Positions 1 to 57,574 of a stretch of DNA of 57,574 nucleotides are shown here, piece after piece (within the stretch, counting starts at the first letter, position 1; each line of letters begins with the position of its first letter). A model generated the notes under the pieces. That model searched no databases and was not told where the DNA came from. It saw nothing but the letters and a program-made list of their open reading frames with translations. Made by a program: the position numbers and the translations under genes. Source of the stretch: Prevotella sp. (GTDB taxonomy: Bacteria; Bacteroidota; Bacteroidia; Bacteroidales; Bacteroidaceae); assembly GCA_017474515.1 (NCBI GenBank), contig JAFVHN010000036.1, positions 65,819-123,392 on the forward strand, written 5' to 3'.

Positions 1-332
1 GAGAGCAGCTCGCTCACCACATGGTAGCGGTGCATGACGGTGCCGTTGGGCAGGGTGTCTTCCATTTCAAAGAAGCCCATCATTTCCACCAGGTTGTCGT
101 TCTTCAGCTGGATGGCCGACTCGCGCCGTGCCCGCTCAATGACGTTTTCGGGCAGGTCGCTGTACATGAACTTGATGGCCACGTCGTGCGCCTCGCCGGT
201 CTTTTCGTTGACGCGCCTTCCGCGGAACACCTTTCCGGTGCCGCCCTCTCCGAGCAACTGGGAGGCCGTGTCGAACTCATAGTATATGCCTTCCCGCTTT
301 TCTTTCTCCCCTTGTAATCGTTTTACTGCCAT
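1..332 (-). CDS. Ser/Thr protein kinase, N-terminal part (cut by window edge)
   Basis: The visible 110 residues are the N-lobe of a Hanks-type protein kinase: a glycine-rich ATP loop LGEGGTGKVFRG at residues 27-38, the VAIKF strand with the ATP-anchoring Lys54, and helix C with Glu71 in ERARRES. The start is ATG at 330-332; the rest runs off the window. In Bacteroidetes such kinases often sit with FHA and PP2C genes in one signalling cluster, and here an FHA gene lies just upstream on the same strand, 168 bp away. No catalytic loop is visible, so activity cannot be judged. The substrate is unknown; the FHA protein is an inferred partner. Confidence 0.85.
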   Translation of the reverse strand, partial: MAVKRLQGEKEKREGIYYEFDTASQLLGEGGTGKVFRGRRVNEKTGEAHDVAIKFMYSDLPENVIERARRESAIQLKNDNLVEMMGFFEMEDTLPNGTVMHRYHVVSELL

Positions 333-363
333 ATATATGAAAAATAGAAAAAGTTAAAATTAA

Positions 364-482
364 GTGAAGAGTGAATCATTTGCTGCCGCCATCGGTGACG
401 TCTGAACTCCCGAACTCCTGAACAACTAAAAGTGTAGAGTGAAAAATATGCTGCCGCAAAAACTCATAACTGATAACTCGTA
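364..482. repeat. Composite low-complexity intergenic repeat
   Basis: The gap between the kinase and FHA genes holds a module that recurs through the window: an A/G-rich run (AAGTGAAGAGTGAA), the phrase TTTGCTGCCGCCATCG, then CTGAACTCCCGAACTCCTGAA, followed by a second round ending in AACTCATAACTGATAACTC. Similar modules lie near 21735, 28990, 29465, 30420, 41400 and 52750. No coding function is seen. Confidence 0.6.
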
Positions 483-500
483 ACTAAAAAAGCATTTTGC

Positions 501-1211
501 TCATTTCTTTTTCCAGCCGAAAATCCGAGTGGCGGCGGCATCGAACAACGGTTTGTCGCGGCCCGTCTTCACCACCGTGCCATTGGCAGGGTCGTCGAAA
601 GCAGGCGTGTCGACAGCAGTCGAATCCTCCTCTTCAGGCATGTCGGAAATCTCGGGAATCTCAGACAACGGCTCCTCGGCCACCGGGCTGAAGTCCGGAC
701 GCGGGGCAAGCCCCAGTTTCTGAACGTCGGCCAGCAGGAGCACCAGCTCGTAGTTCTGCCCGAAGGTCAGGATGTCGCGGTCGGCAAGAGTCACCGTGCC
801 GCCGTCCAGCTTTTCGCCGTTGCGCATGGTGCCGAACTTGGTGTGCAGGTCGCAGAGGGTGACTTTCAGGCCGTCGCCGCTGATGGTGGCCTCCAGCTCC
901 GCGTGGAGGTTGTCAACGCTGGCCTCACCCAGTTGCACATCGCAACCGCTCATGCGCCCCACGGTGTTCATGCCTTCATAGAGGGGCCACATCTCTCCGC
1001 CCTCGCCTGCCGACACCGAGAAAACGATGCCGCACAAACGGCGTACGGACAAGGCTTCGTCGGATTCTTGAGCAGGCTCGTCGCCGCCGATGCCGGCCAT
1101 TTCACCGGGTTGGAGAACGCGCGTGCCGCCGCTTTCGTTGGTCGTTTCGGGAGCCCTACGGGTATAAAACCTTGACATGTCGTCATCAAGGAATTGGTCT
1201 TCTGCCATCAT
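501..1211 (-). CDS. FHA domain protein
   Basis: A cytoplasmic protein of about 236 residues. A disordered acidic N-terminus is followed by an FHA phosphothreonine-recognition domain (about residues 72-160), then a Pro/Glu-rich tail ending in FGWKKK. FHA hallmarks seen are NTVGRMSGCDVQL, a conserved His in NLHAELE, and FGTMRNGEKL (usually GT.vNg..l). The usual VSRxH is VDNLH here, so the Ser and Arg that normally grip the phosphopeptide are replaced. An upstream TTG at 1220 also opens the frame, but ATG at 1211 (or 1208) is the likelier start. It sits upstream of the kinase gene and probably works with it. Confidence 0.85.
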   Translation of the reverse strand: MMAEDQFLDDDMSRFYTRRAPETTNESGGTRVLQPGEMAGIGGDEPAQESDEALSVRRLCGIVFSVSAGEGGEMWPLYEGMNTVGRMSGCDVQLGEASVDNLHAELEATISGDGLKVTLCDLHTKFGTMRNGEKLDGGTVTLADRDILTFGQNYELVLLLADVQKLGLAPRPDFSPVAEEPLSEIPEISDMPEEEDSTAVDTPAFDDPANGTVVKTGRDKPLFDAAATRIFGWKKK

Positions 1212-1251
1212 ATCGTACAAAAATAATGGTTTATAAATGCTTTAAACTTTG

Positions 1252-1259
1252 CAAAGTTA
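1252..1259 (-). promoter_or_regulatory. Promoter -7 box TAACTTTG for the FHA gene
   Basis: The minus strand reads TAACTTTG, a match to the Bacteroidetes TAnnTTTG -7 consensus, 40 bp before the FHA start codon, preceded by a T/A-rich stretch. Confidence 0.6.
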
Positions 1260-1410
1260 TAGATTTTTTTTTAAACAGCATGCTTTTTAGGCGATTATTT
1301 GCTAAAAAACATTTTTTTTCACCTTTCATTACCCATTTTTATGGATTATTCCACTCCGCTTGCACTCCACCCGACCGGTTGAAAGAAGAAACAGGAAAAA
1401 AGACGACGGT

Positions 1411-1498
1411 TTTTGCTTACAAGCGAATAGCTTTTTGCTTACAAGCGAAAGGTCTTTTGCTTAGAGCCAAAAGGTCTTTTGCTTGTAAGCAAAAATAC
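1411..1498. repeat. Four-unit 22-bp tandem array of palindromic sites
   Basis: Four units begin at 1411, 1433, 1455 and 1477, exactly 22 bp apart. Units 1 and 2 read TTTTGCTTACAAGCGAA; unit 4 (TTTTGCTTGTAAGCAAAA) is a perfect palindrome around a 2-bp centre; unit 3 is degenerate. The spacing of two helical turns would put every site on the same DNA face. The array lies 150-240 bp upstream of the FHA promoter, in the 444-bp gap between the FHA and BspA-like genes. Nothing else is seen in that gap. Confidence 0.7.
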
Positions 1499-1655
1499 AA
1501 AGGACGCCGTTTCTTTACTTGGAAAATGCAGAAAGTTGCCCCGCAAAACGGCAGTTTTCTTACCGTAAAACGTAAAAAGGCAGCGGCATGGGAAACCCCA
1601 TTGCCGCTGCCAACTATTTATACAATCAAAATACCAACGCTTCATAACGGTGGAA

Positions 1656-3017
1656 TCAGGGATGTTTCAGGTTATCACATCCTAAAAACGTTTCATCATA
1701 GATTTTTGCCTGCTTGGGCACGTTGGCAGTGGTGAGACTGGAACAACCGAAGAAGGCGTACCTCTCAATCTCTTTGATTTGAGGGTTGAACACTACTTTC
1801 CTCAGTTCCGAGCAGCCCATGAAGGCTTTCTCATAGATGGCGTTCAAGCTTTGGGGGAATGTGAGTTCTTTAAGGCCGGAACAGAAAAGAAACGCCTCTT
1901 GGCCAATCCACCTCAACCCCTCGCCGAACGACACCCTCTCAATACCAGAGCAGTTGGCAAAAGCATTTGAATAGATAGATTCAAGTCCCGGGGGGATGTC
2001 CACTTCCCTCAATGAAATGCAATCGGCAAAGGCAGAGTTTCCTATGGTCTCCACACCCTGTCCGAACGTTACCACGCTCAGCGACAGGCACCCCCTGAAC
2101 GCCTCGCCACCAAGGAATTTCACTGAACCGGGAATGGTTATCTGCTCCAGTGCGGTACAATTCAGAAAGGCTTCCGTGTCTATTCCGCTCACGCCGTTGC
2201 TAAGTGAGACCCTGCTCAGGCCGGTGCAATTCTTAAACGCTCCGCTCTTTATGTGGACTCCCGGAGGAACGGTTACCGACAACAGGTTGGCATGGTTGGC
2301 AAAAGCTCCCTCGCCGACGGCCTTCACAGAAGATGGAACTGTGACGTCCTGACTATATCCTACTGGACAGAAGACAATCTCTCCGTCATCACACAAAAGC
2401 CCGTCGATGGAGTAAAGATTGGACTGCACCCCCCGGCCTTTGTTGACAGCTTCAAGCTTATCGCAACCTGTGGCAAAACTAAGGTCGATGTCCGTAAGCG
2501 TGGAGGACAGGTTGATAACCGTCAGGTTGGAGCAGCCTTCAAAGGCATTCTTTTTTACGTCGCTCACCGTGTTGGGCAGGGTGATGGAGGCAAGCTCCTT
2601 ACAGCCTTTGAAAGCATACGCATCAATGCCGACAATGGTATAGGTACCCACGGGAGTGTCCTCGTCATACAGTTCTCTGCATAATCTCACCTCAACCTTC
2701 GACGGGAGAGTAATATCGCCCTTCACCCCCTGGACTCTTTTGTTCCCCCAATAATTGTCATCATCAACAACAAACATATCCATACCACGCATTCCAGTGA
2801 GATGCGGGCCAATTCTTATAGTCTTCTCTTTTTCGTTGGAAATCTTACAATAGATTTTCCCTCCCGAAGGAGAAACGAAATAATGGTATCTAGCCTGTCC
2901 AGATGGTTTTTCCCCTTTGCCGACATTGAAGAACACAGGCGGTTGTCCAAGAACGCAGCAACATGGCAATACTGACAGCAAAGCAGCAAAATGCAAAAGC
3001 AATTTCTTTCTCGTCAT
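1656..3017 (-). CDS. BspA-like leucine-rich repeat surface protein (copy 1)
   Basis: A 453-residue exported protein: signal peptide (MTRKKLLLHFAALLSVLPC), a unique region of about 100 residues, then roughly a dozen LRR_5 (BspA/Treponema type) repeats of 22-23 residues with the pattern AFxxCxxLxxVxLPxxVxxI (for example AFKGCKELASITLP). Proteins of this family are surface-exposed and bind host proteins or other bacteria in oral and gut Bacteroidetes; the ligand here is unknown. No T9SS-type C-terminal domain is evident; the repeats run to the end. It is a tandem paralogue of the gene at 3080-4405 and shares an almost identical C-terminal stretch with it. Confidence 0.85.
   Translation of the reverse strand: MTRKKLLLHFAALLSVLPCCCVLGQPPVFFNVGKGEKPSGQARYHYFVSPSGGKIYCKISNEKEKTIRIGPHLTGMRGMDMFVVDDDNYWGNKRVQGVKGDITLPSKVEVRLCRELYDEDTPVGTYTIVGIDAYAFKGCKELASITLPNTVSDVKKNAFEGCSNLTVINLSSTLTDIDLSFATGCDKLEAVNKGRGVQSNLYSIDGLLCDDGEIVFCPVGYSQDVTVPSSVKAVGEGAFANHANLLSVTVPPGVHIKSGAFKNCTGLSRVSLSNGVSGIDTEAFLNCTALEQITIPGSVKFLGGEAFRGCLSLSVVTFGQGVETIGNSAFADCISLREVDIPPGLESIYSNAFANCSGIERVSFGEGLRWIGQEAFLFCSGLKELTFPQSLNAIYEKAFMGCSELRKVVFNPQIKEIERYAFFGCSSLTTANVPKQAKIYDETFLGCDNLKHP
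1687..1791. repeat. 105-bp near-identical tract shared by the two BspA-like genes
   Basis: Positions 1687-1775 match 3108-3196 base for base (89 bp); after one mismatch (1776 against 3197) the match runs a further 15 bp. The tract encodes the last LRR units. The rest of the two genes is clearly more diverged, so the tract looks like recent gene conversion or strong local constraint. Confidence 0.8.
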
Positions 3018-3079
3018 GACCTATCTCTATTTCACTTTATAATTATTCATCGACTATATACTAAAAGTTTAAAGACTCA

Positions 3080-4405
3080 TCAACGCGATAAGTTGTTGCA
3101 GTTCAGGAACGTTTCATCATAGATTTTTGCCTGCTTGGGCACGTTGGCAGTGGTGAGACTGGAACAACCGAAGAAGGCGTACCTCTCAATCTCTTTAATT
3201 TGAGGGTTGAACTCCACTTTTTCCAGAGCCGTGCAGCCCATAAAAGCTTTGGTGTTGATATACTCCATGGTTGAGGGGAAACTGATTTCACGCAGGGCAG
3301 AACAGAAGCTAAAGGCGTCGGAGCCGATATACCTGACGCCCTCGGCAAATGTGAGCCGCTCCAAAGCGAAACAGTTGGCAAAGGCCTCGTTGAACACATC
3401 GGTAAGCCCTTTGGGCAAGGCCGCCTCGCGCAGTGAGCCACAGTCTGCAAAAGCCCGTGTGCCAACGATTTTAATCCCCGGATTAAATGTAGCCTGCTGC
3501 AGCGAGAGGCATCCCTTGAAGGCCTGGGTTTCTAACCTTTCCACCGAGCCGGGAATGCTGATGTGCTCTAAAGCGGTGCATCCGGAGAACGCATCCTCAC
3601 CAATGGCTTTCACCCCCTCGCACAGCGTAACATCCCTCAGGTTGGCACAGTCCATGAACGCCCCTTTCTTGATGGTAACGCCCTGGGGGACGGTAACAGA
3701 AAGCAGGCGGCCATGGCCCTTGAACACCCCCTCGCCGATGGCCGTAACTCCGGCGGGAATGGTAATTGACGAACTGTACCCCAACGGGCAGAACACCACC
3801 TCGCCGTTGTCGCACAGCAGGCCATCAACGGAATAAAGCCCGCACTGCACGCCCTTTCCTTTGTTGACCGCCTCAAGGTTTTCGCAGCCGGAAGCGAAAC
3901 TCAAGTCAAGACCCGACAGCGTTGAGGGAAGGTTAATGGTGGTGAGGTTGGAACATCCATCAAAGGCGTTTTTCTTCACTTCATTCACGGTGTTTGGAAG
4001 GGTGATGGAAGTAAGCTTCTTGCAGTTCTTAAAGGCGTAGTTGTCAATGACGGTTATCGTAAATTCACCTACCGCGGTGTCTTCATTCTTCAATTCATTA
4101 CGTTTTCTCACCATGACTTTCGACGGGAGTACGACATCTCCATGAATTATCTGCACCCTTTGGTCGCCCCATTGGGAACGCACGCGTTCGTCGCCCCAAC
4201 GGCAAGGCTCCAAGAAACCACCAATCTTTATTGTCTTCTCATTTTTGTTCACAAAGTCGCAATATACAAACCCGCCATTTGGGGGAACGAAATAATAATA
4301 CCAGGCTTGTCCCCACGGTTTCTCACCTCTTAACTGGCCAAATACAGAGCAACATGGCAGCAGAGCGATAACGGCGGACCAAAACCATAGCTGTTTTACT
4401 CTCAT
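3080..4405 (-). CDS. BspA-like leucine-rich repeat surface protein (copy 2)
   Basis: A 441-residue paralogue of the downstream gene, with the same layout: signal peptide (MRVKQLWFWSAVIALLPCC), a region of about 90 residues with a WGQAWYYYFVPPNGG motif also seen in copy 1 as GQARYHYFVSPSGG, then LRR_5 repeats up to the C-terminus. The two genes are 62 bp apart on the same strand and probably cotranscribed. The repeat units differ by many substitutions while the final units are nearly identical at DNA level. The family is known for adhesion; the specific ligand cannot be read from sequence. Confidence 0.85.
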   Translation of the reverse strand: MRVKQLWFWSAVIALLPCCSVFGQLRGEKPWGQAWYYYFVPPNGGFVYCDFVNKNEKTIKIGGFLEPCRWGDERVRSQWGDQRVQIIHGDVVLPSKVMVRKRNELKNEDTAVGEFTITVIDNYAFKNCKKLTSITLPNTVNEVKKNAFDGCSNLTTINLPSTLSGLDLSFASGCENLEAVNKGKGVQCGLYSVDGLLCDNGEVVFCPLGYSSSITIPAGVTAIGEGVFKGHGRLLSVTVPQGVTIKKGAFMDCANLRDVTLCEGVKAIGEDAFSGCTALEHISIPGSVERLETQAFKGCLSLQQATFNPGIKIVGTRAFADCGSLREAALPKGLTDVFNEAFANCFALERLTFAEGVRYIGSDAFSFCSALREISFPSTMEYINTKAFMGCTALEKVEFNPQIKEIERYAFFGCSSLTTANVPKQAKIYDETFLNCNNLSR

Positions 4406-4430
4406 AGCAATCTTGTTTTAAAAGTTATTT

Positions 4431-4456
4431 GGGAGCGCGGGTTCCGCCGCACTCCC
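4431..4456 (-). terminator. GC-rich hairpin between the WG-repeat and BspA-like genes
   Basis: GGGAGCGCGG and CCGCCGCACTCCC form an imperfect stem. On the minus strand it is followed by AAATAACTTTTAAAA. It may end the upstream transcript or act as a leader hairpin for the BspA pair; no perfect U-run is present. Confidence 0.45.
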
Positions 4457-4532
4457 ATTAAATAGTTATTCTACTCTTGTTACGCATTTGTTCAACTTCT
4501 TTGGAGTTCAGGATTGACTTGAGAAAGTTGAA

Positions 4533-5762
4533 TTATTCTATCTGCCAGCGTGTGTCGTCGAGCGGCCTTATCCAGACAACATCACCTTTGTTGTACTTGA
4601 TGCCATCGATTTCAGGCGTGGAATAGTAATCTTTGTTACTCGACTCCACGCTGCCCACGCGTATCTGTAGGCGCTCGCCGTTCTTATAGTTCTGCTCAAC
4701 GAAGCATACCACGCGCATCGTGTAGTTATGGGATTCGCGGAACCACAGCCATCCTTCGGTCCGTTGCCAATCCTGGCTGAAATATACGCGGTCGCCGGGC
4801 TCGCAGTTGCGGAATTTCTCCTTCCTTATCTTCTCAGCTTCGGCCGCCCTGCGCTGGCGCTCTATGCGTTCCTGCTCCTGGGCAAGCTGCTTGCGCCGTT
4901 CTTCCTGCTGGCGTTTCAGCTCCTCTTGCTTCTTCTTGGCCTCTTCCTGCGCATTTATCTGCTTTTGCCTGGCTGTAAGGTCGATATACTGTCCTTTCTT
5001 GTCGATAATGTATTCTTTTGCGTCGGAGAACACCTCTGCCCTGCCGTTTGAAAAGTCCTTTACAATTTTCTCATAAATGGGAGAAATGGCTATGACGCCA
5101 TCGGAAGTCACAAAGCCCCATTTCCCTTCTTGAATGTTAAAACGGGCCATGCCGTCGCTGAGCGTTCCCACGCTGCCATAATCGCCCTTATTAAATTGGA
5201 CCACGTCCGGGTGTCCCATCTTAACTTTAAAAGTATATACCACGAGATTTCCTAGCGGCAACCCGTTCTGGAACTTGGCATGGGCCGCGTGGAAGATAAT
5301 CTCTTTGTCGTCCGACCACAACAAATCACCTTCGCCGTCGAGTCTGCCGTTGAAGACTTTCCCCGACCACAGGGTGTTCTCAAACTTCAAGAACTTGTCG
5401 CCGCTAAGGAGCCAGCACGAGCCGCGCTGCGTCATGTTGGAGAAGCCGGCCCTCATGCCTGTTGACTCATACACGAATTTCTTATATTCGGAACTCGGAA
5501 GGAACGTGAACTCGTCAACGGCGGTGTAAACATCACCGAAACGGGAAACATCCTTATACTTCGTCGCGCCTATCACATAGTCGTGTTTCCGGGCATATTC
5601 CATCAATTTTTCCAGGGAATAACCTTTGCCACCCTTGTTCTTGGCCACATAGAATTTCTTGGCTGTACGCCCGTTCGCCAAGCCTTCCTCGAAGATTTTA
5701 TCTTGGGCCATGCCCCCGGCACACAGTGCCAGGAGCATGAGCATGAATAATCCTTTTCTCAT
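4533..5762 (-). CDS. Exported WG-repeat protein with coiled coil
   Basis: 409 residues: a signal peptide (MRKGLFMLMLLALCAGGMAQ), an N-terminal region of unknown fold, WG-type repeats near residues 198-260 (EGKWGFVTSDGVIAISPIYE and a partial second unit ending in IDKKGQYIDL), a highly charged coiled coil of about 60 residues (about 262-325, rich in Gln, Glu, Lys and Arg), and a C-terminal domain of about 85 residues (FRNCEPGDRVYFSQDW...). WG repeats are widespread in exported Bacteroidetes proteins; their role is generally unknown. It lies 12 bp downstream of the barrel gene at 5775-6386, so the two are probably cotranscribed and may act together in the envelope. Confidence 0.75.
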   Translation of the reverse strand: MRKGLFMLMLLALCAGGMAQDKIFEEGLANGRTAKKFYVAKNKGGKGYSLEKLMEYARKHDYVIGATKYKDVSRFGDVYTAVDEFTFLPSSEYKKFVYESTGMRAGFSNMTQRGSCWLLSGDKFLKFENTLWSGKVFNGRLDGEGDLLWSDDKEIIFHAAHAKFQNGLPLGNLVVYTFKVKMGHPDVVQFNKGDYGSVGTLSDGMARFNIQEGKWGFVTSDGVIAISPIYEKIVKDFSNGRAEVFSDAKEYIIDKKGQYIDLTARQKQINAQEEAKKKQEELKRQQEERRKQLAQEQERIERQRRAAEAEKIRKEKFRNCEPGDRVYFSQDWQRTEGWLWFRESHNYTMRVVCFVEQNYKNGERLQIRVGSVESSNKDYYSTPEIDGIKYNKGDVVWIRPLDDTRWQIE

Positions 5763-5774
5763 TGTTCAATATAA

Positions 5775-6386
5775 TTAAATGGCGAAAACAAGGCCGGCGT
5801 CCACATACCACGTCGTGGTACCGATGGTGTAGTAACGGCTGCTTTTGGAATCTTCAGAAGCTTTCTTCGAGCCAAATCCCAACCGTCCGGTGGCACCGCC
5901 GAAGATTCCTATTTTATCGGTGATATAGAATTTCAAACGGGCTTTCAAGCCAAAATCGAAGGTCAAATTGTGCATGGGGCCTCCATGGATGTAGTCGCCG
6001 CCAATACCGAAGTAAAGAGGCAGCTGTATACGTTTTTGAGCATTGATGGTCTTGCCGGCGAAGGCCATGAACGACATGGTGGTGAGATCGGCGGTCTGGG
6101 CAGGCTCAAACCATTCTGACTTGCCATCCAAATCGTATTTGTCAAAAGTGGCCTTGGAATAGCCAAGCTCAAACAGCGTGACCATGCCTTTGAATTGCCG
6201 TTCATAACCGAGGTTGGCGTTCCAGTATGACTTGTAATCGTACTTGTACTCCTCGTCGTCCAAACTAATGTTTACATGGTTATAACCTAAAGGTGCGTAA
6301 CCGAGTGAAAGGTTACGGATTTGAGCCTTGGCTACGGTGCATGCCAACAGCATGGCCATGCTCATTGCAAATAACTTTGTTTTCAT
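5775..6386 (-). CDS. Outer-membrane beta-barrel protein
   Basis: A 203-residue exported protein with a signal peptide ending in KAQ (residues 1-22). The mature part alternates aromatic and polar residues in short strands (LSLGYAPLGYNHVNI, YWNANLGYERQF, LKARLKFYITDKIGIFGG) and closes with an aromatic, hydrophobic last strand (WYVDAGLVFAI), the pattern of a small outer-membrane barrel. The size fits an 8-stranded barrel of the OmpW/OMP_b-brl type. No enzymatic motif is seen. It is first in a two-gene unit with the WG-repeat protein. Confidence 0.7.
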   Translation of the reverse strand: MKTKLFAMSMAMLLACTVAKAQIRNLSLGYAPLGYNHVNISLDDEEYKYDYKSYWNANLGYERQFKGMVTLFELGYSKATFDKYDLDGKSEWFEPAQTADLTTMSFMAFAGKTINAQKRIQLPLYFGIGGDYIHGGPMHNLTFDFGLKARLKFYITDKIGIFGGATGRLGFGSKKASEDSKSSRYYTIGTTTWYVDAGLVFAI

Positions 6387-6469
6387 AATATATAAAGATT
6401 GATGTTATTGCCTACTCTTTTGAAAAGCGATTTTCGGCATCTTCGCGTTGTGAGGTTTTCGTGAAGGGG

Positions 6470-6814
6470 ACATAAAAAAGGCGTGTACCATCCTTTGCTT
6501 ATTCTCTATACGGGTACCGCCAAGTGACCTCACGCAAAACAAGCAAGAACAGCTCACGCCCGGAGGCGTGAACCTTCTAAGCTGCTTGCTCTCTGCGTTG
6601 AATTTTGGCGGATTCGTATAGAGAGAACAAAAGCTTGAAAGCTCTATATTCTAAAAAGCAGATTAGGAACTACGCACGGTATATACTACCGATTGCTTTT
6701 CGTTCCCCTGTTGGGAAGGTCACACCTAGTGCGACTCAACCCATTTAATCATTACTTTCTGTTTCTTCTTTTAGGTTTTAGTTCGTTACTATAAAAATTA
6801 TATAAATACTTTTA
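6470..6814 (-). ncRNA. Structured non-coding RNA, 6S-like candidate
   Basis: This gene-free stretch has its own -7 box (6821-6828) and ends in a run of six T on the minus strand (6474-6479). Read on the minus strand, 6627-6502 folds into one long interrupted hairpin: TTCTCTCTATACG pairs with CGTATAGAGAA, CCGCCA with TGGCGG, ACGCA with TGCGT, GCAAGCAGC with GCTGTTCTTGC, and TCACGCC with GGCGTGA around a TCCG tetraloop. Upstream lie TTCCC-AACA-GGGGAA and CGGTA/TACCG hairpins. A long bulged rod is the shape of 6S RNA, and Bacteroidales are known to have 6S-type RNAs. The family assignment is inference. The start is set about 7 nt after the -7 box. Confidence 0.6.
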
Positions 6815-6820
6815 CGGGTG

Positions 6821-6828
6821 CAAATATA
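6821..6828 (-). promoter_or_regulatory. Promoter -7 box TATATTTG for the non-coding RNA
   Basis: The minus strand has TATATTTG, a full match to TAnnTTTG. No open reading frame follows until the barrel gene more than 430 bp downstream, which supports an RNA gene. Confidence 0.6.
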
Positions 6829-6866
6829 CGAAAAATAAATAAAACAACGAAAAGAGGAGAGTTTTT

Positions 6867-8114
6867 TTATTCGTACCTCATGGACCTTGCGGGATGGATG
6901 TGTGAAATGAGGTAGCTGGGGGCGATGAGAACAAAGACGCTGACCAGGAGGGTTGCCACATTGATGAGCACGAACAACGGAATGTTGAGCTCCACGGGAA
7001 CGGTGCTCACATAATAAGTGGCTGGGTCGAGCTTGATGATGCCTGTGAAACGCTGAAGGAGGAGCAGGCCGATGCCGAGGACATTGCCGATAACAAGGCC
7101 GCGCGTGATGATGAAAACGGCAAACCAAAGGAAGGTGTGGCGGATGGTGCTGCCACGGGCTCCCAGGGCTTTCAGCACTCCTATCATGTTGGTGCGCTCC
7201 AGGATGATGATGAGCAGGCCGCTGATCATGGTGAAGGCGGCCACACAGACCATCAGGGCCAGGATAATCCACACGTTGAGGTCGAGCAGGTCGAGCCACG
7301 AGAAAATCTGGGGGTTGCCCTCCTGCACGGTGACCGAGGAGTAGGTGTTGCCGTATTTGTCGGTGGTCTTGTGGATTTTGCCGATGATTTCCTCGTCGAT
7401 GGCGTTCACCTGCGAGAAGTCTTTCACGGTCATCTCCACGCCGCTGGCCTGGTCGGGCTGCCACCCGTTGAGCTTGACGGCGGTGAAGAGGTCGGTGTAG
7501 CAAATGGTTTTGTCGAACATGGAGAGGTTGGTTTCATAGATGCCGCTAACGGTGAAACGCCGTGGCCTCACGCCCTGGTCGCTGAAGAAATAGGCAAAGA
7601 TGCGGTCGCCGGTTTTTATCTTCAACTGGCTGGCAATGATTTGCGACACAACGATTTGTGCGCTTGCCGCGCTGTCGGTGAAATGGGGCATGCAGCCCTC
7701 TTTCATGTTCTGGTGGATGAAGGTGGTGTCGTATTCCTCGGCCACTCCCTTGAACACCACGCCGAGGAAGTCGCTATCGGTTTTCAATATGCCCTGCTTC
7801 ATGGCATAGCGCTGCACATGGTCCACGCCGTCGATAGTTCGCAATGTCTGCAAGAGGCTATCGCCGACCTGTATGGGCCGCCATTCCCCGGCCTGAACGG
7901 AGAGCAGTTCGCCCACGGTGATGTGGCTGCCGAAGCCGATGACCTTGTCGCGTATGGTGTGCTTAAAGCCTAAGACGACGCCCACGGAGACAATCATCAC
8001 GGCCAGCCCTATGGCCACGCCGAGCATGGCAATGCGGATGGCAGGGCGGCTCACTTTGCGTTTGTCGCCTTGTTCGCTATAAAGGCGACGGGCCATGAAG
8101 AGGGGGAAAGACAT
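6867..8114 (-). CDS. FtsX-like ABC permease, lipoprotein-release (LolC/E) type
   Basis: 415 residues, the usual LolC/LolE size. One transmembrane helix near residues 26-50 (IRIAMLGVAIGLAVMIVSVGV) is followed by a large periplasmic domain of about 220 residues and three C-terminal helices (LNVWIILALMVCVAAFTMISG, an FLWFAVFIITRG segment, and IPLFVLINVATLLVSVFVLIAP), the MacB/FtsX plan. The family extracts outer-membrane lipoproteins from the inner membrane with a LolD ATPase, which is not encoded nearby. It follows the aminotransferase gene by 77 bp. The exact role (LolC, LolE or another FtsX-type permease) is inferred. Confidence 0.8.
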   Translation of the reverse strand: MSFPLFMARRLYSEQGDKRKVSRPAIRIAMLGVAIGLAVMIVSVGVVLGFKHTIRDKVIGFGSHITVGELLSVQAGEWRPIQVGDSLLQTLRTIDGVDHVQRYAMKQGILKTDSDFLGVVFKGVAEEYDTTFIHQNMKEGCMPHFTDSAASAQIVVSQIIASQLKIKTGDRIFAYFFSDQGVRPRRFTVSGIYETNLSMFDKTICYTDLFTAVKLNGWQPDQASGVEMTVKDFSQVNAIDEEIIGKIHKTTDKYGNTYSSVTVQEGNPQIFSWLDLLDLNVWIILALMVCVAAFTMISGLLIIILERTNMIGVLKALGARGSTIRHTFLWFAVFIITRGLVIGNVLGIGLLLLQRFTGIIKLDPATYYVSTVPVELNIPLFVLINVATLLVSVFVLIAPSYLISHIHPARSMRYE

Positions 8115-8191
8115 TTTTAAATGAAAAACGATAAATGATAAATGACAAAGGGAGGGGGCATACTATTTTACGGATTCGGAGGGGCGGACTG

Positions 8192-9403
8192 CTACTGGCT
8201 TGAGTTGGCCGTATTTTTCGGATAGGCCTCCAATGCCTTTCTGAGCACATGGAGGGCTTTCACAAGGTCGTCTTTCTTAAGCACATAGGCTATGCGCACC
8301 TCATTGCGGCCCGCACCGGGCGTAGTGTAGAAACCGCTGGCCGGAGCCATCATGACGGTCTGGCCTTCATAGGAAAATTCCTCCAGGCACCAGCGGCAGA
8401 ACTCCTCGCTATCGTCAACGGGCAGCTTGGCCACGGTGTAGAAGGCGCCCATGGGTATGGGCGAATATACGCCGGGAATGCGGTTGAGGCCGTCGATGAG
8501 GCACTTGCGGCGCTCCACATATTCGTCATAGACATCGCGCATGTAGGCCTCGGGGGTGTCGAGGGAAGCCTCGGCAACAATCTGCCCGATGAGGGGCGGC
8601 GAGAGGCGTGCCTGACAAAATTTCATGACGGCCTGGCGTATCTCCTTGTTCTTGGTGATGAGGGCGCCGATGCGGATGCCACACTCGCTATAGCGCTTCG
8701 AAACGGAGTCGATGAGCACCACGTTCTGCTCGATGCCCTCCAGGTGGCAGGCACTGATATAGGGCGACCCTGTGTAGATATATTCGCGATAGACCTCGTC
8801 GGAGAAAAGATAGAGGTCGTATTTCTTCACCATGTCGCGAATTTGGTTCATTTCGCGACGCGTGTAAAGATAGCCGGTGGGATTGTTGGGATTGCAAATC
8901 AGGATGGCACGGGTGCGCTCGTTGATGAGTTCCTCGAATTTCTCGACCTTGGGAAGCGTGAAGCCTTCCTCAATGGTGGTGGCAATGGTGCGGATTTTGG
9001 CACCTGCCGAAATGGCGAAGGCCATGTAGTTGGCGTAGGCCGGTTCGGGAACAATAATCTCGTCGCCAGGGTTCAGGCACGACATAAAAGCGAAGAGCAC
9101 CGCCTCGCTTCCTCCACAAGTAATGATGATGTCGTCGGGGGTGACGCGGATGTCGTATTTAGCGTAGTAATCAACGAGTTTCTCGCGATAGCTCAAGTAT
9201 CCCTGCGAGGGTGAGTATTCCAGGATTTCGCGGTCGATATGCTTGATGGCATCGAGGGCCACGGCGGGTGTCGGAAGGTCGGGCTGGCCGATATTGAGGT
9301 GATAGACTTTGATGCCGCGCTTCTTGGCAGCCGCTGCCAGGGGAGCCAGTTTCCTGATGGGCGACTCCGGCATTTCTAAACCGCGTACGGATATTTGTGG
9401 CAT
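8192..9403 (-). CDS. PLP-dependent aminotransferase, class I/II (AspC-like)
   Basis: 403 residues, a full-length fold-type I aminotransferase. Seen are substrate-loop NIGQPDLPTP, the NPNNPTGYLY motif with the PLP-contacting Asn, SDEVYREYIY, the PLP Schiff-base lysine in DSVSKRYSECGIRIG, and the C-terminal arginine region NEVRIAYVL. Family members move amino groups between aspartate, alanine, aromatic or other amino acids and 2-oxoglutarate; the exact substrate cannot be fixed. ATG follows an AAGAAAGGAAA sequence, and a TAnnTTTG box lies 32 bp upstream. Likely a housekeeping cytoplasmic enzyme, possibly cotranscribed with the FtsX-like permease. Confidence 0.9.
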   Translation of the reverse strand: MPQISVRGLEMPESPIRKLAPLAAAAKKRGIKVYHLNIGQPDLPTPAVALDAIKHIDREILEYSPSQGYLSYREKLVDYYAKYDIRVTPDDIIITCGGSEAVLFAFMSCLNPGDEIIVPEPAYANYMAFAISAGAKIRTIATTIEEGFTLPKVEKFEELINERTRAILICNPNNPTGYLYTRREMNQIRDMVKKYDLYLFSDEVYREYIYTGSPYISACHLEGIEQNVVLIDSVSKRYSECGIRIGALITKNKEIRQAVMKFCQARLSPPLIGQIVAEASLDTPEAYMRDVYDEYVERRKCLIDGLNRIPGVYSPIPMGAFYTVAKLPVDDSEEFCRWCLEEFSYEGQTVMMAPASGFYTTPGAGRNEVRIAYVLKKDDLVKALHVLRKALEAYPKNTANSSQ

Positions 9404-9435
9404 TTTCCTTTCTTATGTATTATTATAAAACCGAT

Positions 9436-9443
9436 GCAAAAGT
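9436..9443 (-). promoter_or_regulatory. Promoter -7 box TACTTTTG for the aminotransferase
   Basis: TACTTTTG on the minus strand matches TAnnTTTG; it lies 32 bp before the ATG. Confidence 0.6.
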
Positions 9444-9520
9444 AAGCATTTTATCCGAATAAATGAAAATTCTTTCATTATTAATTACTTAATGGTCAGT
9501 AAAACCACACTATGCGGGGG

Positions 9521-11878
9521 CTAATTGTCGAAATTCCACGACAGGCCGAGCCTCAAAATGCGGCCGTTGACGGGATAGTGGGGCACCAGGAAGCGGTTGC
9601 CCCCCTCGCCGGCATTCACATGACTCATCATGACGAAGAAGCGGGTGCGCTTGAGAAGCATGTTGGCATAGACATTCACGATGGGGTAATTGCCTATTTT
9701 GACATTGCCATCGCCATTCCCCTGATTGCAGAACTGGCCTATATACGGGCAATAGTCGGGTGCCTCATACTTGGTGAAGAACCTGACATCACCGCCGAGG
9801 TGTACCTGCAACACCTTGGCAATCTTGAAATTAAGATACAAATTGGAGTAAATGTTCAAGTCGGGCAAGGGAAGGGCCTCCTGTTTTCCCGACTTCTGAT
9901 AAGTGACTTGACTTTCCCAGTTCAACGGCCCCAGGGTGAAATCTTGCGAAAGTTGAAGGGTGAGGAGGTTCACCGTTTTGTCACTTTGTACCACGCCGAC
10001 CGTATTACCGCTACGCCCTTCGGTATCGGTAATGGTGTATTGGTTGGTGAAATAAGTGAAATTGGTGAGATTGTCCACGGCCACGCGCAACTTGGTGCGT
10101 GTCTTTTCATAATAGAAAATGCCCTCCAGGCGCGTGCGCTCCTCGTCTTTCAACTTGTCGTTGTCCCACCAAAGGTGCTTTGACGAGAAATGCCTTTGGT
10201 AGAACGTCGGATGGAGTTTGTAGAAATATCCCCGCGCAGCCAGCCTCACGGTGTCGCCGAGGAACTTGAAATTAAGGTCGGCGGCAACATCGAGCTTTAG
10301 TTGTCCGGCATCTTCGCCCGCCAGCCATGTCTCAAAGGTAGCGTTATAGTGGAGGAGCGAGCCCTGTGTCTTGGCCAGTTGTCCGCCCACGCTCAACGAG
10401 TGTTCCTTGAAATCCTTGAACCCCGTCCTCACGGTGTCGGGCATTTCAAAATAGCGAAGGTCGTGGGTTACAAAACCTTTCAACCCGGCCTTTGCCCATT
10501 TGTTGAACCCTTCGAGCAACGAAACGGCCAATGTGTTGCGAAGCTCGTAATGTCGCATCTTGTCATAGACGCTATCGCCCTGCAGGCGTTCTATTACGGG
10601 GAAGGTGTTGAGATAATAGTCCGCCGGCGTGTTATAGGCTTGATAAATGCGGCGATAGTTGTCAAATTTCAACGTATGAATAAAACTGGTCACCGGCACA
10701 TACTCGTTCTTCATCCACGAGGTGTCGGCGGCTTCTTCCTGAGTCTGGGCCACCAGGCTATCGGCCATTTCCTTACTGGTGACGGCAATGCGTTCTTGCT
10801 TGATGCTGTCGCCGGCGGCCGCCGGCTCATCGCCCGCAATCACGGCATCGTCGGGTCTTCCGGCATAAGTGGGCGTTTTGTCTTTTTCATATTGGCTCTC
10901 GTCGAAGTCGCGCCCCTCTTTTTGAGCCTGTCGTGCCGCATCGGCTTTCTTTTTGCGCTCCTCGGCCTCTTTTTGCGAGGCCAGCGCAAACTTCTTGGCC
11001 TTTATCTCTTCCTCGGTCATGGGCACCTTGCGGTTGAAGCCCACCATATAGCGATGGGTGAGGAAAACGTGCTGGTTGTCGTTGCGGTTCCAGTTGCTCT
11101 CAAGCACCGTGGGGATTTCGTCTGAGCGGAAATCGTCTTCAAAGCTCTCGGGATGCGAGACATAGTTGTCGTTGGTCACACCGCCGTTCTCGGTGAGTTT
11201 CTGGTGATTGGTTGACAAAAGCAGGTGGGCCTGGTAGCGGTCGCCGAGATAGGAGCCATACATGGTGTAGTTGAAATGTGCCGAGCCCTGGTGCTGGAAA
11301 TAGCCGCGACCATAGAGATAGTCGAATTTGAAGCCCGCCCCCAGTTTCTTTCCGGCATTCACGGCAAAGAGCGCCTTGAGGTGGTCCTCACCGTTCACCT
11401 TGTCGCCGCACTCGTTATAGCTGAGATTGGTGATGGGCGAAAGGGTGTTGGTGAAATGAAATTGCTCTACAGGGGTGATGAAGTAGTCGTAAGGCTGGGT
11501 GAACATGAACTGTGCGGGCAACTGGCGGTCGGCAAAGATGCGGTTCTCGCGCGGTGCTCCCAAGTTGCCCAAAGTGTTGTATTCACCCCGGAGTCCCGAC
11601 GTGAAGAGGGTGTTCATAAACATGTGTTGCGTGGTGTCCACCTCGGCCTCTATTCGGTCGCCGAACCGTTCATCGACGGTCCAGACGCGCATTCCCTTGG
11701 GGATGTCCTTCGAGGAAGAGCTGGTAGAGTCGCGCAACCCGCCGTCGCCAAGATGGTTGACCGTGCCGTCCGGATTGACGGTACTCAACCCCCTTTGTGC
11801 CCAACATGCAGGAATGGCGCAAAAAAAGAGCAGCAGGCCCAGGAGCCTGACAATTACTTGGTGAGCCGTAAGACGCAT
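9521..11878 (-). CDS. Large putative porin (Porin_10-like)
   Basis: A 785-residue outer-membrane protein: signal peptide (about 1-27, ending CWAQ), an N-terminal region with MRVWTVDERFGDRIEAEVDT, then barrel strands through the rest, ending in the aromatic strand LRLGLSWNFDN. A strongly charged insert at about residues 285-335 (EEERKKK and similar, Lys/Glu/Ala-rich) probably forms a periplasmic or surface coiled helix. The layout matches the Bacteroidetes putative-porin family (PF14121). Its start overlaps the end of the small membrane protein by 25 bp, suggesting translational coupling in a three-gene operon with the DUF4468 protein. Substrate unknown. Confidence 0.8.
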   Translation of the reverse strand: MRLTAHQVIVRLLGLLLFFCAIPACWAQRGLSTVNPDGTVNHLGDGGLRDSTSSSSKDIPKGMRVWTVDERFGDRIEAEVDTTQHMFMNTLFTSGLRGEYNTLGNLGAPRENRIFADRQLPAQFMFTQPYDYFITPVEQFHFTNTLSPITNLSYNECGDKVNGEDHLKALFAVNAGKKLGAGFKFDYLYGRGYFQHQGSAHFNYTMYGSYLGDRYQAHLLLSTNHQKLTENGGVTNDNYVSHPESFEDDFRSDEIPTVLESNWNRNDNQHVFLTHRYMVGFNRKVPMTEEEIKAKKFALASQKEAEERKKKADAARQAQKEGRDFDESQYEKDKTPTYAGRPDDAVIAGDEPAAAGDSIKQERIAVTSKEMADSLVAQTQEEAADTSWMKNEYVPVTSFIHTLKFDNYRRIYQAYNTPADYYLNTFPVIERLQGDSVYDKMRHYELRNTLAVSLLEGFNKWAKAGLKGFVTHDLRYFEMPDTVRTGFKDFKEHSLSVGGQLAKTQGSLLHYNATFETWLAGEDAGQLKLDVAADLNFKFLGDTVRLAARGYFYKLHPTFYQRHFSSKHLWWDNDKLKDEERTRLEGIFYYEKTRTKLRVAVDNLTNFTYFTNQYTITDTEGRSGNTVGVVQSDKTVNLLTLQLSQDFTLGPLNWESQVTYQKSGKQEALPLPDLNIYSNLYLNFKIAKVLQVHLGGDVRFFTKYEAPDYCPYIGQFCNQGNGDGNVKIGNYPIVNVYANMLLKRTRFFVMMSHVNAGEGGNRFLVPHYPVNGRILRLGLSWNFDN

Positions 11879-12087
11879 TCCACTATCTTGAAGACCATGG
11901 CACCAAGGATGATGTAGGTGCCCGTTGTCTGGTTCGACGTAAAATAAATGGCCACGCCGGCCACCGCCCCAAGCATGAAAAGAATGTTAAGAACCTGGCG
12001 CAGCATCTTGAACCGGTCTTCCGGCTCTTCCTCCTGTCTGCGGCGATGTCGCAATGCGCCACCGTATTCAAAATCCGAATTGTCCAA
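11854..12087 (-). CDS. Small two-helix inner-membrane protein
   Basis: A 77-residue protein with a charged N-terminus (RHRRRQEEEPEDRF), then two hydrophobic segments, about residues 31-50 (VLNILFMLGAVAGVAIYF) and 57-72 (YIILGAMVFKIVECVL). I recognise no named family beyond a small membrane protein conserved next to Porin_10-like genes. It lies 13 bp downstream of the DUF4468 gene and overlaps the porin gene by 25 bp. The arrangement suggests a role linked to porin expression or assembly, but nothing in the sequence proves it. Confidence 0.75.
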   Translation of the reverse strand: MDNSDFEYGGALRHRRRQEEEPEDRFKMLRQVLNILFMLGAVAGVAIYFTSNQTTGTYIILGAMVFKIVECVLRLTK

Positions 12088-12100
12088 AATGCTTATCTGT

Positions 12101-12754
12101 TTAATTTACAATATAATGGTCCAAATCATTAAAGATTTCATCCTTCCTGTCAATGGTCTTCCTGCGGAACTTTCCCGAATTGCGGTAGAGCTTTGTTTTC
12201 TTCTTGTTGAGCGAATACTCATCCGTAATCCATTCCTCGGCCAGGAAGAGTTGTCCTCCGCCGCGCTGTTCCTCATACTTGTAGGTGATGCGGCTCAATT
12301 CTACGTCAAGGGTGCCGTCGCCACAAGTGACCACAATGTTACAATTGAACTTCGTGCGGTCGAGGGAAAGCAGGGTGTTGGTGAACACCATCCACTCCTT
12401 CAGGTTGACCACGAATACGTGCCCGCTGCGGTTCACCAGTGCCACGCTGCTGCCGGGCAACTGGTTCTCGCTTTTGGTCAGGGCGGTGAAAAAGGCCATG
12501 GCCTTGTCGTATATCTGCTGCGCGTTCATGCCCGGCACGTCGAGGTGGTGGCTCCACCCCACCCTGCCGTCAATCACGGGCACCGCGCCTTCCAGGTATT
12601 TCGCATCAACCGCGTCCTTGGAGGTGCTTTCCGCTTTTGCCGGTGACTGCTGAGGGCCGGCGTCGGGCAGTTCCCATTCCGACTGGGCATTGGCCGCCAT
12701 GCTGAATGTCAATGCCAATGCCATAAAAACAGACTTCATAACCACTTTTTTCAT
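12101..12754 (-). CDS. Exported DUF4468-type protein
   Basis: 218 residues from the chosen start, ATG at 12754 (MKKVVMKSVFMALALTFSMA, a good signal peptide ending NAQ). The frame stays open upstream to 12880, but that part is not signal-like and crosses the promoter, so it is rejected. After a low-complexity linker comes an alpha/beta domain (SHHLDVPGMNAQQIYDKAMAFF..., VNLKEWMVFTNTLLSLDRTKF..., YRITYKYEEQRGG-like strands) resembling DUF4468, a domain with a TBP-like fold common in secreted Bacteroidetes proteins and of unknown function. It is first in an operon with the small membrane protein and the porin. Confidence 0.7.
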   Translation of the reverse strand: MKKVVMKSVFMALALTFSMAANAQSEWELPDAGPQQSPAKAESTSKDAVDAKYLEGAVPVIDGRVGWSHHLDVPGMNAQQIYDKAMAFFTALTKSENQLPGSSVALVNRSGHVFVVNLKEWMVFTNTLLSLDRTKFNCNIVVTCGDGTLDVELSRITYKYEEQRGGGQLFLAEEWITDEYSLNKKKTKLYRNSGKFRRKTIDRKDEIFNDLDHYIVN

Positions 12755-12762
12755 AATTGGCG

Positions 12763-12770
12763 CAAAATTA
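12763..12770 (-). promoter_or_regulatory. Promoter -7 box TAATTTTG very close to a start codon
   Basis: TAATTTTG lies only 8 bp before the ATG at 12754. With the usual spacing from this box to the transcript start, the mRNA would be leaderless or nearly so. The promoter serves the DUF4468-porin operon. Confidence 0.55.
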
Positions 12771-12862
12771 CGAAAAAAACGCCGAACCGCCATCATTTCT
12801 TCAACATTTAACAAAAGTTGACGGGGAGGAAGCCACTCCTCATGGTCGGCAGAAGCAAAACA

Positions 12863-12897
12863 GAAGGCCATGAACCCCAAAACGGTTCATGGCCTTC
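12863..12897. terminator. Strong terminator hairpin downstream of gdhA
   Basis: GAAGGCCATGAACC (12863-12876) pairs perfectly with GGTTCATGGCCTTC (12884-12897), 14 bp around a 7-nt loop. It is followed by TTTTCTT on the plus strand and by TGTTTTGCTT on the minus strand. It separates gdhA from the DUF4468 operon. Confidence 0.8.
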
Positions 12898-12977
12898 TTT
12901 TCTTAAATAGAGATTTGAGTTATGAATTATGAGTTGTGAGTTAACTCAAATCTTAGAACTCAAAATCAAAACGAGTT

Positions 12978-14312
12978 TTAATAGATGCCCTGTGCCATCA
13001 TAGCCTTTGCGACCTTGAGGAAGCCTGCAACGTTGGCACCCTTCACATAGTTGATGTAGCCGTCGGCCTCGGTGCCGTATTTCACGCAGTTGGCGTGAAT
13101 GTTGTTCATGATGTCGTGGAGTTTGTTGTCCACCTCTTCGCGGCTCCAACCCAGGCGCTCGGAGTTCTGCGTCATTTCCAGTCCCGACACGGCCACGCCG
13201 CCGGCATTGGCAGCCTTACCCGGCGAGTAGAGAATCTTGGCATCCTGGAACACCTTGATGGCAGCAGGTGTGGTGGGCATGTTGGCACCTTCGCTCACGG
13301 CGATTACTCCGTTGGCCACCAATGCCTTAGCGGCCTCTTCGTTAATCTCGTTCTGAGTGGCAGAAGGCAATGCGATGTCGGCCTTTTCGTTCCAGGGCTT
13401 GGCACCTTCCACATATTTCACGCCGTATTCTTCAGCATATTCTTTGATGCGTCCGCGGTCGATGTTCTTCAGCTCCTTGATAAATTCGAGCTTCTCCTTG
13501 TCGATGCCGTCGGGGTCGTAGATGTAGCCGTCGGAGTCGGAGCAGGTGAGCACCTTTGCGCCCAGTTCAATGCACTTCTCCATGGTGTATTGTGCCACGT
13601 TTCCGGCACCGCTGACGAGCACCGTCTTGCCCTCGAGGCTCAGCCCGCGCGTCTTCAGCATGTTCTGAAGGAAGTAAACATTTCCGTAGCCAGTGGCCTC
13701 GGGACGGATGAGGGAGCCTCCAAATTCCAGGCCCTTGCCGGTGAGCACGCCGCTCCACTCGTGGGTGAGTTTCTTGTACTGTCCGAACATGTAGGCCACT
13801 TCGCGTCCGCCCACGCCGATATCGCCGGCAGGCACGTCAACGTCGGGACCGATGTGACGGTAGAGTTCGTTCATGAAGGCCTGGCAGAAGCGCATCACCT
13901 CGGCGTCGCTCTTGCCGCGCGGCGAGAAGTCGGAGCCGCCCTTGGCACCGCCCATGGGAAGCGTGGTCAGCGAGTTCTTGAAGGTCTGCTCGAAGGCCAG
14001 GAACTTCAGGATGCCCAGGTTCACCGACTGGTGGAAGCGAATGCCGCCCTTGTACGGGCCAATCACGTTGTTGTGCTGGATGCGGTAGCCCATGTTGGTC
14101 TGCACGTTGCCTTTGTCGTCAACCCACGTCACGCGGAACGAAATGATGCGATCGGGTATGCAAAGGCGCTCAATGAGGTTCCACTTGTCGAATTCGGGAT
14201 GCTTGTTGTACTCCTCTTCGATGGTTCCTAACACCTGACTGACGGCCTGAATGTACTCGGGCTCGTTGGGAAATCTCTGGCTGAGATTTTCTACTACTTT
14301 TGATGCAATCAT
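12978..14312 (-). CDS. gdhA: Glutamate dehydrogenase, NADP-type
   Basis: 444 residues, the normal length of the hexameric bacterial enzyme that interconverts glutamate with 2-oxoglutarate and ammonium. Seen are the substrate-site GPYKGGIRFHQSV, the catalytic-lysine motif PMGGAKGGSDF, DVDVPAGDIGVGGREVAYM, and the Rossmann nucleotide-binding part starting LVSGAGNVAQY. A conserved Ser in SEGANMPTTPAA follows. This is the main ammonium-assimilating enzyme in many Bacteroidales. The ATG is preceded by AAGGAG, a rare clear Shine-Dalgarno in this window, and by a TAATTTTG promoter. It is monocistronic, bounded by a terminator. Confidence 0.97.
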   Translation of the reverse strand: MIASKVVENLSQRFPNEPEYIQAVSQVLGTIEEEYNKHPEFDKWNLIERLCIPDRIISFRVTWVDDKGNVQTNMGYRIQHNNVIGPYKGGIRFHQSVNLGILKFLAFEQTFKNSLTTLPMGGAKGGSDFSPRGKSDAEVMRFCQAFMNELYRHIGPDVDVPAGDIGVGGREVAYMFGQYKKLTHEWSGVLTGKGLEFGGSLIRPEATGYGNVYFLQNMLKTRGLSLEGKTVLVSGAGNVAQYTMEKCIELGAKVLTCSDSDGYIYDPDGIDKEKLEFIKELKNIDRGRIKEYAEEYGVKYVEGAKPWNEKADIALPSATQNEINEEAAKALVANGVIAVSEGANMPTTPAAIKVFQDAKILYSPGKAANAGGVAVSGLEMTQNSERLGWSREEVDNKLHDIMNNIHANCVKYGTEADGYINYVKGANVAGFLKVAKAMMAQGIY

Positions 14313-14589
14313 AATAAAAACTCCTTAAATGATGTTTGTTCTTTTTACCTTAAAATAATTTTCGGTTGCAAAATTATACTTTTTTCGCCAATCAACAAAC
14401 ATTTTGTCAGAAAAAATTAAAGAAAACAAGAAAAAAGTCACTTTTTTGATTAAAATCATGTCTTTAGGGCACAAATCGGAGGCTTTTTGCGACTTTTATT
14501 CCATTTAATTTCAAAAAACGGGGCATGGACCTCCGAACTCGATAAAAAAAGTCAGATGAACTGACGCGGTGACTTATAAACAAAAAAAA
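14313..14589. other. AT-rich leader and spacer upstream of gdhA
   Basis: Apart from the gdhA promoter, this gene-free stretch holds long A/T runs (for example AAAAAATTAAAGAAAACAAG) and no open frame or structured RNA that I can recognise. Confidence 0.5.
14369..14376 (-). promoter_or_regulatory. Promoter -7 box TAATTTTG for gdhA
   Basis: The minus strand reads TATAATTTTGC, a TAnnTTTG match 56 bp before the gdhA ATG, leaving a leader of about 50 nt that carries the AAGGAG site. Confidence 0.65.
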
Positions 14590-14653
14590 GAAGTTAAAGA
14601 AACGTCCGCTGCCCCGTGTTTCCGATGGGGCAAGGGGTCGTTCCTTTAACTTC
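14590..14653. terminator. Bidirectional terminator between gdhA and the esterase gene
   Basis: GAAGTTAAAGAAACG (from 14590) pairs with CGTTCCTTTAACTTC (to 14653), enclosing an inner GCCCC/GGGGC stem. CTTTTTTT follows on the plus strand and a T-run on the minus strand. It lies 43 bp past the esterase stop codon. Confidence 0.8.
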
Positions 14654-14696
14654 CTTTTTTTCCGACGCTCAACAAGTCGCCGTCACCTGCCGTTTC

Positions 14697-16199
14697 TTAG
14701 TTGTTCCTACGGGGGAAGCCTCCGAAGCCGAAACCGCCCTGGCGGGTGGATTTCTCGGGGTCGCCGAACACAGATGCCTCAGCATCCTTGTCGTTGAGCT
14801 TGAACACCATGAACTTGGGGTTCTTCTCGGTGCAGGGAGCCCATGCCCCGCCCTTCGGCCCGTTGGGGTCGCTATACTTGGCGAAGTTTGTCCAGGCGGT
14901 GAGCATCTTTTCCGAAAGGTCCCAGTCGCCCTTTGTCCAGGGACGCCAGCAATGTTTGAGCGACTTGAACACGAACCACAGGTCGCTGGAATGGAAAGCG
15001 CCCTTGAGGCGGGCCGTCACCTCGGGATGCGAGCCGTCGTCGGGCAGCGGGCGTGCGAACTGGTAGGCCCAAGCCTTTCCGCCCTTGCTCTCGCGAACCT
15101 TGCAGAACTCGGCAATGCCGGCACTCATGTCGCCCATGTCGTCGAGGGTGAAACCAATCATATAGGGCACGTCGGCCAGTGTGCCTTCGCGGGTGGCATC
15201 GTCGAAACTCTTCAAGCTGACATAACCGTCAACGAGCGGCATGTACATCACCCAGGCGCGGTCGCCGGAGGCCTGGCCGTAAAGGGTGCTGAGGGCAAAA
15301 ACGGTCTCGGTGGATGCCGAGCGCATCTTCTGAAGGTCGGTGAGCCCTGCCCAGTCGAAGATTTTCTTGGCCGTGGCACCGGCATCGGCCGGCGAACCGC
15401 CGCTGCGCCGTCCGCCCATCATGCCGCCGCCGTTGGGATTGGGGATGCTGAGGCCCTGGGCACTCATGATGACGGCCTTGTGGAACAAACCGCGGGCCAA
15501 GGGCGACTCGCAAAGGGTGCGCACGCTGCCGCCGCCGGCACTCTGGCCGAAGATGGTGACGTTGTTGGGGTCGCCGCCAAACTGGGCAATGTTTTTCTTA
15601 ATCCATTTCAAGGCTTCTATCTGGTCGAGAATGCCGTAGTTGCCCGACACATGGTGCGGGCTTTCCTCGGTAAGTAACGGATGAGTAAGGAAGCCGAAGA
15701 CGCCGAGACGGTAGTTGATGCTGACGAGCACCACGTCCTTTGCGCCCCACTCCTGCCCGTCGAATTCGGGCTCCGAGCCCCAGCCTTCACGATAGCCGCC
15801 ACCATGAATCCAAAGGGCAACGGGGAGTTTCTTCGCCGTCTTGCCGGGAGCTTTTGTCCACACATTCAGATAGAGGCAGTCCTCGCTATAGGGAGCCTCC
15901 TTGCCATAACCCCATTCGGTGAAATAGCCGCCGGGATATTGTATGGCCTGGTAGCTGGGATGGCCGAAGGTGTCGCAAATCTTCACACCCTTCCAGGGCA
16001 CCACGGGCTGGGGTTCCTTCCAACGGTTCTCGCGGATGGGGGGCGCGGCGTATGGGATGCCTCGATAGACATAGACGTCGGGATGGTCGTCGGCCAAAAC
16101 GCCTTGCACCTGTCCTCCTTCAATCGTTAACACGGGGTTTTCTGCCGCATGGGCAGACATTGCCGCCAAGAGCAGCAAGGGTAACAATAGCTTTTTCAT
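14697..16199 (-). CDS. Secreted type-B carboxylesterase
   Basis: 500 residues with a signal peptide (MKKLLLPLLLLAAMSAHAAE). It is an alpha/beta hydrolase of the carboxylesterase-B family: YRGIPYAAPP, the SEDCLYLNVW signature at about 105-114, the oxyanion-hole IHGGGY (131-136), the nucleophile elbow GQSAGGG with Ser220, and a His in GAFHSSDLW as the likely catalytic histidine. A Gly/Met/Arg-rich insert (NPNGGGMMGGRRSGGS) follows the nucleophile, and the C-terminus is Gly/Phe-rich. The natural ester is unknown; acyl-decorated plant polysaccharides are a reasonable guess in a gut Bacteroidales. It stands alone, followed by a strong terminator. Confidence 0.9.
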   Translation of the reverse strand: MKKLLLPLLLLAAMSAHAAENPVLTIEGGQVQGVLADDHPDVYVYRGIPYAAPPIRENRWKEPQPVVPWKGVKICDTFGHPSYQAIQYPGGYFTEWGYGKEAPYSEDCLYLNVWTKAPGKTAKKLPVALWIHGGGYREGWGSEPEFDGQEWGAKDVVLVSINYRLGVFGFLTHPLLTEESPHHVSGNYGILDQIEALKWIKKNIAQFGGDPNNVTIFGQSAGGGSVRTLCESPLARGLFHKAVIMSAQGLSIPNPNGGGMMGGRRSGGSPADAGATAKKIFDWAGLTDLQKMRSASTETVFALSTLYGQASGDRAWVMYMPLVDGYVSLKSFDDATREGTLADVPYMIGFTLDDMGDMSAGIAEFCKVRESKGGKAWAYQFARPLPDDGSHPEVTARLKGAFHSSDLWFVFKSLKHCWRPWTKGDWDLSEKMLTAWTNFAKYSDPNGPKGGAWAPCTEKNPKFMVFKLNDKDAEASVFGDPEKSTRQGGFGFGGFPRRNN

Positions 16200-16310
16200 A
16201 ATAAGTAGAGATTAAACTGATGTGATGTAGTTCTGGTAATATTTCTATTAGACTGACAAAAGCGCGATTGGTTTAAAAATGGAAAAACTTGCCAGTCGGC
16301 AGCGCAATCG

Positions 16311-16542
16311 TTTTGTCAAGATTTTTCAATGGTTTTTTGTACCAAAAAATAGTTTGACCGCAAATTTCGCGAAGAAATCTTCAAGATTTCGCCTCTCAAT
16401 CTTCAAGATTTCTCCCCGAAATTTGCGGCCAAACTCCGAGACATTCTCAAACCGCTGAATTTCAGCGATTTACACAACCGTCGAAAAAACCGCCCATTTT
16501 GTCAAATATTTTTACCAATTTTCACCTACCATGTTATCCACT
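16311..16542 (+). repeat. Dispersed palindromic intergenic element, copy 1
   Basis: It begins TTTTGTCAAGATTTTTCAA, then an inverted repeat with arms GTTTGACCGCAAATTTCG (16352-16369) and CGAAATTTGCGGCCAAAC (16417-16434). Between the arms lie AAATCTTCAAGATTT-type palindromes. Then come AACCGCTGAATTTCAGCGATTTAC and TTTTGTCAAATATTTTTACC. It ends near TTATCCAC, which resembles a DnaA box. Copies 2-5 share this layout. Together with the GACGCTTGGAAGCGTC repeat it fills the 556-bp gap between the esterase and Gpx-nitroreductase genes. Confidence 0.85.
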
Positions 16543-16570
16543 TCAAATGTCAGGAAAACTGGAGTTACAT

Positions 16571-16703
16571 AGGAGCCGAAAATAGGAGACGACGCTTCCA
16601 AGCGTCGGAGTAACTTTTTTGTCCCGGAAACATATAGTTGTTATTTATATAGTCCGACGCTTGGAAGCGTCGGCTCCTAATGCGTCAGCTCCTAAGCGTC
16701 GGA
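16571..16703. repeat. CCGACGCTTGGAAGCGTCGG palindrome cluster
   Basis: GACGCTTCCAAGCGTCGGA (16591-16609), TCCGACGCTTGGAAGCGTCGG (from 16653) and a partial CTCCTAAGCGTCGGA (to 16703) are copies of one self-complementary unit flanked by AGGAGCC/GGCTCCT. Another copy lies at 43098-43123. The hairpins could also weakly terminate the Gpx-nitroreductase transcript. No U-run follows. Confidence 0.65.
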
Positions 16704-16755
16704 CTATTTTGATTAAGGAAGGATTTTTACTATTGCCCCCTTGAACGTTCAAACC

Positions 16756-17895
16756 TTATTTTATATACTTCACCTTCGAGGCATCGCGAGGCTTGGCATC
16801 AGGCTGCTCGTCGGGATAACCGATGGCGATGATATAGTTCAAACGATAGTCGGCGGGAATGTCGAGACGGTCGAGGAAAAACTTTGCCTTGGCATTTGAC
16901 AAGAGGAAACGGACGGGGCCGCCCAGACAGCAGGTGCCCAACCCCATGGACTGTGCCGCCAGCATGATGTTCTCGCCCAGCAAACCGGCATCCAGCTCGC
17001 CGCCGCCCTTTGCCGGCGTGCACACGCAAATAAGGTTGGGCGCATTGCGGAACATGTTCTTGAAGTTCTTGTCGCGCTTCACCATATCGGCGTTTTCCTG
17101 CTTATAGACCTCCGTGACGTCGGCAATGAGCTTCTGGTCTTCCACCACGCGGACAATCCAGGGCTGGCCGTTCATGCCGCTTGGCGCGTTGATGCCGCAC
17201 CGCACAATGGTCTCCAGCTTCTCGTGCTCCACGGGCTTGTCGAAGTATTGGCGGATGGAGCGCCGCGACATGATGGCGCTCACCACGGGGTTCAGTTCCA
17301 TCATGACATCGGCCTCGATGCCGGCCATGGAGTGCGTGGGCTCATAACGGGCAACAACCCTGCCGTCGCGTGAGATGAGGAACTTGGTGAAATTCCATTT
17401 GATGTCAGCCTTCTTGTCGTAGTCGGCATCACGCTTGCGGAGCATCTGGTCCATCATTTTCCCCGACTGCTCGTCAAGGTTGAAACCGGCAAAGCCCTTC
17501 TGCCCCTTCAGCCAGGTGTAGAGGGGGTGCTCGCCGGGGCCGTTGACCTCTATCTTGTCGAACTGTGGGAACTCAATGTCGAAGTTGGCCGTGCAGAACT
17601 GATGTATCTCCGAAATGGTGCCCGGAGCCTGTCCGCCGAACTGGTTACAGGGGAAGTCGAGGATTTCGAGGCCCTCGCCGCGGTACTTCGCATAGAGGGC
17701 CTGCAACTCTTTGTACTGAGGGGTGAAGCCGCAACGGGTGGCGGTGTTCACGATGAGCAGCACCTTGCCCTTGTAATCGGAGAGCGACACCTCGCCGCCG
17801 ACGTCGTCCTTCACCTTCATGTCATACACTCCTTGTGCCGAGAGGGACAGCATGCACATCATGGCCATGACAGCCCCAAGAATAGTTTTTTTCAT
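16756..17895 (-). CDS. Exported glutathione peroxidase-nitroreductase fusion
   Basis: A 379-residue two-domain protein. Residues 1-20 are a signal peptide. Residues 22-200 form a glutathione-peroxidase-like (thioredoxin-fold) domain with peroxidatic Cys55 in NTATRCGFTPQY, FPCNQFG (81-87) and the WNF of the Cys/Gln/Trp/Asn site (Trp167, Asn168). From about residue 206 a nitroreductase (FMN flavoprotein) domain follows: SRRSIRQYFDKPV, NAPSGMNGQPW, and GLGTCCLGGP. The junction is clean, with no stop or frameshift, so the fusion looks genuine. It may couple flavin-driven reduction to peroxide detoxification outside the cytoplasm; that coupling is inferred. No close neighbours on its strand. Confidence 0.85.
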   Translation of the reverse strand: MKKTILGAVMAMMCMLSLSAQGVYDMKVKDDVGGEVSLSDYKGKVLLIVNTATRCGFTPQYKELQALYAKYRGEGLEILDFPCNQFGGQAPGTISEIHQFCTANFDIEFPQFDKIEVNGPGEHPLYTWLKGQKGFAGFNLDEQSGKMMDQMLRKRDADYDKKADIKWNFTKFLISRDGRVVARYEPTHSMAGIEADVMMELNPVVSAIMSRRSIRQYFDKPVEHEKLETIVRCGINAPSGMNGQPWIVRVVEDQKLIADVTEVYKQENADMVKRDKNFKNMFRNAPNLICVCTPAKGGGELDAGLLGENIMLAAQSMGLGTCCLGGPVRFLLSNAKAKFFLDRLDIPADYRLNYIIAIGYPDEQPDAKPRDASKVKYIK

Positions 17896-17979
17896 TTTCT
17901 CTGATTATGTAGTTTTGTTTTTTTTTTAACCCGCCACCCCATGCTCAGAAAGAGGTTATGTCATGGGAAGAATGGAATA

Positions 17980-18321
17980 TTAGAATATTGACACGATAAT
18001 TTTGTCGACAATTTCATCAAAATATTTCTGCTTGATACTACCGAGGCGGCGTGTTACATCGCGCTCAATATTGCCCGTTATAATCTGACACTTGACGAGG
18101 CTGGGCTTCGACAATTTGAAACCTTCAACCATCTCGTCGGTCAACGGATAAGAATATTGAGGATTGAGCCAGTCGTTCGACGTGATGAGCACAAGATAGA
18201 ACATGCCGTCCTCATCTACCTGCAAGTCATCATTGGAAACGATAATGGCTGGATGAGGCTTAAAGGTGCCATCGGGAAAGAGGAAACTGACCTCGACAAT
18301 ATCTCTCTGGTGGTACTTCAT
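17980..18321 (-). CDS. MazF/PemK-like toxin
   Basis: A 113-residue protein with the MazF/PemK layout: an N-terminal KYHQRDIVEVSFLFPDG start, HPAIIVSND (usual RPavVls), a middle strand with FYLVLITSN, and the KPSLVKCQIITGNIE segment (usual KpS.v.cdqi..). Members are endoribonucleases neutralised by a cognate antitoxin. It overlaps the upstream small gene by 4 bp (ATGA), the usual toxin-antitoxin coupling. The canonical arginine after the first strand is histidine, so activity is plausible but not certain. Confidence 0.75.
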   Translation of the reverse strand: MKYHQRDIVEVSFLFPDGTFKPHPAIIVSNDDLQVDEDGMFYLVLITSNDWLNPQYSYPLTDEMVEGFKLSKPSLVKCQIITGNIERDVTRRLGSIKQKYFDEIVDKIIVSIF

Positions 18322-18527
18322 AAATAGCGGGCGATGATGGGTGACATACTCTTGCGGGAATGCTCAAGTGCTGCTTCTCTCAACTGACGATGGGCTTCCA
18401 CCTCTTCAGGCGTCGGTTCTTGAGACGTTTCTCCGACTTTGTGGAAAAGCCCAGTGGCCAGTAGTGCGGCGAGTTTTCGCCGTGCCAGCGCATTATTTTG
18501 ATTGTATTCTAATATTACCGTACACAT
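18318..18527 (-). CDS. Putative antitoxin partner of the MazF-like toxin
   Basis: A 69-residue protein lying directly upstream of, and overlapping by 4 bp, the MazF-like gene. The N-terminus (MCTVILEYNQNNALARRKL) resembles a short beta strand plus helix seen in small Bacteroidetes antitoxins. The rest is charged and helical (TPEEVEAHRQLREAALEHS). No AbrB or RHH signature is obvious, so the assignment rests on position and size. Start ATG at 18527; promoter 30 bp upstream. Confidence 0.65.
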   Translation of the reverse strand: MCTVILEYNQNNALARRKLAALLATGLFHKVGETSQEPTPEEVEAHRQLREAALEHSRKSMSPIIARYL

Positions 18528-18556
18528 AATGCTTTATCTTTAAAACCTTTCACCTG

Positions 18557-18564
18557 CAAATGTA
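18557..18564 (-). promoter_or_regulatory. Promoter -7 box TACATTTG for the toxin-antitoxin pair
   Basis: TACATTTG on the minus strand, 29 bp before the antitoxin ATG. Confidence 0.6.
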
Positions 18565-18701
18565 CGAATTATTTATTAATTATCGCAAGTTTTGTCGTTA
18601 AACTTATGAAAAGCGGGTAAATATGCGTCGTTTCTGACAGTTTTTTCATATTTCCGTACTTACAATGATGAATTATATAGGAAAGATGAGAAAACTAAAT
18701 A

Positions 18702-18719
18702 CCATGCACTTTTGCATGG
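18702..18719 (-). terminator. Terminator hairpin after umuC
   Basis: CCATGCA and TGCATGG form a 7-bp stem around a 4-nt loop, 11 bp past the umuC stop, followed on the minus strand by TATTTAGTTTTC. Confidence 0.55.
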
Positions 18720-18730
18720 AAAACGAATTG

Positions 18731-20026
18731 TTACTTCAAGACGATGATGTCGCTCCACCGCGTCGTGGGGTTCTTGCTACGGAAGTCGTGCTTGATGGCA
18801 TTGGCGAAGACGTCGGCCTTGCCCTTGCCATCCTTGCGCGTATATTGTTGCGAGCCGAGGACGACCGTTTCGGTGCCGTTGACTTTATTGATGCGGTCGA
18901 TGACGCTGTCCAGGCGCCGCATCTTCTGGAACTGTTCGGCGTTGATGTCGAAAAGGTCTTGCTGGATAGGGCTGTCGGGGCCTATGCCCATGACCACGAC
19001 GCCTGCCTTCTTGTAGTGGTAGCCCTGACGAAAGAGACGTGTGAGCACATCGTTGGCGGCCCTCACAATGGCTATGGTGCTGCTGGAAGGGGTGATGAGC
19101 CGCGTTTCTTGAAAATTCCAATATTGCGGAAGGTCTTCGCGGAAGGCGTTGGTGTTGATAAACACGCCCACGATGGATGCCACCGTTCCCTGGCGGCGGA
19201 GTTTTTCGGCACAACGGGCGGCGTAGTTGGAAACATGAGTGCGCAATGCCGAGAGGTCGGTAATCATGCCGTTGAACGAGCGGCTGGTGCAGATGCTTTT
19301 CTTCTTGGCCATCTCTTCCACCACGATGCAGTCCTGGCCGTTCAGCTCTTTCCATGTGCGCACAATGTTGATGTTGTTGAACATTGCCCGCACCCACGAC
19401 TCGGGATGGCTGGCAAAGTCGAAGGCGGTAGTCACGCCGAGGGCCTCGAGCCGTGCAGCATAACGCCGGCCGATGCCCCACACCTCGCCAATGGGATAGA
19501 GTTTCAAGGCTTTCAACCGCTTTTCGTCGTTGTCAATCATGCAACAATGGCGATAGCCCTGGTATTTCTTGGCAAAGTGGCTGGCCATCTTCGCAAGGGT
19601 CTTGGTAGGGGCGAGGCCGATGCTGACGGGCATTCCCACACATTGCCTGATGCGTTTATGGAGCTGTTCGCCCCAGGCTTTCAGGTCCAGATGCTCCATG
19701 CCGTCGAGGCTGACGAAACACTCGTCGATGCTGTAGCGGAAATAGGCCGGAGCCTCTTTTCGGATGATTTCCACCACGCGCCCGGTCAGTTCGCCATAAA
19801 GCTCGTAGTTGCTGGAAAATACGGCAATCTTCTGGTCGGGGAATTGCTCCGACAACTGGTAAAAGGGCGTGCCGGCCTTGATGCCCATGCGCTTGGCCTC
19901 GTTCGACCGCGCAACCACGCAACCGTCGTTGTTAGAAAGCACGACGACCGGCTTGCCGTTCAAGTCGGGACGGAAGACGCGCTCACAAGAGACGTAGCAA
20001 TTGTCGCAATCGATGATGCCATACAT
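18731..20026 (-). CDS. umuC: Y-family DNA polymerase V catalytic subunit
   Basis: 431 residues from ATG at 20026 (MYGIIDCDNCYVSCERVF). Y-family palm motifs are clear: metal-binding IDCDN, VVVLSNNDGCVVARSNEAK, and YSIDECFVSLDG with the catalytic Asp-Glu pair. Helix-hairpin-helix VWGIGRRYAARLEALGV follows, then little-finger and C-terminal regions (FRQGYHYKKAGVVVMGIG). The enzyme does error-prone synthesis across lesions with the processed UmuD dimer. The gene starts 2 bp after umuD. A longer upstream reading to 20074 runs into umuD and is rejected. Confidence 0.95.
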   Translation of the reverse strand: MYGIIDCDNCYVSCERVFRPDLNGKPVVVLSNNDGCVVARSNEAKRMGIKAGTPFYQLSEQFPDQKIAVFSSNYELYGELTGRVVEIIRKEAPAYFRYSIDECFVSLDGMEHLDLKAWGEQLHKRIRQCVGMPVSIGLAPTKTLAKMASHFAKKYQGYRHCCMIDNDEKRLKALKLYPIGEVWGIGRRYAARLEALGVTTAFDFASHPESWVRAMFNNINIVRTWKELNGQDCIVVEEMAKKKSICTSRSFNGMITDLSALRTHVSNYAARCAEKLRRQGTVASIVGVFINTNAFREDLPQYWNFQETRLITPSSSTIAIVRAANDVLTRLFRQGYHYKKAGVVVMGIGPDSPIQQDLFDINAEQFQKMRRLDSVIDRINKVNGTETVVLGSQQYTRKDGKGKADVFANAIKHDFRSKNPTTRWSDIIVLK

Positions 20027-20028
20027 GG

Positions 20029-20469
20029 TTAGTACTTCTTCCAGTTCTTGATGGTCCAGACCACCACGCCCCACACCTCGAAATCGTCTTCCAAGCCGAT
20101 ATGTATGGGGTTGAAATGCCTGTTGGCAGGGCGCAGCTCGATATATCCGTCATCGCGGTGCCTCAGGTCCAGGTACTTGATGGTGAACTCCTCGTTGACA
20201 TAGGCCACCACGATGTCGCCGTCGCGCGGCTCCACCGACCGGTCGATGACGGCAATGTCGCCGTCGCAGATGCCGGCCTCTATCATCGAGTCGCCCTCCA
20301 CACGGCCGTAGAACGTGGATTCGGGATTGCGAATAAGGTCGCGGTTGAAGTCCAGGCTGTCGTGAAGATAGTCCTCGGCAGGCGACGGAAAACCGGCCTT
20401 GATACCGGGCGCCAACAACAGTTGCAGCCTTTCCCCGAAATCGCCTTTTATGATTTTTATGTCCGTCAT
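20029..20469 (-). CDS. umuD: UmuD-like S24 self-cleaving protein
   Basis: 146 residues, the usual UmuD length. It carries the S24 (LexA-like) Ser-Lys dyad: Ser61 in VEGDSMIEAGI and Lys98 in EFTIKYL. The likely self-cleavage bond is Ala25-Gly26 in PGIKAGFPSP. RecA-stimulated cleavage would yield UmuD', the accessory subunit of polymerase V. There is no LexA-type DNA-binding domain, so it is not a repressor. The gene sits 3 bp after xpt and 2 bp before umuC, clearly one operon. No SOS box was recognised. Confidence 0.93.
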   Translation of the reverse strand: MTDIKIIKGDFGERLQLLLAPGIKAGFPSPAEDYLHDSLDFNRDLIRNPESTFYGRVEGDSMIEAGICDGDIAVIDRSVEPRDGDIVVAYVNEEFTIKYLDLRHRDDGYIELRPANRHFNPIHIGLEDDFEVWGVVVWTIKNWKKY

Positions 20470-20472
20470 CTG

Positions 20473-21054
20473 TTAGTCTTCCTTAAAATGGATGACGCCG
20501 TTCTCGAGGGAATCGACAATGGCGAGCGACTCTATGCGGTTGATACCTTCCGACCGGAGCAGCTGGCGGGCATGAAGCATCTCTTTCTCAATGACAAAGC
20601 CCATGCCCTCGACCGTGGCACCCGCCTGGCAACAGAGGTCGTTGATGGCTTTGGCGGCATTGCCGTAGGCCAGAAAATCATCGATAAAGAGCACATGGTC
20701 GCCGGGCGAGAGGAACTCGCGGCTGACCAGCAGATGCGTGTCACGCTGCTTCGTAAATGAATGGACGGTGGTGAAAAAGGCATCATGCAGGGTTGACGGC
20801 AACTGCTTCTTGGCAAAAACCACGGGCAGTTCCATCAGGTAGCCCAGCATGACGGAGGGGGCGATGCCCGAGGACTCGATGGTGACGATTTTGTTCACCT
20901 GCAAATCGCTGAAGCGGCGGAGAAATTCCACCGCTATCTGCTTCATCAGGTGGATGTCCAGCTGGTGGTTGAGAAACCTGTCCACTTTCAGTATGCCGCC
21001 TTCCAAACAGATGCCGTCGGCAAGGATACGGTCGCGCAACACTTTCATTGACAT
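20473..21054 (-). CDS. xpt: Xanthine phosphoribosyltransferase
   Basis: 193 residues, matching the family length. The type-I phosphoribosyltransferase PRPP loop is VLFIDDFLAYGNAA (Asp-Asp followed by Gly); the N-terminal LRDRILADGICLEGGILKVD and IESSGIAPSVMLGY segments are typical of Xpt. It converts xanthine and PRPP to XMP for purine salvage in the cytoplasm. It is first in an operon with umuD and umuC, an unusual pairing of purine salvage with mutagenic repair. No purine riboswitch is apparent in the 58-bp leader. A second in-frame ATG lies two codons later. Confidence 0.93.
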   Translation of the reverse strand: MSMKVLRDRILADGICLEGGILKVDRFLNHQLDIHLMKQIAVEFLRRFSDLQVNKIVTIESSGIAPSVMLGYLMELPVVFAKKQLPSTLHDAFFTTVHSFTKQRDTHLLVSREFLSPGDHVLFIDDFLAYGNAAKAINDLCCQAGATVEGMGFVIEKEMLHARQLLRSEGINRIESLAIVDSLENGVIHFKED

Positions 21055-21112
21055 AACATTTTAGGGATTATTGATTTGTCGTTCAGGAAGAGACGGCAGC
21101 ACCTTTTTCAAG

Positions 21113-21676
21113 TTATTTCAGTTGCTTGCCGTCAGAGAATGCGTTGCCGACCGTTTTGCCCAACTGGATGTAGGTGTGATGAACAGGGTCGAAGGTAATC
21201 AGTTCCATCTTTTCCACATCGGGCTTGCCGTCTTCGGCCAGATAATTCTCGTCGCAGAAGATGTTGACAATTTCGGCCAGGAGATAGTAGCCGGTCTCAC
21301 TTTCGTCAATCTTCTGCTTCACGCGACATTCGAGCGTCATGGGGAACTCCTTGAACACCGGGGCATTCACATTGGGAGCTTTCTCCACGGTCCATCCGGC
21401 CTTCTCCATCTTGTCGGGCGTATTCCTGCCGCTCACTATTCCCACGTAGTCTGCCGCCACCATCGTTGCAGAAGTGGCAAAACTCACCGTGAAGTCGGGA
21501 TTATCGGCGAGGTTGTCTGTCGTGGCATGCGACCCGAGCGAGATGATGATTTCGTGCATGTCCCACTGGCCGCCCCAGGCAGCGTTCATGGCATTTGGCT
21601 TGCCGTTCTTGTCGTAAGTGCCGATAATCAGCACTGGTTGTGGAAGAATCCACGCTGATGATTTAAAGCTTTTCAT
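21113..21676 (-). CDS. Flavin reductase family protein
   Basis: 187 residues with the split-barrel FMN-binding flavin reductase fold: an N-terminal LPQPVLIIGTYDKNGKPNAM segment, AAWGGQWDMHEIIISL, a TVSFATSATMVAADYVG helix region, and C-terminal ELITFDPVHHTYIQLGKTVG. Members reduce flavins with NAD(P)H or act as FMN oxidoreductases in the cytoplasm. Physiological electron acceptor unknown. It is separated from xpt by 58 bp on the same strand; cotranscription is possible but not shown. Confidence 0.85.
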   Translation of the reverse strand: MKSFKSSAWILPQPVLIIGTYDKNGKPNAMNAAWGGQWDMHEIIISLGSHATTDNLADNPDFTVSFATSATMVAADYVGIVSGRNTPDKMEKAGWTVEKAPNVNAPVFKEFPMTLECRVKQKIDESETGYYLLAEIVNIFCDENYLAEDGKPDVEKMELITFDPVHHTYIQLGKTVGNAFSDGKQLK

Positions 21677-21734
21677 TGTTAATCGTTATTTATTTTGAAT
21701 TCACCTTCACCAATCATCCCCCCAAGGGGGGATT

Positions 21735-21800
21735 TTAAGTTTTGAGTTATTAATTATGAGCTATGGCGGCAGTAAAACTCATATCTCATAACTCATACTT
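21735..21800. repeat. Composite low-complexity intergenic repeat
   Basis: GAGTTATTAATTATGAGC, then ATGGCGGCAG (reverse of CTGCCGCCAT) and AACTCATATCTCATAACTCAT between the flavin reductase and AlkZ-like genes. Same family as the stretch at 364-482. Confidence 0.5.
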
Positions 21801-22836
21801 AAAGATTCCCATATCGCCTGTAGTCTTCCCACGCTTGCATTACATCCTCTTTTCTGCGCCCCTCCTCAAAGAAATCCACTTGGCAGTCGTTGCGGAAAGG
21901 AGCCCAGTTCCCGCATACGATGCCGTCGTGAGTGATGACGGGCTGGAAGATGCCGCTGTTGTTATGGGCGCGGTGGCGGTGTTCGGGAGGCAGCACGATG
22001 TCGCGGCTCTTGTAACCGATGAGGAACTCGTCGTAGGAAGCTATCAGCAGGAACCTGCCCTTTCGGAAGCCCCGCGTGCGGCAATCGTCCGTCAGGTAGA
22101 AGTCGCAGCCTTTATATCGCTCCACATGGATGCTGTCACCCAGAAGGGCGATGCCCTTTCGGCAATCGCCTACATTCAGCCCCGACCACCACACAAAGTC
22201 CTCCAGCGTTGCCGGTTGCCGGCCTTGGAAATATTTGCGTGTAAAGCGCATCAAGGCATCCTCCCTGTCTGTGGTTCCCAGGCGTTTCACCTTGTCGGCA
22301 GAAAGGGCGTAGGTGGCCTTCATGGGCAGCAGGTCACCGCTACAAAGCGTTCCCGACAGCTCGGCCATGCGGATGTGGTACGACAGGCGGTGGTCGTCCA
22401 TCACGATATCTTTTTCGGCCAGTGCCTCCACGAAATCGGCTTTTGTCACACTGCCCTTGTCGGCAGCCGTCTGCGCGAGGATGTCGCTGATGCGCCTCTG
22501 CTCCTCGTCGGGAATAACGATGCGGTTGCTGCTCATCCACCCCTTGGTGACGGCGATGGCCTTTGGCGCACAGAGGTCTGTCATCATCCAGTAGTCCTCG
22601 GCAGCCACCAGTTGCCAAGTGCCCCTCATCAGGTGCAGACGGATAATCTGCCCGCTGTCGAAGGCATCCTTGAACGCCTTTGCCGACGGTTTCCGCGTCC
22701 GCATGGCCACCGCCCAGCGCATCAGCCGGTATTCCTGCGCCTGCATGGCCCCCATGTATGCAACCACCTCAGCAGGATGGTTGAACTGAGGTGCCGCCAG
22801 CTGTTGGCTGAGCAGTCGAATGGCTACAGGGTTCAT
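21799..22836 (-). CDS. AlkZ-like winged-helix DNA glycosylase
   Basis: 345 residues of the HTH_42 (AlkZ/YcaQ) family. The QxQ motif that carries the catalytic glutamines of AlkZ is present as MQAQEY near residue 32. LMRGTWQLVAAEDYWMM and LPMKATYALS are typical family blocks, as is the C-terminal FLLIASYDEFLIGYKSRD. Known members remove bulky alkylated bases or unhook DNA interstrand crosslinks. This copy is close to the family's usual length. It is monocistronic, with a TACCTTTG promoter 49 bp upstream inside the first palindromic tandem unit. The lesion specificity is inferred. Confidence 0.85.
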   Translation of the reverse strand: MNPVAIRLLSQQLAAPQFNHPAEVVAYMGAMQAQEYRLMRWAVAMRTRKPSAKAFKDAFDSGQIIRLHLMRGTWQLVAAEDYWMMTDLCAPKAIAVTKGWMSSNRIVIPDEEQRRISDILAQTAADKGSVTKADFVEALAEKDIVMDDHRLSYHIRMAELSGTLCSGDLLPMKATYALSADKVKRLGTTDREDALMRFTRKYFQGRQPATLEDFVWWSGLNVGDCRKGIALLGDSIHVERYKGCDFYLTDDCRTRGFRKGRFLLIASYDEFLIGYKSRDIVLPPEHRHRAHNNSGIFQPVITHDGIVCGNWAPFRNDCQVDFFEEGRRKEDVMQAWEDYRRYGNL

Positions 22837-22885
22837 ACATTATATATTATATAAAGCACTTTCTCGGAAGCAAAGGTCACGGGCA

Positions 22886-22893
22886 CAAAGGTA
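22886..22893 (-). promoter_or_regulatory. Promoter -7 box TACCTTTG for the AlkZ-like gene
   Basis: TACCTTTG on the minus strand, 49 bp before the ATG. It overlaps the edge of the 77-bp tandem repeat, so the repeat carries promoter sequence. Confidence 0.5.
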
Positions 22894-23040
22894 CGAATAA
22901 GCGAGCGAAATACAAAAGAAAAGCTCGGTTTTCTTTTTATTTCCGAGCGAAAGTACCTTATTCAAAGGTACGAATAAGCGAGCAAAATACAAAAGAAAAG
23001 CTTGTTTTTCTTTTTATTTCCGAGCGAAAGTACCTTATTA
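22887..23040. repeat. Two tandem 77-bp palindromic units
   Basis: Units 22887-22963 and 22964-23040 differ at only 4 of 77 positions. Each starts AAAGGTACGAATAAGCGAGC and ends CGAGCGAAAGTACCTTATT, so AAGGTAC/GTACCTT and GCTCGG/CCGAGC can pair into a hairpin, and each unit carries TAnnTTTG-like sequence on the minus strand. They fill most of the 343-bp gap between the AlkZ-like and YjdF-like genes. Confidence 0.75.
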
Positions 23041-23139
23041 AAAGGTTTTAAATGAAACCGAAAACACTCAAGAAACATTATTAAAGCACGCCTTAACTTT
23101 ATTTATACCCCAAGATTCGCTCGATTTGTGTTTAATCTC

Positions 23140-23147
23140 TACTTTTG
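23140..23147 (+). promoter_or_regulatory. Promoter -7 box TACTTTTG for the YjdF-like gene
   Basis: TACTTTTG followed by CAAACATAAATAGA, 32 bp before the ATG. The same box and leader start recur before the genes at 23913 and 24533. Confidence 0.65.
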
Positions 23148-23179
23148 CAAACATAAATAGAAAGACAAATCTGATTTTT

Positions 23180-23800
23180 ATGAGTAGATACAAAATAAAA
23201 TGTACATTGCTTTTGATACTTGTTGTTTTTACAATCATCACTTGTATCAACCCACTATATCCGCACGAGCAATACCTGCAACATGCAGGAACGGTGCTGT
23301 TATTGGCACCCCTTCTCTTCGATTTGGCGAAAAATCGCTTGAGTATGAACACTTTTGCCTGTGTTGTTCTCTTCACTTTGCTGCATGTGGTTGGAGCCCG
23401 TTACATTTATTCTTATGTCCCATACAAAGAATGGAGTGTTTCGGCTGGTATCGTCGGCGCAGATTTCTTTCAAGACCCTCGAAACCATTATGACAGATTT
23501 GTACACTTGGCTTTTGGCCTGTTAATGTTTCCGTATTTTAGGCATCTTAGCAAAGAGTGGTTGAAATTGAATATTCCGACTGCAATTCTTATGTCATGGC
23601 TGATTGTTCAGGCTGGAAGTATGATTTATGAACTCTTTGAATGGCTGATTACGGTTTTTCTGAGTTCAGAAGAGGCCGATTGCTATAACGGGCAGCAAGG
23701 TGACATGTGGGATGCACAGAAAGATATGGCTTTGGCCATGATTGGCTCGACTGTTGCGGCGATATGGAACTTGGCCATTTACAAGATTTCCCGCAAGTAA
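23180..23800 (+). CDS. YjdF-like (DUF2238) inner-membrane protein
   Basis: 206 residues from ATG 23180 (MSRYKIKCTLLL). The frame extends 54 bp upstream but the added residues overlap the promoter. Six hydrophobic helices are apparent. Family signatures are HVVGARYIYSYVPY, DPRNHYDRFVHLAFGLL and a polar loop GQQGDMWDAQKDM before the last helix. The DUF2238/YjdF family is an inner-membrane protein of unknown biochemical role. It is followed by a lipoprotein and a CDF transporter on the same strand, each with its own similar promoter, which suggests shared regulation rather than one operon. Confidence 0.8.
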   Translation: MSRYKIKCTLLLILVVFTIITCINPLYPHEQYLQHAGTVLLLAPLLFDLAKNRLSMNTFACVVLFTLLHVVGARYIYSYVPYKEWSVSAGIVGADFFQDPRNHYDRFVHLAFGLLMFPYFRHLSKEWLKLNIPTAILMSWLIVQAGSMIYELFEWLITVFLSSEEADCYNGQQGDMWDAQKDMALAMIGSTVAAIWNLAIYKISRK

Positions 23801-23874
23801 CTTCCTAATCACCTTTAACAATCAGCCCACGGGATATTTATTTTTCAATTTTTCACCTTTTCAATTATTTTACC

Positions 23875-23882
23875 TACCTTTG
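23875..23882 (+). promoter_or_regulatory. Promoter -7 box TACCTTTG for the lipoprotein gene
   Basis: TACCTTTGCAAACATAAATAGAA lies 31 bp before the first ATG, the same box and leader start as at 23140. Confidence 0.65.
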
Positions 23883-23912
23883 CAAACATAAATAGAACTA
23901 ATAAAGCAAAAT

Positions 23913-24431
23913 ATGATTATGAAGTACCAGCATTTCATCCTCGCAGCCTTTTTCCTGTCTGGAATAACGAGCTGCAACTCATCCACCAAGCCCGGAGAAA
24001 CAAAAGAATCGACACCCGTAGCGACCATCACGGAAGACTCCACGGCGACGGAAACCACTACACCTGCGGAAAATGCAGAAGTCAACGAGCAGGAGACCCA
24101 GGCCCAGAAGACCTTCCTGGAGACATTCTACGACGGACTGGACGAGAACTTCGAACCGGATTATGTGAGCAAGTTCATCACGCCCAACGCCAAACAGATT
24201 TTGATTGACGGTTATGATTACGATTGCGAGACCGGTGACTGCCTGGCCATCTGGCTTTTTGCTTACGAAGGAGGCGGTGACACAGGGCCCTGCTTGTCGC
24301 GAAGCATCAAGCCACAAGGCGCAAACAAATTCCTTGTCACCCACAAGTACGAAGATGAAGAATACAACGTTGTGCTGACCCTCATCAAGGAAGGCGACAC
24401 CTATAAGATTGACGACATTAAGAAACAATAG
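23913..24431 (+). CDS. Lipoprotein of unknown function
   Basis: 172 residues with a lipoprotein signal ending in the lipobox GITSC (Cys21), a Thr/Glu-rich linker (about 22-60), and a compact C-terminal domain of about 110 residues (AQKTFLETFYDG..., ITPNAKQILIDGYDYDCETGDC..., NVVLTLIKEGDTYKIDDIKK). The domain resembles DUF3828-type secreted domains, judged by its final beta-hairpin, but I cannot name it with confidence. A second ATG lies two codons in (23919). The product is probably an inner-leaflet or surface lipoprotein. It is not clearly coupled to its neighbours. Confidence 0.65.
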   Translation: MIMKYQHFILAAFFLSGITSCNSSTKPGETKESTPVATITEDSTATETTTPAENAEVNEQETQAQKTFLETFYDGLDENFEPDYVSKFITPNAKQILIDGYDYDCETGDCLAIWLFAYEGGGDTGPCLSRSIKPQGANKFLVTHKYEDEEYNVVLTLIKEGDTYKIDDIKKQ

Positions 24432-24490
24432 CAGCGCAAGAACGGTGCCGCCTGCCGGCATGTTTGGCGGCCTCGAAAGCAAATGCAAAT

Positions 24491-24500
24491 TACTTTTTGC
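24491..24500 (+). promoter_or_regulatory. Promoter-like box TACTTTTTGC before the CDF gene
   Basis: TACTTTTTGCAAACATCAACAGA is the same leader as at 23140 but with one extra T in the box, 33 bp before the ATG. Confidence 0.45.
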
Positions 24501-24532
24501 AAACATCAACAGACTGACAAATCGGAATTTAC

Positions 24533-25636
24533 ATGAATCGTAATTCTCAAATCATTCGGACTAGTTGGATAGGCATAGTTGCCAATGTCTTTCTGGCAGG
24601 ATTCAAGGCGGCAGTAGGCCTTCTGGCAAATTCTGTCGCTATTGTGATGGATGCGGTTAATAATCTCAGCGATGCGTTGTCGAGCGTCATCACCATTATC
24701 GGCACAAAACTGTCACAACGCCCAGCCGACAGGAAACATCCCTTCGGCTATGGGCGTATAGAATATTTCAGCGCCATCATCATTGCCGTCATCGTATTGT
24801 CGGCAGGTGTCACCTCACTCATCGAGTCGGCCATGAAGATTCTACATCCGACGCAACCGGAGTACACCCAGACAACGCTCATCGTCATTGTTGTGGCAAT
24901 CGTTGTAAAACTGGTGTTGGGCAGGTATGTCAAGAACAAAGGGGAGCAACTGAAGAGTGATGCGCTGATAGCCTCAGGCTCAGATGCCTTGTTCGATGCC
25001 GTTATCACCCTGGCAACGCTTGTCTCGGCTGGAGTCATGCTGGTGTGGGGCTTTTCGCTCGATGGTATTCTCGGTGTTCTTATTTCCATTGTCATCATCA
25101 AGGCCGGTATCGAAATGCTGTCCTCGCCTGTCAACGAACTGTTAGGCACCAGTATTCCTGCTGAGCTCACCAATCAAATTAAGAAGGAGGTATCTGAATT
25201 CGAAGGAGTGCATGGAGTTTACGACCTGATACTCCACAATTACGGCCCGGAAGTGAAGATAGGCTCGCTGCACATCAACATTTACGACACGATGTCGGCT
25301 CACGAAATCCATGGACTCACCCGCAAGATTACCGTGCAGATGTTTGAACGTCACGGTATCATTCTGACCGTTGGTGTCTATGCCATAGCAACAGGCGACA
25401 ACAAACGGTCAGAGTTGCAGAAGAAGGTATTGCAGCCTCTAAAATCGCATAAGGATATTGTTCAGGTTCACGGCTTCTATTATTCAGAAGAGGAGAATAC
25501 GATTTCTGTTGATGTTGTCCCTGACATCGCTGTCCACGATGAGAATGCCTTGGTCAACCAGCTCATTAGTGACATTCAGCCCTTAGTTCCTGGAGTGCAT
25601 TTGGATATAATAGTTGACCATAATTATAGCGAGTAA
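24533..25636 (+). CDS. Cation diffusion facilitator metal transporter
   Basis: 367 residues: six transmembrane helices (about residues 12-210) and a C-terminal cytoplasmic metal-sensing domain longer than usual (about 210-367, with two ferredoxin-like parts). The metal site residues are Asn43-x-x-x-Asp47 in helix 2 and Asp151-x-x-x-Asp155 in helix 5. Zinc-type CDFs normally have His in the latter, so the DxxxD form points towards Mn or Fe export. The stop codon TAA is the first codon of the 181-bp repeat that leads straight to the next gene's ATG. The exact metal is inference. Confidence 0.88.
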   Translation: MNRNSQIIRTSWIGIVANVFLAGFKAAVGLLANSVAIVMDAVNNLSDALSSVITIIGTKLSQRPADRKHPFGYGRIEYFSAIIIAVIVLSAGVTSLIESAMKILHPTQPEYTQTTLIVIVVAIVVKLVLGRYVKNKGEQLKSDALIASGSDALFDAVITLATLVSAGVMLVWGFSLDGILGVLISIVIIKAGIEMLSSPVNELLGTSIPAELTNQIKKEVSEFEGVHGVYDLILHNYGPEVKIGSLHINIYDTMSAHEIHGLTRKITVQMFERHGIILTVGVYAIATGDNKRSELQKKVLQPLKSHKDIVQVHGFYYSEEENTISVDVVPDIAVHDENALVNQLISDIQPLVPGVHLDIIVDHNYSE

Positions 25637-25814
25637 ATTCCAATTTATCATTATCAACAAGCATCGAAATCGTTACAAAACTTTGGGCTCTATTACCCCG
25701 AAATAGCCAAGTGCATGGAGAATTATCTGGAAGAAGAAATGAAAAGAATAGAGAAATCATTATAACATTTATAAAACGGGCTACTCTATTAGGTATTAAG
25801 TTAAATCAGAATTT
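25634..25814 (+). repeat. Gene-spacing direct repeat, copy A
   Basis: 181 bp from the TAA of the CDF gene to the base before the ATG of the GH106-like gene. It matches 27261-27444 with one substitution and three inserted bases. Inside lies an open segment of 43 codons, in frame with the first TAA, ending MKRIEKSL and then TAA. This looks like the 3' end of a lost gene. No TAnnTTTG box was seen in it. It ends GTTAAATCAGAATTT before the ATG. Confidence 0.85.
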
Positions 25815-27263
25815 ATGAAATACGGCAGAAAACATTTCTTGACGAGAAGAAGCTACCTGCTTATGGCCATACTCGCTTTCACCCTCATGGCTCAAGCGCA
25901 AATGGCCTATGACAGTCTTCGTGAAAGCCTATGGCATGCGTTTCTCACCCCACCTGACAGCATCCGCGTAGGATGCTACTACTACTGGGTGAATGAGCAG
26001 GTGGATCCCAAAGGCGTGAAGGCCGACCTACGGTGGATGAAGGACAACGGCATCACACTGGCATTCCTGGCCACAGACATTCGCAACCGGACGCGATGGG
26101 ACAATCCGTGGGAAGGTCAGACGTTTGGCAAGAACAAGTTCCAGAGCCGGCTGTGGTGGAAGAACCTGCGCACGGCTCTAAAGACGGCTGGTGAGCTCGG
26201 CATCGAGATGGGCCTGTTCAACTGCCCCGGCTGGAGCCAGTCCGGCGGGCCGTGGGTAAAGCCGGAAGAGGCCATGCGCAACTGGACAACGAAGGGCATT
26301 GAGATATGCAAGACCAAGGAGGGTACCGACGTGATGTGTTCGCCCTGTTCGCCGGAGGCCCAGGGACTGGAGGTTGACAAACTCTCTAAGGCTCACGTTC
26401 AGAAACACTTCGAAGCATTCATCGGAGAGATACTTCGCCGGATTCCTCCTAAAGACCGCCCGACACTGACCACCGTCGTTGTCGACAGCTGGGAACGTGG
26501 CAAGCAGAACTATACCGATTCTATCTTCTCAAAGTTCCGTCAGCGATACGGGTATGAACTTGACTATACCAATCCCGGTTGTAAGAAGGACCTTGACAGG
26601 CTCATTGCCGACCTGGTAGCTTCAGAGTATATGGGCGGACTGACAGAGAAAGCCCATCAGTACGGACTGCGCACATGGTGCGAGCCCTATGCCCACAGTC
26701 CCTTCCCGGCCAACAGCATCACCTACGGCAGCGCTGCCGACGAAGTGGCAGCAGAGTTTTGGGTGGGTGACCACAAGTTCCGCCAGAAAGAGGTGGACGC
26801 AGCCATCGGGGCTGCCCGTCGCAGCGGCAAGAACAGAGTATGGGCGGAGAGCTTCACCGACGGCTGGCCAGAACTCGCCAAGGACGACTGGAGCTTTGAG
26901 AAACTCAAGCCCATCGCTGACCGCTATTTCCACGCCGGAATAAACGCCAGCATCCTTCATGTAATGATTTCTCAGCCGGGCGATGACAGCAAACCCGCTG
27001 TGCGCCCATGGTTCGGAACTTATTTCGACCGCCGCAGCCGACATTCACGGGAGCTGAAACCGCTCGTCACATATCTGCGACGATGCAACTTCATGCTCCA
27101 GTTGGGCAGGAGGGCGGATGATGCTTACGACCAGCGCATCCTGTCCAATGGCACCACCATCCGTTTTACTGATGATTCCCGGTTTGAGGTTACCTTCCCC
27201 GACGGCCGTCAGGAGTTGTGGGACCCAATGCAAGGAATTCTGAAGACTGGGGAACAGAAGTAA
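25815..27263 (+). CDS. Shortened GH106-like alpha-L-rhamnosidase
   Basis: 482 residues: a signal peptide (about 1-29, ending AQAQ), then the start of a glycosyl hydrolase 106-like (rhamnosidase) catalytic region (CYYYWVNEQVDPKGVKADLR, WMKDNGITLAFLA, GLFNCPGWSQSGGPWVKPE, WCEPYAHSPFPANSITYGS). Full GH106 proteins are about 900-1100 residues. Here the sequence jumps from LRRCNFMLQLGRRADD to a short tail FPDGRQELWDPMQG, a motif normally found far downstream, so an internal deletion plus a lost C-terminus is likely. Repeats flank it exactly at start and stop. It may be a relic. Rhamnose-polysaccharide cleavage is the family function. Confidence 0.7.
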   Translation: MKYGRKHFLTRRSYLLMAILAFTLMAQAQMAYDSLRESLWHAFLTPPDSIRVGCYYYWVNEQVDPKGVKADLRWMKDNGITLAFLATDIRNRTRWDNPWEGQTFGKNKFQSRLWWKNLRTALKTAGELGIEMGLFNCPGWSQSGGPWVKPEEAMRNWTTKGIEICKTKEGTDVMCSPCSPEAQGLEVDKLSKAHVQKHFEAFIGEILRRIPPKDRPTLTTVVVDSWERGKQNYTDSIFSKFRQRYGYELDYTNPGCKKDLDRLIADLVASEYMGGLTEKAHQYGLRTWCEPYAHSPFPANSITYGSAADEVAAEFWVGDHKFRQKEVDAAIGAARRSGKNRVWAESFTDGWPELAKDDWSFEKLKPIADRYFHAGINASILHVMISQPGDDSKPAVRPWFGTYFDRRSRHSRELKPLVTYLRRCNFMLQLGRRADDAYDQRILSNGTTIRFTDDSRFEVTFPDGRQELWDPMQGILKTGEQK

Positions 27264-27444
27264 ATTCCAATTTATCATTATCAACAAGCATCGAAATCGT
27301 TACAAAACTTTGGGCGTCTATTACCCCGAAATAGCCAAGTGCATGGAGAATTATCTGGAAGAAGAAATGAAAAGAATAGAGAAATCATTATAACATTTAT
27401 AAAACGGGCTACTCTATTAGGTATTAAGTTAAATCGGAATTTAA
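27261..27444 (+). repeat. Gene-spacing direct repeat, copy B
   Basis: 184 bp from the stop codon of the GH106-like gene to the ATG of the next lipoprotein gene. Compared with copy A it has GGGCGTC for GGGCTC (a +1 that breaks the relic reading frame), one G/A change and two extra A before the ATG. Confidence 0.85.
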
Positions 27445-27987
27445 ATGAGAAAAATACTAATAATCATGGCGATATTATCCTTGACTTCGTGCGTCATCAC
27501 ATTTCCAGGAACAAGATACAAGCACCTGACAGAAGACCAGAAGAAAAGGGTCGTTGTCTGCAATGCGCCTATCGATAGCCTTACCAATGATGGCAAAGTT
27601 TATCTGGTCACGATAGAACAGATGCAGGAGTTCTTAAAATCCAAAAACAGAGTTCTCGTTTATGAATATGCGCCCTTTTGCCAATCTGAATATTGTGTGA
27701 ATCCTACTGTTATAGAAAATGAATGCACAAAGGCAGGTGTCCGGTATTGCATAGTTTCAGTAAGTTACGAAAATGTTTTCAACATTTCAGTTCAGAACAC
27801 ACCAATACTGGCAATTGAACCAACCATACTTGGAAAGAAAATCGGCACAGATTGCAGTAAGGTTTTCTTTGACAAATTGACAGGAACGACATGGAAGACC
27901 CGAGGCTATGGCAGGTATTACTATTACAAAAATGGCGAATTCAAGGGGTGCTATGAAGATTATTCTGACGCCTTGACAGGTAATTAA
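27445..27987 (+). CDS. Small lipoprotein of unknown function
   Basis: 180 residues with a lipoprotein signal MRKILIIMAILSLTSC (lipobox LTSC, Cys16). The mature part has a central region with two Cys (EYAPFCQSEYC), a thioredoxin-like strand/helix order (VLVYEYAPFC... then VRYCIVSVSYENVF...ILAIEP), and an aromatic tail (RGYGRYYYYKNGEFKG). A thioredoxin-like fold is possible, but the Cys spacing FCQSEYC is not a CxxC. The gene starts right after repeat copy B and ends in a third, shorter copy. The lack of a recognisable promoter suggests it depends on a transcript from upstream. Confidence 0.6.
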   Translation: MRKILIIMAILSLTSCVITFPGTRYKHLTEDQKKRVVVCNAPIDSLTNDGKVYLVTIEQMQEFLKSKNRVLVYEYAPFCQSEYCVNPTVIENECTKAGVRYCIVSVSYENVFNISVQNTPILAIEPTILGKKIGTDCSKVFFDKLTGTTWKTRGYGRYYYYKNGEFKGCYEDYSDALTGN

Positions 27988-28016
27988 GTTCCAATTTGTC
28001 ATTATCAACAAGCATC
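27985..28016 (+). repeat. Gene-spacing direct repeat, short copy C
   Basis: The 32 bp starting at the TAA of the lipoprotein gene match the first 32 bp of copies A and B with two substitutions (shared core CATTATCAACAAGCATC), then diverge. Confidence 0.7.
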
Positions 28017-28080
28017 CTTCGAGAAACAAATTCTGCCCTGTTTTCCCCTCTTGCGGGCAAATGGCGGGAAGAACACACAT

Positions 28081-28127
28081 CAGTCGCACCGGGAATGCCG
28101 TGTTTAGGCGGTTTCCTGGTGCGACTG
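28081..28127 (+). terminator. Hairpin after the lipoprotein gene
   Basis: CAGTCGCACC and GGTGCGACTG form a perfect 10-bp outer stem with a further GGGAA/TTTCC pairing inside. GCATTATTGG follows, with no U-run, so it may be a processing site or a pseudo-terminator. Confidence 0.5.
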
Positions 28128-28216
28128 GCATTATTGGTGGGATTGTTATACTGTCACCGAAATGGCTGAACTCGCGGACTCATGAACTACAAAAAAGCGA
28201 GTTAAGGCGGCATTTG

Positions 28217-28430
28217 TTTTGTCAATATTTTTCAATGAAATTTTGGTCCCCAAAAGAGTTTGACCGCAAATTTCGAGGAGAAATCTTGAAGATTGAGAGG
28301 AGAAATCTTGAAGATTGAGCAGAGAAATTTGCGGTCAAACTCGGGCTGTTTTAAAAGCCACTGATTATCAACCGGTTACAAAACGGCCAAAATTTCCACG
28401 ATTTTGTCAATATTTTTTACCAATTTTTCC
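28217..28430 (+). repeat. Dispersed palindromic intergenic element, copy 2
   Basis: TTTTGTCAATATTTTTCAA; arm GTTTGACCGCAAATTTCG (28258-28275); two perfect 22-bp units GAGGAGAAATCTTGAAGATT; arm GAAATTTGCGGTCAAAC (28324-28340); CTGATTATCAACCGGTTAC; then TTTTGTCAATATTTTTTACC. It sits in a 674-bp gap with no gene; the remainder holds the 28081 hairpin and a short GGCTGAACTCGCGGACTC tract. Confidence 0.85.
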
Positions 28431-28604
28431 CCGTGTCCTTACCCGTCTTTTGGGCACAAGAAACGGGTCCGCAAGTACGGCGTAATAAGAAAGCGGCCAT
28501 TTCGACCAAACCCAGAAAACCCTTACGTCGAATAATCGGGGGCAAACGTCGAAAGACAGGGGGGCAATCGTCGAAAGTGGTTTGGAATGTGTCTCATTAT
28601 TTCA

Positions 28605-28612
28605 TACCTTTG
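28605..28612 (+). promoter_or_regulatory. Promoter -7 box TACCTTTG (with -33 TTTG)
   Basis: TACCTTTG with a TTTG about 24 bp upstream (28581), 49 bp before the ATG of the small exported protein. Confidence 0.6.
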
Positions 28613-28661
28613 CATCAGAATTAAGACAAACAAGTATTAATAACCCAAAATAACAAGAAAC

Positions 28662-28988
28662 ATGAAAAAGTTGATTATCGCCTTCGTGGCAATGACAGTT
28701 ATGGCAATGAACGCCAACGCCCAGAATAATGATGAGTCGCAAACCTTCAGGCGCATGAGCTGCTTCCTGGAACTGACTGAGGAGCAGACGGAGCCGGTGA
28801 GGATCTCGATGGAACAATTCTCAACGGCCATGGCCCGTCAGGGAGATTTCTGGTCGGTCAGGAAAAGCGTGGCTCGCCACAAGAAGCAGATGAAACGCAT
28901 CTTGAGCAAGCAGCAGTACGACAAGTATGAGGACATCTTCAACCTTACATTGCGCAACAACGTGAGATTGCATTTCGCCCGCTCCTAA
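28662..28988 (+). CDS. Small exported LTxxQ-like protein
   Basis: 108 residues with a signal peptide (MKKLIIAFVAMTVMAMNANA). The mature protein is charged and helical, with LELTEEQTEPVRISMEQF reminiscent of the LTxxQ motif of Spy/CpxP periplasmic chaperones, followed by a basic region (SVRKSVARHKKQMKRILSKQQYDKY). It is shorter than Spy (about 160 residues), so a single helical hairpin is likely. Monocistronic with its own promoter. A periplasmic stress or chaperone role is inference from the motif only. Confidence 0.65.
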   Translation: MKKLIIAFVAMTVMAMNANAQNNDESQTFRRMSCFLELTEEQTEPVRISMEQFSTAMARQGDFWSVRKSVARHKKQMKRILSKQQYDKYEDIFNLTLRNNVRLHFARS

Positions 28989-28989
28989 T

Positions 28990-29190
28990 TTTAAGTGAAA
29001 AACGAAAAGTGAAAAGTGAAGAATGAAGAGTGAAGAGTGAAGAGTGAAGAATTTGCTGCCGCCATCGTTGTAGGTCCGGTAGGAAATTCTTCACTTTTCA
29101 CTCTTCACTCTTCACTTAGAGGGGGGCCTTCACCTTCCCCCAATCTTCCCCCCAAGGGGGGATTAGAGGGGGCCTTCACTTTTCACTATA
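28990..29190. repeat. Composite low-complexity repeat with C/G-run palindromes
   Basis: Runs of GTGAAGAGTGAA, TTTGCTGCCGCCATCG, the complement TTCACTCTTCACTTTTCAC, and twice a motif around CCCCCCAAGGGGGGATTAGAGG. The same G/C motif recurs at 52660-52760. No coding potential. Confidence 0.6.
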
Positions 29191-29458
29191 ATGATGTCAG
29201 GGAAGCAAGGAAAATCTGGGCCAGCAAGATAAGCGGCACGCCATATTTGAACTTCTTGTGCTTGGTCTTATGCCGCCAGACCTGCATGCCCGACAAAGCG
29301 CCGATGCTGCCTCCGATGACGGCCAGGCCCAGCAACATGGCCTCGGAGATGCGCCACTGGAAATGGCGGGCCTTCCACTTGTCAAGGCCATACACAATGA
29401 ATGTTATCACGTTGATAACAACTAAATAAATGATAAGGACTTTCTGGAAAGATGTCAT
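29186..29458 (-). CDS. DUF1294 inner-membrane protein
   Basis: 90 residues, the family size. Three hydrophobic segments (VLIIYLVVINVITFIVYG, MLLGLAVIGGSIGALSGM, GVPLILLAQIFLASL). Signatures of the DUF1294 family are YGLDKWKA, WRISEAMLLGLAVIGG, and RHKTKHKKF. Function unknown. It is not clearly linked to its neighbours; low-complexity repeats flank both sides. Confidence 0.85.
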   Translation of the reverse strand: MTSFQKVLIIYLVVINVITFIVYGLDKWKARHFQWRISEAMLLGLAVIGGSIGALSGMQVWRHKTKHKKFKYGVPLILLAQIFLASLTSL

Positions 29459-29461
29459 AAT

Positions 29462-29575
29462 ACGGGGGCTGAGTTATGAGTTATGAGGTGTGAGTTATGA
29501 GGTATGAGGTTTGCTGCCGCCATAGTTCATCATTAAGAATTCAAAACTTAAATTCCCTCCTTACGGGAGGAGTCG
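29462..29575. repeat. Composite low-complexity intergenic repeat
   Basis: GAGTTATGAGTTATGAGG runs, TTTGCTGCCGCCATAG, then a CCCTCCTTACGGGAGG palindrome, between the DUF1294 and CPBP genes. Confidence 0.5.
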
Positions 29576-29582
29576 GGAAGCA

Positions 29583-30374
29583 CTATTTTTTTTTGAAAAT
29601 CAGCAATAACCCCACTACGGCCAAGACCACACTGCCCACGATGGCTTTCACGTCAAGCAGGTAGATGACCGGAGTTGGGGCCATTTGTATGTCGCCGAGC
29701 CCCAGACAGCAGTAGAGCGCAAAGAGCGTAACCCAGAGGTTGTGGCCGGCATGGAGTGCCACACCATACCAGATGTTTCGCGAAAAGATGAACACCAGGC
29801 CGTAAACCATGGCGTCGAGAAAGGCTCCCGGGAAATTGCGCACATGGGGCATGCCAAACAACACGGCCATCACCACGCACGCCACTATCTGTGCGCCTCG
29901 GCGACGGAAGGGAGAGATGGCCATTTGACGGAAGCACAGCTCTTCGAGCACCGGGGCGAGCAACACGGCATGAACGCCGGCGAGCAGGTCTTCGCGAAGT
30001 TCCGAGGTTGAATAGGTCAGCGGCTCCATCTGCACGGCGTGAACGAGCGACGTGAGGCCATATACCACATATCCCTCTATCACCAGCCACAACGGGGCAA
30101 TGAGCAACAACCCCAAGAAGACACGCCATGCGGGCCGTTTCAGCGGGAATTGCCGGACCGGGGGAAACAAATTCGGCTCCACCCTGCCGACAAGGAACAG
30201 CGTCAGCCCGATGGCCGCCAATGACAACAGCCACGAAAGCATTTCGCCCCCAATGCCCGGCTCGTTGCCGTCGATTGGCAATGCTGTCAGATAGATGAGC
30301 GCGACGCCGTATGCTGCCGCAATAAAAGGCATCAGGGGTTTCAGAAAGTCGGAGAATCGGTTTTTGTTGTTCAT
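29583..30374 (-). CDS. CPBP-family intramembrane metalloprotease
   Basis: 263 residues with about seven to eight hydrophobic helices. The Abi/CAAX protease motifs are present: EELCFR (motif 1, Glu-Glu-x-x-x-Arg) after LLAPVL, a His in FGMPHVRN (motif 2), and HAGHNLW (motif 3). These residues form the active site of CPBP/RCE1-type proteases. In bacteria members are tied to bacteriocin self-protection or membrane-protein processing; no such genes are next to it here. It stands alone between low-complexity repeat tracts. Confidence 0.85.
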   Translation of the reverse strand: MNNKNRFSDFLKPLMPFIAAAYGVALIYLTALPIDGNEPGIGGEMLSWLLSLAAIGLTLFLVGRVEPNLFPPVRQFPLKRPAWRVFLGLLLIAPLWLVIEGYVVYGLTSLVHAVQMEPLTYSTSELREDLLAGVHAVLLAPVLEELCFRQMAISPFRRRGAQIVACVVMAVLFGMPHVRNFPGAFLDAMVYGLVFIFSRNIWYGVALHAGHNLWVTLFALYCCLGLGDIQMAPTPVIYLLDVKAIVGSVVLAVVGLLLIFKKK

Positions 30375-30394
30375 ATAATGTTAGAAAATTCAAG

Positions 30395-30605
30395 TTTCTC
30401 ATTTGCTCAACTTCTTGGAGTTACAGGAGATAAAATGCTTTTAAATTATGAATTCTTAGTTATGAATTATGCACGGCAGCAAAAACTCATAACTCATAAC
30501 TCAAACTTAATAGTTCTGAAAACTCCCTTTTCGTCAGTTTGCAGAGGCTGGAAGTATTGTCTGAACTCCGGAACTCCTGTAACTCCTGAACTACATCAAC
30601 TTGAG
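30395..30605. repeat. Composite low-complexity intergenic repeat
   Basis: TTGCTCAACTTCTTGGAGTT, ATGAATTCTTAGTTATGAATT, the GGCAGCAAAAACTCATAACTC module and CTGAACTCCGGAACTCCTG, a composite of the same pieces seen at 364-482. Confidence 0.5.
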
Positions 30606-30614
30606 AAAGTCGAG

Positions 30615-33600
30615 TTAAAAAACTATATCATTGTCGGGAATCGGTATGACCTCCTGCATGTAGATGGCATCGAGGGCCCAAGTGGCGGCGTGGTTGGTGC
30701 TCATCATTTGTATTTCGTCCTGACGTGCCGGCACCTCGGGAGGCATAATGGTTCTCATTTGCCGTTGTGGGTCTTTGCCGCTTCCCATGGCTTTCAGGAG
30801 GTCTGTCCACGCCTCGCGGGCCATCGCGCTGCTTCTTTTCTTGTAGGCGGCATAGGCCAAAAGCCTGCTCACTCGGAAGTGGTTGTTGCGCACTTTCTGC
30901 GCCATGGCCTTGTAGCGGGCGGCATGGTCGAGCCACGCGGCGTTCCATTGAGGCAGATGAATCATGCGCATCATTTCGTTCATGATTTCAAAACCGCCCA
31001 TGATGGTCATCAGGTGGTTGGTTGACAAAAGCGACGTGTCGCACTCGGTGGTGATGATGCCCGTGGCGGGATCATAGCCCAATGCCAGCGGACCCGTGAA
31101 GAGCTGATGAGGCAAAGCGGCAATGCTGGTCATGCCGGCCACGATTTTGTCGCGATAGCTGACGTTGCCCGTCCTCTCCCATTCGGTCATCCAGTTGCCG
31201 GCGTATGCCAGCCAGTCGGGTCCGATGCGCAACCGCGCCGGAGCGGTGCAAGGGAATTGTCCCCTGGGCTGCGCCAACCGCATGGGGTCCAGTTCATAGA
31301 GTTTCTGGTCGGCATCCCTCACCTCAGTCATCAGGTCGCCCGTCCTCTCATCGGCCGTCAGATAATAATAGAAACGGTTCCAAACGGCCTGGCTGATGCG
31401 CGCCTCCTTGGCCCCGCACCCCCAGTGGCTGACGTTGTGGCGGCTGCCCAGCATGGCGTTGGGTCCCTGGTGATAGACGTCCACCTCGGTGGTGTGGCGC
31501 GTCATGGCCTCCGCCATGGTCCAGATGTCGCTGCGGCCCGTTCTCAGGAAGCTATACCACAACCAGGAATTTGACGCCAGTTCGGTGTTGTCCCAAGCAA
31601 ATCCGCCAACGTCATATCTCCAGGAATGGCGCTCCGCATCGTAGGCGTGCATCACATCTCCGTAGTTCCAAAAGCCGTACCAGCGGTGTTGTTCTATCTG
31701 TTTCTGATAATAGTCGATAAGCTGGTCGAGATAGTCTTCCACCTTCTCCCTCATGGCATTGCTCCTGTCGGGCAGGCTCCAAATGCCGAAGGCCTGCTTG
31801 TCATGAAGATATTGCGGAGTGGGCATCACAATCGTATTGTGCAACAGCCATTTGCCATTAGCTGCCGTGACGGGTTTTCCCTGATAGCCGTCGGCGGCAC
31901 GGAAGAAAAGTGTTGACGTGCGGGCTATTCCCAACGGTGACGACATGCCGGGTTGCACATCCTCGTATGACGAATTAAGCCCGTGGGCCACATTGTCGTA
32001 ATGCCGCAGGTCCATGGGTTCTGCCTCGGGACTCCATAGCCACACGGTGAGCGTGACGGCCTCCGTCTTGGCATGGTCCACCTGGATGGAAGAAGGGAAC
32101 GACTGCCAAAAATCTTTCAAGCCAACATACATTCCCCCCGAAAGGTCGCCGGCGAAGGCAAATCCCGAGCTTCTTGTCCCCGAGAAGGTACCAATCCACG
32201 GGTTGTCGGCATTGGCCCTCTTGCGGATGGTAAAACCGTCGGCCGACAATTGCGACAGGCGGTAGCTGTCCCATGCCGCCCACTCGTCGAGGAGCACTTG
32301 GTTTTGGCGGTTGAACGCCTCCCTGCCGGGAATGCGCATGCCGAGCATCTGTTGTTGTTGCAACGAGAGTTGTCCGGGCTGATTGTCCTCCGGCAGGCTC
32401 TCGTCGGGCCGTGGCCTGGCAGGTCTCTGCTCCCCTTCAAACAATTCCCGCCTTCCGTCGAGGGGTTGCACGGGCTCGGACCACAGGCCGCCGTCGGCAC
32501 ACGAAAATGCCACATGGCGGTTATAGAGCTCGTCGCGCAAGGGAACATTCAATGTTACGCCGAGCGAGCGCACGAAATCGTGGTGCTCGTCGCCGTCGAA
32601 CACGAAGGAATGAACCATTTTCATTTCATCGCTCCCCCCGTGGAAAGTGAGCCTGACGGTGAAAGGCAGCCACCGCCGCACGCCGTCGGCATGCCACCCG
32701 GTGAGCTTCACCACGGCACTATGCTGCCCTACCCTTTCCACTTCTGCTTTTTCCAGCTGGCTCCGATAGACTTTCACGCGCAGTTGTCCGCCGCCGTTTT
32801 CGGGCAATATGGTGTCTTGTGCCGAGCACACCAGTTGCATTTTTTCGCCTACTATGACGCCGTTTTTCACCAGCGAATCAACAAGCCACGCCCCTTCCCG
32901 GGGAATATATGCCACCGTTTTCCCGGTGTTCACGCAAATGGCCTGCGACGTTTCGTTCACCTCGATGCTACCGGTGCCGCCCTTGGTCTTTCGCGGACTT
33001 TTTCGAAGCATCATATTTTCGGCACCTGCGGGCACCACGGCCGCCGTGGCCAGCCACTTCACCGACCCGTCGGGCCAATAGGCCAGTGGCCAGGTGTCGG
33101 CCATGAGAATGTTGCCGTCGGCCACCAGTTGCATGTCGGCCCCGCTTGTCACTTCCCCTTCGTCGAAAGGCACACCGAAGCATACGGGCAGGTCGTTCTC
33201 CGCCGGCTCGCCCACCCAGTGCAGGGGGGCGGTGGCAGTTGGCTGTTGCTGGGAAAGATAGCGGAAATTGGCCAGCCTCACATGCGACAAGGTGGTGCGG
33301 AAACCAAACCATCCCTCGTTGAGCGGTTCGGCATCCCTGAAGTCAACCAGCCGCTCGCCGTCAATCTCGTAGGTCACACGATTTCCACGGCACTCTATCT
33401 TAACGTGATACCAGTGGTTGGGCTTCAAGAGATGGGCCTCGTCGGTGTATTCCGTCAGGATGGCGGGACGACGGGCAGGGTCTTCTATGCCGCCAGCGTC
33501 GCCGTCGTAGCGCCGGAAGCGGGTTGTAGTGTTATGGTTGCCGCCAAACCCTAAGTAATACATTTTCAGCGAGTAACAGTTCACGAATATACCTTTTCTC

Positions 33601-33971
33601 CAACTGGCTCGCTTGAAAATGTCGTTGGGATGAAGGGGGTCTTGGGCCATCCAAAAACAGTTGAGGTCGCTCAGTCGGTCGCCCTCGTTTTCCATCACCA
33701 CGCAGGCATCGTACTCTATCGACACCGCCCCCTTCATTTTCTCGCGCCGCCACAGGGTGAGGCCTTTCGGAGCCACGAGGTCGAGGGTGTCGCCCTTGAA
33801 CGAAACCTTATAGTCGGGAGCTTCCGACTCTATGCGCCAAAAGCGGTTGAACTGATGTCGGTTCAGTCCGCCCTCTTGCGCCGGAACCGAAAGGGCCTGC
33901 AAGCAAAGCACCAGGAGCAGGGTGGCGCAATGCCTCGGCAAGCCGCCAATCATCTTTTGTAATCCAATCAT
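30615..33971 (-). CDS. Exo-rhamnogalacturonan-lyase-like protein with DUF6250
   Basis: 1118 residues. Signal peptide in about the first 32 residues; a second ATG lies six codons in. Residues about 35-245 form a concanavalin-like DUF6250 domain (FWRIESEAPDYKV, HWYHVKIECRGNRVTYEIDG, GWFGFRTTLSHVRLANFRYL). The rest resembles PcRGLX/YetA (PL26-type exo-rhamnogalacturonan lyase): a RIFT-like barrel (PVCFGVPFDEGEV), a beta-sandwich, and an alpha/alpha toroid (YGFWNYGDVMHAYD, GGFAWDNTELASN, NVSHWGCGAKEARIS). Such enzymes cut terminal units from rhamnogalacturonan I. Likely periplasmic or surface. The nearby GH106 relic points to the same substrate class. Catalytic residues not verified. Confidence 0.8.
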   Translation of the reverse strand: MIGLQKMIGGLPRHCATLLLVLCLQALSVPAQEGGLNRHQFNRFWRIESEAPDYKVSFKGDTLDLVAPKGLTLWRREKMKGAVSIEYDACVVMENEGDRLSDLNCFWMAQDPLHPNDIFKRASWRKGIFVNCYSLKMYYLGFGGNHNTTTRFRRYDGDAGGIEDPARRPAILTEYTDEAHLLKPNHWYHVKIECRGNRVTYEIDGERLVDFRDAEPLNEGWFGFRTTLSHVRLANFRYLSQQQPTATAPLHWVGEPAENDLPVCFGVPFDEGEVTSGADMQLVADGNILMADTWPLAYWPDGSVKWLATAAVVPAGAENMMLRKSPRKTKGGTGSIEVNETSQAICVNTGKTVAYIPREGAWLVDSLVKNGVIVGEKMQLVCSAQDTILPENGGGQLRVKVYRSQLEKAEVERVGQHSAVVKLTGWHADGVRRWLPFTVRLTFHGGSDEMKMVHSFVFDGDEHHDFVRSLGVTLNVPLRDELYNRHVAFSCADGGLWSEPVQPLDGRRELFEGEQRPARPRPDESLPEDNQPGQLSLQQQQMLGMRIPGREAFNRQNQVLLDEWAAWDSYRLSQLSADGFTIRKRANADNPWIGTFSGTRSSGFAFAGDLSGGMYVGLKDFWQSFPSSIQVDHAKTEAVTLTVWLWSPEAEPMDLRHYDNVAHGLNSSYEDVQPGMSSPLGIARTSTLFFRAADGYQGKPVTAANGKWLLHNTIVMPTPQYLHDKQAFGIWSLPDRSNAMREKVEDYLDQLIDYYQKQIEQHRWYGFWNYGDVMHAYDAERHSWRYDVGGFAWDNTELASNSWLWYSFLRTGRSDIWTMAEAMTRHTTEVDVYHQGPNAMLGSRHNVSHWGCGAKEARISQAVWNRFYYYLTADERTGDLMTEVRDADQKLYELDPMRLAQPRGQFPCTAPARLRIGPDWLAYAGNWMTEWERTGNVSYRDKIVAGMTSIAALPHQLFTGPLALGYDPATGIITTECDTSLLSTNHLMTIMGGFEIMNEMMRMIHLPQWNAAWLDHAARYKAMAQKVRNNHFRVSRLLAYAAYKKRSSAMAREAWTDLLKAMGSGKDPQRQMRTIMPPEVPARQDEIQMMSTNHAATWALDAIYMQEVIPIPDNDIVF

Positions 33972-33996
33972 AGGGTTTGATATTATAATATGGTTA

Positions 33997-34004
33997 CAAA
34001 GATA
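33997..34004 (-). promoter_or_regulatory. Promoter -7 box TATCTTTG for the exo-RGL-like gene
   Basis: TATCTTTG on the minus strand, 25 bp before the first ATG. Confidence 0.55.
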
Positions 34005-34063
34005 AACAATAATGAATGAAAAAGCAAGAAAGTAGTGTTTTTTAACTTGCGGGCAATAAAAAT

Positions 34064-34087
34064 CCCGTTGCCTGAGGGGGCAACGGG
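34064..34087 (-). terminator. Terminator of rpsA
   Basis: CCCGTTGCC pairs with GGCAACGGG around a 6-nt loop; the minus strand continues ATTTTTATT. It lies 26 bp past the rpsA stop. Confidence 0.85.
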
Positions 34088-34113
34088 ACTATAATTAAAT
34101 AAGGTGTAAAGGC

Positions 34114-35886
34114 TTATTCACCCTTTTCGAGCTTGGCCTTCAGTTCTGCCAAAGCGTCGATGTCGCCGAGCGTGGTGCCGGGAGTGACGTTGTTGATGAA
34201 GGGAGCTTCCTCCTTCTTGGCCGGGCGCTTGCGCGGAGCCTTCTTCACGTCTTCCTTGGCCTCCTCGAAGGTGCGGCTGTGTGAGAGGATGATGCGCTTG
34301 GTTTCCTTCACGAACTCAATCACCTTGAAGGGCAGTTCCTCGCCAAGCTGGGCCTGCGAGCCGTCTTCCTTCACCAGGTGCTTCGGAGTGGCAAAGCCCT
34401 CGCCGCCCTCGTTAAGGGCGATGACGGCACCCTTGTCCATCATTTCGGTAATCTTGCCGGTGTGAACGCTTCCGGGAGTGTAGATGGTTTCGTAGGTGTC
34501 CCACGGGTTGTCTTCCAGCTGCTTGTGGCCGAGCGACAAACGGCGGTTCTCCTTGTCGATTTCGAGCACCACGACTTCGATTTCGGCACCCACCTGAGTG
34601 AATTCCGAGGGGTGCTTCACCTTCTTGGTCCATGAGAGGTCGCTGATGTGGATGAGTCCGTCAACGCCTTCCTCCAGCTCCACGAAGATGCCGAAGTTGG
34701 TGAAGTTACGCACGCGGGCAGTATGCTTCGAACCAACGGGGTACTTGTTCTCGATGTTCTCCCACGGATCTTCCTTCAGCTGCTTGATGCCGAGCGACAT
34801 CTTGCGCTCCTCGCGGTCGAGGGTGAGGATAACGGCCTCCACCTCGTCGCCGACGTGCATGAATTCCTGAGCGCTGCGCAGGTGCTGGCTCCACGACATC
34901 TCGCTCACGTGGATGAGTCCTTCCACACCCGGTGCAATCTCTACGAATGCTCCGTAGTCGGCAATCACAACCACCTTGCCCTTGATGTGGTCGCCAACTT
35001 TCAGGTTGGCATCGAGGGCATCCCAAGGATGCGGGGTGAGCTGCTTCAGGCCGAGGGCAATGCGGCGCTTCTCGTCGTCGAAGTCGAGAATGACCACGTT
35101 GATCTTCTGGTCGAGCTGAACCACTTCGTGCGGGTCCTGAACGCGGCCCCACGACAGGTCGGTGATGTGCACGAGTCCGTCAACACCGCCCAGGTCCACA
35201 AACACGCCGTAGGTGGTGATGTTCTTGACGGTACCCTCAAGTATCTGTCCCTTCTCGAGTTTGGAGATGATTTCTTTCTTCTGGGCCTCAAGCTCTGCCT
35301 CGATGAGAGCCTTGTGGCTGACAACAACGTTGCGGAATTCCTGGTTGATTTTCACTACCTTGAACTCCATGGTCTTGCCCACGAATACGTCGTAGTCGCG
35401 GATGGGATGCACGTCGATCTGGCTGCCGGGCAGGAAAGCCTCGATGCCAAACACATCGACAATCATGCCACCCTTGGTGCGGCACTTGATGTAGCCCTGG
35501 ATGACGTCCTCGTTCTCCAAGGCAGCGTTCACGCGGTCCCAGCTCTTGCTCAGGCGTGCCTTCTTGTGCGAAAGCAGCAGCTGGCCCTTGCGGTCCTCCT
35601 GGTTCTCAACGTAAACCTCAACCACGTCGCCAACCTTCAGGTCGGGGTTGTAGCGGAACTCGCTGGCGGGGATGATGCCGTCGCTCTTGTAGCCGATGTT
35701 CACGATGACTTCTTTCTTGTCGACGCTGATAACGGTGCCGTCGACCACCTGATGTTCGCTGACTTTGTTCAGCGTTTCGTCGTAGGCCTTTGTCAAATCT
35801 TCACGACTGGTTCCCACAACAGAGCCGTTCTCAAATTCTTCCCAGTTGAAGTCTGCCAGCGGCTCTACATTTTTAAAGTTAGACAT
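34114..35886 (-). CDS. rpsA: Ribosomal protein S1
   Basis: 590 residues, the usual Bacteroidetes S1 length. Six S1 OB-fold domains are seen in order: VDGTVISVDKKEVIVNIGYK, IQGYIKCRTKGGMIVDVFG, LEGTVKNITTYGVFVDLGG, IKGKVVVIADYGAFVEIAPG, HTARVRNFTNFGIFVELEEG and HTGKITEMMDKGAVIALNEG. The tail is Lys/Ala-rich. S1 brings mRNA to the small ribosomal subunit, which matters in this lineage because few genes here have strong Shine-Dalgarno sites. The promoter is TACCTTTG at 35960 and a strong terminator follows, so it is monocistronic. Confidence 0.96.
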   Translation of the reverse strand: MSNFKNVEPLADFNWEEFENGSVVGTSREDLTKAYDETLNKVSEHQVVDGTVISVDKKEVIVNIGYKSDGIIPASEFRYNPDLKVGDVVEVYVENQEDRKGQLLLSHKKARLSKSWDRVNAALENEDVIQGYIKCRTKGGMIVDVFGIEAFLPGSQIDVHPIRDYDVFVGKTMEFKVVKINQEFRNVVVSHKALIEAELEAQKKEIISKLEKGQILEGTVKNITTYGVFVDLGGVDGLVHITDLSWGRVQDPHEVVQLDQKINVVILDFDDEKRRIALGLKQLTPHPWDALDANLKVGDHIKGKVVVIADYGAFVEIAPGVEGLIHVSEMSWSQHLRSAQEFMHVGDEVEAVILTLDREERKMSLGIKQLKEDPWENIENKYPVGSKHTARVRNFTNFGIFVELEEGVDGLIHISDLSWTKKVKHPSEFTQVGAEIEVVVLEIDKENRRLSLGHKQLEDNPWDTYETIYTPGSVHTGKITEMMDKGAVIALNEGGEGFATPKHLVKEDGSQAQLGEELPFKVIEFVKETKRIILSHSRTFEEAKEDVKKAPRKRPAKKEEAPFINNVTPGTTLGDIDALAELKAKLEKGE

Positions 35887-35959
35887 AAAAAATTAAATAA
35901 AAAAGTTTGTAATTAATAAAGTTGGACTTTATCTTTGTCGCATAAGCGCAGATTGGATG

Positions 35960-35967
35960 CAAAGGTA
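35960..35967 (-). promoter_or_regulatory. Promoter -7 box TACCTTTG for rpsA
   Basis: TACCTTTGC on the minus strand, 73 bp before the rpsA ATG. Confidence 0.6.
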
Positions 35968-36243
35968 ATCATTTTCAGACTTTTATTCGTTGCCCGGCTT
36001 CTTTCAAAGTAAAAAATTTCATTTTTTTAACCTTTCACGCTTCCCATACATTATAATATATAGATTTGTTAACCAAAATAAAACCACGCAACGACAAAGG
36101 AAAATGGAAACCATAGGCTCCCGGAACGACGGCATGGAAAAAATACATCCGCCATGTTCTAAACATGACATCCAATCCAACTTTCTCATGTTCAAAAAAA
36201 AGATTCATTTTTTCCATTTTTCGATGGGTGATGGGACGGGTAA

Positions 36244-36453
36244 AATTGGTAAAAATATTTGACAAAACAAGGTGCTTTGCATCGATTATTGTAACTTGCT
36301 GGATTTCAACGGTTTGCAAACCCCCTTCGGTTTGGCGGCAAATTTCGGGGAGAGATTTGCCAAATTTCTCCCCTCAAACTGCCAAATCTCTCCCCGAAAT
36401 TTGCGGTCAAGTCTCTTGGAGCAAACAAAAAACCATGAAAAATCTTTACAAAA
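36244..36453 (-). repeat. Dispersed palindromic intergenic element, copy 3
   Basis: Inverted relative to copy 1: AATTGGTAAAAATATTTGACAAAA, GGATTTCAACGGTTTGCAAA, arms TTTGGCGGCAAATTTCGGGG (36331-36350) and CCCCGAAATTTGCGGTCAA (36392-36410), and TGAAAAATCTTTACAAAA. The inner part is the ATTTGCCAAAT/GAGAGATTTG subtype, as in copy 4. It lies in the 860-bp gap between rpsA and the DUF4199 gene. Confidence 0.8.
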
Positions 36454-36729
36454 TGGCCCGCCGCACCAAATGATGAAATGGGCTGTTCATTGAATTGTTC
36501 ATTCTTCACTTGGTTGGAGTTCGGACGAGAGTTCTGGAACATGCCGCGTTTTCGCGTTTCATAGCGGTTATCAGTATTCTCGGAACTACCGCCCCCCCTC
36601 AATTGGCGAAACATGTAGAATCTGATAAAACGGTCACTTTTCCCAGTATCTCCCGCCCTTTCCGAAAGACTTACTCTAAAGAAAACATAATTCTTTCGGC
36701 AACAGGTTTTATAATTCGTTTTTTTTATG
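36454..36729. other. Gene-free spacer before the DUF4199 gene
   Basis: Low-complexity pieces (GGTTGGAGTTCGGACGAGAG) and GAAACATGTAGAATCTGATAAAACGGTC, which partly matches 42518-42549 near element copy 4. Nothing coding is seen, although a frame is open from 36495 into the next gene. Confidence 0.4.
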
Positions 36730-36737
36730 TACTTTTG
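36730..36737 (+). promoter_or_regulatory. Promoter -7 box TACTTTTG very close to a start codon
   Basis: TACTTTTGCAGGCAATTATG puts the box 9 bp before the ATG at 36747, as at 12763-12770. The transcript would be leaderless or nearly so. Confidence 0.55.
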
Positions 36738-36746
36738 CAGGCAATT

Positions 36747-37298
36747 ATGGCAACTATTCAAGAATACGAACAGCTGAAGGCCTTTGCCCGCATCGACGGA
36801 CTGCTGGTGGCGGCACTTTGGACGGTCAGTTTCCTGTGCGTGATGAAGATGGGCCTGAACCCCATGCTCTTCATGGTGGCGCTGGCGATAGGCGCCGGCT
36901 CGCTCACCTTTGCCGCCTTGCGCCTGAAGCGTTTCCGCGACAACATCCTCGACGGAGACATCTCCTACCGTCGCGCTCTGGGCTACAGTGTGCTCACATA
37001 TCTTTATGCGTCGCTGCTCTTTGCGGGCATGCAATATCTTTACTTCCAGTTCATCGACGGCGGGGCTTTCGTCAATCTCCAGCTTGCCACGTTGTCGGAA
37101 CCCGAGGCGCAGAAAATCATGAAAGACGTCTATGGGCTCACCAAGGAGGACATCGACTTCGCCGTGGAGAACCTCCGCGCACTGACACCCATCCGCATCG
37201 CCCTGCAATTCTTTACCGTCAACGTGTTCATGGGCGTATTGGTCAGCATCCCCGTGGCGTTCATCATGCAGCACCGGAAAAGAGAGTTTAAAAGGTAG
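36747..37298 (+). CDS. DUF4199 inner-membrane protein
   Basis: 183 residues from ATG 36747 (MATIQEYEQLKAFARIDG). The frame is open 84 codons further upstream, but that part overlaps the promoter and repeats. Four hydrophobic segments (LLVAALWTVSFLCVMKMG, FMVALAIGAGSLTFAAL, YSVLTYLYASLLFAGMQYL, IALQFFTVNVFMGVLVSIPV) and a loop with Pro-Glu match DUF4199, a Bacteroidetes membrane protein of unknown role. Conserved next to a polyprenyl-phosphate glycosyltransferase, as here (82 bp downstream), which suggests a part in cell-envelope lipid-linked sugar work. Confidence 0.8.
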   Translation: MATIQEYEQLKAFARIDGLLVAALWTVSFLCVMKMGLNPMLFMVALAIGAGSLTFAALRLKRFRDNILDGDISYRRALGYSVLTYLYASLLFAGMQYLYFQFIDGGAFVNLQLATLSEPEAQKIMKDVYGLTKEDIDFAVENLRALTPIRIALQFFTVNVFMGVLVSIPVAFIMQHRKREFKR

Positions 37299-37380
37299 TT
37301 AAGTTGAAGGAGTTTAGGAGTTTAGACGATGGTGGGGGCCCAGGCCTTCATTTTATCATTTTTTCAAATAAAAAAGAATC

Positions 37381-38358
37381 GTGGACATTTCAGTAGTCAT
37401 ACCCCTCTATAACGAGGAAGAATCGCTGCCGGAACTTTATGCCTGGATAGACAAAGTGATGGCCGACAACCACTTCAGCTATGAAGTGATATTCGTGAAC
37501 GACGGCTCCACCGACCGCTCGTGGGAAATCATTGCGCAACTGGCACACGACCACCGGCAGGTGAAAGGCATCAAGTTCCGCCGAAACTACGGCAAGAGCC
37601 CGGCCCTCTTTTGTGGCTTCAACGAGGCGCAGGGCGACGTGGTCATCACCATGGACGCCGACTTGCAGGACTCGCCCGACGAAATCCCGGAACTCTACGG
37701 CATGATTATGAACGACGGCTACGACCTGGTGTCGGGCTATAAGCAGAAACGCTATGACCCCCTGTCGAAGACCATTCCCACCAAGCTCTTCAACGCCACG
37801 GCACGCAAGGTGAGCGGCATCAAGAACCTGCACGACTTCAATTGCGGGCTGAAGGCCTATCGGCGCGACGTGGTGAAGAACATCGAGGTGTTCGGCGAGA
37901 TGCACCGCTTCATCCCCTACCTGGCCAAGAACGCCGGCTTCGACAAAATCGGGGAGAAGGTGGTTCACCATCAGGCACGCAAATACGGCACGTCGAAGTT
38001 CATGGGGCTCAACAGGTTCGTCAACGGTTACCTCGACCTGCTGACACTTTGGTTCCTCGGCACCTTCGGCAAAAAGCCCATGCACGTCTTTGGATTTCTC
38101 GGAACAATCATGTTCGTCATCGGCTTCATCGTGGTCATCTCATTGGGTGCCGACAAACTTTACTGCCTGGCCAACGGCATTCCGCAAAGGTTGATTACCA
38201 ACTCGCCGTGGTTCTACATCGCCCTGACCACCATGCTCATTGGCACACAACTCTTTCTGGCAGGGTTCCTGGGCGACCTTATCAGCCGCAACTCGCAAAG
38301 CCGCAACGACTACCAGATAGAAAAGACCGTCAACACCGAAACGAAGGGTGAAGGATGA
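37381..38358 (+). CDS. Polyprenyl-phosphate glycosyltransferase (GT2, DPM1/ArnC-like)
   Basis: 325 residues, GTG start. N-terminal GT-A domain of family 2: VVIPLYNEEESLPEL, FVNDGSTDRSWEII, RRNYGKSPAL, the metal-binding DADLQDSPDEI, and HDFNCGLKAYRRDV. Two C-terminal helices follow (VFGFLGTIMFVIGFIVVISLG and WFYIALTTMLIGTQLFLAGFLG). This is the layout of undecaprenyl-phosphate sugar transferases. The sugar is unknown. It overlaps the next gene by 4 bp (ATGA), so it is translationally coupled to the lipoprotein at 38355. Confidence 0.92.
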   Translation: MDISVVIPLYNEEESLPELYAWIDKVMADNHFSYEVIFVNDGSTDRSWEIIAQLAHDHRQVKGIKFRRNYGKSPALFCGFNEAQGDVVITMDADLQDSPDEIPELYGMIMNDGYDLVSGYKQKRYDPLSKTIPTKLFNATARKVSGIKNLHDFNCGLKAYRRDVVKNIEVFGEMHRFIPYLAKNAGFDKIGEKVVHHQARKYGTSKFMGLNRFVNGYLDLLTLWFLGTFGKKPMHVFGFLGTIMFVIGFIVVISLGADKLYCLANGIPQRLITNSPWFYIALTTMLIGTQLFLAGFLGDLISRNSQSRNDYQIEKTVNTETKGEG

Positions 38359-38912
38359 AGAACCACACGCTGATTGCCGCCCTGGCGCTGCTTCTGGGGC
38401 TTGTCACGGCCTGCACGTCGATTGACTGCCCCATGAACAACATGGTGTACACCAGCTACGCCTTGCTGAACGCCAACGGCGAACCCGACACGCTAAAAGA
38501 CACGCTGAGCATAGTGACCAACCGCCGCTTTCCCGACCAGATGCCGGTGCTCATCAACAAGGAATTTGGCGCCACAAAGCTGAATGTGCCCATCAGCTAC
38601 GACTCGCCGGAGGACGTGTTCTTCTTTCTTTTCAGCAACATCATCACACACAACGACACCGTCTATACCAGCGACACTGAGTACGAAATCGTAACGACGC
38701 GCACGCCATACGTGGCCATCGACACCGTGACGGTGAGCAAGACCGACTTCATGCACTTTGAGAGCCTGGATTGCAACCCTTCCTATTTTCACACCATCTC
38801 GGGGGTGAAATACACGCGCAACCGCATCGATTCCATCGTCGTCAACAACAAAGATGTCAACTATGATTTCTCGAAAGAACAATTCCACATATACTTTGGT
38901 CCTCGCCGTTAG
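38355..38912 (+). CDS. DUF6452-like lipoprotein
   Basis: 185 residues with a lipoprotein signal MKNHTLIAALALLLGLVTAC (lipobox VTAC, Cys20). The mature part is beta-rich, with CPMNNMVYTSYALLNANG and paired strands (YDSPEDVFFFLFSNIITH, YEIVTTRTPYVAIDTVTVS). I assign it to the DUF6452-type secreted family by layout and by the DUF6048-type gene that follows. Its start overlaps the glycosyltransferase stop, and its 3' end overlaps the next gene by up to 59 bp, so the genes form one operon. Confidence 0.65.
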   Translation: MKNHTLIAALALLLGLVTACTSIDCPMNNMVYTSYALLNANGEPDTLKDTLSIVTNRRFPDQMPVLINKEFGATKLNVPISYDSPEDVFFFLFSNIITHNDTVYTSDTEYEIVTTRTPYVAIDTVTVSKTDFMHFESLDCNPSYFHTISGVKYTRNRIDSIVVNNKDVNYDFSKEQFHIYFGPRR

Positions 38913-39561
38913 CCTGTTTTTGCTGCTCCCCCTTCAGGGATGGGCACAATACGGGCGGAAGAAGCTTCCGGAAAAGGTGATTCCCGACACCACGGCTTTC
39001 CTCAACGGGTTTGCAGTTTCGGCAGACCTGCTGGGACCCGCCATGCTGGCTTTGGGTGACTATGGCAGCATGGAGGCGGCTTTGAGAGTAAATCTGAAGG
39101 ACCGATGGTTCCCGACAATAGAAATAGGATTGGGAAAGGCCGACAACGTGGATGCCGCCACGCAGACCTCGTACAAGACGAAGGCGCCCTTCTTCCGCAT
39201 CGGCGGCGACTATAACCTGATGAAAGACAAGCACGACATCTACAGGCTCTTCGGAGGTATCAGATACGCATTCACCAGCTATAAATTCGATATCGGCAAC
39301 CCGGGACTGACCGACCCCGTTTGGGGCGACCATGTGCCCTTTGAGGCGCACGACGTGAAGGCCAACTACCATTGGCTGGAAGTATGCTTCGGCGTGGATG
39401 CCTCCATCTGGGGACCGCTACACCTGGGATGGAGCGTGAGATACAAGAACAGGCTTTTCCACGACGACGGGGAACTCGGAAAAAGCTGGTACGTGCCGGG
39501 ATTCGGGAAATCGGGGAAAACGGCTTTCGGAGGAACGTTCAACATCACCTTCGACATCTGA
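38854..39561 (+). CDS. DUF6048-like outer-membrane protein
   Basis: 235 residues; a second ATG lies at 38863. Signal peptide (about 8-32, ending GWAQ). The mature protein alternates aromatic and polar strands (FFRIGGDYNLM, YRLFGGIRYAFTSYKFD, LHLGWSVRYKNRL) and ends FGGTFNITFDI, like a beta-barrel. It fits the DUF6048 family that accompanies DUF6452 lipoproteins. It overlaps the lipoprotein gene by 50-59 bp, an unusually long overlap on the same strand. A barrel-lipoprotein partnership is inferred. Confidence 0.65.
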   Translation: MSTMISRKNNSTYTLVLAVSLFLLLPLQGWAQYGRKKLPEKVIPDTTAFLNGFAVSADLLGPAMLALGDYGSMEAALRVNLKDRWFPTIEIGLGKADNVDAATQTSYKTKAPFFRIGGDYNLMKDKHDIYRLFGGIRYAFTSYKFDIGNPGLTDPVWGDHVPFEAHDVKANYHWLEVCFGVDASIWGPLHLGWSVRYKNRLFHDDGELGKSWYVPGFGKSGKTAFGGTFNITFDI

Positions 39562-39652
39562 CCTCTCAACCGTTGAAACACCACCCCACAAGATTGACAT
39601 CCCTTCAACAAAACGACGGAACTCCTTAAAAATCAAACCATACGAACAAATC

Positions 39653-40711
39653 ATGAAACAAGAAGAAAGAAAGAATCTTAAGAAATATTGGCAACTGGCA
39701 TTCTTGTCGTTTCTCATCATCGGCACGGTGCTCATCATCCGCCACCAGCGCACCATGCCCTACCAGCACGACACGGGCATGGTCTTCGGCACCATTTACA
39801 ATGTCACCTACCAGTGCGACCGCAACCTGAAGAAAGAAATTGAGGCGGAGCTGAAAAAAGTGGACGACGCGCTCTCCATGTTCAACGAAAACTCCGTCAT
39901 CTCACACGTCAACCAGGGGCAGGGCGACATTCCCAAGACCGAACAGGGAAAGATGTTCTCGGCGGTGATGAAACTGGCCGCGCAGGTAAGCCGCGACACC
40001 GACGGGGCCTTCGACATCACCGTGGGCCCGTTGGTCAACCTCTGGGGCTTCGGCTTCAAAAACGACCAGGAGCCCACGCAACAGGCCATCGACAGCATTA
40101 TGGCCTTCGTGGGATATAAAAACTTGACTTTCAACGAAAAACGCGGAACCATGCACGTCGGGAAGAAATACCCGCGCATGACGCTCGATTGCTCGGCCAT
40201 CGCCAAGGGCTACGGTAGCGACGTGGTGGCATCATTCCTGAAAAAGCACGACGTGGAAAACTTCATGGTGGAAATTGGCGGCGAGGTGGTGACAAAGGGA
40301 ATAAGCCCAAACCGCGTGCCGTGGCACATCGGCGTGAGCAAGCCCACCGAGGACTCCCTCGCCGTGAAAACCGAGGTGCAAACCATTCTCAACGTCACCG
40401 ACGTGGCCATGGCCACCAGCGGCAATTACCGCAATTTCTATTATAAAGGCGGAAAGAAATACGCCCACACCATCGACCCCAAGACAGGGCACCCCGTGCA
40501 GCATAACATCCTTTCTGCCACCGTGTTGGCTCCCGATTGCGCCACGGCCGATGCCTACGCCACGGCATTCATGGTGCTGGGACTCGACGGGGCGCGCAAA
40601 ATCCTCGACTCCCACCCGCAACTGCAGGCTTATTTCATCTGCTCCGACGAGAAAGGCGACTACACCGTATGGTTTTCGCCAGCGCTGCAAAAGCTGATTG
40701 TTGACAACTGA
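39653..40711 (+). CDS. apbE: FAD:protein FMN transferase
   Basis: 352 residues: one N-terminal membrane anchor (about 13-31, LAFLSFLIIGTVLIIRH), then the ApbE domain. Seen are FGTIYNVTYQC, the FDITVGPLVNLWGFG block, DCSAIAKGYGSDVV, EIGGEVVTKG, VAMATSGNYRNFY, YAHTIDPKTGHPV, and the metal-site region ATADAYATAFMVLG. ApbE attaches FMN to threonine on periplasmic subunits such as NqrB/C and RnfD/G. No Nqr or Rnf gene is in the window, so its target is elsewhere. It precedes a Crp/Fnr regulator by 22 bp. Confidence 0.93.
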   Translation: MKQEERKNLKKYWQLAFLSFLIIGTVLIIRHQRTMPYQHDTGMVFGTIYNVTYQCDRNLKKEIEAELKKVDDALSMFNENSVISHVNQGQGDIPKTEQGKMFSAVMKLAAQVSRDTDGAFDITVGPLVNLWGFGFKNDQEPTQQAIDSIMAFVGYKNLTFNEKRGTMHVGKKYPRMTLDCSAIAKGYGSDVVASFLKKHDVENFMVEIGGEVVTKGISPNRVPWHIGVSKPTEDSLAVKTEVQTILNVTDVAMATSGNYRNFYYKGGKKYAHTIDPKTGHPVQHNILSATVLAPDCATADAYATAFMVLGLDGARKILDSHPQLQAYFICSDEKGDYTVWFSPALQKLIVDN

Positions 40712-40733
40712 AGCAACTTTTCCAGGCCGCAAG

Positions 40734-41396
40734 ATGACATACGAACGCTTGTTGTTGCTCCCCCTCTTCCAGGGCATGACCATGGCCGACATGCACGACG
40801 CCGTGGCCACCACGAAGTTCTTATTCAAGAAATACTCCGCCGGGAAAGTGGTGGCAAAGGAAAACGACGCCCTCACCAGCCTCTGCCTCTTGTTGGATGG
40901 CACTCTCATGGTGAAGACAAAAGCCCACGACGGCAGCTACTCGCTGACAGAACGGCTGCTCGCGCCGAATATCCTGCAACCGGAAAGGCTGTTCGGATTT
41001 ACGCAACGCTACACAAAGACTTTCCAGACACGCACCACATGCCATTTTGTTTTCCTGGGCAAGGATGACGTGCTACGGCTCATCGAGAAACAGGAAATCT
41101 TCAGGCTCAACCTTCTCAACATGATTTCCACCCAGAGCCAGCGTGCCCAGCAATGGGCGTGGCGAGCCCACCCTGCCGACATCCGCAGCAAGATACTTCG
41201 TTTTGTTGAACAGCGGGCGTCCATGCCTGCGGGCGAGAAAACCCTCACCATCAAGATGGAAACGCTGGCCACGCTGCTGGCAGAGTCGCGGCTCAACGTG
41301 TCGCGCGAGCTCCACCGGCTACAAGAGCGCGGGCTCATCAAGATGGGCAGGAGCAAAATCGTCATACCCAACTTTGAAAACCTCTACAAAGAATAA
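40734..41396 (+). CDS. Crp/Fnr-family transcription regulator
   Basis: 220 residues from ATG 40734 (MTYERLLLLPLFQG). A TTG 36 bp earlier is inside apbE and less likely. An N-terminal cyclic-nucleotide-binding-like beta-roll (residues about 10-120, with SLCLLLDGTLMV) and a C-terminal winged helix (LATLLAESRLNVSRELHRLQERGLI) are clear. There is no Cys cluster for an Fe-S sensor and no conserved cAMP-site GE/R pair, so the ligand is unknown. It is probably cotranscribed with apbE. Target genes cannot be read from the sequence. Confidence 0.85.
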   Translation: MTYERLLLLPLFQGMTMADMHDAVATTKFLFKKYSAGKVVAKENDALTSLCLLLDGTLMVKTKAHDGSYSLTERLLAPNILQPERLFGFTQRYTKTFQTRTTCHFVFLGKDDVLRLIEKQEIFRLNLLNMISTQSQRAQQWAWRAHPADIRSKILRFVEQRASMPAGEKTLTIKMETLATLLAESRLNVSRELHRLQERGLIKMGRSKIVIPNFENLYKE

Positions 41397-41398
41397 AG

Positions 41399-41470
41399 TA
41401 AGTGAAGAGTGAAAAGTGAAAAGTGAAAAATACCCGCCCGAACTACAACGATGACGGCAACAATTGTTGT
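41399..41470. repeat. Composite low-complexity intergenic repeat
   Basis: AAGTGAAGAGTGAAAAGTG tandem pieces followed by a degenerate CGATGACGGCAACAATTG phrase, between the Crp/Fnr gene and the HARE-like gene. Confidence 0.5.
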
Positions 41471-41577
41471 GCCCTTCACTTTTCTCCTCAAAAGATTTCA
41501 AAAATCAACAACCCACGCCGGCCCCCTCATGTTTGGAAGGGAGCGCATACAATCCTTTAGCGAAGCACATTTTTCCC

Positions 41578-41937
41578 TTAGAAAAGTGAAAGGGAGAGGT
41601 CGGGCACGATGGTGCTTTCCTTGCCGTCGTCGCCGTTGTCTTCATCGGGGACCTGCAACTGCTGCATCAGCGCGCGCAACTTCGCCGAACGAAGGTTGAG
41701 ACGGTAAACGCCGCGTTTGCCGGTTTTCTCAAACAGCGACGTCTTCTTGCGCGAATTTCTCAACAAGAAAGCCTGCACATAGCGGTGAATCTCTTCGTAT
41801 GACACCGTTTCAAACAGGCTGTTGGAGTCGTTATAGACATGTCGCGACAGTTTCTGAACGCTGAGCCCGCCATTGCCGGCCTCTTTCAGGAACCTGACGA
41901 TTTTCAAATTATAGTCCATCGCGACTTCCGTTATCAT
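41578..41937 (-). CDS. Small HARE-like winged-helix protein
   Basis: 119 residues; a second ATG (MDYNLKIVRF) lies six codons in, at 41919. The core (FLKEAGNGGLSVQKLSRHVYN, SYEEIHRYVQAFLLRNS, FEKTGKRGVYRLN) resembles HARE-HTH-type winged helices, which bind DNA in chromatin and restriction proteins. An acidic Asp/Glu-rich tail follows. The hairpin at 41947-41978 stands just before the start codon. Paired by position with the Lys-rich winged-helix protein. The assignment is by pattern and moderate. Confidence 0.55.
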   Translation of the reverse strand: MITEVAMDYNLKIVRFLKEAGNGGLSVQKLSRHVYNDSNSLFETVSYEEIHRYVQAFLLRNSRKKTSLFEKTGKRGVYRLNLRSAKLRALMQQLQVPDEDNGDDGKESTIVPDLSLSLF

Positions 41938-41946
41938 AAAACCTAA

Positions 41947-41978
41947 AAAGGGCGGTGTGCGTCAGCACCCTGCCCTTT
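41947..41978 (-). terminator. Terminator between the two winged-helix genes
   Basis: AAAGGGCGGTG and CACCCTGCCCTTT form a stem 20 bp past the upstream stop codon; the minus strand continues TTTTTAGGTTTT. It is 9 bp before the HARE-like start, so it could act as an attenuator for that gene. Confidence 0.7.
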
Positions 41979-41998
41979 CTGTTTTTTCTATAAAAGAC

Positions 41999-42295
41999 TT
42001 ATGCCAGGACGATTTTTCCCTCAGCATCCTTAATTTTGCCTTCCTTCAGGAGCCATCCTGCACCGAGGATCACCTCTTCGTTGCTGATGCCGGCGGCCTT
42101 TGCAATCTCGGCCACGGTCATTGCGGTGTTGCCTGCTGCGAGTGCGTTGTAAACGTCACCGGCCTTGAAGCCTGCGTTCTCTGCATTCACTACCAGGGCA
42201 ACCTTCTTTGTAGTTGTCTTCTTCACAGTCTCTTTCTTCTCGGTGGCAGCCTTCTTTGTGGTGGCTGCAGCTTTTGTTGCTTTCTTTTCTGCCAT
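41999..42295 (-). CDS. Lys-rich winged-helix nucleoid-like protein (DUF2582)
   Basis: 98 residues: residues 1-31 are Lys/Ala/Thr-rich (KKATKAAATTKKAATEKK), like the tail of histone H1; residues 33-98 are a winged helix of the DUF2582/PF10771 type (GDVYNALAAGNTAMTVAEIA, KAAGISNEEVILGAGWLLKEG, KIKDAEGKIVL). The basic tail suits non-specific DNA or RNA binding. The promoter TACTTTTG at 42360 leaves a leader of about 60 nt. The terminator after it suggests the HARE-like gene gets only part of the transcription. A role as a nucleoid protein is inference. Confidence 0.75.
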   Translation of the reverse strand: MAEKKATKAAATTKKAATEKKETVKKTTTKKVALVVNAENAGFKAGDVYNALAAGNTAMTVAEIAKAAGISNEEVILGAGWLLKEGKIKDAEGKIVLA

Positions 42296-42359
42296 GATTT
42301 TTTAAAATATTAAATCCTGATTGAATCTTTTTCAACCTTAATGTTGTCAAATGATGGTG

Positions 42360-42367
42360 CAAAAGTA
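42360..42367 (-). promoter_or_regulatory. Promoter -7 box TACTTTTG for the Lys-rich winged-helix gene
   Basis: TACTTTTG on the minus strand, 64 bp before the ATG. Confidence 0.55.
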
Positions 42368-42669
42368 GTCACTTTGTATGAATTATTTACCAAATTGATG
42401 TTGAAAATCTGAAAGTTGCGCCGTTTTCTTGACCTAAGTCAAAGGTAGAGAGTACTTTACCACGTCCAGGCACCGCTATTACCCGAAACCTTTGGAGTAG
42501 GGACGTTTGGGAAGTGAAACATGTAGGATGAATGGTGAAAAAACGGTCGCATTCTTGGCGATAAGTAAAGCCCTAATCAGGGGCGCACGACTATGCCTTC
42601 ACATTGTTGTCTGAACTCCTATACTTCTGAACTTCCGAACTCCCAAAAGCCAGACAAACACGCGACTCA

Positions 42670-42900
42670 TTTTGTCAAGATTTTTCAACGGATTTTTGTT
42701 CTGCCAAGAGGTTTGACCGCAAATTTCGGGGAGAGAATTGGCAGTTTGAGGGGAGAGAATTGGCAAATCTCTCCCCTCAATTTGCAGTCAAACTCCGCTC
42801 GTTTTTAAACCCATTGATTATCAACGAATTACAAAACAGCCCAAATTTTGACATTTTTGTCAAAATAATTTACCAATTTCCACCTATGTTGTTATCCACC
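42670..42900 (+). repeat. Dispersed palindromic intergenic element, copy 4
   Basis: TTTTGTCAAGATTTTTCAA; arm GTTTGACCGCAAATTTCGGG (from 42711); inner GAGAGAATTGGCA units; arm TTTGCAGTCAAAC (to 42793); TTGATTATCAACGAATTAC; then TTTTGTCAAAATAATTTACC, ending near TTATCCACC. It lies in the 861-bp gap between the Lys-rich winged-helix gene and aspS. Confidence 0.85.
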
Positions 42901-42985
42901 TTCCCACCCCAAACTACGGGTTCATCTTTCCGCCTTTATCAGCCAAAAACGTTCCGCAGGTTGTCGGGGTTCAAGGGACGTAAAA

Positions 42986-43027
42986 AAGCGAATGCGGAGT
43001 CTTGATTGCAAGACTCCGCATTCGCTT
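42986..43027 (-). terminator. Terminator downstream of aspS
   Basis: AAGCGAATGCGGAGTCTTG pairs with CAAGACTCCGCATTCGCTT (19 bp) around ATTG; the minus strand continues TTTTTACG. Confidence 0.85.
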
Positions 43028-43097
43028 AATATAGTTGGATTTCCAAGGTGAATTTCCGAACTAAAAAACAAGAAAAAAGTGCTACACTACAGGAAGT

Positions 43098-43123
43098 TCC
43101 GACGCTTGGAAGCGTAGGCTCCT
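43098..43123. repeat. Distant copy of the GACGCTTGGAAGCGTC palindrome
   Basis: TCCGACGCTTGGAAGCGTAG with GCTCCT matches 16653-16678 at 25 of 26 positions. Confidence 0.6.
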
Positions 43124-43156
43124 ATGCGAAAACTCCCCGAGAGTATGGGGAACAAC

Positions 43157-44914
43157 TTATTCCTTCAGGTCGAGTTTCAGCTGCAATTCCTCCAACTGCT
43201 TGGGATCGAGTTCGCCGGGGGCGTCGAGCATGACGTCGCGACCGGAATTGTTCTTCGGGAAGGCAATGCAATCGCGGATGCTGTCGAGGCCTGCCATGAT
43301 GCTGACGAAGCGGTCAAGGCCGAAGGCCAGTCCGGCATGTGGCGGCGCACCGTATTTGAAGGCATTGATGAGGAAGCCGAACTGGGCCATGGCGCGTTCC
43401 GGCGTAAAGCCCAGGATGTCGAACATCTTGGCCTGCAGCTGCCCGTCATGTATTCTGAGCGACCCGCCGCCCAGTTCCACGCCGTTGCACACGAAATCGT
43501 AAGCCTTGGCGCGCACCCGTTCGGGATGGTTGTCGAGCAACGGAATGTCATCGGGATTGGGCATGGTGAAGGGATGGTGTGTGGCCATGAGTCGCTGCTC
43601 CTCGTCGCTCCACTCAAAGAGCGGGAAGTCAACAATCCACAGGCACTCAAAGCGGTTCTTGTCCCTCAGTCCGAGCCGCTCGCCCATCTCCAGGCGCAGG
43701 GCGCAGAGCTGCACGCGCGTCTTGTTGGGCTGGTCGCCGCTGAGAATGAGCACCAGGTCGCCGTCCTTGGCCTGCATCTTCTCCTTCAGCTCGGCCCAGG
43801 TGTCGGGGGTATAGAACTTATCTACAGAGCTTTTCACCGTGCCGTCTTCGTTGAACTTCACATAGACGAGGCCCTTGGCACCCACCTGCTGGCTCTTCAC
43901 GAAGTCGGTGAGCTGGTCGAGCTGCTTGCGCGTATAGTTGGCGCAGCCCGGCACGCAGATGCCGCCGATGTAGGCCGCATTGTCGAACACGGCGAAGGTG
44001 CCCTTCTTCAGCACGTCCATCAGTTCCACGAACTCCATGCCGAAGCGCAGGTCGGGCTTGTCGCTGCCATACTTCTGCATGGCCTCGTGCCACGTCATCT
44101 TGCGCAGCTGAGCAGGCAATTCAATGCCACGCACCTCCTTGAACAAGTGGCGCGCCATGTCCTCAAAGAGGTCGGTGACGTCGTCCTGGTCAACAAACGA
44201 CATTTCGCAGTCTATCTGCGTGAACTCCGGCTGGCGGTCGGCGCGGAGGTCCTCGTCGCGGAAGCATTTGGCAATCTGGAAATAGCGGTCGAAACCGCTC
44301 ACCATGAGCAGCTGTTTCAGCGTCTGGGGGCTTTGCGGCAGGGCATAGAACTGTCCGGGGTTCATGCGCGAGGGCACCACGAAGTCGCGGGCACCCTCGG
44401 GCGTGGAGCCGATGAGCACGGGCGTTTCCACCTCGATGAAGTCGCGGGCGTCGAGGAAATTCCTCACCAGGATGGTCATCCTATGGCGCAACTCCAGGTT
44501 TTTCCTTACGGCCGTGCGGCGCAGGTCCAGATAGCGGTATTTCATGCGGAGGTCGTCGCCGCCGTCGGTCTTGTCCTCAATGGTGAACGGGGGCGTGAGG
44601 CTCTCGCTGAGAATGTTCAGCTCGCGGGCCATAATTTCGATGTCGCCGGTGGGCATCTTGGGGTTCTTGGCCGAGCGCTCCTCAACCACGCCTTTCACCT
44701 GCACGCAGAACTCACGCCCCAGTTTGTTGGCGCGTGCGCACAGGGCGGCGTCCTGGCTCTCGTCAAACACCACCTGCGTCAGTCCATAGCGGTCGCGCAA
44801 GTCCATGAAGGTCATGCCGCCCATCTTTCGTGTTCTCTGCACCCATCCGGCCAAGGTCACTTCCTTGCCGGCATCCAGAAGCCGTAGCTCCCCACAAGTA
44901 TTCGTTCTATACAT
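43157..44914 (-). CDS. aspS: Aspartate-tRNA ligase
   Basis: 585 residues, the bacterial-type length. The anticodon-binding OB domain ([20 protein letters not shown]) comes first. Class II motif 2 follows ([20 protein letters not shown]), then the bacterial GAD insertion domain (about 290-410) and motif 3 ([15 protein letters not shown]). It charges tRNA-Asp; whether it is discriminating cannot be read safely from motifs alone. It is transcribed divergently from pyrG; the two TAnnTTTG promoters face away from each other within a 162-bp gap. Confidence 0.97.
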
Positions 44915-44945
44915 CGTTGTTTGCTTTTAGATTGTTTTGATGGTG

Positions 44946-44953
44946 CAAAGGTA
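44946..44953 (-). promoter_or_regulatory. Promoter -7 box TACCTTTG for aspS
   Basis: TACCTTTGC on the minus strand, 31 bp before the aspS ATG, facing away from the pyrG promoter about 75 bp off. Confidence 0.65.
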
Positions 44954-45026
44954 CGAAAAATAAGGTAAAAGAGAAAAGTGAAAAGTGAAAAATTGTTTTT
45001 CTTTTCTCTTTTACCTTATTTATTTG

Positions 45027-45034
45027 TACCTTTG
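45027..45034 (+). promoter_or_regulatory. Promoter -7 box TACCTTTG for pyrG
   Basis: TACCTTTGC on the plus strand, 42 bp before the GTG start of pyrG. Confidence 0.65.
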
Positions 45035-45064
45035 CAAAATATTTTGGAATAGGAAATCAGTTAA

Positions 45065-46684
<1,620 letters not shown>

Positions 46685-46732
46685 ACACCCGCAACTTAAC
46701 ATCACCTACCATATTATTGACATCAGAAGAAA

Positions 46733-48640
46733 ATGGACAAAAATACAACAACTGCACTCATCCTGTTTGCCCTCGTACTGATAGGCTTTAACTGGTTCAA
46801 CCAGCCCTCGAAGGAGGAGATAGAGCAAATGCGCCAACAGGACAGCATAGCGCAAGTGGAGAAGCTGAAGGCCGAGCAACAGGCCCAGGAGGCAAAGAAG
46901 AATGCGCAGAAACAGGCCGAAGAGGCCCGCAAGGCCGCTGCCGCCGACACCACGGCGGCTTTCCACACGGCACTGGCGGGAACAGCCAGCGACATCGTGC
47001 TGAAGAACGAAAAATTGGAGCTCACCCTCTCCACCAAGGGGGCCACCGTGACCAAGGCCGTGGTGAAAGGCTTTAAAGACCGTGAGGAAAACACCGACGT
47101 GACATTGTTTGACGAGAAAGACCAGCAGCTGAAATTCATGCTCGCCGGCAAGGACATCAACATCATCACTTCCGACCTTTTCTTCAACGCCGAAGACGTG
47201 AGCGACTCTACCGTCACCTTCACGGCAGAGGCCAGCCAGGGAAAAGTATTGAAAATGACCTACAAGCTGGGGCCCGACTACATGCTTCACGCCAGCCTGA
47301 GGGCCGAAGGCATGAGCGGAATGTTTGCACCCAACTACCACGAAATGGACATTGAGTGGAGCGAACGCTGCCGCCAGCAGGAGAAAGGCTTCACGTTTGA
47401 AAACCAGCGGTCGGCACTGACCTACCACTTCACCGACGGAGGCACCGACTACCTGAACGAGACCAAGGAGCACGTTGACAAGGCCATCGACGAGAGCATA
47501 GACTGGGTGGCCTTCAAAAACCAGTATTTCTCGGCAGTGATGATTTCGCGCAACAACTTCCAGCAGAACGCGCTGATGACGTCGGTGCCGCAGAAGAAGG
47601 AAACCCACTACTTGAAACAGTACGGCGCAAGGCTCAAGACGGCCTTCGACCCCAAGGGGGAGCAGTCGTCGGACTTTGAATTCTACTTCGGCCCCAACGA
47701 CTTCCGTCTGCTACAGGATGTGGAGAAGCAAAGCACCTTCGGAAAAGACCTCGAAATGGAAAGGCTCGTCTATCTGGGATGGCCGCTCATCAGGTATATT
47801 AACCGGTGGTTCACGCTCTATGTGTTCGACTGGCTTACAAAGCTTGGCCTCAACATGGGCATTGTGCTCATTCTGATTACGTTGCTGCTCAAGGCCATCA
47901 CCTTCCCCATGGTGAAAAAGAGCTACATGAGCTCGGCCAAGATGCGCGTGCTGAAGCCGAAATTGGAAGAGGCCACAAAGCAATACAACAAGCCCGAAGA
48001 CCAGATGCAGAAACAGCAGGCCATGATGGCGGAATACTCAAAATACGGCGTGTCGCCGCTCAGCGGATGCCTGCCCATGCTCATTCAGATGCCCATCTGG
48101 ATTGCCATGTTCAACTATGTTCCCAACGCCATCCAACTGCGCGGCGAGAGTTTCCTGTGGATGAAAGACTTGTCAACCTTCGACCCCATCCTGCAATGGA
48201 CAAAGGACATCTGGCTCATCGGCGACCACCTCTCGCTGACCTGCGTGCTCTTCTGCGTGGCCAACGTGCTCTACTCGTGGCTCACCATGAGACAGCAGAA
48301 AGACCAGATGGTGGGGCAGCAGGCCGAGCAGATGAAGATGATGCAATACATGATGTTCCTCATGCCCGTCATGTTCTTCTTCATCTTCAACGACTATTCG
48401 TCGGGACTGAACTTCTATTACTTCATTTCCCTCTTTTTCTCGGCAGCCATCATGTGGACCTTGCGCAAAACCACCAACGACGAGAAGCTGCTGGCCATTC
48501 TGGAGGCACGCTACAAGAAAAACCAGGCCAACCCGCAGAGAAAAACCGGAGGACTGGCTGCCAGAATGGAAGCCCTGCAGAAACGCGCCGAGCAGTTGCA
48601 GAAGGAAAAGGAAGAACGCGAGAGAATGAAAGGAAAATGA
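46733..48640 (+). CDS. yidC: Membrane protein insertase
   Basis: 635 residues, the long YidC form. N-terminal helix (TTALILFALVLIGFNWF) and a coiled, Gln/Ala/Lys-rich linker, then the periplasmic P1 beta-sandwich (about 85-345), and the 60-kDa insertase core with five helices (LGLNMGIVLILITLLLKAI, MPIWIAMFNYVPNAI and others). The tail is basic (KRAEQLQKEKEERERMKGK), as in species that dock ribosomes on YidC. It inserts and folds inner-membrane proteins with or without SecYEG. The 24-bp gap to the next gene suggests cotranscription. Confidence 0.96.
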   Translation: MDKNTTTALILFALVLIGFNWFNQPSKEEIEQMRQQDSIAQVEKLKAEQQAQEAKKNAQKQAEEARKAAAADTTAAFHTALAGTASDIVLKNEKLELTLSTKGATVTKAVVKGFKDREENTDVTLFDEKDQQLKFMLAGKDINIITSDLFFNAEDVSDSTVTFTAEASQGKVLKMTYKLGPDYMLHASLRAEGMSGMFAPNYHEMDIEWSERCRQQEKGFTFENQRSALTYHFTDGGTDYLNETKEHVDKAIDESIDWVAFKNQYFSAVMISRNNFQQNALMTSVPQKKETHYLKQYGARLKTAFDPKGEQSSDFEFYFGPNDFRLLQDVEKQSTFGKDLEMERLVYLGWPLIRYINRWFTLYVFDWLTKLGLNMGIVLILITLLLKAITFPMVKKSYMSSAKMRVLKPKLEEATKQYNKPEDQMQKQQAMMAEYSKYGVSPLSGCLPMLIQMPIWIAMFNYVPNAIQLRGESFLWMKDLSTFDPILQWTKDIWLIGDHLSLTCVLFCVANVLYSWLTMRQQKDQMVGQQAEQMKMMQYMMFLMPVMFFFIFNDYSSGLNFYYFISLFFSAAIMWTLRKTTNDEKLLAILEARYKKNQANPQRKTGGLAARMEALQKRAEQLQKEKEERERMKGK

Positions 48641-48664
48641 CATCACGAAGAAAGTAATATCAGT

Positions 48665-50842
48665 ATGAAAAAACAAATCGTCATGGCCGCTGCCATGCTG
48701 ATGCTGGCATGCGCACCCATACAGGCACAACAGAACATGCAACAGACCATAGGAAAGAACGACATCAAGCTGAAAAGCGACCTGATGACTCCTGAAGCCC
48801 TGTGGGCAATGGGAAGAATAGGTGCCTACGCCCCGTCGCCCGACGGAAAGCTGATTGCCGTACAGGTGGGCTACTACAGCGTGGCAGCCAACAAAAGCCA
48901 TCATGTGCTCTACATGATGAATGCCGACGGAACGGGCCAGCAGCTGCTCACGAAAAGTGACAAAAACGAAACCGACCCCGCATGGACCAACGACGGCAGG
49001 CTGGCCTTCCTCACCGAAGGGGAAATATGGACCATGAAAGCCGACGGCTCTGAACGGCAGCAGCTGTCGCGCACAGAAGGCTCCGTGGAGGGCTTCAAGT
49101 TCTCGCCCGACGGACAAAAGGTGGTCATCATCAAAAGCATTCCCTACCACGGAAGCATTGAGAAAAACCCCGACGACCTGCCAAAAGCCACCGGAAGAAT
49201 TGTCAACGACCTGATGTACCGCCACTGGGACCACTACGTGGAAAGCATTCAGCACCCCTTCGTGGCTGATGTCACCCCCAACGGCATCACCGAGGGCATG
49301 GACATCCTCGACGGCGAGCCTTACGAATGTCCCATGGAGCCCTTTGGAGGCATCGAGCAGATTGACTGGAGCACTGACTCCAAGTGCATCGCCTATACCT
49401 GCCGTAAGAAGACCGGACTGGAGTATTCCATCTCCACCGACTCCGACATATATCTTTATAATATAGGTTCGCGTACAACTATCAATTTATGCAAACCGGC
49501 CAACTACGTTGAGCCAAAGATAGAGCCCACGAAGACCATGAAGAGGCAGAGCGTGAACGCCCCCGAAAACCTTGTGAACAATCCCGGCTACGACCAGAAC
49601 CCGAAGTTCTCGCCCGACGGAAAATATGTGGCATGGATTTCCATGGCACGCAACGGCTATGAGAGCGACCGCCAGCGACTCTGCATCTACGACCTGGCCT
49701 CCGGCGAGAAACGCTACGTCACCGAGGAGTTCGACTCAAACGTCGATGACTTCGTATGGAGCGACAACAAGGATGCCATGATATACTTCATCGGCGTATG
49801 GCATGCCACCGAGAACCTCTATTCCATCAACGCCAAGGGAGAGTTGAAACAGCTCACCGACGACTGGGCCGACTTCGGCTCACTGCAGATGCTCAACAAC
49901 CGGAAGCAGATTGTGGCCGAAAGACACAGTTTCAGGGAGCCGGCCGACCTCTACGTCATCACTCCCGACTCGAAAAAGCCCGCCAAGACCACAGTGAAGC
50001 AAATCACCCAGGAAAACCGCCACATCCTCTCGCAGCTGGCCTCCCCACGCATTCAGCAGCGATGGGTGACTACCACCGACGGCAAGAACATGCTTTACTG
50101 GATTATACTGCCGCCCCATTTCGACGAAAACAAGAAATACCCCACCCTGCTTTTCTGTGAGGGAGGACCGCAAAGCCCCGTCAGCCAGTTCTGGAGCTAC
50201 AGATGGAACTTCATGATCATGGCCGCGCAGGGATATATCGTCATTGCACCCAACCGCCACGGACTGCCGGGCTTCGGCTCGGAATGGTGCGAGGAAATCT
50301 CGGGCGACTGGACGGGACAATGTATGGACGACTACCTGACCGCCATCGACGATGCCGTGGCCACACTGCCATACGTTGACGGCGACCGCCTCGGGGCCGT
50401 GGGAGCCTCTTTCGGAGGTTTTTCGGTCTATTACCTTGCCGGACACCACAACAAGCGCTTCAAGTGCTTCATAGCCCACGACGGTGCCTTCAACCTGGAA
50501 GCCATGTACACAGAGACTGAGGAAAACTGGTTCTCCAACTGGGAATACGACGATGCCTACTGGAACAAAGACCGCACGGCCAATGCCGACAAGACCTACC
50601 GTAACTCGCCGCACCTGTTTGTGGACAAATGGGACACACCCATCCTCTGCATCCACGGCGAGAAAGACTACCGCATCAACGCCACCCAGGGCATGAGCGC
50701 CTTCAATGCCGCCAAGATGAAAGGCATTGAAGCCCAGCTGCTCATCTTCCCCGACGAAAACCACTGGGTACTGAAGCCCCAGAACGGCATTCTCTGGCAG
50801 CGCACCTTCTTCAACTGGCTCGACAGATGGCTGAAGCCGTAG
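48665..50842 (+). CDS. DPP5-like S9 prolyl-oligopeptidase family peptidase
   Basis: 725 residues with a signal peptide (about 1-21, ending IQAQ). The N-terminal two thirds form a beta-propeller with repeated SPDGK-type blades (APSPDGKLIAVQVG, WTNDGRLAFLTEG, FSPDGKYVAWISM). The C-terminal alpha/beta hydrolase has Ser582 (VGASFGG), Asp668 (GEKDYRIN) and His700 (ENHWVLKPQ) as the catalytic triad. It is closest in layout to dipeptidyl peptidase 5, which trims dipeptides from peptide N-termini in the periplasm of Porphyromonas and relatives. It precedes an MFSD1-like transporter by 56 bp, suggesting joint peptide use. Confidence 0.92.
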   Translation: MKKQIVMAAAMLMLACAPIQAQQNMQQTIGKNDIKLKSDLMTPEALWAMGRIGAYAPSPDGKLIAVQVGYYSVAANKSHHVLYMMNADGTGQQLLTKSDKNETDPAWTNDGRLAFLTEGEIWTMKADGSERQQLSRTEGSVEGFKFSPDGQKVVIIKSIPYHGSIEKNPDDLPKATGRIVNDLMYRHWDHYVESIQHPFVADVTPNGITEGMDILDGEPYECPMEPFGGIEQIDWSTDSKCIAYTCRKKTGLEYSISTDSDIYLYNIGSRTTINLCKPANYVEPKIEPTKTMKRQSVNAPENLVNNPGYDQNPKFSPDGKYVAWISMARNGYESDRQRLCIYDLASGEKRYVTEEFDSNVDDFVWSDNKDAMIYFIGVWHATENLYSINAKGELKQLTDDWADFGSLQMLNNRKQIVAERHSFREPADLYVITPDSKKPAKTTVKQITQENRHILSQLASPRIQQRWVTTTDGKNMLYWIILPPHFDENKKYPTLLFCEGGPQSPVSQFWSYRWNFMIMAAQGYIVIAPNRHGLPGFGSEWCEEISGDWTGQCMDDYLTAIDDAVATLPYVDGDRLGAVGASFGGFSVYYLAGHHNKRFKCFIAHDGAFNLEAMYTETEENWFSNWEYDDAYWNKDRTANADKTYRNSPHLFVDKWDTPILCIHGEKDYRINATQGMSAFNAAKMKGIEAQLLIFPDENHWVLKPQNGILWQRTFFNWLDRWLKP

Positions 50843-50898
50843 GCCTTTTTTTCACCCCCAACCCTGTCAAGGAAAAATCATAAAATCAACAATAACAC

Positions 50899-52620
50899 AT
50901 GACACAAGCAATCCAAAAGACATTGCGCGACTCCGCCGCCATGCGGTGGACCGCCCTGCTGCTGCTGGCCCTGGCCATGTTCTGCAGCTACATCTTCATG
51001 GACATTCTCTCCCCCATCAAGGACCTCATGCAGTCCACCAGGGGATGGGACTCCACTGCCTTCGGCACCATGCAAGGCTCCGAGGTGTTCCTCAACGTGT
51101 TTGTCTTCTTCCTCATCTTTGCAGGCATCATTCTCGACAAGATGGGCGTGCGCTTCACCGCCCTCCTCTCTGGCGCAGTGATGCTCATAGGTGCCGTTAT
51201 TAAATGGTATGCCGTGAGCGAGGCCTTTATGGGCAGCGGGCTGGAAGCCTGGTTCACCAACAACCTCAACTACATTCCCGGGTTCGACGAACTGGGCGTG
51301 TCGCCGTTCTACGAGGGCATGCCCGCCTCGGCAAAGTTTGCAGCCTGCGGATTCATGATTTTCGGCTGCGGATGCGAAATGGCTGGCATCACCGTGAGCC
51401 GCGGTATCGTGAAATGGTTCAAGGGCCGCGAAATGGCACTCGCCATGGGTTCCGAAATGGCACTCGCCCGCCTCGGCGTGGCCACCTGCATGATTTTCTC
51501 GCCCTTCTTCGCACGACTGGGTGGAAACGTCAGCGTGTCGCGTGCCGTCGCCTTCGGTGTGGTGCTCATGTGCATTGCCCTCATCATGTTCGTGGTCTAT
51601 TTCTTCATGGACAAAAAACTCGACGCCCAGACCGGCGAGGCTGAGGAAAAAGACGACCCGTTCAAGGTTTCCGACATCGGCAAGATTCTCAGCGACAGCG
51701 GTTTCTGGCTCGTTGCCCTGCTGTGCGTGCTCTACTATTCGGCCATCTTCCCCTTCCAGAAGTACGCCGTCAACATGCTACAGTGCAACCTTACGCTCAC
51801 ACCTCCGGCCGCTGACTCCTTCTGGGCCGGCAGTTCGGTGACCATAGTGCAGTATATTATCATGCTGGTGGTGGCTGCCGCAGGTTTTGCCAGCAACTTC
51901 CAGAAAAAAGCCAATGCCAAATACTGCCTGCTGGGAATCTCCATCATTGCACTTGTCATTTACTGCTACATGGGCTTCATGCGGCAGTCGGCCGAAAGCA
52001 TCTTCGCCGTATTCCCCCTGCTTGCAGTGCTCATCACGCCCATCCTCGGCAGCTATGTTGACCATAAGGGCAAAGCAGCCTCCATGCTCGTGCTGGGCTC
52101 GCTGCTCCTCATTGCCTGCCACCTGACCTTCGCCTTCATCCTGCCCGCCTTCAAGGGCAATGCCGTGGGCGGAGTCGCCATCGCCTACATCACCATCCTG
52201 GTGCTCGGCGCATCGTTCTCGCTCGTCCCTGCCTCGCTCTGGCCCAGCGTGCCCAAGCTGGTGGAGCAGAAGACCATCGGGTCGGCCTACGCCCTCATCT
52301 TCTGGATTCAGAACATCGGACTGTGGCTCTTCCCACTGCTCATCGGCAAGGTGCTCGACAAGACCAACCCCGAATTGGTGGCAAAGGTGAATGCCGTGAA
52401 GGAGTCCACCAAGACGGCCGTGGACGCAGGCACCATGACCGTTGAAGAGGCACAGGCACAGGTGACGGCCATCTCAGAGCAGGTGGCGGTGTCGTTCGAC
52501 TACACCTGGCCGCTGGTCATGCTGGCAAGCCTCGGTGTGGCAGCACTCATCCTCGGGCTTATCCTCAAGGTGGTGGACCGCAAGAAAGGCCTCGGACTGG
52601 AACTGCCCAACATCAAGTAA
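50899..52620 (+). CDS. MFS transporter, MFSD1-like
   Basis: 573 residues with twelve hydrophobic helices in two halves joined by a charged loop (KKLDAQTGEAEEKDDPFKV). Signatures resemble the MFSD1 branch, whose animal member exports dipeptides from lysosomes: CSYIFMDILSPIKDLMQS in helix 1, GITVSRGIVKWFKGREMALAMG after helix 5, and SLVPASLWPSVPKLV near helix 10. A long insert (about 490-530, KVNAVKESTKTAVDAGTM) precedes the last helix. It lies directly after the DPP5-like peptidase, so dipeptide uptake is an attractive guess; the substrate is not proven. Confidence 0.88.
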   Translation: MTQAIQKTLRDSAAMRWTALLLLALAMFCSYIFMDILSPIKDLMQSTRGWDSTAFGTMQGSEVFLNVFVFFLIFAGIILDKMGVRFTALLSGAVMLIGAVIKWYAVSEAFMGSGLEAWFTNNLNYIPGFDELGVSPFYEGMPASAKFAACGFMIFGCGCEMAGITVSRGIVKWFKGREMALAMGSEMALARLGVATCMIFSPFFARLGGNVSVSRAVAFGVVLMCIALIMFVVYFFMDKKLDAQTGEAEEKDDPFKVSDIGKILSDSGFWLVALLCVLYYSAIFPFQKYAVNMLQCNLTLTPPAADSFWAGSSVTIVQYIIMLVVAAAGFASNFQKKANAKYCLLGISIIALVIYCYMGFMRQSAESIFAVFPLLAVLITPILGSYVDHKGKAASMLVLGSLLLIACHLTFAFILPAFKGNAVGGVAIAYITILVLGASFSLVPASLWPSVPKLVEQKTIGSAYALIFWIQNIGLWLFPLLIGKVLDKTNPELVAKVNAVKESTKTAVDAGTMTVEEAQAQVTAISEQVAVSFDYTWPLVMLASLGVAALILGLILKVVDRKKGLGLELPNIK

Positions 52621-52654
52621 ACACACACGCCGGCACGCCTATGGCCCACCCCCA

Positions 52655-52800
52655 GCCCCTAATGGCCCCCCTTGGGGGGAAGATGTAGGCGGTTTCCTCT
52701 CCCCTCCTACGGGAGGGGCGGGGGTGGACCCCTCCCCCCCCTTGGGGGGATTAGAGGGGGCTACTTATTCTTCACTCTTCACTTTTCACTCTTCACTTAA
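52655..52800. repeat. C/G-run palindromes and low-complexity repeat
   Basis: CCCCCCTTGGGGGGAAGATG, CTCCCCTCCTACGGGAGGGG, CCCCCCCTTGGGGGGATTAG, then TTCACTCTTCACTTTTCAC. The G/C motif matches 29120-29175. It could stop transcription from the MFS gene but has no clean U-run. Confidence 0.55.
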
Positions 52801-52849
52801 AAGAGTCTACTCTATTTATATCAATCAACCATATTAAAAAGAAAGAAAA

Positions 52850-54097
52850 ATGACAATCAACGAATTCAATTTTGCCGGTAAAAAGGCAATCGTGCGCGTT
52901 GACTTCAACGTGCCCCTCGACGAAAACGGAAACGTCACCGACGACACCCGCATCCGCGGCGCCCTGCCCACGCTGAAGAAAATCCTCAACGACGGCGGCG
53001 CAGTCATCATGATGAGCCACATGGGCAAGCCCAAAGGCAAGGTGAACCCCAAGTTCAGCCTCTCGCAGATTGTGAAACCCGTGAGCGAAGCACTCGGCGT
53101 GGACGTGAAGTTCGCACCCGACTGCGCCAACGCCAGTGCTGAAGCCGCTGAGCTGAAGCCCGGAGAGGCACTGCTCCTTGAAAACCTCCGCTTCTATGCC
53201 GAAGAAGAGGGGAAGCCCGTGGGCGTGGAAAAAGGCACTCCCGAATACGACGAGGCTAAGAAGGCCATGAAGAAGAGCCAAAAGGAATTTGCAAAGAAAC
53301 TGGCCTCCTACGCCGACGCATACGTCATGGACGCCTTCGGCACCGCTCACCGCAAGCACGCCTCCACCGCCGTCATCGACGAGTTCTTCGATGCCGACCA
53401 CCGCATGCTCGGCTTCCTCATGGAAAAAGAGGTGGCTGCCGTGGACAACATCCTCAGCAACATCAAGCGCCCCTTCACTGCCATCATGGGCGGAAGCAAG
53501 GTTTCCACGAAAATCGGTATCATCGAGAACCTGCTCGGAAAGGTTGACAACCTCATCCTCTGCGGCGGCATGACCTACACCTTCGCAAAGGCTCAGGGCG
53601 GCGAAATCGGAAACTCCATCGTGGAGCTCGACAAGCTCGACGTGGCCCTCGACGTCATCAAGAAAGCCAAGGAAAACGGTGTGAACCTCGTGCTCGGCAC
53701 CGACTGCATCGCCGCCGACAAGTTTGCCAACGATGCCAACACACAGGTGGTGCCCGCCAACGCCATTCCCGAAGGATGGGAAGGACTGGACGCCGGTCCC
53801 GAAACACGCAAGGCCTTCGCCGCTGCCATCGAAGACGCAAAGACCATCCTGTGGAACGGTCCTGCAGGCGTGTTCGAGTTCGACAACTTCATCGGTGGCT
53901 CCAAAGCCATCGCCGATGCCATTGCCAAGGCAACTGCAAACGGTGCCTTCTCGCTCATCGGCGGAGGCGACAGCGTGGCTTGCATCAACAAGTTCGGCAT
54001 GGCCGACCAGGTGAGCTATATCTCCACCGGCGGCGGAGCACTGCTCGAAGCCATTGAGGGCAAGGAACTGCCCGGCGTGGCAGCCATGAAAGCATAA
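52850..54097 (+). CDS. pgk: Phosphoglycerate kinase
   Basis: 415 residues, the bacterial length. Signatures: [20 protein letters not shown] (3-phosphoglycerate site), HMGKPKG, a conserved [14 protein letters not shown] block, [12 protein letters not shown], and [13 protein letters not shown] in the ADP/ATP site, with a C-terminal [11 protein letters not shown] loop. It moves a phosphate from 1,3-bisphosphoglycerate to ADP in glycolysis. No clear -7 box lies before it; a strong terminator follows at 54132, so it is the last gene of its unit. Confidence 0.97.
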
Positions 54098-54131
54098 GGG
54101 GTTTAAATGCCTTTCAAGAAACACAGTTCAA

Positions 54132-54161
54132 GCGGCTTCGCCAACGTCACGGCGAAGCCGC
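54132..54161 (+). terminator. Terminator of pgk
   Basis: GCGGCTTCGCC pairs with GGCGAAGCCGC around an 8-nt loop; TTTTCTTTT follows. Confidence 0.88.
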
Positions 54162-54361
54162 TTTTCTTTTCATCCCCCACCCTTCTCTTTCCCGCAAATA
54201 TATTTTTATTGAAGATATTGGTGTCCTATAAAAACAGCCCAAAAGGGCAACAGGCAAAGACTATGCCATCAGTAACGCCTGAACTCCCGAATTACTTATC
54301 GAGCCATAAACAGGAAAAAAAAGCGGCCCCTCAGACATGGATAGCGCACCGGCTATTTTTT

Positions 54362-54568
54362 GATGAAAAATCTTGACAAAACCGCCGTTTTTGCGCTCGG
54401 TTTGTAAACCACTGAAATTCAGCGGTTTGTAAATCGCCATTGGTTTGACCGCAAATTTCGGGTTGAAATCTTGAAGATTGAGAGGAGAAATCTTGAAGTT
54501 TGAGGTGAGAAAATTGCAGTCAAACTTTTCCGACTGTTTTAAAAACGATGAAAAATCTTGACAAAATT
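54362..54568 (-). repeat. Dispersed palindromic intergenic element, copy 5
   Basis: TGAAAAATCTTGACAAAA at both ends; AACCACTGAAATTCAGCGG; arm GTTTGACCGCAAATTTCGG (from 54443); GAAATCTTGAAGATTGAGAG and a decayed second unit; arm AAAATTGCAGTCAAAC (54510-54525). It lies in the 958-bp gene-poor gap after pgk, together with the remnants at 54745-55065. Confidence 0.8.
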
Positions 54569-54744
54569 TGAGCGCAGAACATGATTATTTCCTGCCAACA
54601 AAACGAAGGCTGATCGCTATATGTATTTTTATTTCAAAGAAGATTGGGAAATAAAGGGGCTTGTAGGCGCAGGCTCACTTTCGCAATTCAATCCACTCAT
54701 GGTAACGACAAACATGCTTAATGGCAGGATAATCTATTTCTATG

Positions 54745-54874
54745 TTATTCATTGTCCTTTTGTTGTAATGTCCAGCCATTATCGCCATGATATATCATCT
54801 TTCTGGTCATACCGCCATCGATGCAGATGTTCTCACCCGTGATGAAACCTGCCTTGTCTGAGCAGAGATAACAG
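54745..54874 (-). pseudogene. 3' remnant of a short-chain dehydrogenase gene
   Basis: The minus strand reads CYLCSDKAGFITGENICIDG, then GMTRKMIYHGDNGWTLQQK and a TAA stop at 54745-54747. The LCSDKAGFITGxNICIDGG block is the characteristic C-terminal end of SDR oxidoreductases (3-oxoacyl-ACP reductase type, normally about 240-260 residues). Only the last 40 or so residues remain; upstream the frame runs into the other remnant on the opposite strand. It is not expected to be functional. Confidence 0.7.
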
Positions 54875-54896
54875 TGCTGGAACGAAACATAGTTTG

Positions 54897-55065
54897 TATG
54901 GTCATTATGGTACGAACAAAGGTATTATCACTGCCGAGGACGTACTAATGGTTCCTGATGTGATTGCCAGAGGTGAACGAACAAACAAAAGGCGTGGTAA
55001 TACAGAGATTGTTGAATACGTGCTTAAAGATGAGAAAGGCACAAGATACACGGTATTAACGAAAG
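54897..55065 (+). pseudogene. Remnant of a mobile-element (PBECR-like nuclease) protein
   Basis: Plus-strand reading GHYGTNKGIITAEDVLMVPD, VIARGERTNKRRGNTEIV and VLKDEKGTRYTVLTKV resembles the barnase/EndoU/colicin-type (PBECR) nuclease domain carried at the end of large polyvalent proteins on Bacteroides mobile elements. Only about 55 residues survive, joined at one end to the SDR remnant and at the other to the small lipoprotein gene. The family call is by pattern recognition and moderate. Confidence 0.5.
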
Positions 55066-55244
55066 TGCTCAATCTCCTTCTTCAGTTGTTCCATACTCAC
55101 TTCCTCTTTGCTAAATGTCACACTCTCAATCTCACTTACGGCAAACTGACGTTCCGAGCCGTCCTTCATCCACACCCGCATGGTCTGCGCTTCACAGGAA
55201 CTGACCAGCAGCATGCAGCATATTGTGGAAAGCAGCTTGTTCAT
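55056..55244 (-). CDS. Small lipoprotein with ESVTFS motif
   Basis: 62 residues: a lipoprotein signal ending in LVSSC (Cys17), then MRVWMKDGSERQFAVSEIES and VTFS, a short segment also found, in diverged form, at the start of the exported aldo/keto reductase just upstream (VHENDGTTVEIPTCEIDSIT). The end is a charged helix. It is the last gene of the operon, 3 bp after the AKR gene. The stop codon lies at 55056. Function unknown; the shared segment suggests a common anchoring or partner-binding role. Confidence 0.65.
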   Translation of the reverse strand: MNKLLSTICCMLLVSSCEAQTMRVWMKDGSERQFAVSEIESVTFSKEEVSMEQLKKEIEHFR

Positions 55245-55247
55245 ATT

Positions 55248-56222
55248 TTAATACGATGCAAAACGGTGGTTACACTCCAGGGCATTGATGCGCTTCATCT
55301 CGTCGGGTGTCAGCTCGAAGTCGAAGATGTCGTAGTCCTCAGCGATATGGGCAGCGTTGGAAGAACCTGGAATCGCGATGGTACCGCATTGCAGATGCCA
55401 ACGGAGCAAAATCTGATAGGCAGACTTGTTGTGGGCCTGGGCGATGCTGGTGATGACCTCGTGCTGCGAGAGTGTTTTAATGCCCGTTCCACGACCACCC
55501 AGTGGGTACCATGCTTCGAGGATGGTACCGAGTTTTGCGATGTGAGCCTTCACGCTGCGGCTCTGGTGATATGGATGTGTCTCGTTCTGCAACACGGCGG
55601 GCTTGATGGTGGCAATCTTCATCATGCGGTCAATGTCGTCCTCATAGAAATTCGAGAGACCGATGCTGTGAATCTTCCCTGCCTTCACGCCACGCTCCAT
55701 GGCCTGGTAGGCTTCTTCGTCGTAGGCCGCTGTGTGATGCAGCAGGAGCAGGTCGATGTAGTTGAGTCTGAGACGTTCCAGTCGTTCATCAACCTCATAA
55801 TCGGCATTATTGAACGAGGATGTCCAGAGTTTAGAGGTGACGAAGATCTCCCCACGCTTGATACCGAAATCCTGCATGGCGCGACGGATGCCACGACCTA
55901 CGCCCACCTCATTGCCGTAGATGTCAGCCGTGTCGATGAGTCGCATGCCGACTTTCAGCGCATTATAGACTGACTCTTCTGCCTGGGCAGTTGAGAGCAG
56001 ATAAGTACCAATGCCGATGATAGGCATGTCGTAACCGCTATTCAGTTTTACTGTGCGGGTCTCGAAGTTGAATGGGTTTGTCATACTGAATGTGATACTG
56101 TCAATTTCACAGGTTGGAATCTCTACGGTCGTACCGTCGTTCTCGTGAACTTCAGCCTTCTGGCACTGCACGTTCAGACAGGCCGTACATAGTAAGGCTA
56201 TGGATGCTAATACCTTTTTCAT
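55248..56222 (-). CDS. Exported aldo/keto reductase
   Basis: 324 residues. N-terminal signal (MKKVLASIALLCTAC, possible lipobox CTAC, Cys15), a short ESVTFS-like segment (about 22-50), then an aldo/keto reductase (TIM-barrel) domain. The catalytic set Asp-Tyr-Lys-His is present: DTADIYGNE, TSKLW and LLLHH; IAIPGSSNAAHIAEDY is the cofactor end. AKRs need NADPH, which is not expected outside the cytoplasm, so export is odd. It overlaps the flavodoxin gene by 4 bp. The role is inferred to be redox conversion linked to the flavodoxin. Confidence 0.85.
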   Translation of the reverse strand: MKKVLASIALLCTACLNVQCQKAEVHENDGTTVEIPTCEIDSITFSMTNPFNFETRTVKLNSGYDMPIIGIGTYLLSTAQAEESVYNALKVGMRLIDTADIYGNEVGVGRGIRRAMQDFGIKRGEIFVTSKLWTSSFNNADYEVDERLERLRLNYIDLLLLHHTAAYDEEAYQAMERGVKAGKIHSIGLSNFYEDDIDRMMKIATIKPAVLQNETHPYHQSRSVKAHIAKLGTILEAWYPLGGRGTGIKTLSQHEVITSIAQAHNKSAYQILLRWHLQCGTIAIPGSSNAAHIAEDYDIFDFELTPDEMKRINALECNHRFASY

Positions 56223-57004
56223 TTGACATACTTTTTGCCGTTTTGGATATAAATCCCTTGCTGGCCGTTATATCGCTGGCCTTTCAGGGAATAGGAAACT
56301 CCGTCGCTGGCATTACGAGTGCTGATGTTGCGTACTGCCGTTGGTTGTTTGTCAAAGCCCAGCCGATTCAGCCAATTCTTGACGGTCGTCTTAGAAGGCT
56401 CATGGCGGATGTTGCTGCCGCTGATGCCGAGTGATTCAAGCACGGTGGCATTTGGATAGTATCCTTTGATGAGGGTAGTGTAACTGCTTACACCACTGCC
56501 GCCATGCGTACCGAAGGGAATGACGGTCTTGCCGTTAAGTTCGCCAGAATGTTTCTCGAAGAAAGTGCGGAAGATGTAGGGGGGCTGTCCGCACCAAATG
56601 GGACCGCCAATAAAGATGTTGTCGTAATCTCCCAGATTATTAATGTCGCCCTTGTATGCCGGACGCAGATTCTGCGGAATCTCCACGTCGTTCACATAAT
56701 TCACACACTCCATGTAGTTCGATGGATAGGGTGTTTCGGGAATAATCTCGAACACATCCACATTGGCATACTCTTGAATATAGTCAACCATGATGGCCGT
56801 GTTGCCTCGCTCGACGTTTCCCACTTGCCAGTTTTCACCGGCTCTTGAAAAGAATATCACCAGCGACCGCTTACCTGTCGCTGAGCCATTACCATTCTGT
56901 TCGTTGACACTTGTCACTCCGTCCTCCTCAGGATCATTGCTCCCGCAAGCAAAAGCAACAACCATGAGGCAGAGGGTCATCCATGTCATAAAAACTTTCT
57001 TCAT
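56219..57004 (-). CDS. Lipoprotein flavodoxin with GQR-type tail
   Basis: 261 residues. Lipoprotein signal (about 1-20, VVAFAC), a Gly/Ser-rich linker, then a flavodoxin domain: LVIFFSRAGEN (FMN phosphate site, usual SxTGNT, here SRAGEN), FIGGPIWCGQPPYIFRTFFE (isoalloxazine loop), and TVIPFGTHGGSG. The C-terminal 26 or so residues (YSLKGQRYNGQQGIYIQN, then GKKYVK) form the short motif many secreted Prevotella proteins end with. An exported FMN protein needs FMN outside the cytoplasm. It overlaps the AKR start by 4 bp, in one operon with the acetyltransferase and AKR. Confidence 0.85.
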   Translation of the reverse strand: MKKVFMTWMTLCLMVVAFACGSNDPEEDGVTSVNEQNGNGSATGKRSLVIFFSRAGENWQVGNVERGNTAIMVDYIQEYANVDVFEIIPETPYPSNYMECVNYVNDVEIPQNLRPAYKGDINNLGDYDNIFIGGPIWCGQPPYIFRTFFEKHSGELNGKTVIPFGTHGGSGVSSYTTLIKGYYPNATVLESLGISGSNIRHEPSKTTVKNWLNRLGFDKQPTAVRNISTRNASDGVSYSLKGQRYNGQQGIYIQNGKKYVK

Positions 57005-57017
57005 ACCTATACCTGTT

Positions 57018-57569
57018 TTATTTTATTGTTTTGATGAGCTTAGCAGGATTGCCACCCACGATGGTGTTCGGGGCCACATCCTTTGTAACCACGGCACCGG
57101 CGGCCACAACGGCATTCTCGCCAATAGTAACACCTGGTAAGATGATTGCTCCAACACCAATCCAAGCGTTACGTCCGATGTGGACGGGTTTGCAGCGCAG
57201 CACCATGCGGTTCGCAAAGTCGTGGTTATCTGTAACAATGCGTACATTAGGGCCAATCATCACGCCGTCGTCGATGGTAATGCCGCCAGCAGCCATGCAG
57301 GTCAGCGAGTGATTCACGAACACGCCTTTGCCAATCTTCATCTGACAGGCAAAGTCAATCTGTAACGGAGGCATCAGATAGCTCGTCTGGTCGAGATTAC
57401 CGCCAAAGAGTTGCTCCTCTAACGGACGAATCTGCTCAGGCTGTGGAGCCGTTGTATTGATTTTAAAACAAATGTTGGCGCAGTCGGTCATGTGCTTGAT
57501 GGCCTTCGCATACTCGGGTGTTGCCATATCGACATCAGCCCCTGATCTTAATTGCTCGAAAATATCCAT
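57018..57569 (-). CDS. Hexapeptide-repeat sugar O-acetyltransferase
   Basis: 183 residues of the maltose/galactoside acetyltransferase (Maa/LacA) family. N-terminal helical domain (SGADVDMATPEYAKAIKHMT), then a left-handed parallel beta-helix of hexapeptide repeats (IGRNAWIGVGAIILPGVTIG, VVAAGAVVTKDV) with the catalytic His in VTDNHDFANR and acetyl-CoA loop PGVTIGENAVV. Cytoplasmic; moves an acetyl group to a sugar. It lies 13 bp upstream of the flavodoxin gene on the same strand, so it is likely the first visible gene of this operon; promoter not visible. Confidence 0.92.
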   Translation of the reverse strand: MDIFEQLRSGADVDMATPEYAKAIKHMTDCANICFKINTTAPQPEQIRPLEEQLFGGNLDQTSYLMPPLQIDFACQMKIGKGVFVNHSLTCMAAGGITIDDGVMIGPNVRIVTDNHDFANRMVLRCKPVHIGRNAWIGVGAIILPGVTIGENAVVAAGAVVTKDVAPNTIVGGNPAKLIKTIK

Positions 57570-57574
57570 TTTAG

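What the first reader, a model, noticed from the sequence alone, without database searches (positions are those of the whole stretch)
16311..54568. A family of five dispersed palindromic intergenic elements with conserved arms and interchangeable cores
Five gene-free sites (16311-16542, 28217-28430, 36244-36453, 42670-42900, 54362-54568) share one architecture: TTTTGTCAAnATTTTTCA, an inverted repeat with arms GTTTGACCGCAAATTTCG/CGAAATTTGCGGTCAAAC, an AACCGCTGATTATCAACGGTTTAC-like block and a second TTTTGTCAAAnATTTTTACC. The arms are conserved, but the core between them has two subtypes (GAGAAATCTTGAAGATTG in copies 1, 2 and 5; GAGAGAATTGGCA/ATTTGCC in copies 3 and 4), while pairing is kept. 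Copies 1 and 4 end at TTATCCAC. Copies 3 and 5 are inverted. No transposase is near. This resembles a non-autonomous, MITE- or REP-like element or a structured RNA/protein-binding site. I know of no named family; that is not proof of novelty.
Basis: partly seen in the sequence, partly recalled or inferred. Interest (0 to 1): 0.75.

Follow-up and report, generated by a model that had tools for sequence, protein, structure and literature searches.

The report
Evenly spaced intergenic palindrome repeat family
A bacterium carries roughly 250 copies of a short non-coding DNA element with shared ends, interchangeable palindromic middles, a fixed length and surprisingly even spacing; it is built like a little-studied repeat that appears to be the one already named in Prevotella intermedia, but with its own sequence.

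Summary
The five sites are real copies of one non-coding intergenic family. The genome has 310 sites matching the end motif (reversed control 0) and 66 elements in 948 kb read fully, about 245 copies by extrapolation. Each copy has two direct repeats (TTTTGTCAAnATTTTT), 185 or 186 bp apart in 67 of 72 copies, around a palindrome with a 22-bp periodic core and an IHF-like block. In 50 aligned copies, pairs differ at about 55 bases but only 0.6 gap columns. None of 56 spacings is under 4 kb, against 12-14 expected. The arm sequence is private to this genome (4 of 397 congeners have one stray hit), but frame parts recur with other interiors in some congeners. One such repeat is, by inference, PINSR, named in Prevotella intermedia, so "no named family" needs correcting. 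RAYT/REP and classical MITE readings were tested and are not supported. Best reading: a PINSR-type non-autonomous mobile element, moved in trans by an unidentified recombinase, with near-neighbour exclusion. A chromosome-architecture role remains open.

The parts
16302..16547 (+). element copy 1: DR1 16311-16328, left arm 16352-16368, right arm 16418-16434, block 16456-16473, DR2 16497-16516; core inverted
   Evidence: nhmmer 196.0 bits; motif positions
28210..28451 (+). element copy 2: DR1 28217-28234, arms 28258-28274 / 28324-28340, block 28362-28379, DR2 28402-28421
   Evidence: nhmmer 205.1 bits
36216..36457 (-). element copy 3, upstream of the rpsA-like gene 34114-35886(-): DR1 36436-36453, arms 36396-36412 / 36330-36346, block 36291-36308, DR2 36248-36267
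   Evidence: nhmmer 219.5 bits; S1 domains in the neighbour
42666..42902 (+). element copy 4: DR1 42670-42687, arms 42711-42727 / 42777-42793, block 42815-42832, DR2 42855-42874
   Evidence: nhmmer 233.2 bits; RNA fold z -5.7
54329..54575 (-). element copy 5, downstream of the phosphoglycerate kinase gene 52850-54097(+): DR1 54549-54566, arms 54509-54525 / 54443-54459, block 54404-54421, DR2 54362-54381; core inverted
   Evidence: nhmmer 163.6 bits; PF00162

Best explanation
A species-private family of PINSR-type elements: short non-coding, non-autonomous mobile DNA. Shown: two direct end repeats (RTTTTGTCAAnATTTTT) at a fixed distance; between them a palindrome whose core repeats every 22 bp, and a conserved block fitting the IHF consensus; intergenic placement in both orientations; minimum spacing between copies; the same kind of parts with unrelated interiors in other species of the genus. 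Inferred: a recombinase acting in trans (not identified) binds the two end repeats, the IHF-like block and the palindrome fold the roughly 186-bp DNA so that both ends fit one complex (hence the fixed length with freely varying spacer sequence), copies spread within the species, insertions in genes are lost, and a near-neighbour exclusion of the target-immunity kind keeps new copies from landing within a few kb of old ones.
For: Copy number and control: 310 DR sites against 0; 66 elements in 947.8 kb. Intergenic: of 77 elements with called genes on both sides (5 of 82 dropped for want of one), none lies inside a gene and 3 touch a gene end by 1-17 bp (own simple gene caller). Fixed geometry: DR1-DR2 185/186 bp in 67 of the 72 copies with both DRs recognisable, of 82; in those 67, spacers are 46-57% identical and DR1 95% (DR1 was a condition of inclusion); 55.5 substitutions but 0.60 gap columns per pair in 50 near full-length copies; non-coding. 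22-bp core period: autocorrelation 0.48 here and 0.65 in the PINSR-type repeat. Pairing kept: covariation 0.096 against 0.076 shuffled and 0.03-0.06 slid. IHF-like block: 41 of 50 copies with at most 1 mismatch against 39 of 5000 random segments (consensus recalled). Shared ends, private interior. Spacing: 0 of 56 under 4 kb, CV 0.56, beyond all 5000 simulations in each of three null schemes; 26 further spacings on 17 other contigs, minimum 4.7 kb. Close neighbours (<8 kb) are 8 direct and 7 inverted, so loss of direct pairs by recombination does not explain the gap.
Against: No recombinase or autonomous partner found: 153 of 167 DR-like motifs (at most 2 mismatches) in the stretches read lie within or beside elements, and the surroundings of the 14 others were not scanned for transposase genes. 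No target-site duplication and no empty-site allele shown (the one site tried had no conserved synteny). Copies are diverged (mean 70% identity between DRs), and published PINSR positions are about three-quarters shared between two strains, so present mobility is doubtful. Over-dispersion is weaker in the PINSR-type genome (P 0.003-0.008 for <3.5 kb, but 0.03-0.14 for <2.5 kb and 0.06-0.11 for the CV; minimum 1.36 kb; one gap holds two) and modest in G451 (Poisson P 0.015). The consensus alignment with the PINSR-type repeat is weak overall (18 of 1000 shuffles score as high); the link rests on the end motifs and the 22-bp period.
Confidence: 0.5

Rival explanations
1. Chromosome-architecture element: the evenly spaced sites bind a nucleoid or topology complex (IHF/HU-like protein at the block, another factor at the DRs) and divide the chromosome into domains of about 13 kb; copies are kept by host selection.
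For: Even spacing, nearly indel-free geometry with free spacer sequence, IHF-like block, 22-bp (two-turn) period, placement in intergenic gaps with 30 of 77 divergent.
Against: Arm sequence absent from 397 congeners bar 4 stray hits; interiors differ between the species looked at; most congeners show no or few sites with this genome's end motif (which however also misses the PINSR-type genome G476, so it undercounts the frame); orientation unrelated to GC skew (41 of 82); spacing weaker in the PINSR-type genome.
Confidence: 0.25
2. REP/BIME elements mobilised by a RAYT (Y1 transposase).
For: Palindromic, intergenic, hundreds of copies; the genome does have one Y1_Tnp match.
Against: That gene (L198:1354-1899) is flanked by GTAGGGACATAC...GTATGTCC palindromes and the element profile has no hit in that 3.3-kb locus at E<=1; no GTAG motif beside the palindrome in the element consensus; two of the six genomes searched, both with DR-motif sites (G467, G494), have no Y1_Tnp match.
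Confidence: 0.03
3. RNA-level element: a transcribed hairpin acting in untranslated regions, as attenuator, terminator or stability element.
For: Strong folds (z -5.0 to -9.6 for the five copies) and kept pairing.
Against: Both orientations; 30 of 77 in divergent gaps, where a terminator or 3' stabiliser is not expected; no Rfam match in the window; the DR and spacer-length constraint lies outside the hairpin.
Confidence: 0.1
4. Classical MITE of a DDE insertion sequence.
For: Small, AT-rich (38% against 54% GC), non-coding, many copies.
Against: Ends are direct, not inverted, repeats; no target-site duplication in 72 copies; only 14 of 167 DR-like motifs lie outside elements and no partner was recognised there, though their surroundings were not scanned for genes.
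Confidence: 0.07

Closest known systems
[quoted passage not shown] Naito et al., PMC4755523)
   Same: Intergenic, non-coding, 177-184 copies, no terminal inverted repeats, lineage-specific (paper, section 3.4). In the genome that is by inference P. intermedia (G476) the repeat begins TTTTGTAAAGATAATTC and ends TTGTGAAAAATATTTACAC, has a 171-bp frame in 24 of 26 copies, a 22-bp core period and a TGAT...GTTA block in the same order.
   Different: The interior sequence is unrelated at BLAST level; frame 185/186 and not 171 bp; long-arm palindrome here. The passages read mention no direct end repeats, modules, IHF-like block or spacing.
BrickBuilt MITE of Porphyromonas gingivalis (PMC4596501; abstract and passages)
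   Same: Bacteroidales intergenic repeat with an internal tandem repeat of nearly the same unit length (23 nt).
   Different: 19 copies, variable number of units, terminal inverted repeats almost identical to those of MITEPgRS; here the frame length is fixed and the ends are direct repeats.
REP/BIME with RAYT
   Same: Palindromic, intergenic, high copy; BIMEs bind IHF and gyrase (recalled).
   Different: No GTAG signature; the genome's RAYT-like gene has its own separate palindromes.
ERIC/RU-1, Correia, YPAL/RU-2 small mobile sequences (PMC2229807, passages)
   Same: Similar size, intergenic; Correia elements carry an IHF site.
   Different: Most such elements have terminal inverted repeats and target-site duplications; neither was found here.

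Membership tests
PINSR | 188-bp consensus sequence (Fig. 4A) | tested here: not met
   The consensus itself was not available. Its inferred representative in G476 gives no BLAST match in this genome; only end motifs and core period are shared. So PINSR-type, not PINSR.
PINSR | intergenic, multi-copy, non-coding, no terminal inverted repeats | tested here: met
PINSR | restricted to the P. intermedia/nigrescens group | not testable with these tools
MITE (DDE insertion-sequence derived) | terminal inverted repeats | tested here: not met
   Ends are direct repeats of each other.
MITE (DDE insertion-sequence derived) | target-site duplication | tested here: not met
   Over the offsets scanned (-30 to +3 at the left end, +5 to +74 at the right) the best 5-mer coincidence is 7 of 72.
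REP / RAYT | GTAG-type tetranucleotide next to the palindrome; RAYT flanked by the same palindromes | tested here: not met
BrickBuilt | 23-nt tandem repeat with variable copy number between leader and tail with TIRs | tested here: not met
   22-bp period, but fixed frame length and no TIRs.
Rfam RNA families | match at gathering score | tested here: not met
   no match in the window

The most novel reading that the evidence does not exclude
A genus-wide class of nucleoprotein elements with one conserved frame (direct end repeats, IHF-like site, 22-bp-phased core, fixed length) and species-private interiors, spaced regularly by selection so that they partition the chromosome into domains of roughly 10-15 kb: an in-built set of chromosome spacers.
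Probability: 0.2. Interest if true: 0.85.

Novelty: new variant of a known kind. Interest (0 to 1): 0.6.

Why it matters
High-copy intergenic repeats are usually treated as debris. Here the sequence between conserved blocks drifts freely while its length does not, and the copies keep their distance from each other. Those are signs of an assembled protein-DNA complex and of either target immunity or a chromosome-scale role. Recognising that PINSR and this family probably share one frame gives an orphan repeat relatives with unlike interiors, and makes both readings testable: find what binds TTTTGTCAAnATTTTT.

Tried and rejected
RAYT/REP origin: rejected. Classical MITE with TIR and TSD: not met. 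Protein-coding origin: of 67 copies, five frames are open across the element in 0, 0, 0, 1 and 2, and the sixth in 23. Rfam: none in the window. Loss of close direct copies by recombination: direct and inverted close neighbours are about equal, 8 and 7. Replication-strand orientation: none, 41 of 82. Element-free stretches as mobile islands: gene lists of three of the eight stretches over 24 kb read by eye as a polysaccharide cluster (GC 0.457) and ordinary genes; not searched against families.

Transposase next to stray DR motifs in congeners: none recognised by eye among the longest ORFs of 12 loci. Short BLAST hits of copy 4 in congener G012 and in two other genomes of the order turned out to be the block or less. 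Empty site by orthologous gap: yccF matched in 17 relatives besides the own genome, but its convergent neighbour was in none of the 24 other loci fetched, which reach at most 1.5 kb each way. Flank pairs of elements elsewhere in the own stretches: only short repeat matches. Whole-consensus alignment with the PINSR-type repeat: weak. Literature searches for the motif string, for REP or interspersed repeats in Prevotella, and for even spacing showed nothing on this family in the rows listed; PINSR came from the listing, and a search for its name found only that paper. I did not build a covariance model; a profile HMM served instead.
Full report
The observation. The five sites were read and aligned. 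Each has, in the same order, a direct repeat DR1 (TTTTGTCAAnATTTTTCA), a long palindrome with arms GTTTGACCGCAAATTTCG... / ...CGAAATTTGCGGTCAAAC, a TGAnnnTCA-type block and a second direct repeat DR2 (TTTTGTCAAnnTTTTTACC type). Copies 3 and 5 lie on the minus strand. The DR1-DR2 distances are 186, 185, 186, 185 and 185 bp. The window has no Rfam match and no tRNA. Neighbours tested by Pfam include a carboxylesterase, a glutathione peroxidase/nitroreductase, an S1-domain (rpsA-like) protein, phosphoglycerate kinase and an aldo/keto reductase; 7 of 9 proteins had a match.

Copy number. With copy 4 as query the own genome (3.51 Mb, 118 contigs, 88% complete) gives 79 BLAST matches, only 40 of 259 candidates having been scored. 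The DR1 pattern with at most one mismatch has 158 + 152 sites and 0 for the reversed control; some copies carry it twice. A profile built from 31 copies finds 66 elements above 50 bits in ten contigs read in full, 947.8 kb, which extrapolates to about 245 in the genome.

Anatomy. Over 50 copies (alignment A2) the cells of the palindrome stem are 87.7% standard pairs. The covariation score of the structure tested is 0.096 against 0.076 in shuffles (0 of 500 as high) and 0.03-0.06 with slid partners; the number of pairs with double changes and of pair types is not above shuffles. Folding z-scores of the five window copies run from -5.0 to -9.6. Template switching in palindromes can also restore arms, so covariation does not prove an RNA or cruciform function (inference). 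The core has a clear 22-bp period (autocorrelation 0.48 at 22, other lags at most 0.38), sits inverted in some copies, and in one copy is replaced by unrelated units of about the same length (C94:113465). The block fits the IHF consensus WATCAAnnnnTTR (recalled) with at most 1 mismatch in 41 of 50 copies, against 39 of 5000 random window segments. The IHF label is an inference; the block is also simply conserved and AT-rich.

Fixed length. In 72 copies with both DRs recognisable (of 82 examined) the DR1-DR2 distance is 185 bp in 37, 186 in 30 and other in 5. Within the 67, the spacers are 46-57% identical between copies while DR1, a condition of inclusion, is 95% identical. In the 50 aligned copies, chosen as near full-length hits, pairs differ by 55.5 substitutions and 0.60 gap columns on average, almost all gaps being one shared one-base difference. 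The element is non-coding. Sequence that drifts at constant length is what one expects of spacers in a protein-DNA complex (inference).

Position and spacing. With a simple gene caller of my own (not validated; one called gap of 5.6 kb shows that it misses genes), 77 of 82 elements have genes called on both sides: 30 in divergent, 35 in co-directional and 12 in convergent gaps, none inside a gene, 3 touching a gene end by 1-17 bp. Among all 201 called gaps of at least 250 bp, element-bearing ones included, 63 are divergent, 110 co-directional and 28 convergent, so the excess of divergent gaps partly reflects gap size. No gap in the ten contigs holds two. Their 56 spacings have a minimum of 4.4 kb and CV 0.56. 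Random placement in intergenic gaps, under three schemes of 5000 runs each, gives on average 12-14 spacings under 4 kb and CV 0.87-0.90, and no run reaches the observed values. On 17 other contigs, from the truncated listings spacings have a minimum of 4.7 kb against 8.3 expected under 4.4 kb; copies with a poor DR1 are missed there, and four later contigs with two BLAST hits each were not entered. Close neighbours are direct and inverted about equally (8 and 7 under 8 kb). In other species the effect is weaker: G451, 27 spacings, none under 12 kb, CV 0.71, Poisson P 0.015; the PINSR-type genome G476, 30 elements in 240 kb, P 0.003-0.008 for spacings under 3.5 kb, but 0.03-0.14 for those under 2.5 kb, 0.06-0.11 for the CV, a minimum of 1.36 kb and one gap with two.

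Relatives. The arm 17-mer at one mismatch has 324 hits here (the palindrome counts twice), single hits in 4 of 397 congeners, fewer than the reversed control, and 1-2 hits in 12 of 392 other genomes of the order, about the level of that control. The DR pattern at one mismatch occurs in 45 of 199 congeners, most with one to three sites; the highest counts are 23, 22, 21, 14 and 7 (G458, G451, G570, G494, G467), each largely with its own variant except G570, which is mixed. That scan finds nothing in G476, which has hundreds of first-look candidates of the PINSR-type repeat, so it undercounts the frame. Aligned loci show the same kind of parts with unrelated interiors: G467 and G458, where only one DR was seen, beside a palindrome and a TGATnATCAA-type block, and G451, whose roughly 600-bp element has both DRs, 390/391 bp apart in 17 of 20 copies, and at least 40 copies found by BLAST. 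G494 shows the motif, but a full frame was not established.

PINSR. The Prevotella literature search led to Naito et al. (PMC4755523; I read the outline with abstract, found passages, and section 3.4). They describe a 188-bp intergenic repeat with 177 and 184 copies in two P. [quoted passage not shown] To find its sequence I searched 398 congeners (own genome included) for tnaA: 65 match, none over the family's curated cut-off. Reading downstream of three of the 30 loci fetched, G476 (2.7 Mb, two contigs) carries there a repeat with 286 first-look candidates in its genome and 162 in G728, 40 scored in each, and no match in the own genome. That this is PINSR, and G476 P. intermedia, is inferred from size, copy number, location and genome form; the published consensus was not seen. 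Its 20-copy alignment begins TTTTGTAAAGATAATTC, ends TTGTGAAAAATATTTACAC, has a TGAT...GTTA block, a 22-bp core period (0.65) and a 171-bp DR distance in 24 of 26 near full-length copies. Our DR1 at up to 3 mismatches occurs 18 times in 240 kb of G476, 18 of 18 at these repeats, of which about 30 lie there; the other end is within 5-7 mismatches of our 20-base DR2 in 20 of 20 copies, against 1% of random segments at 7 or fewer. The full consensus alignment is weak (18 of 1000 shuffles as high). So the two share a frame, not a sequence.

Mechanism. RAYT is not supported as mobiliser, and DDE-MITE features are not met. I favour a non-autonomous mobile element acted on in trans at its direct end repeats, with near-neighbour exclusion (0.5), over a host chromosome-architecture element (0.25). 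Shared ends with private interiors and lineage-limited amplification favour mobility; fixed geometry fits both; even spacing fits target immunity or domain spacing. No recombinase was found, so the central step is inferred.

Taxon. No call names the window's organism. That the genus is Prevotella in the GTDB sense is inferred from the large order and genus sizes and from the PINSR-bearing congener.

Noticed in passing
L198:1354-1899 (own genome, contig C24): A 181-aa Y1 transposase (RAYT-like) flanked on both sides by GTAGGGACATAC...GTATGTCC palindromes: an ordinary RAYT with its own REP family in the same genome.
   Followed up: partly
window 16580-16700: A different inverted repeat (GACGCTTCCAAGCGTCGG / CCGACGCTTGGAAGCGTC) right beside copy 1; similar sequence also flanks L009, L017, L028 and L029, so a second dispersed palindromic family probably exists.
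   Followed up: no
left flank of about half the aligned copies, e.g. L003, L004, L007, L014, L019: A recurrent left extension of the type TTTATCATTTAGCGAAGCGC at near-constant distance before DR1, perhaps an optional module or another repeat.
   Followed up: partly
L276-L283 (congener G012): Arrays of a few tandem 22-bp mini-hairpin units (AAAAGCATAGCTTTTACCTTGC type) without a clear DR frame: possibly the raw material of the cores.
   Followed up: partly
own genome C94:113465-113701 (within L141): An element whose palindrome core is replaced by three units of the GAGTTTCATTGAAGAAAACTC type of about 22 bp while end repeats and block are kept.
   Followed up: no
window 42982-43025: Perfect inverted repeat GCGAATGCGGAGTCTTG / CAAGACTCCGCATTCGC with a run of A before it on the plus strand, so possibly an intrinsic terminator read on the minus strand.
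   Followed up: no
own genome C94:979-34388: A 33-kb element-free stretch of lower GC (0.457) that reads by eye as a surface-polysaccharide gene cluster.
   Followed up: partly
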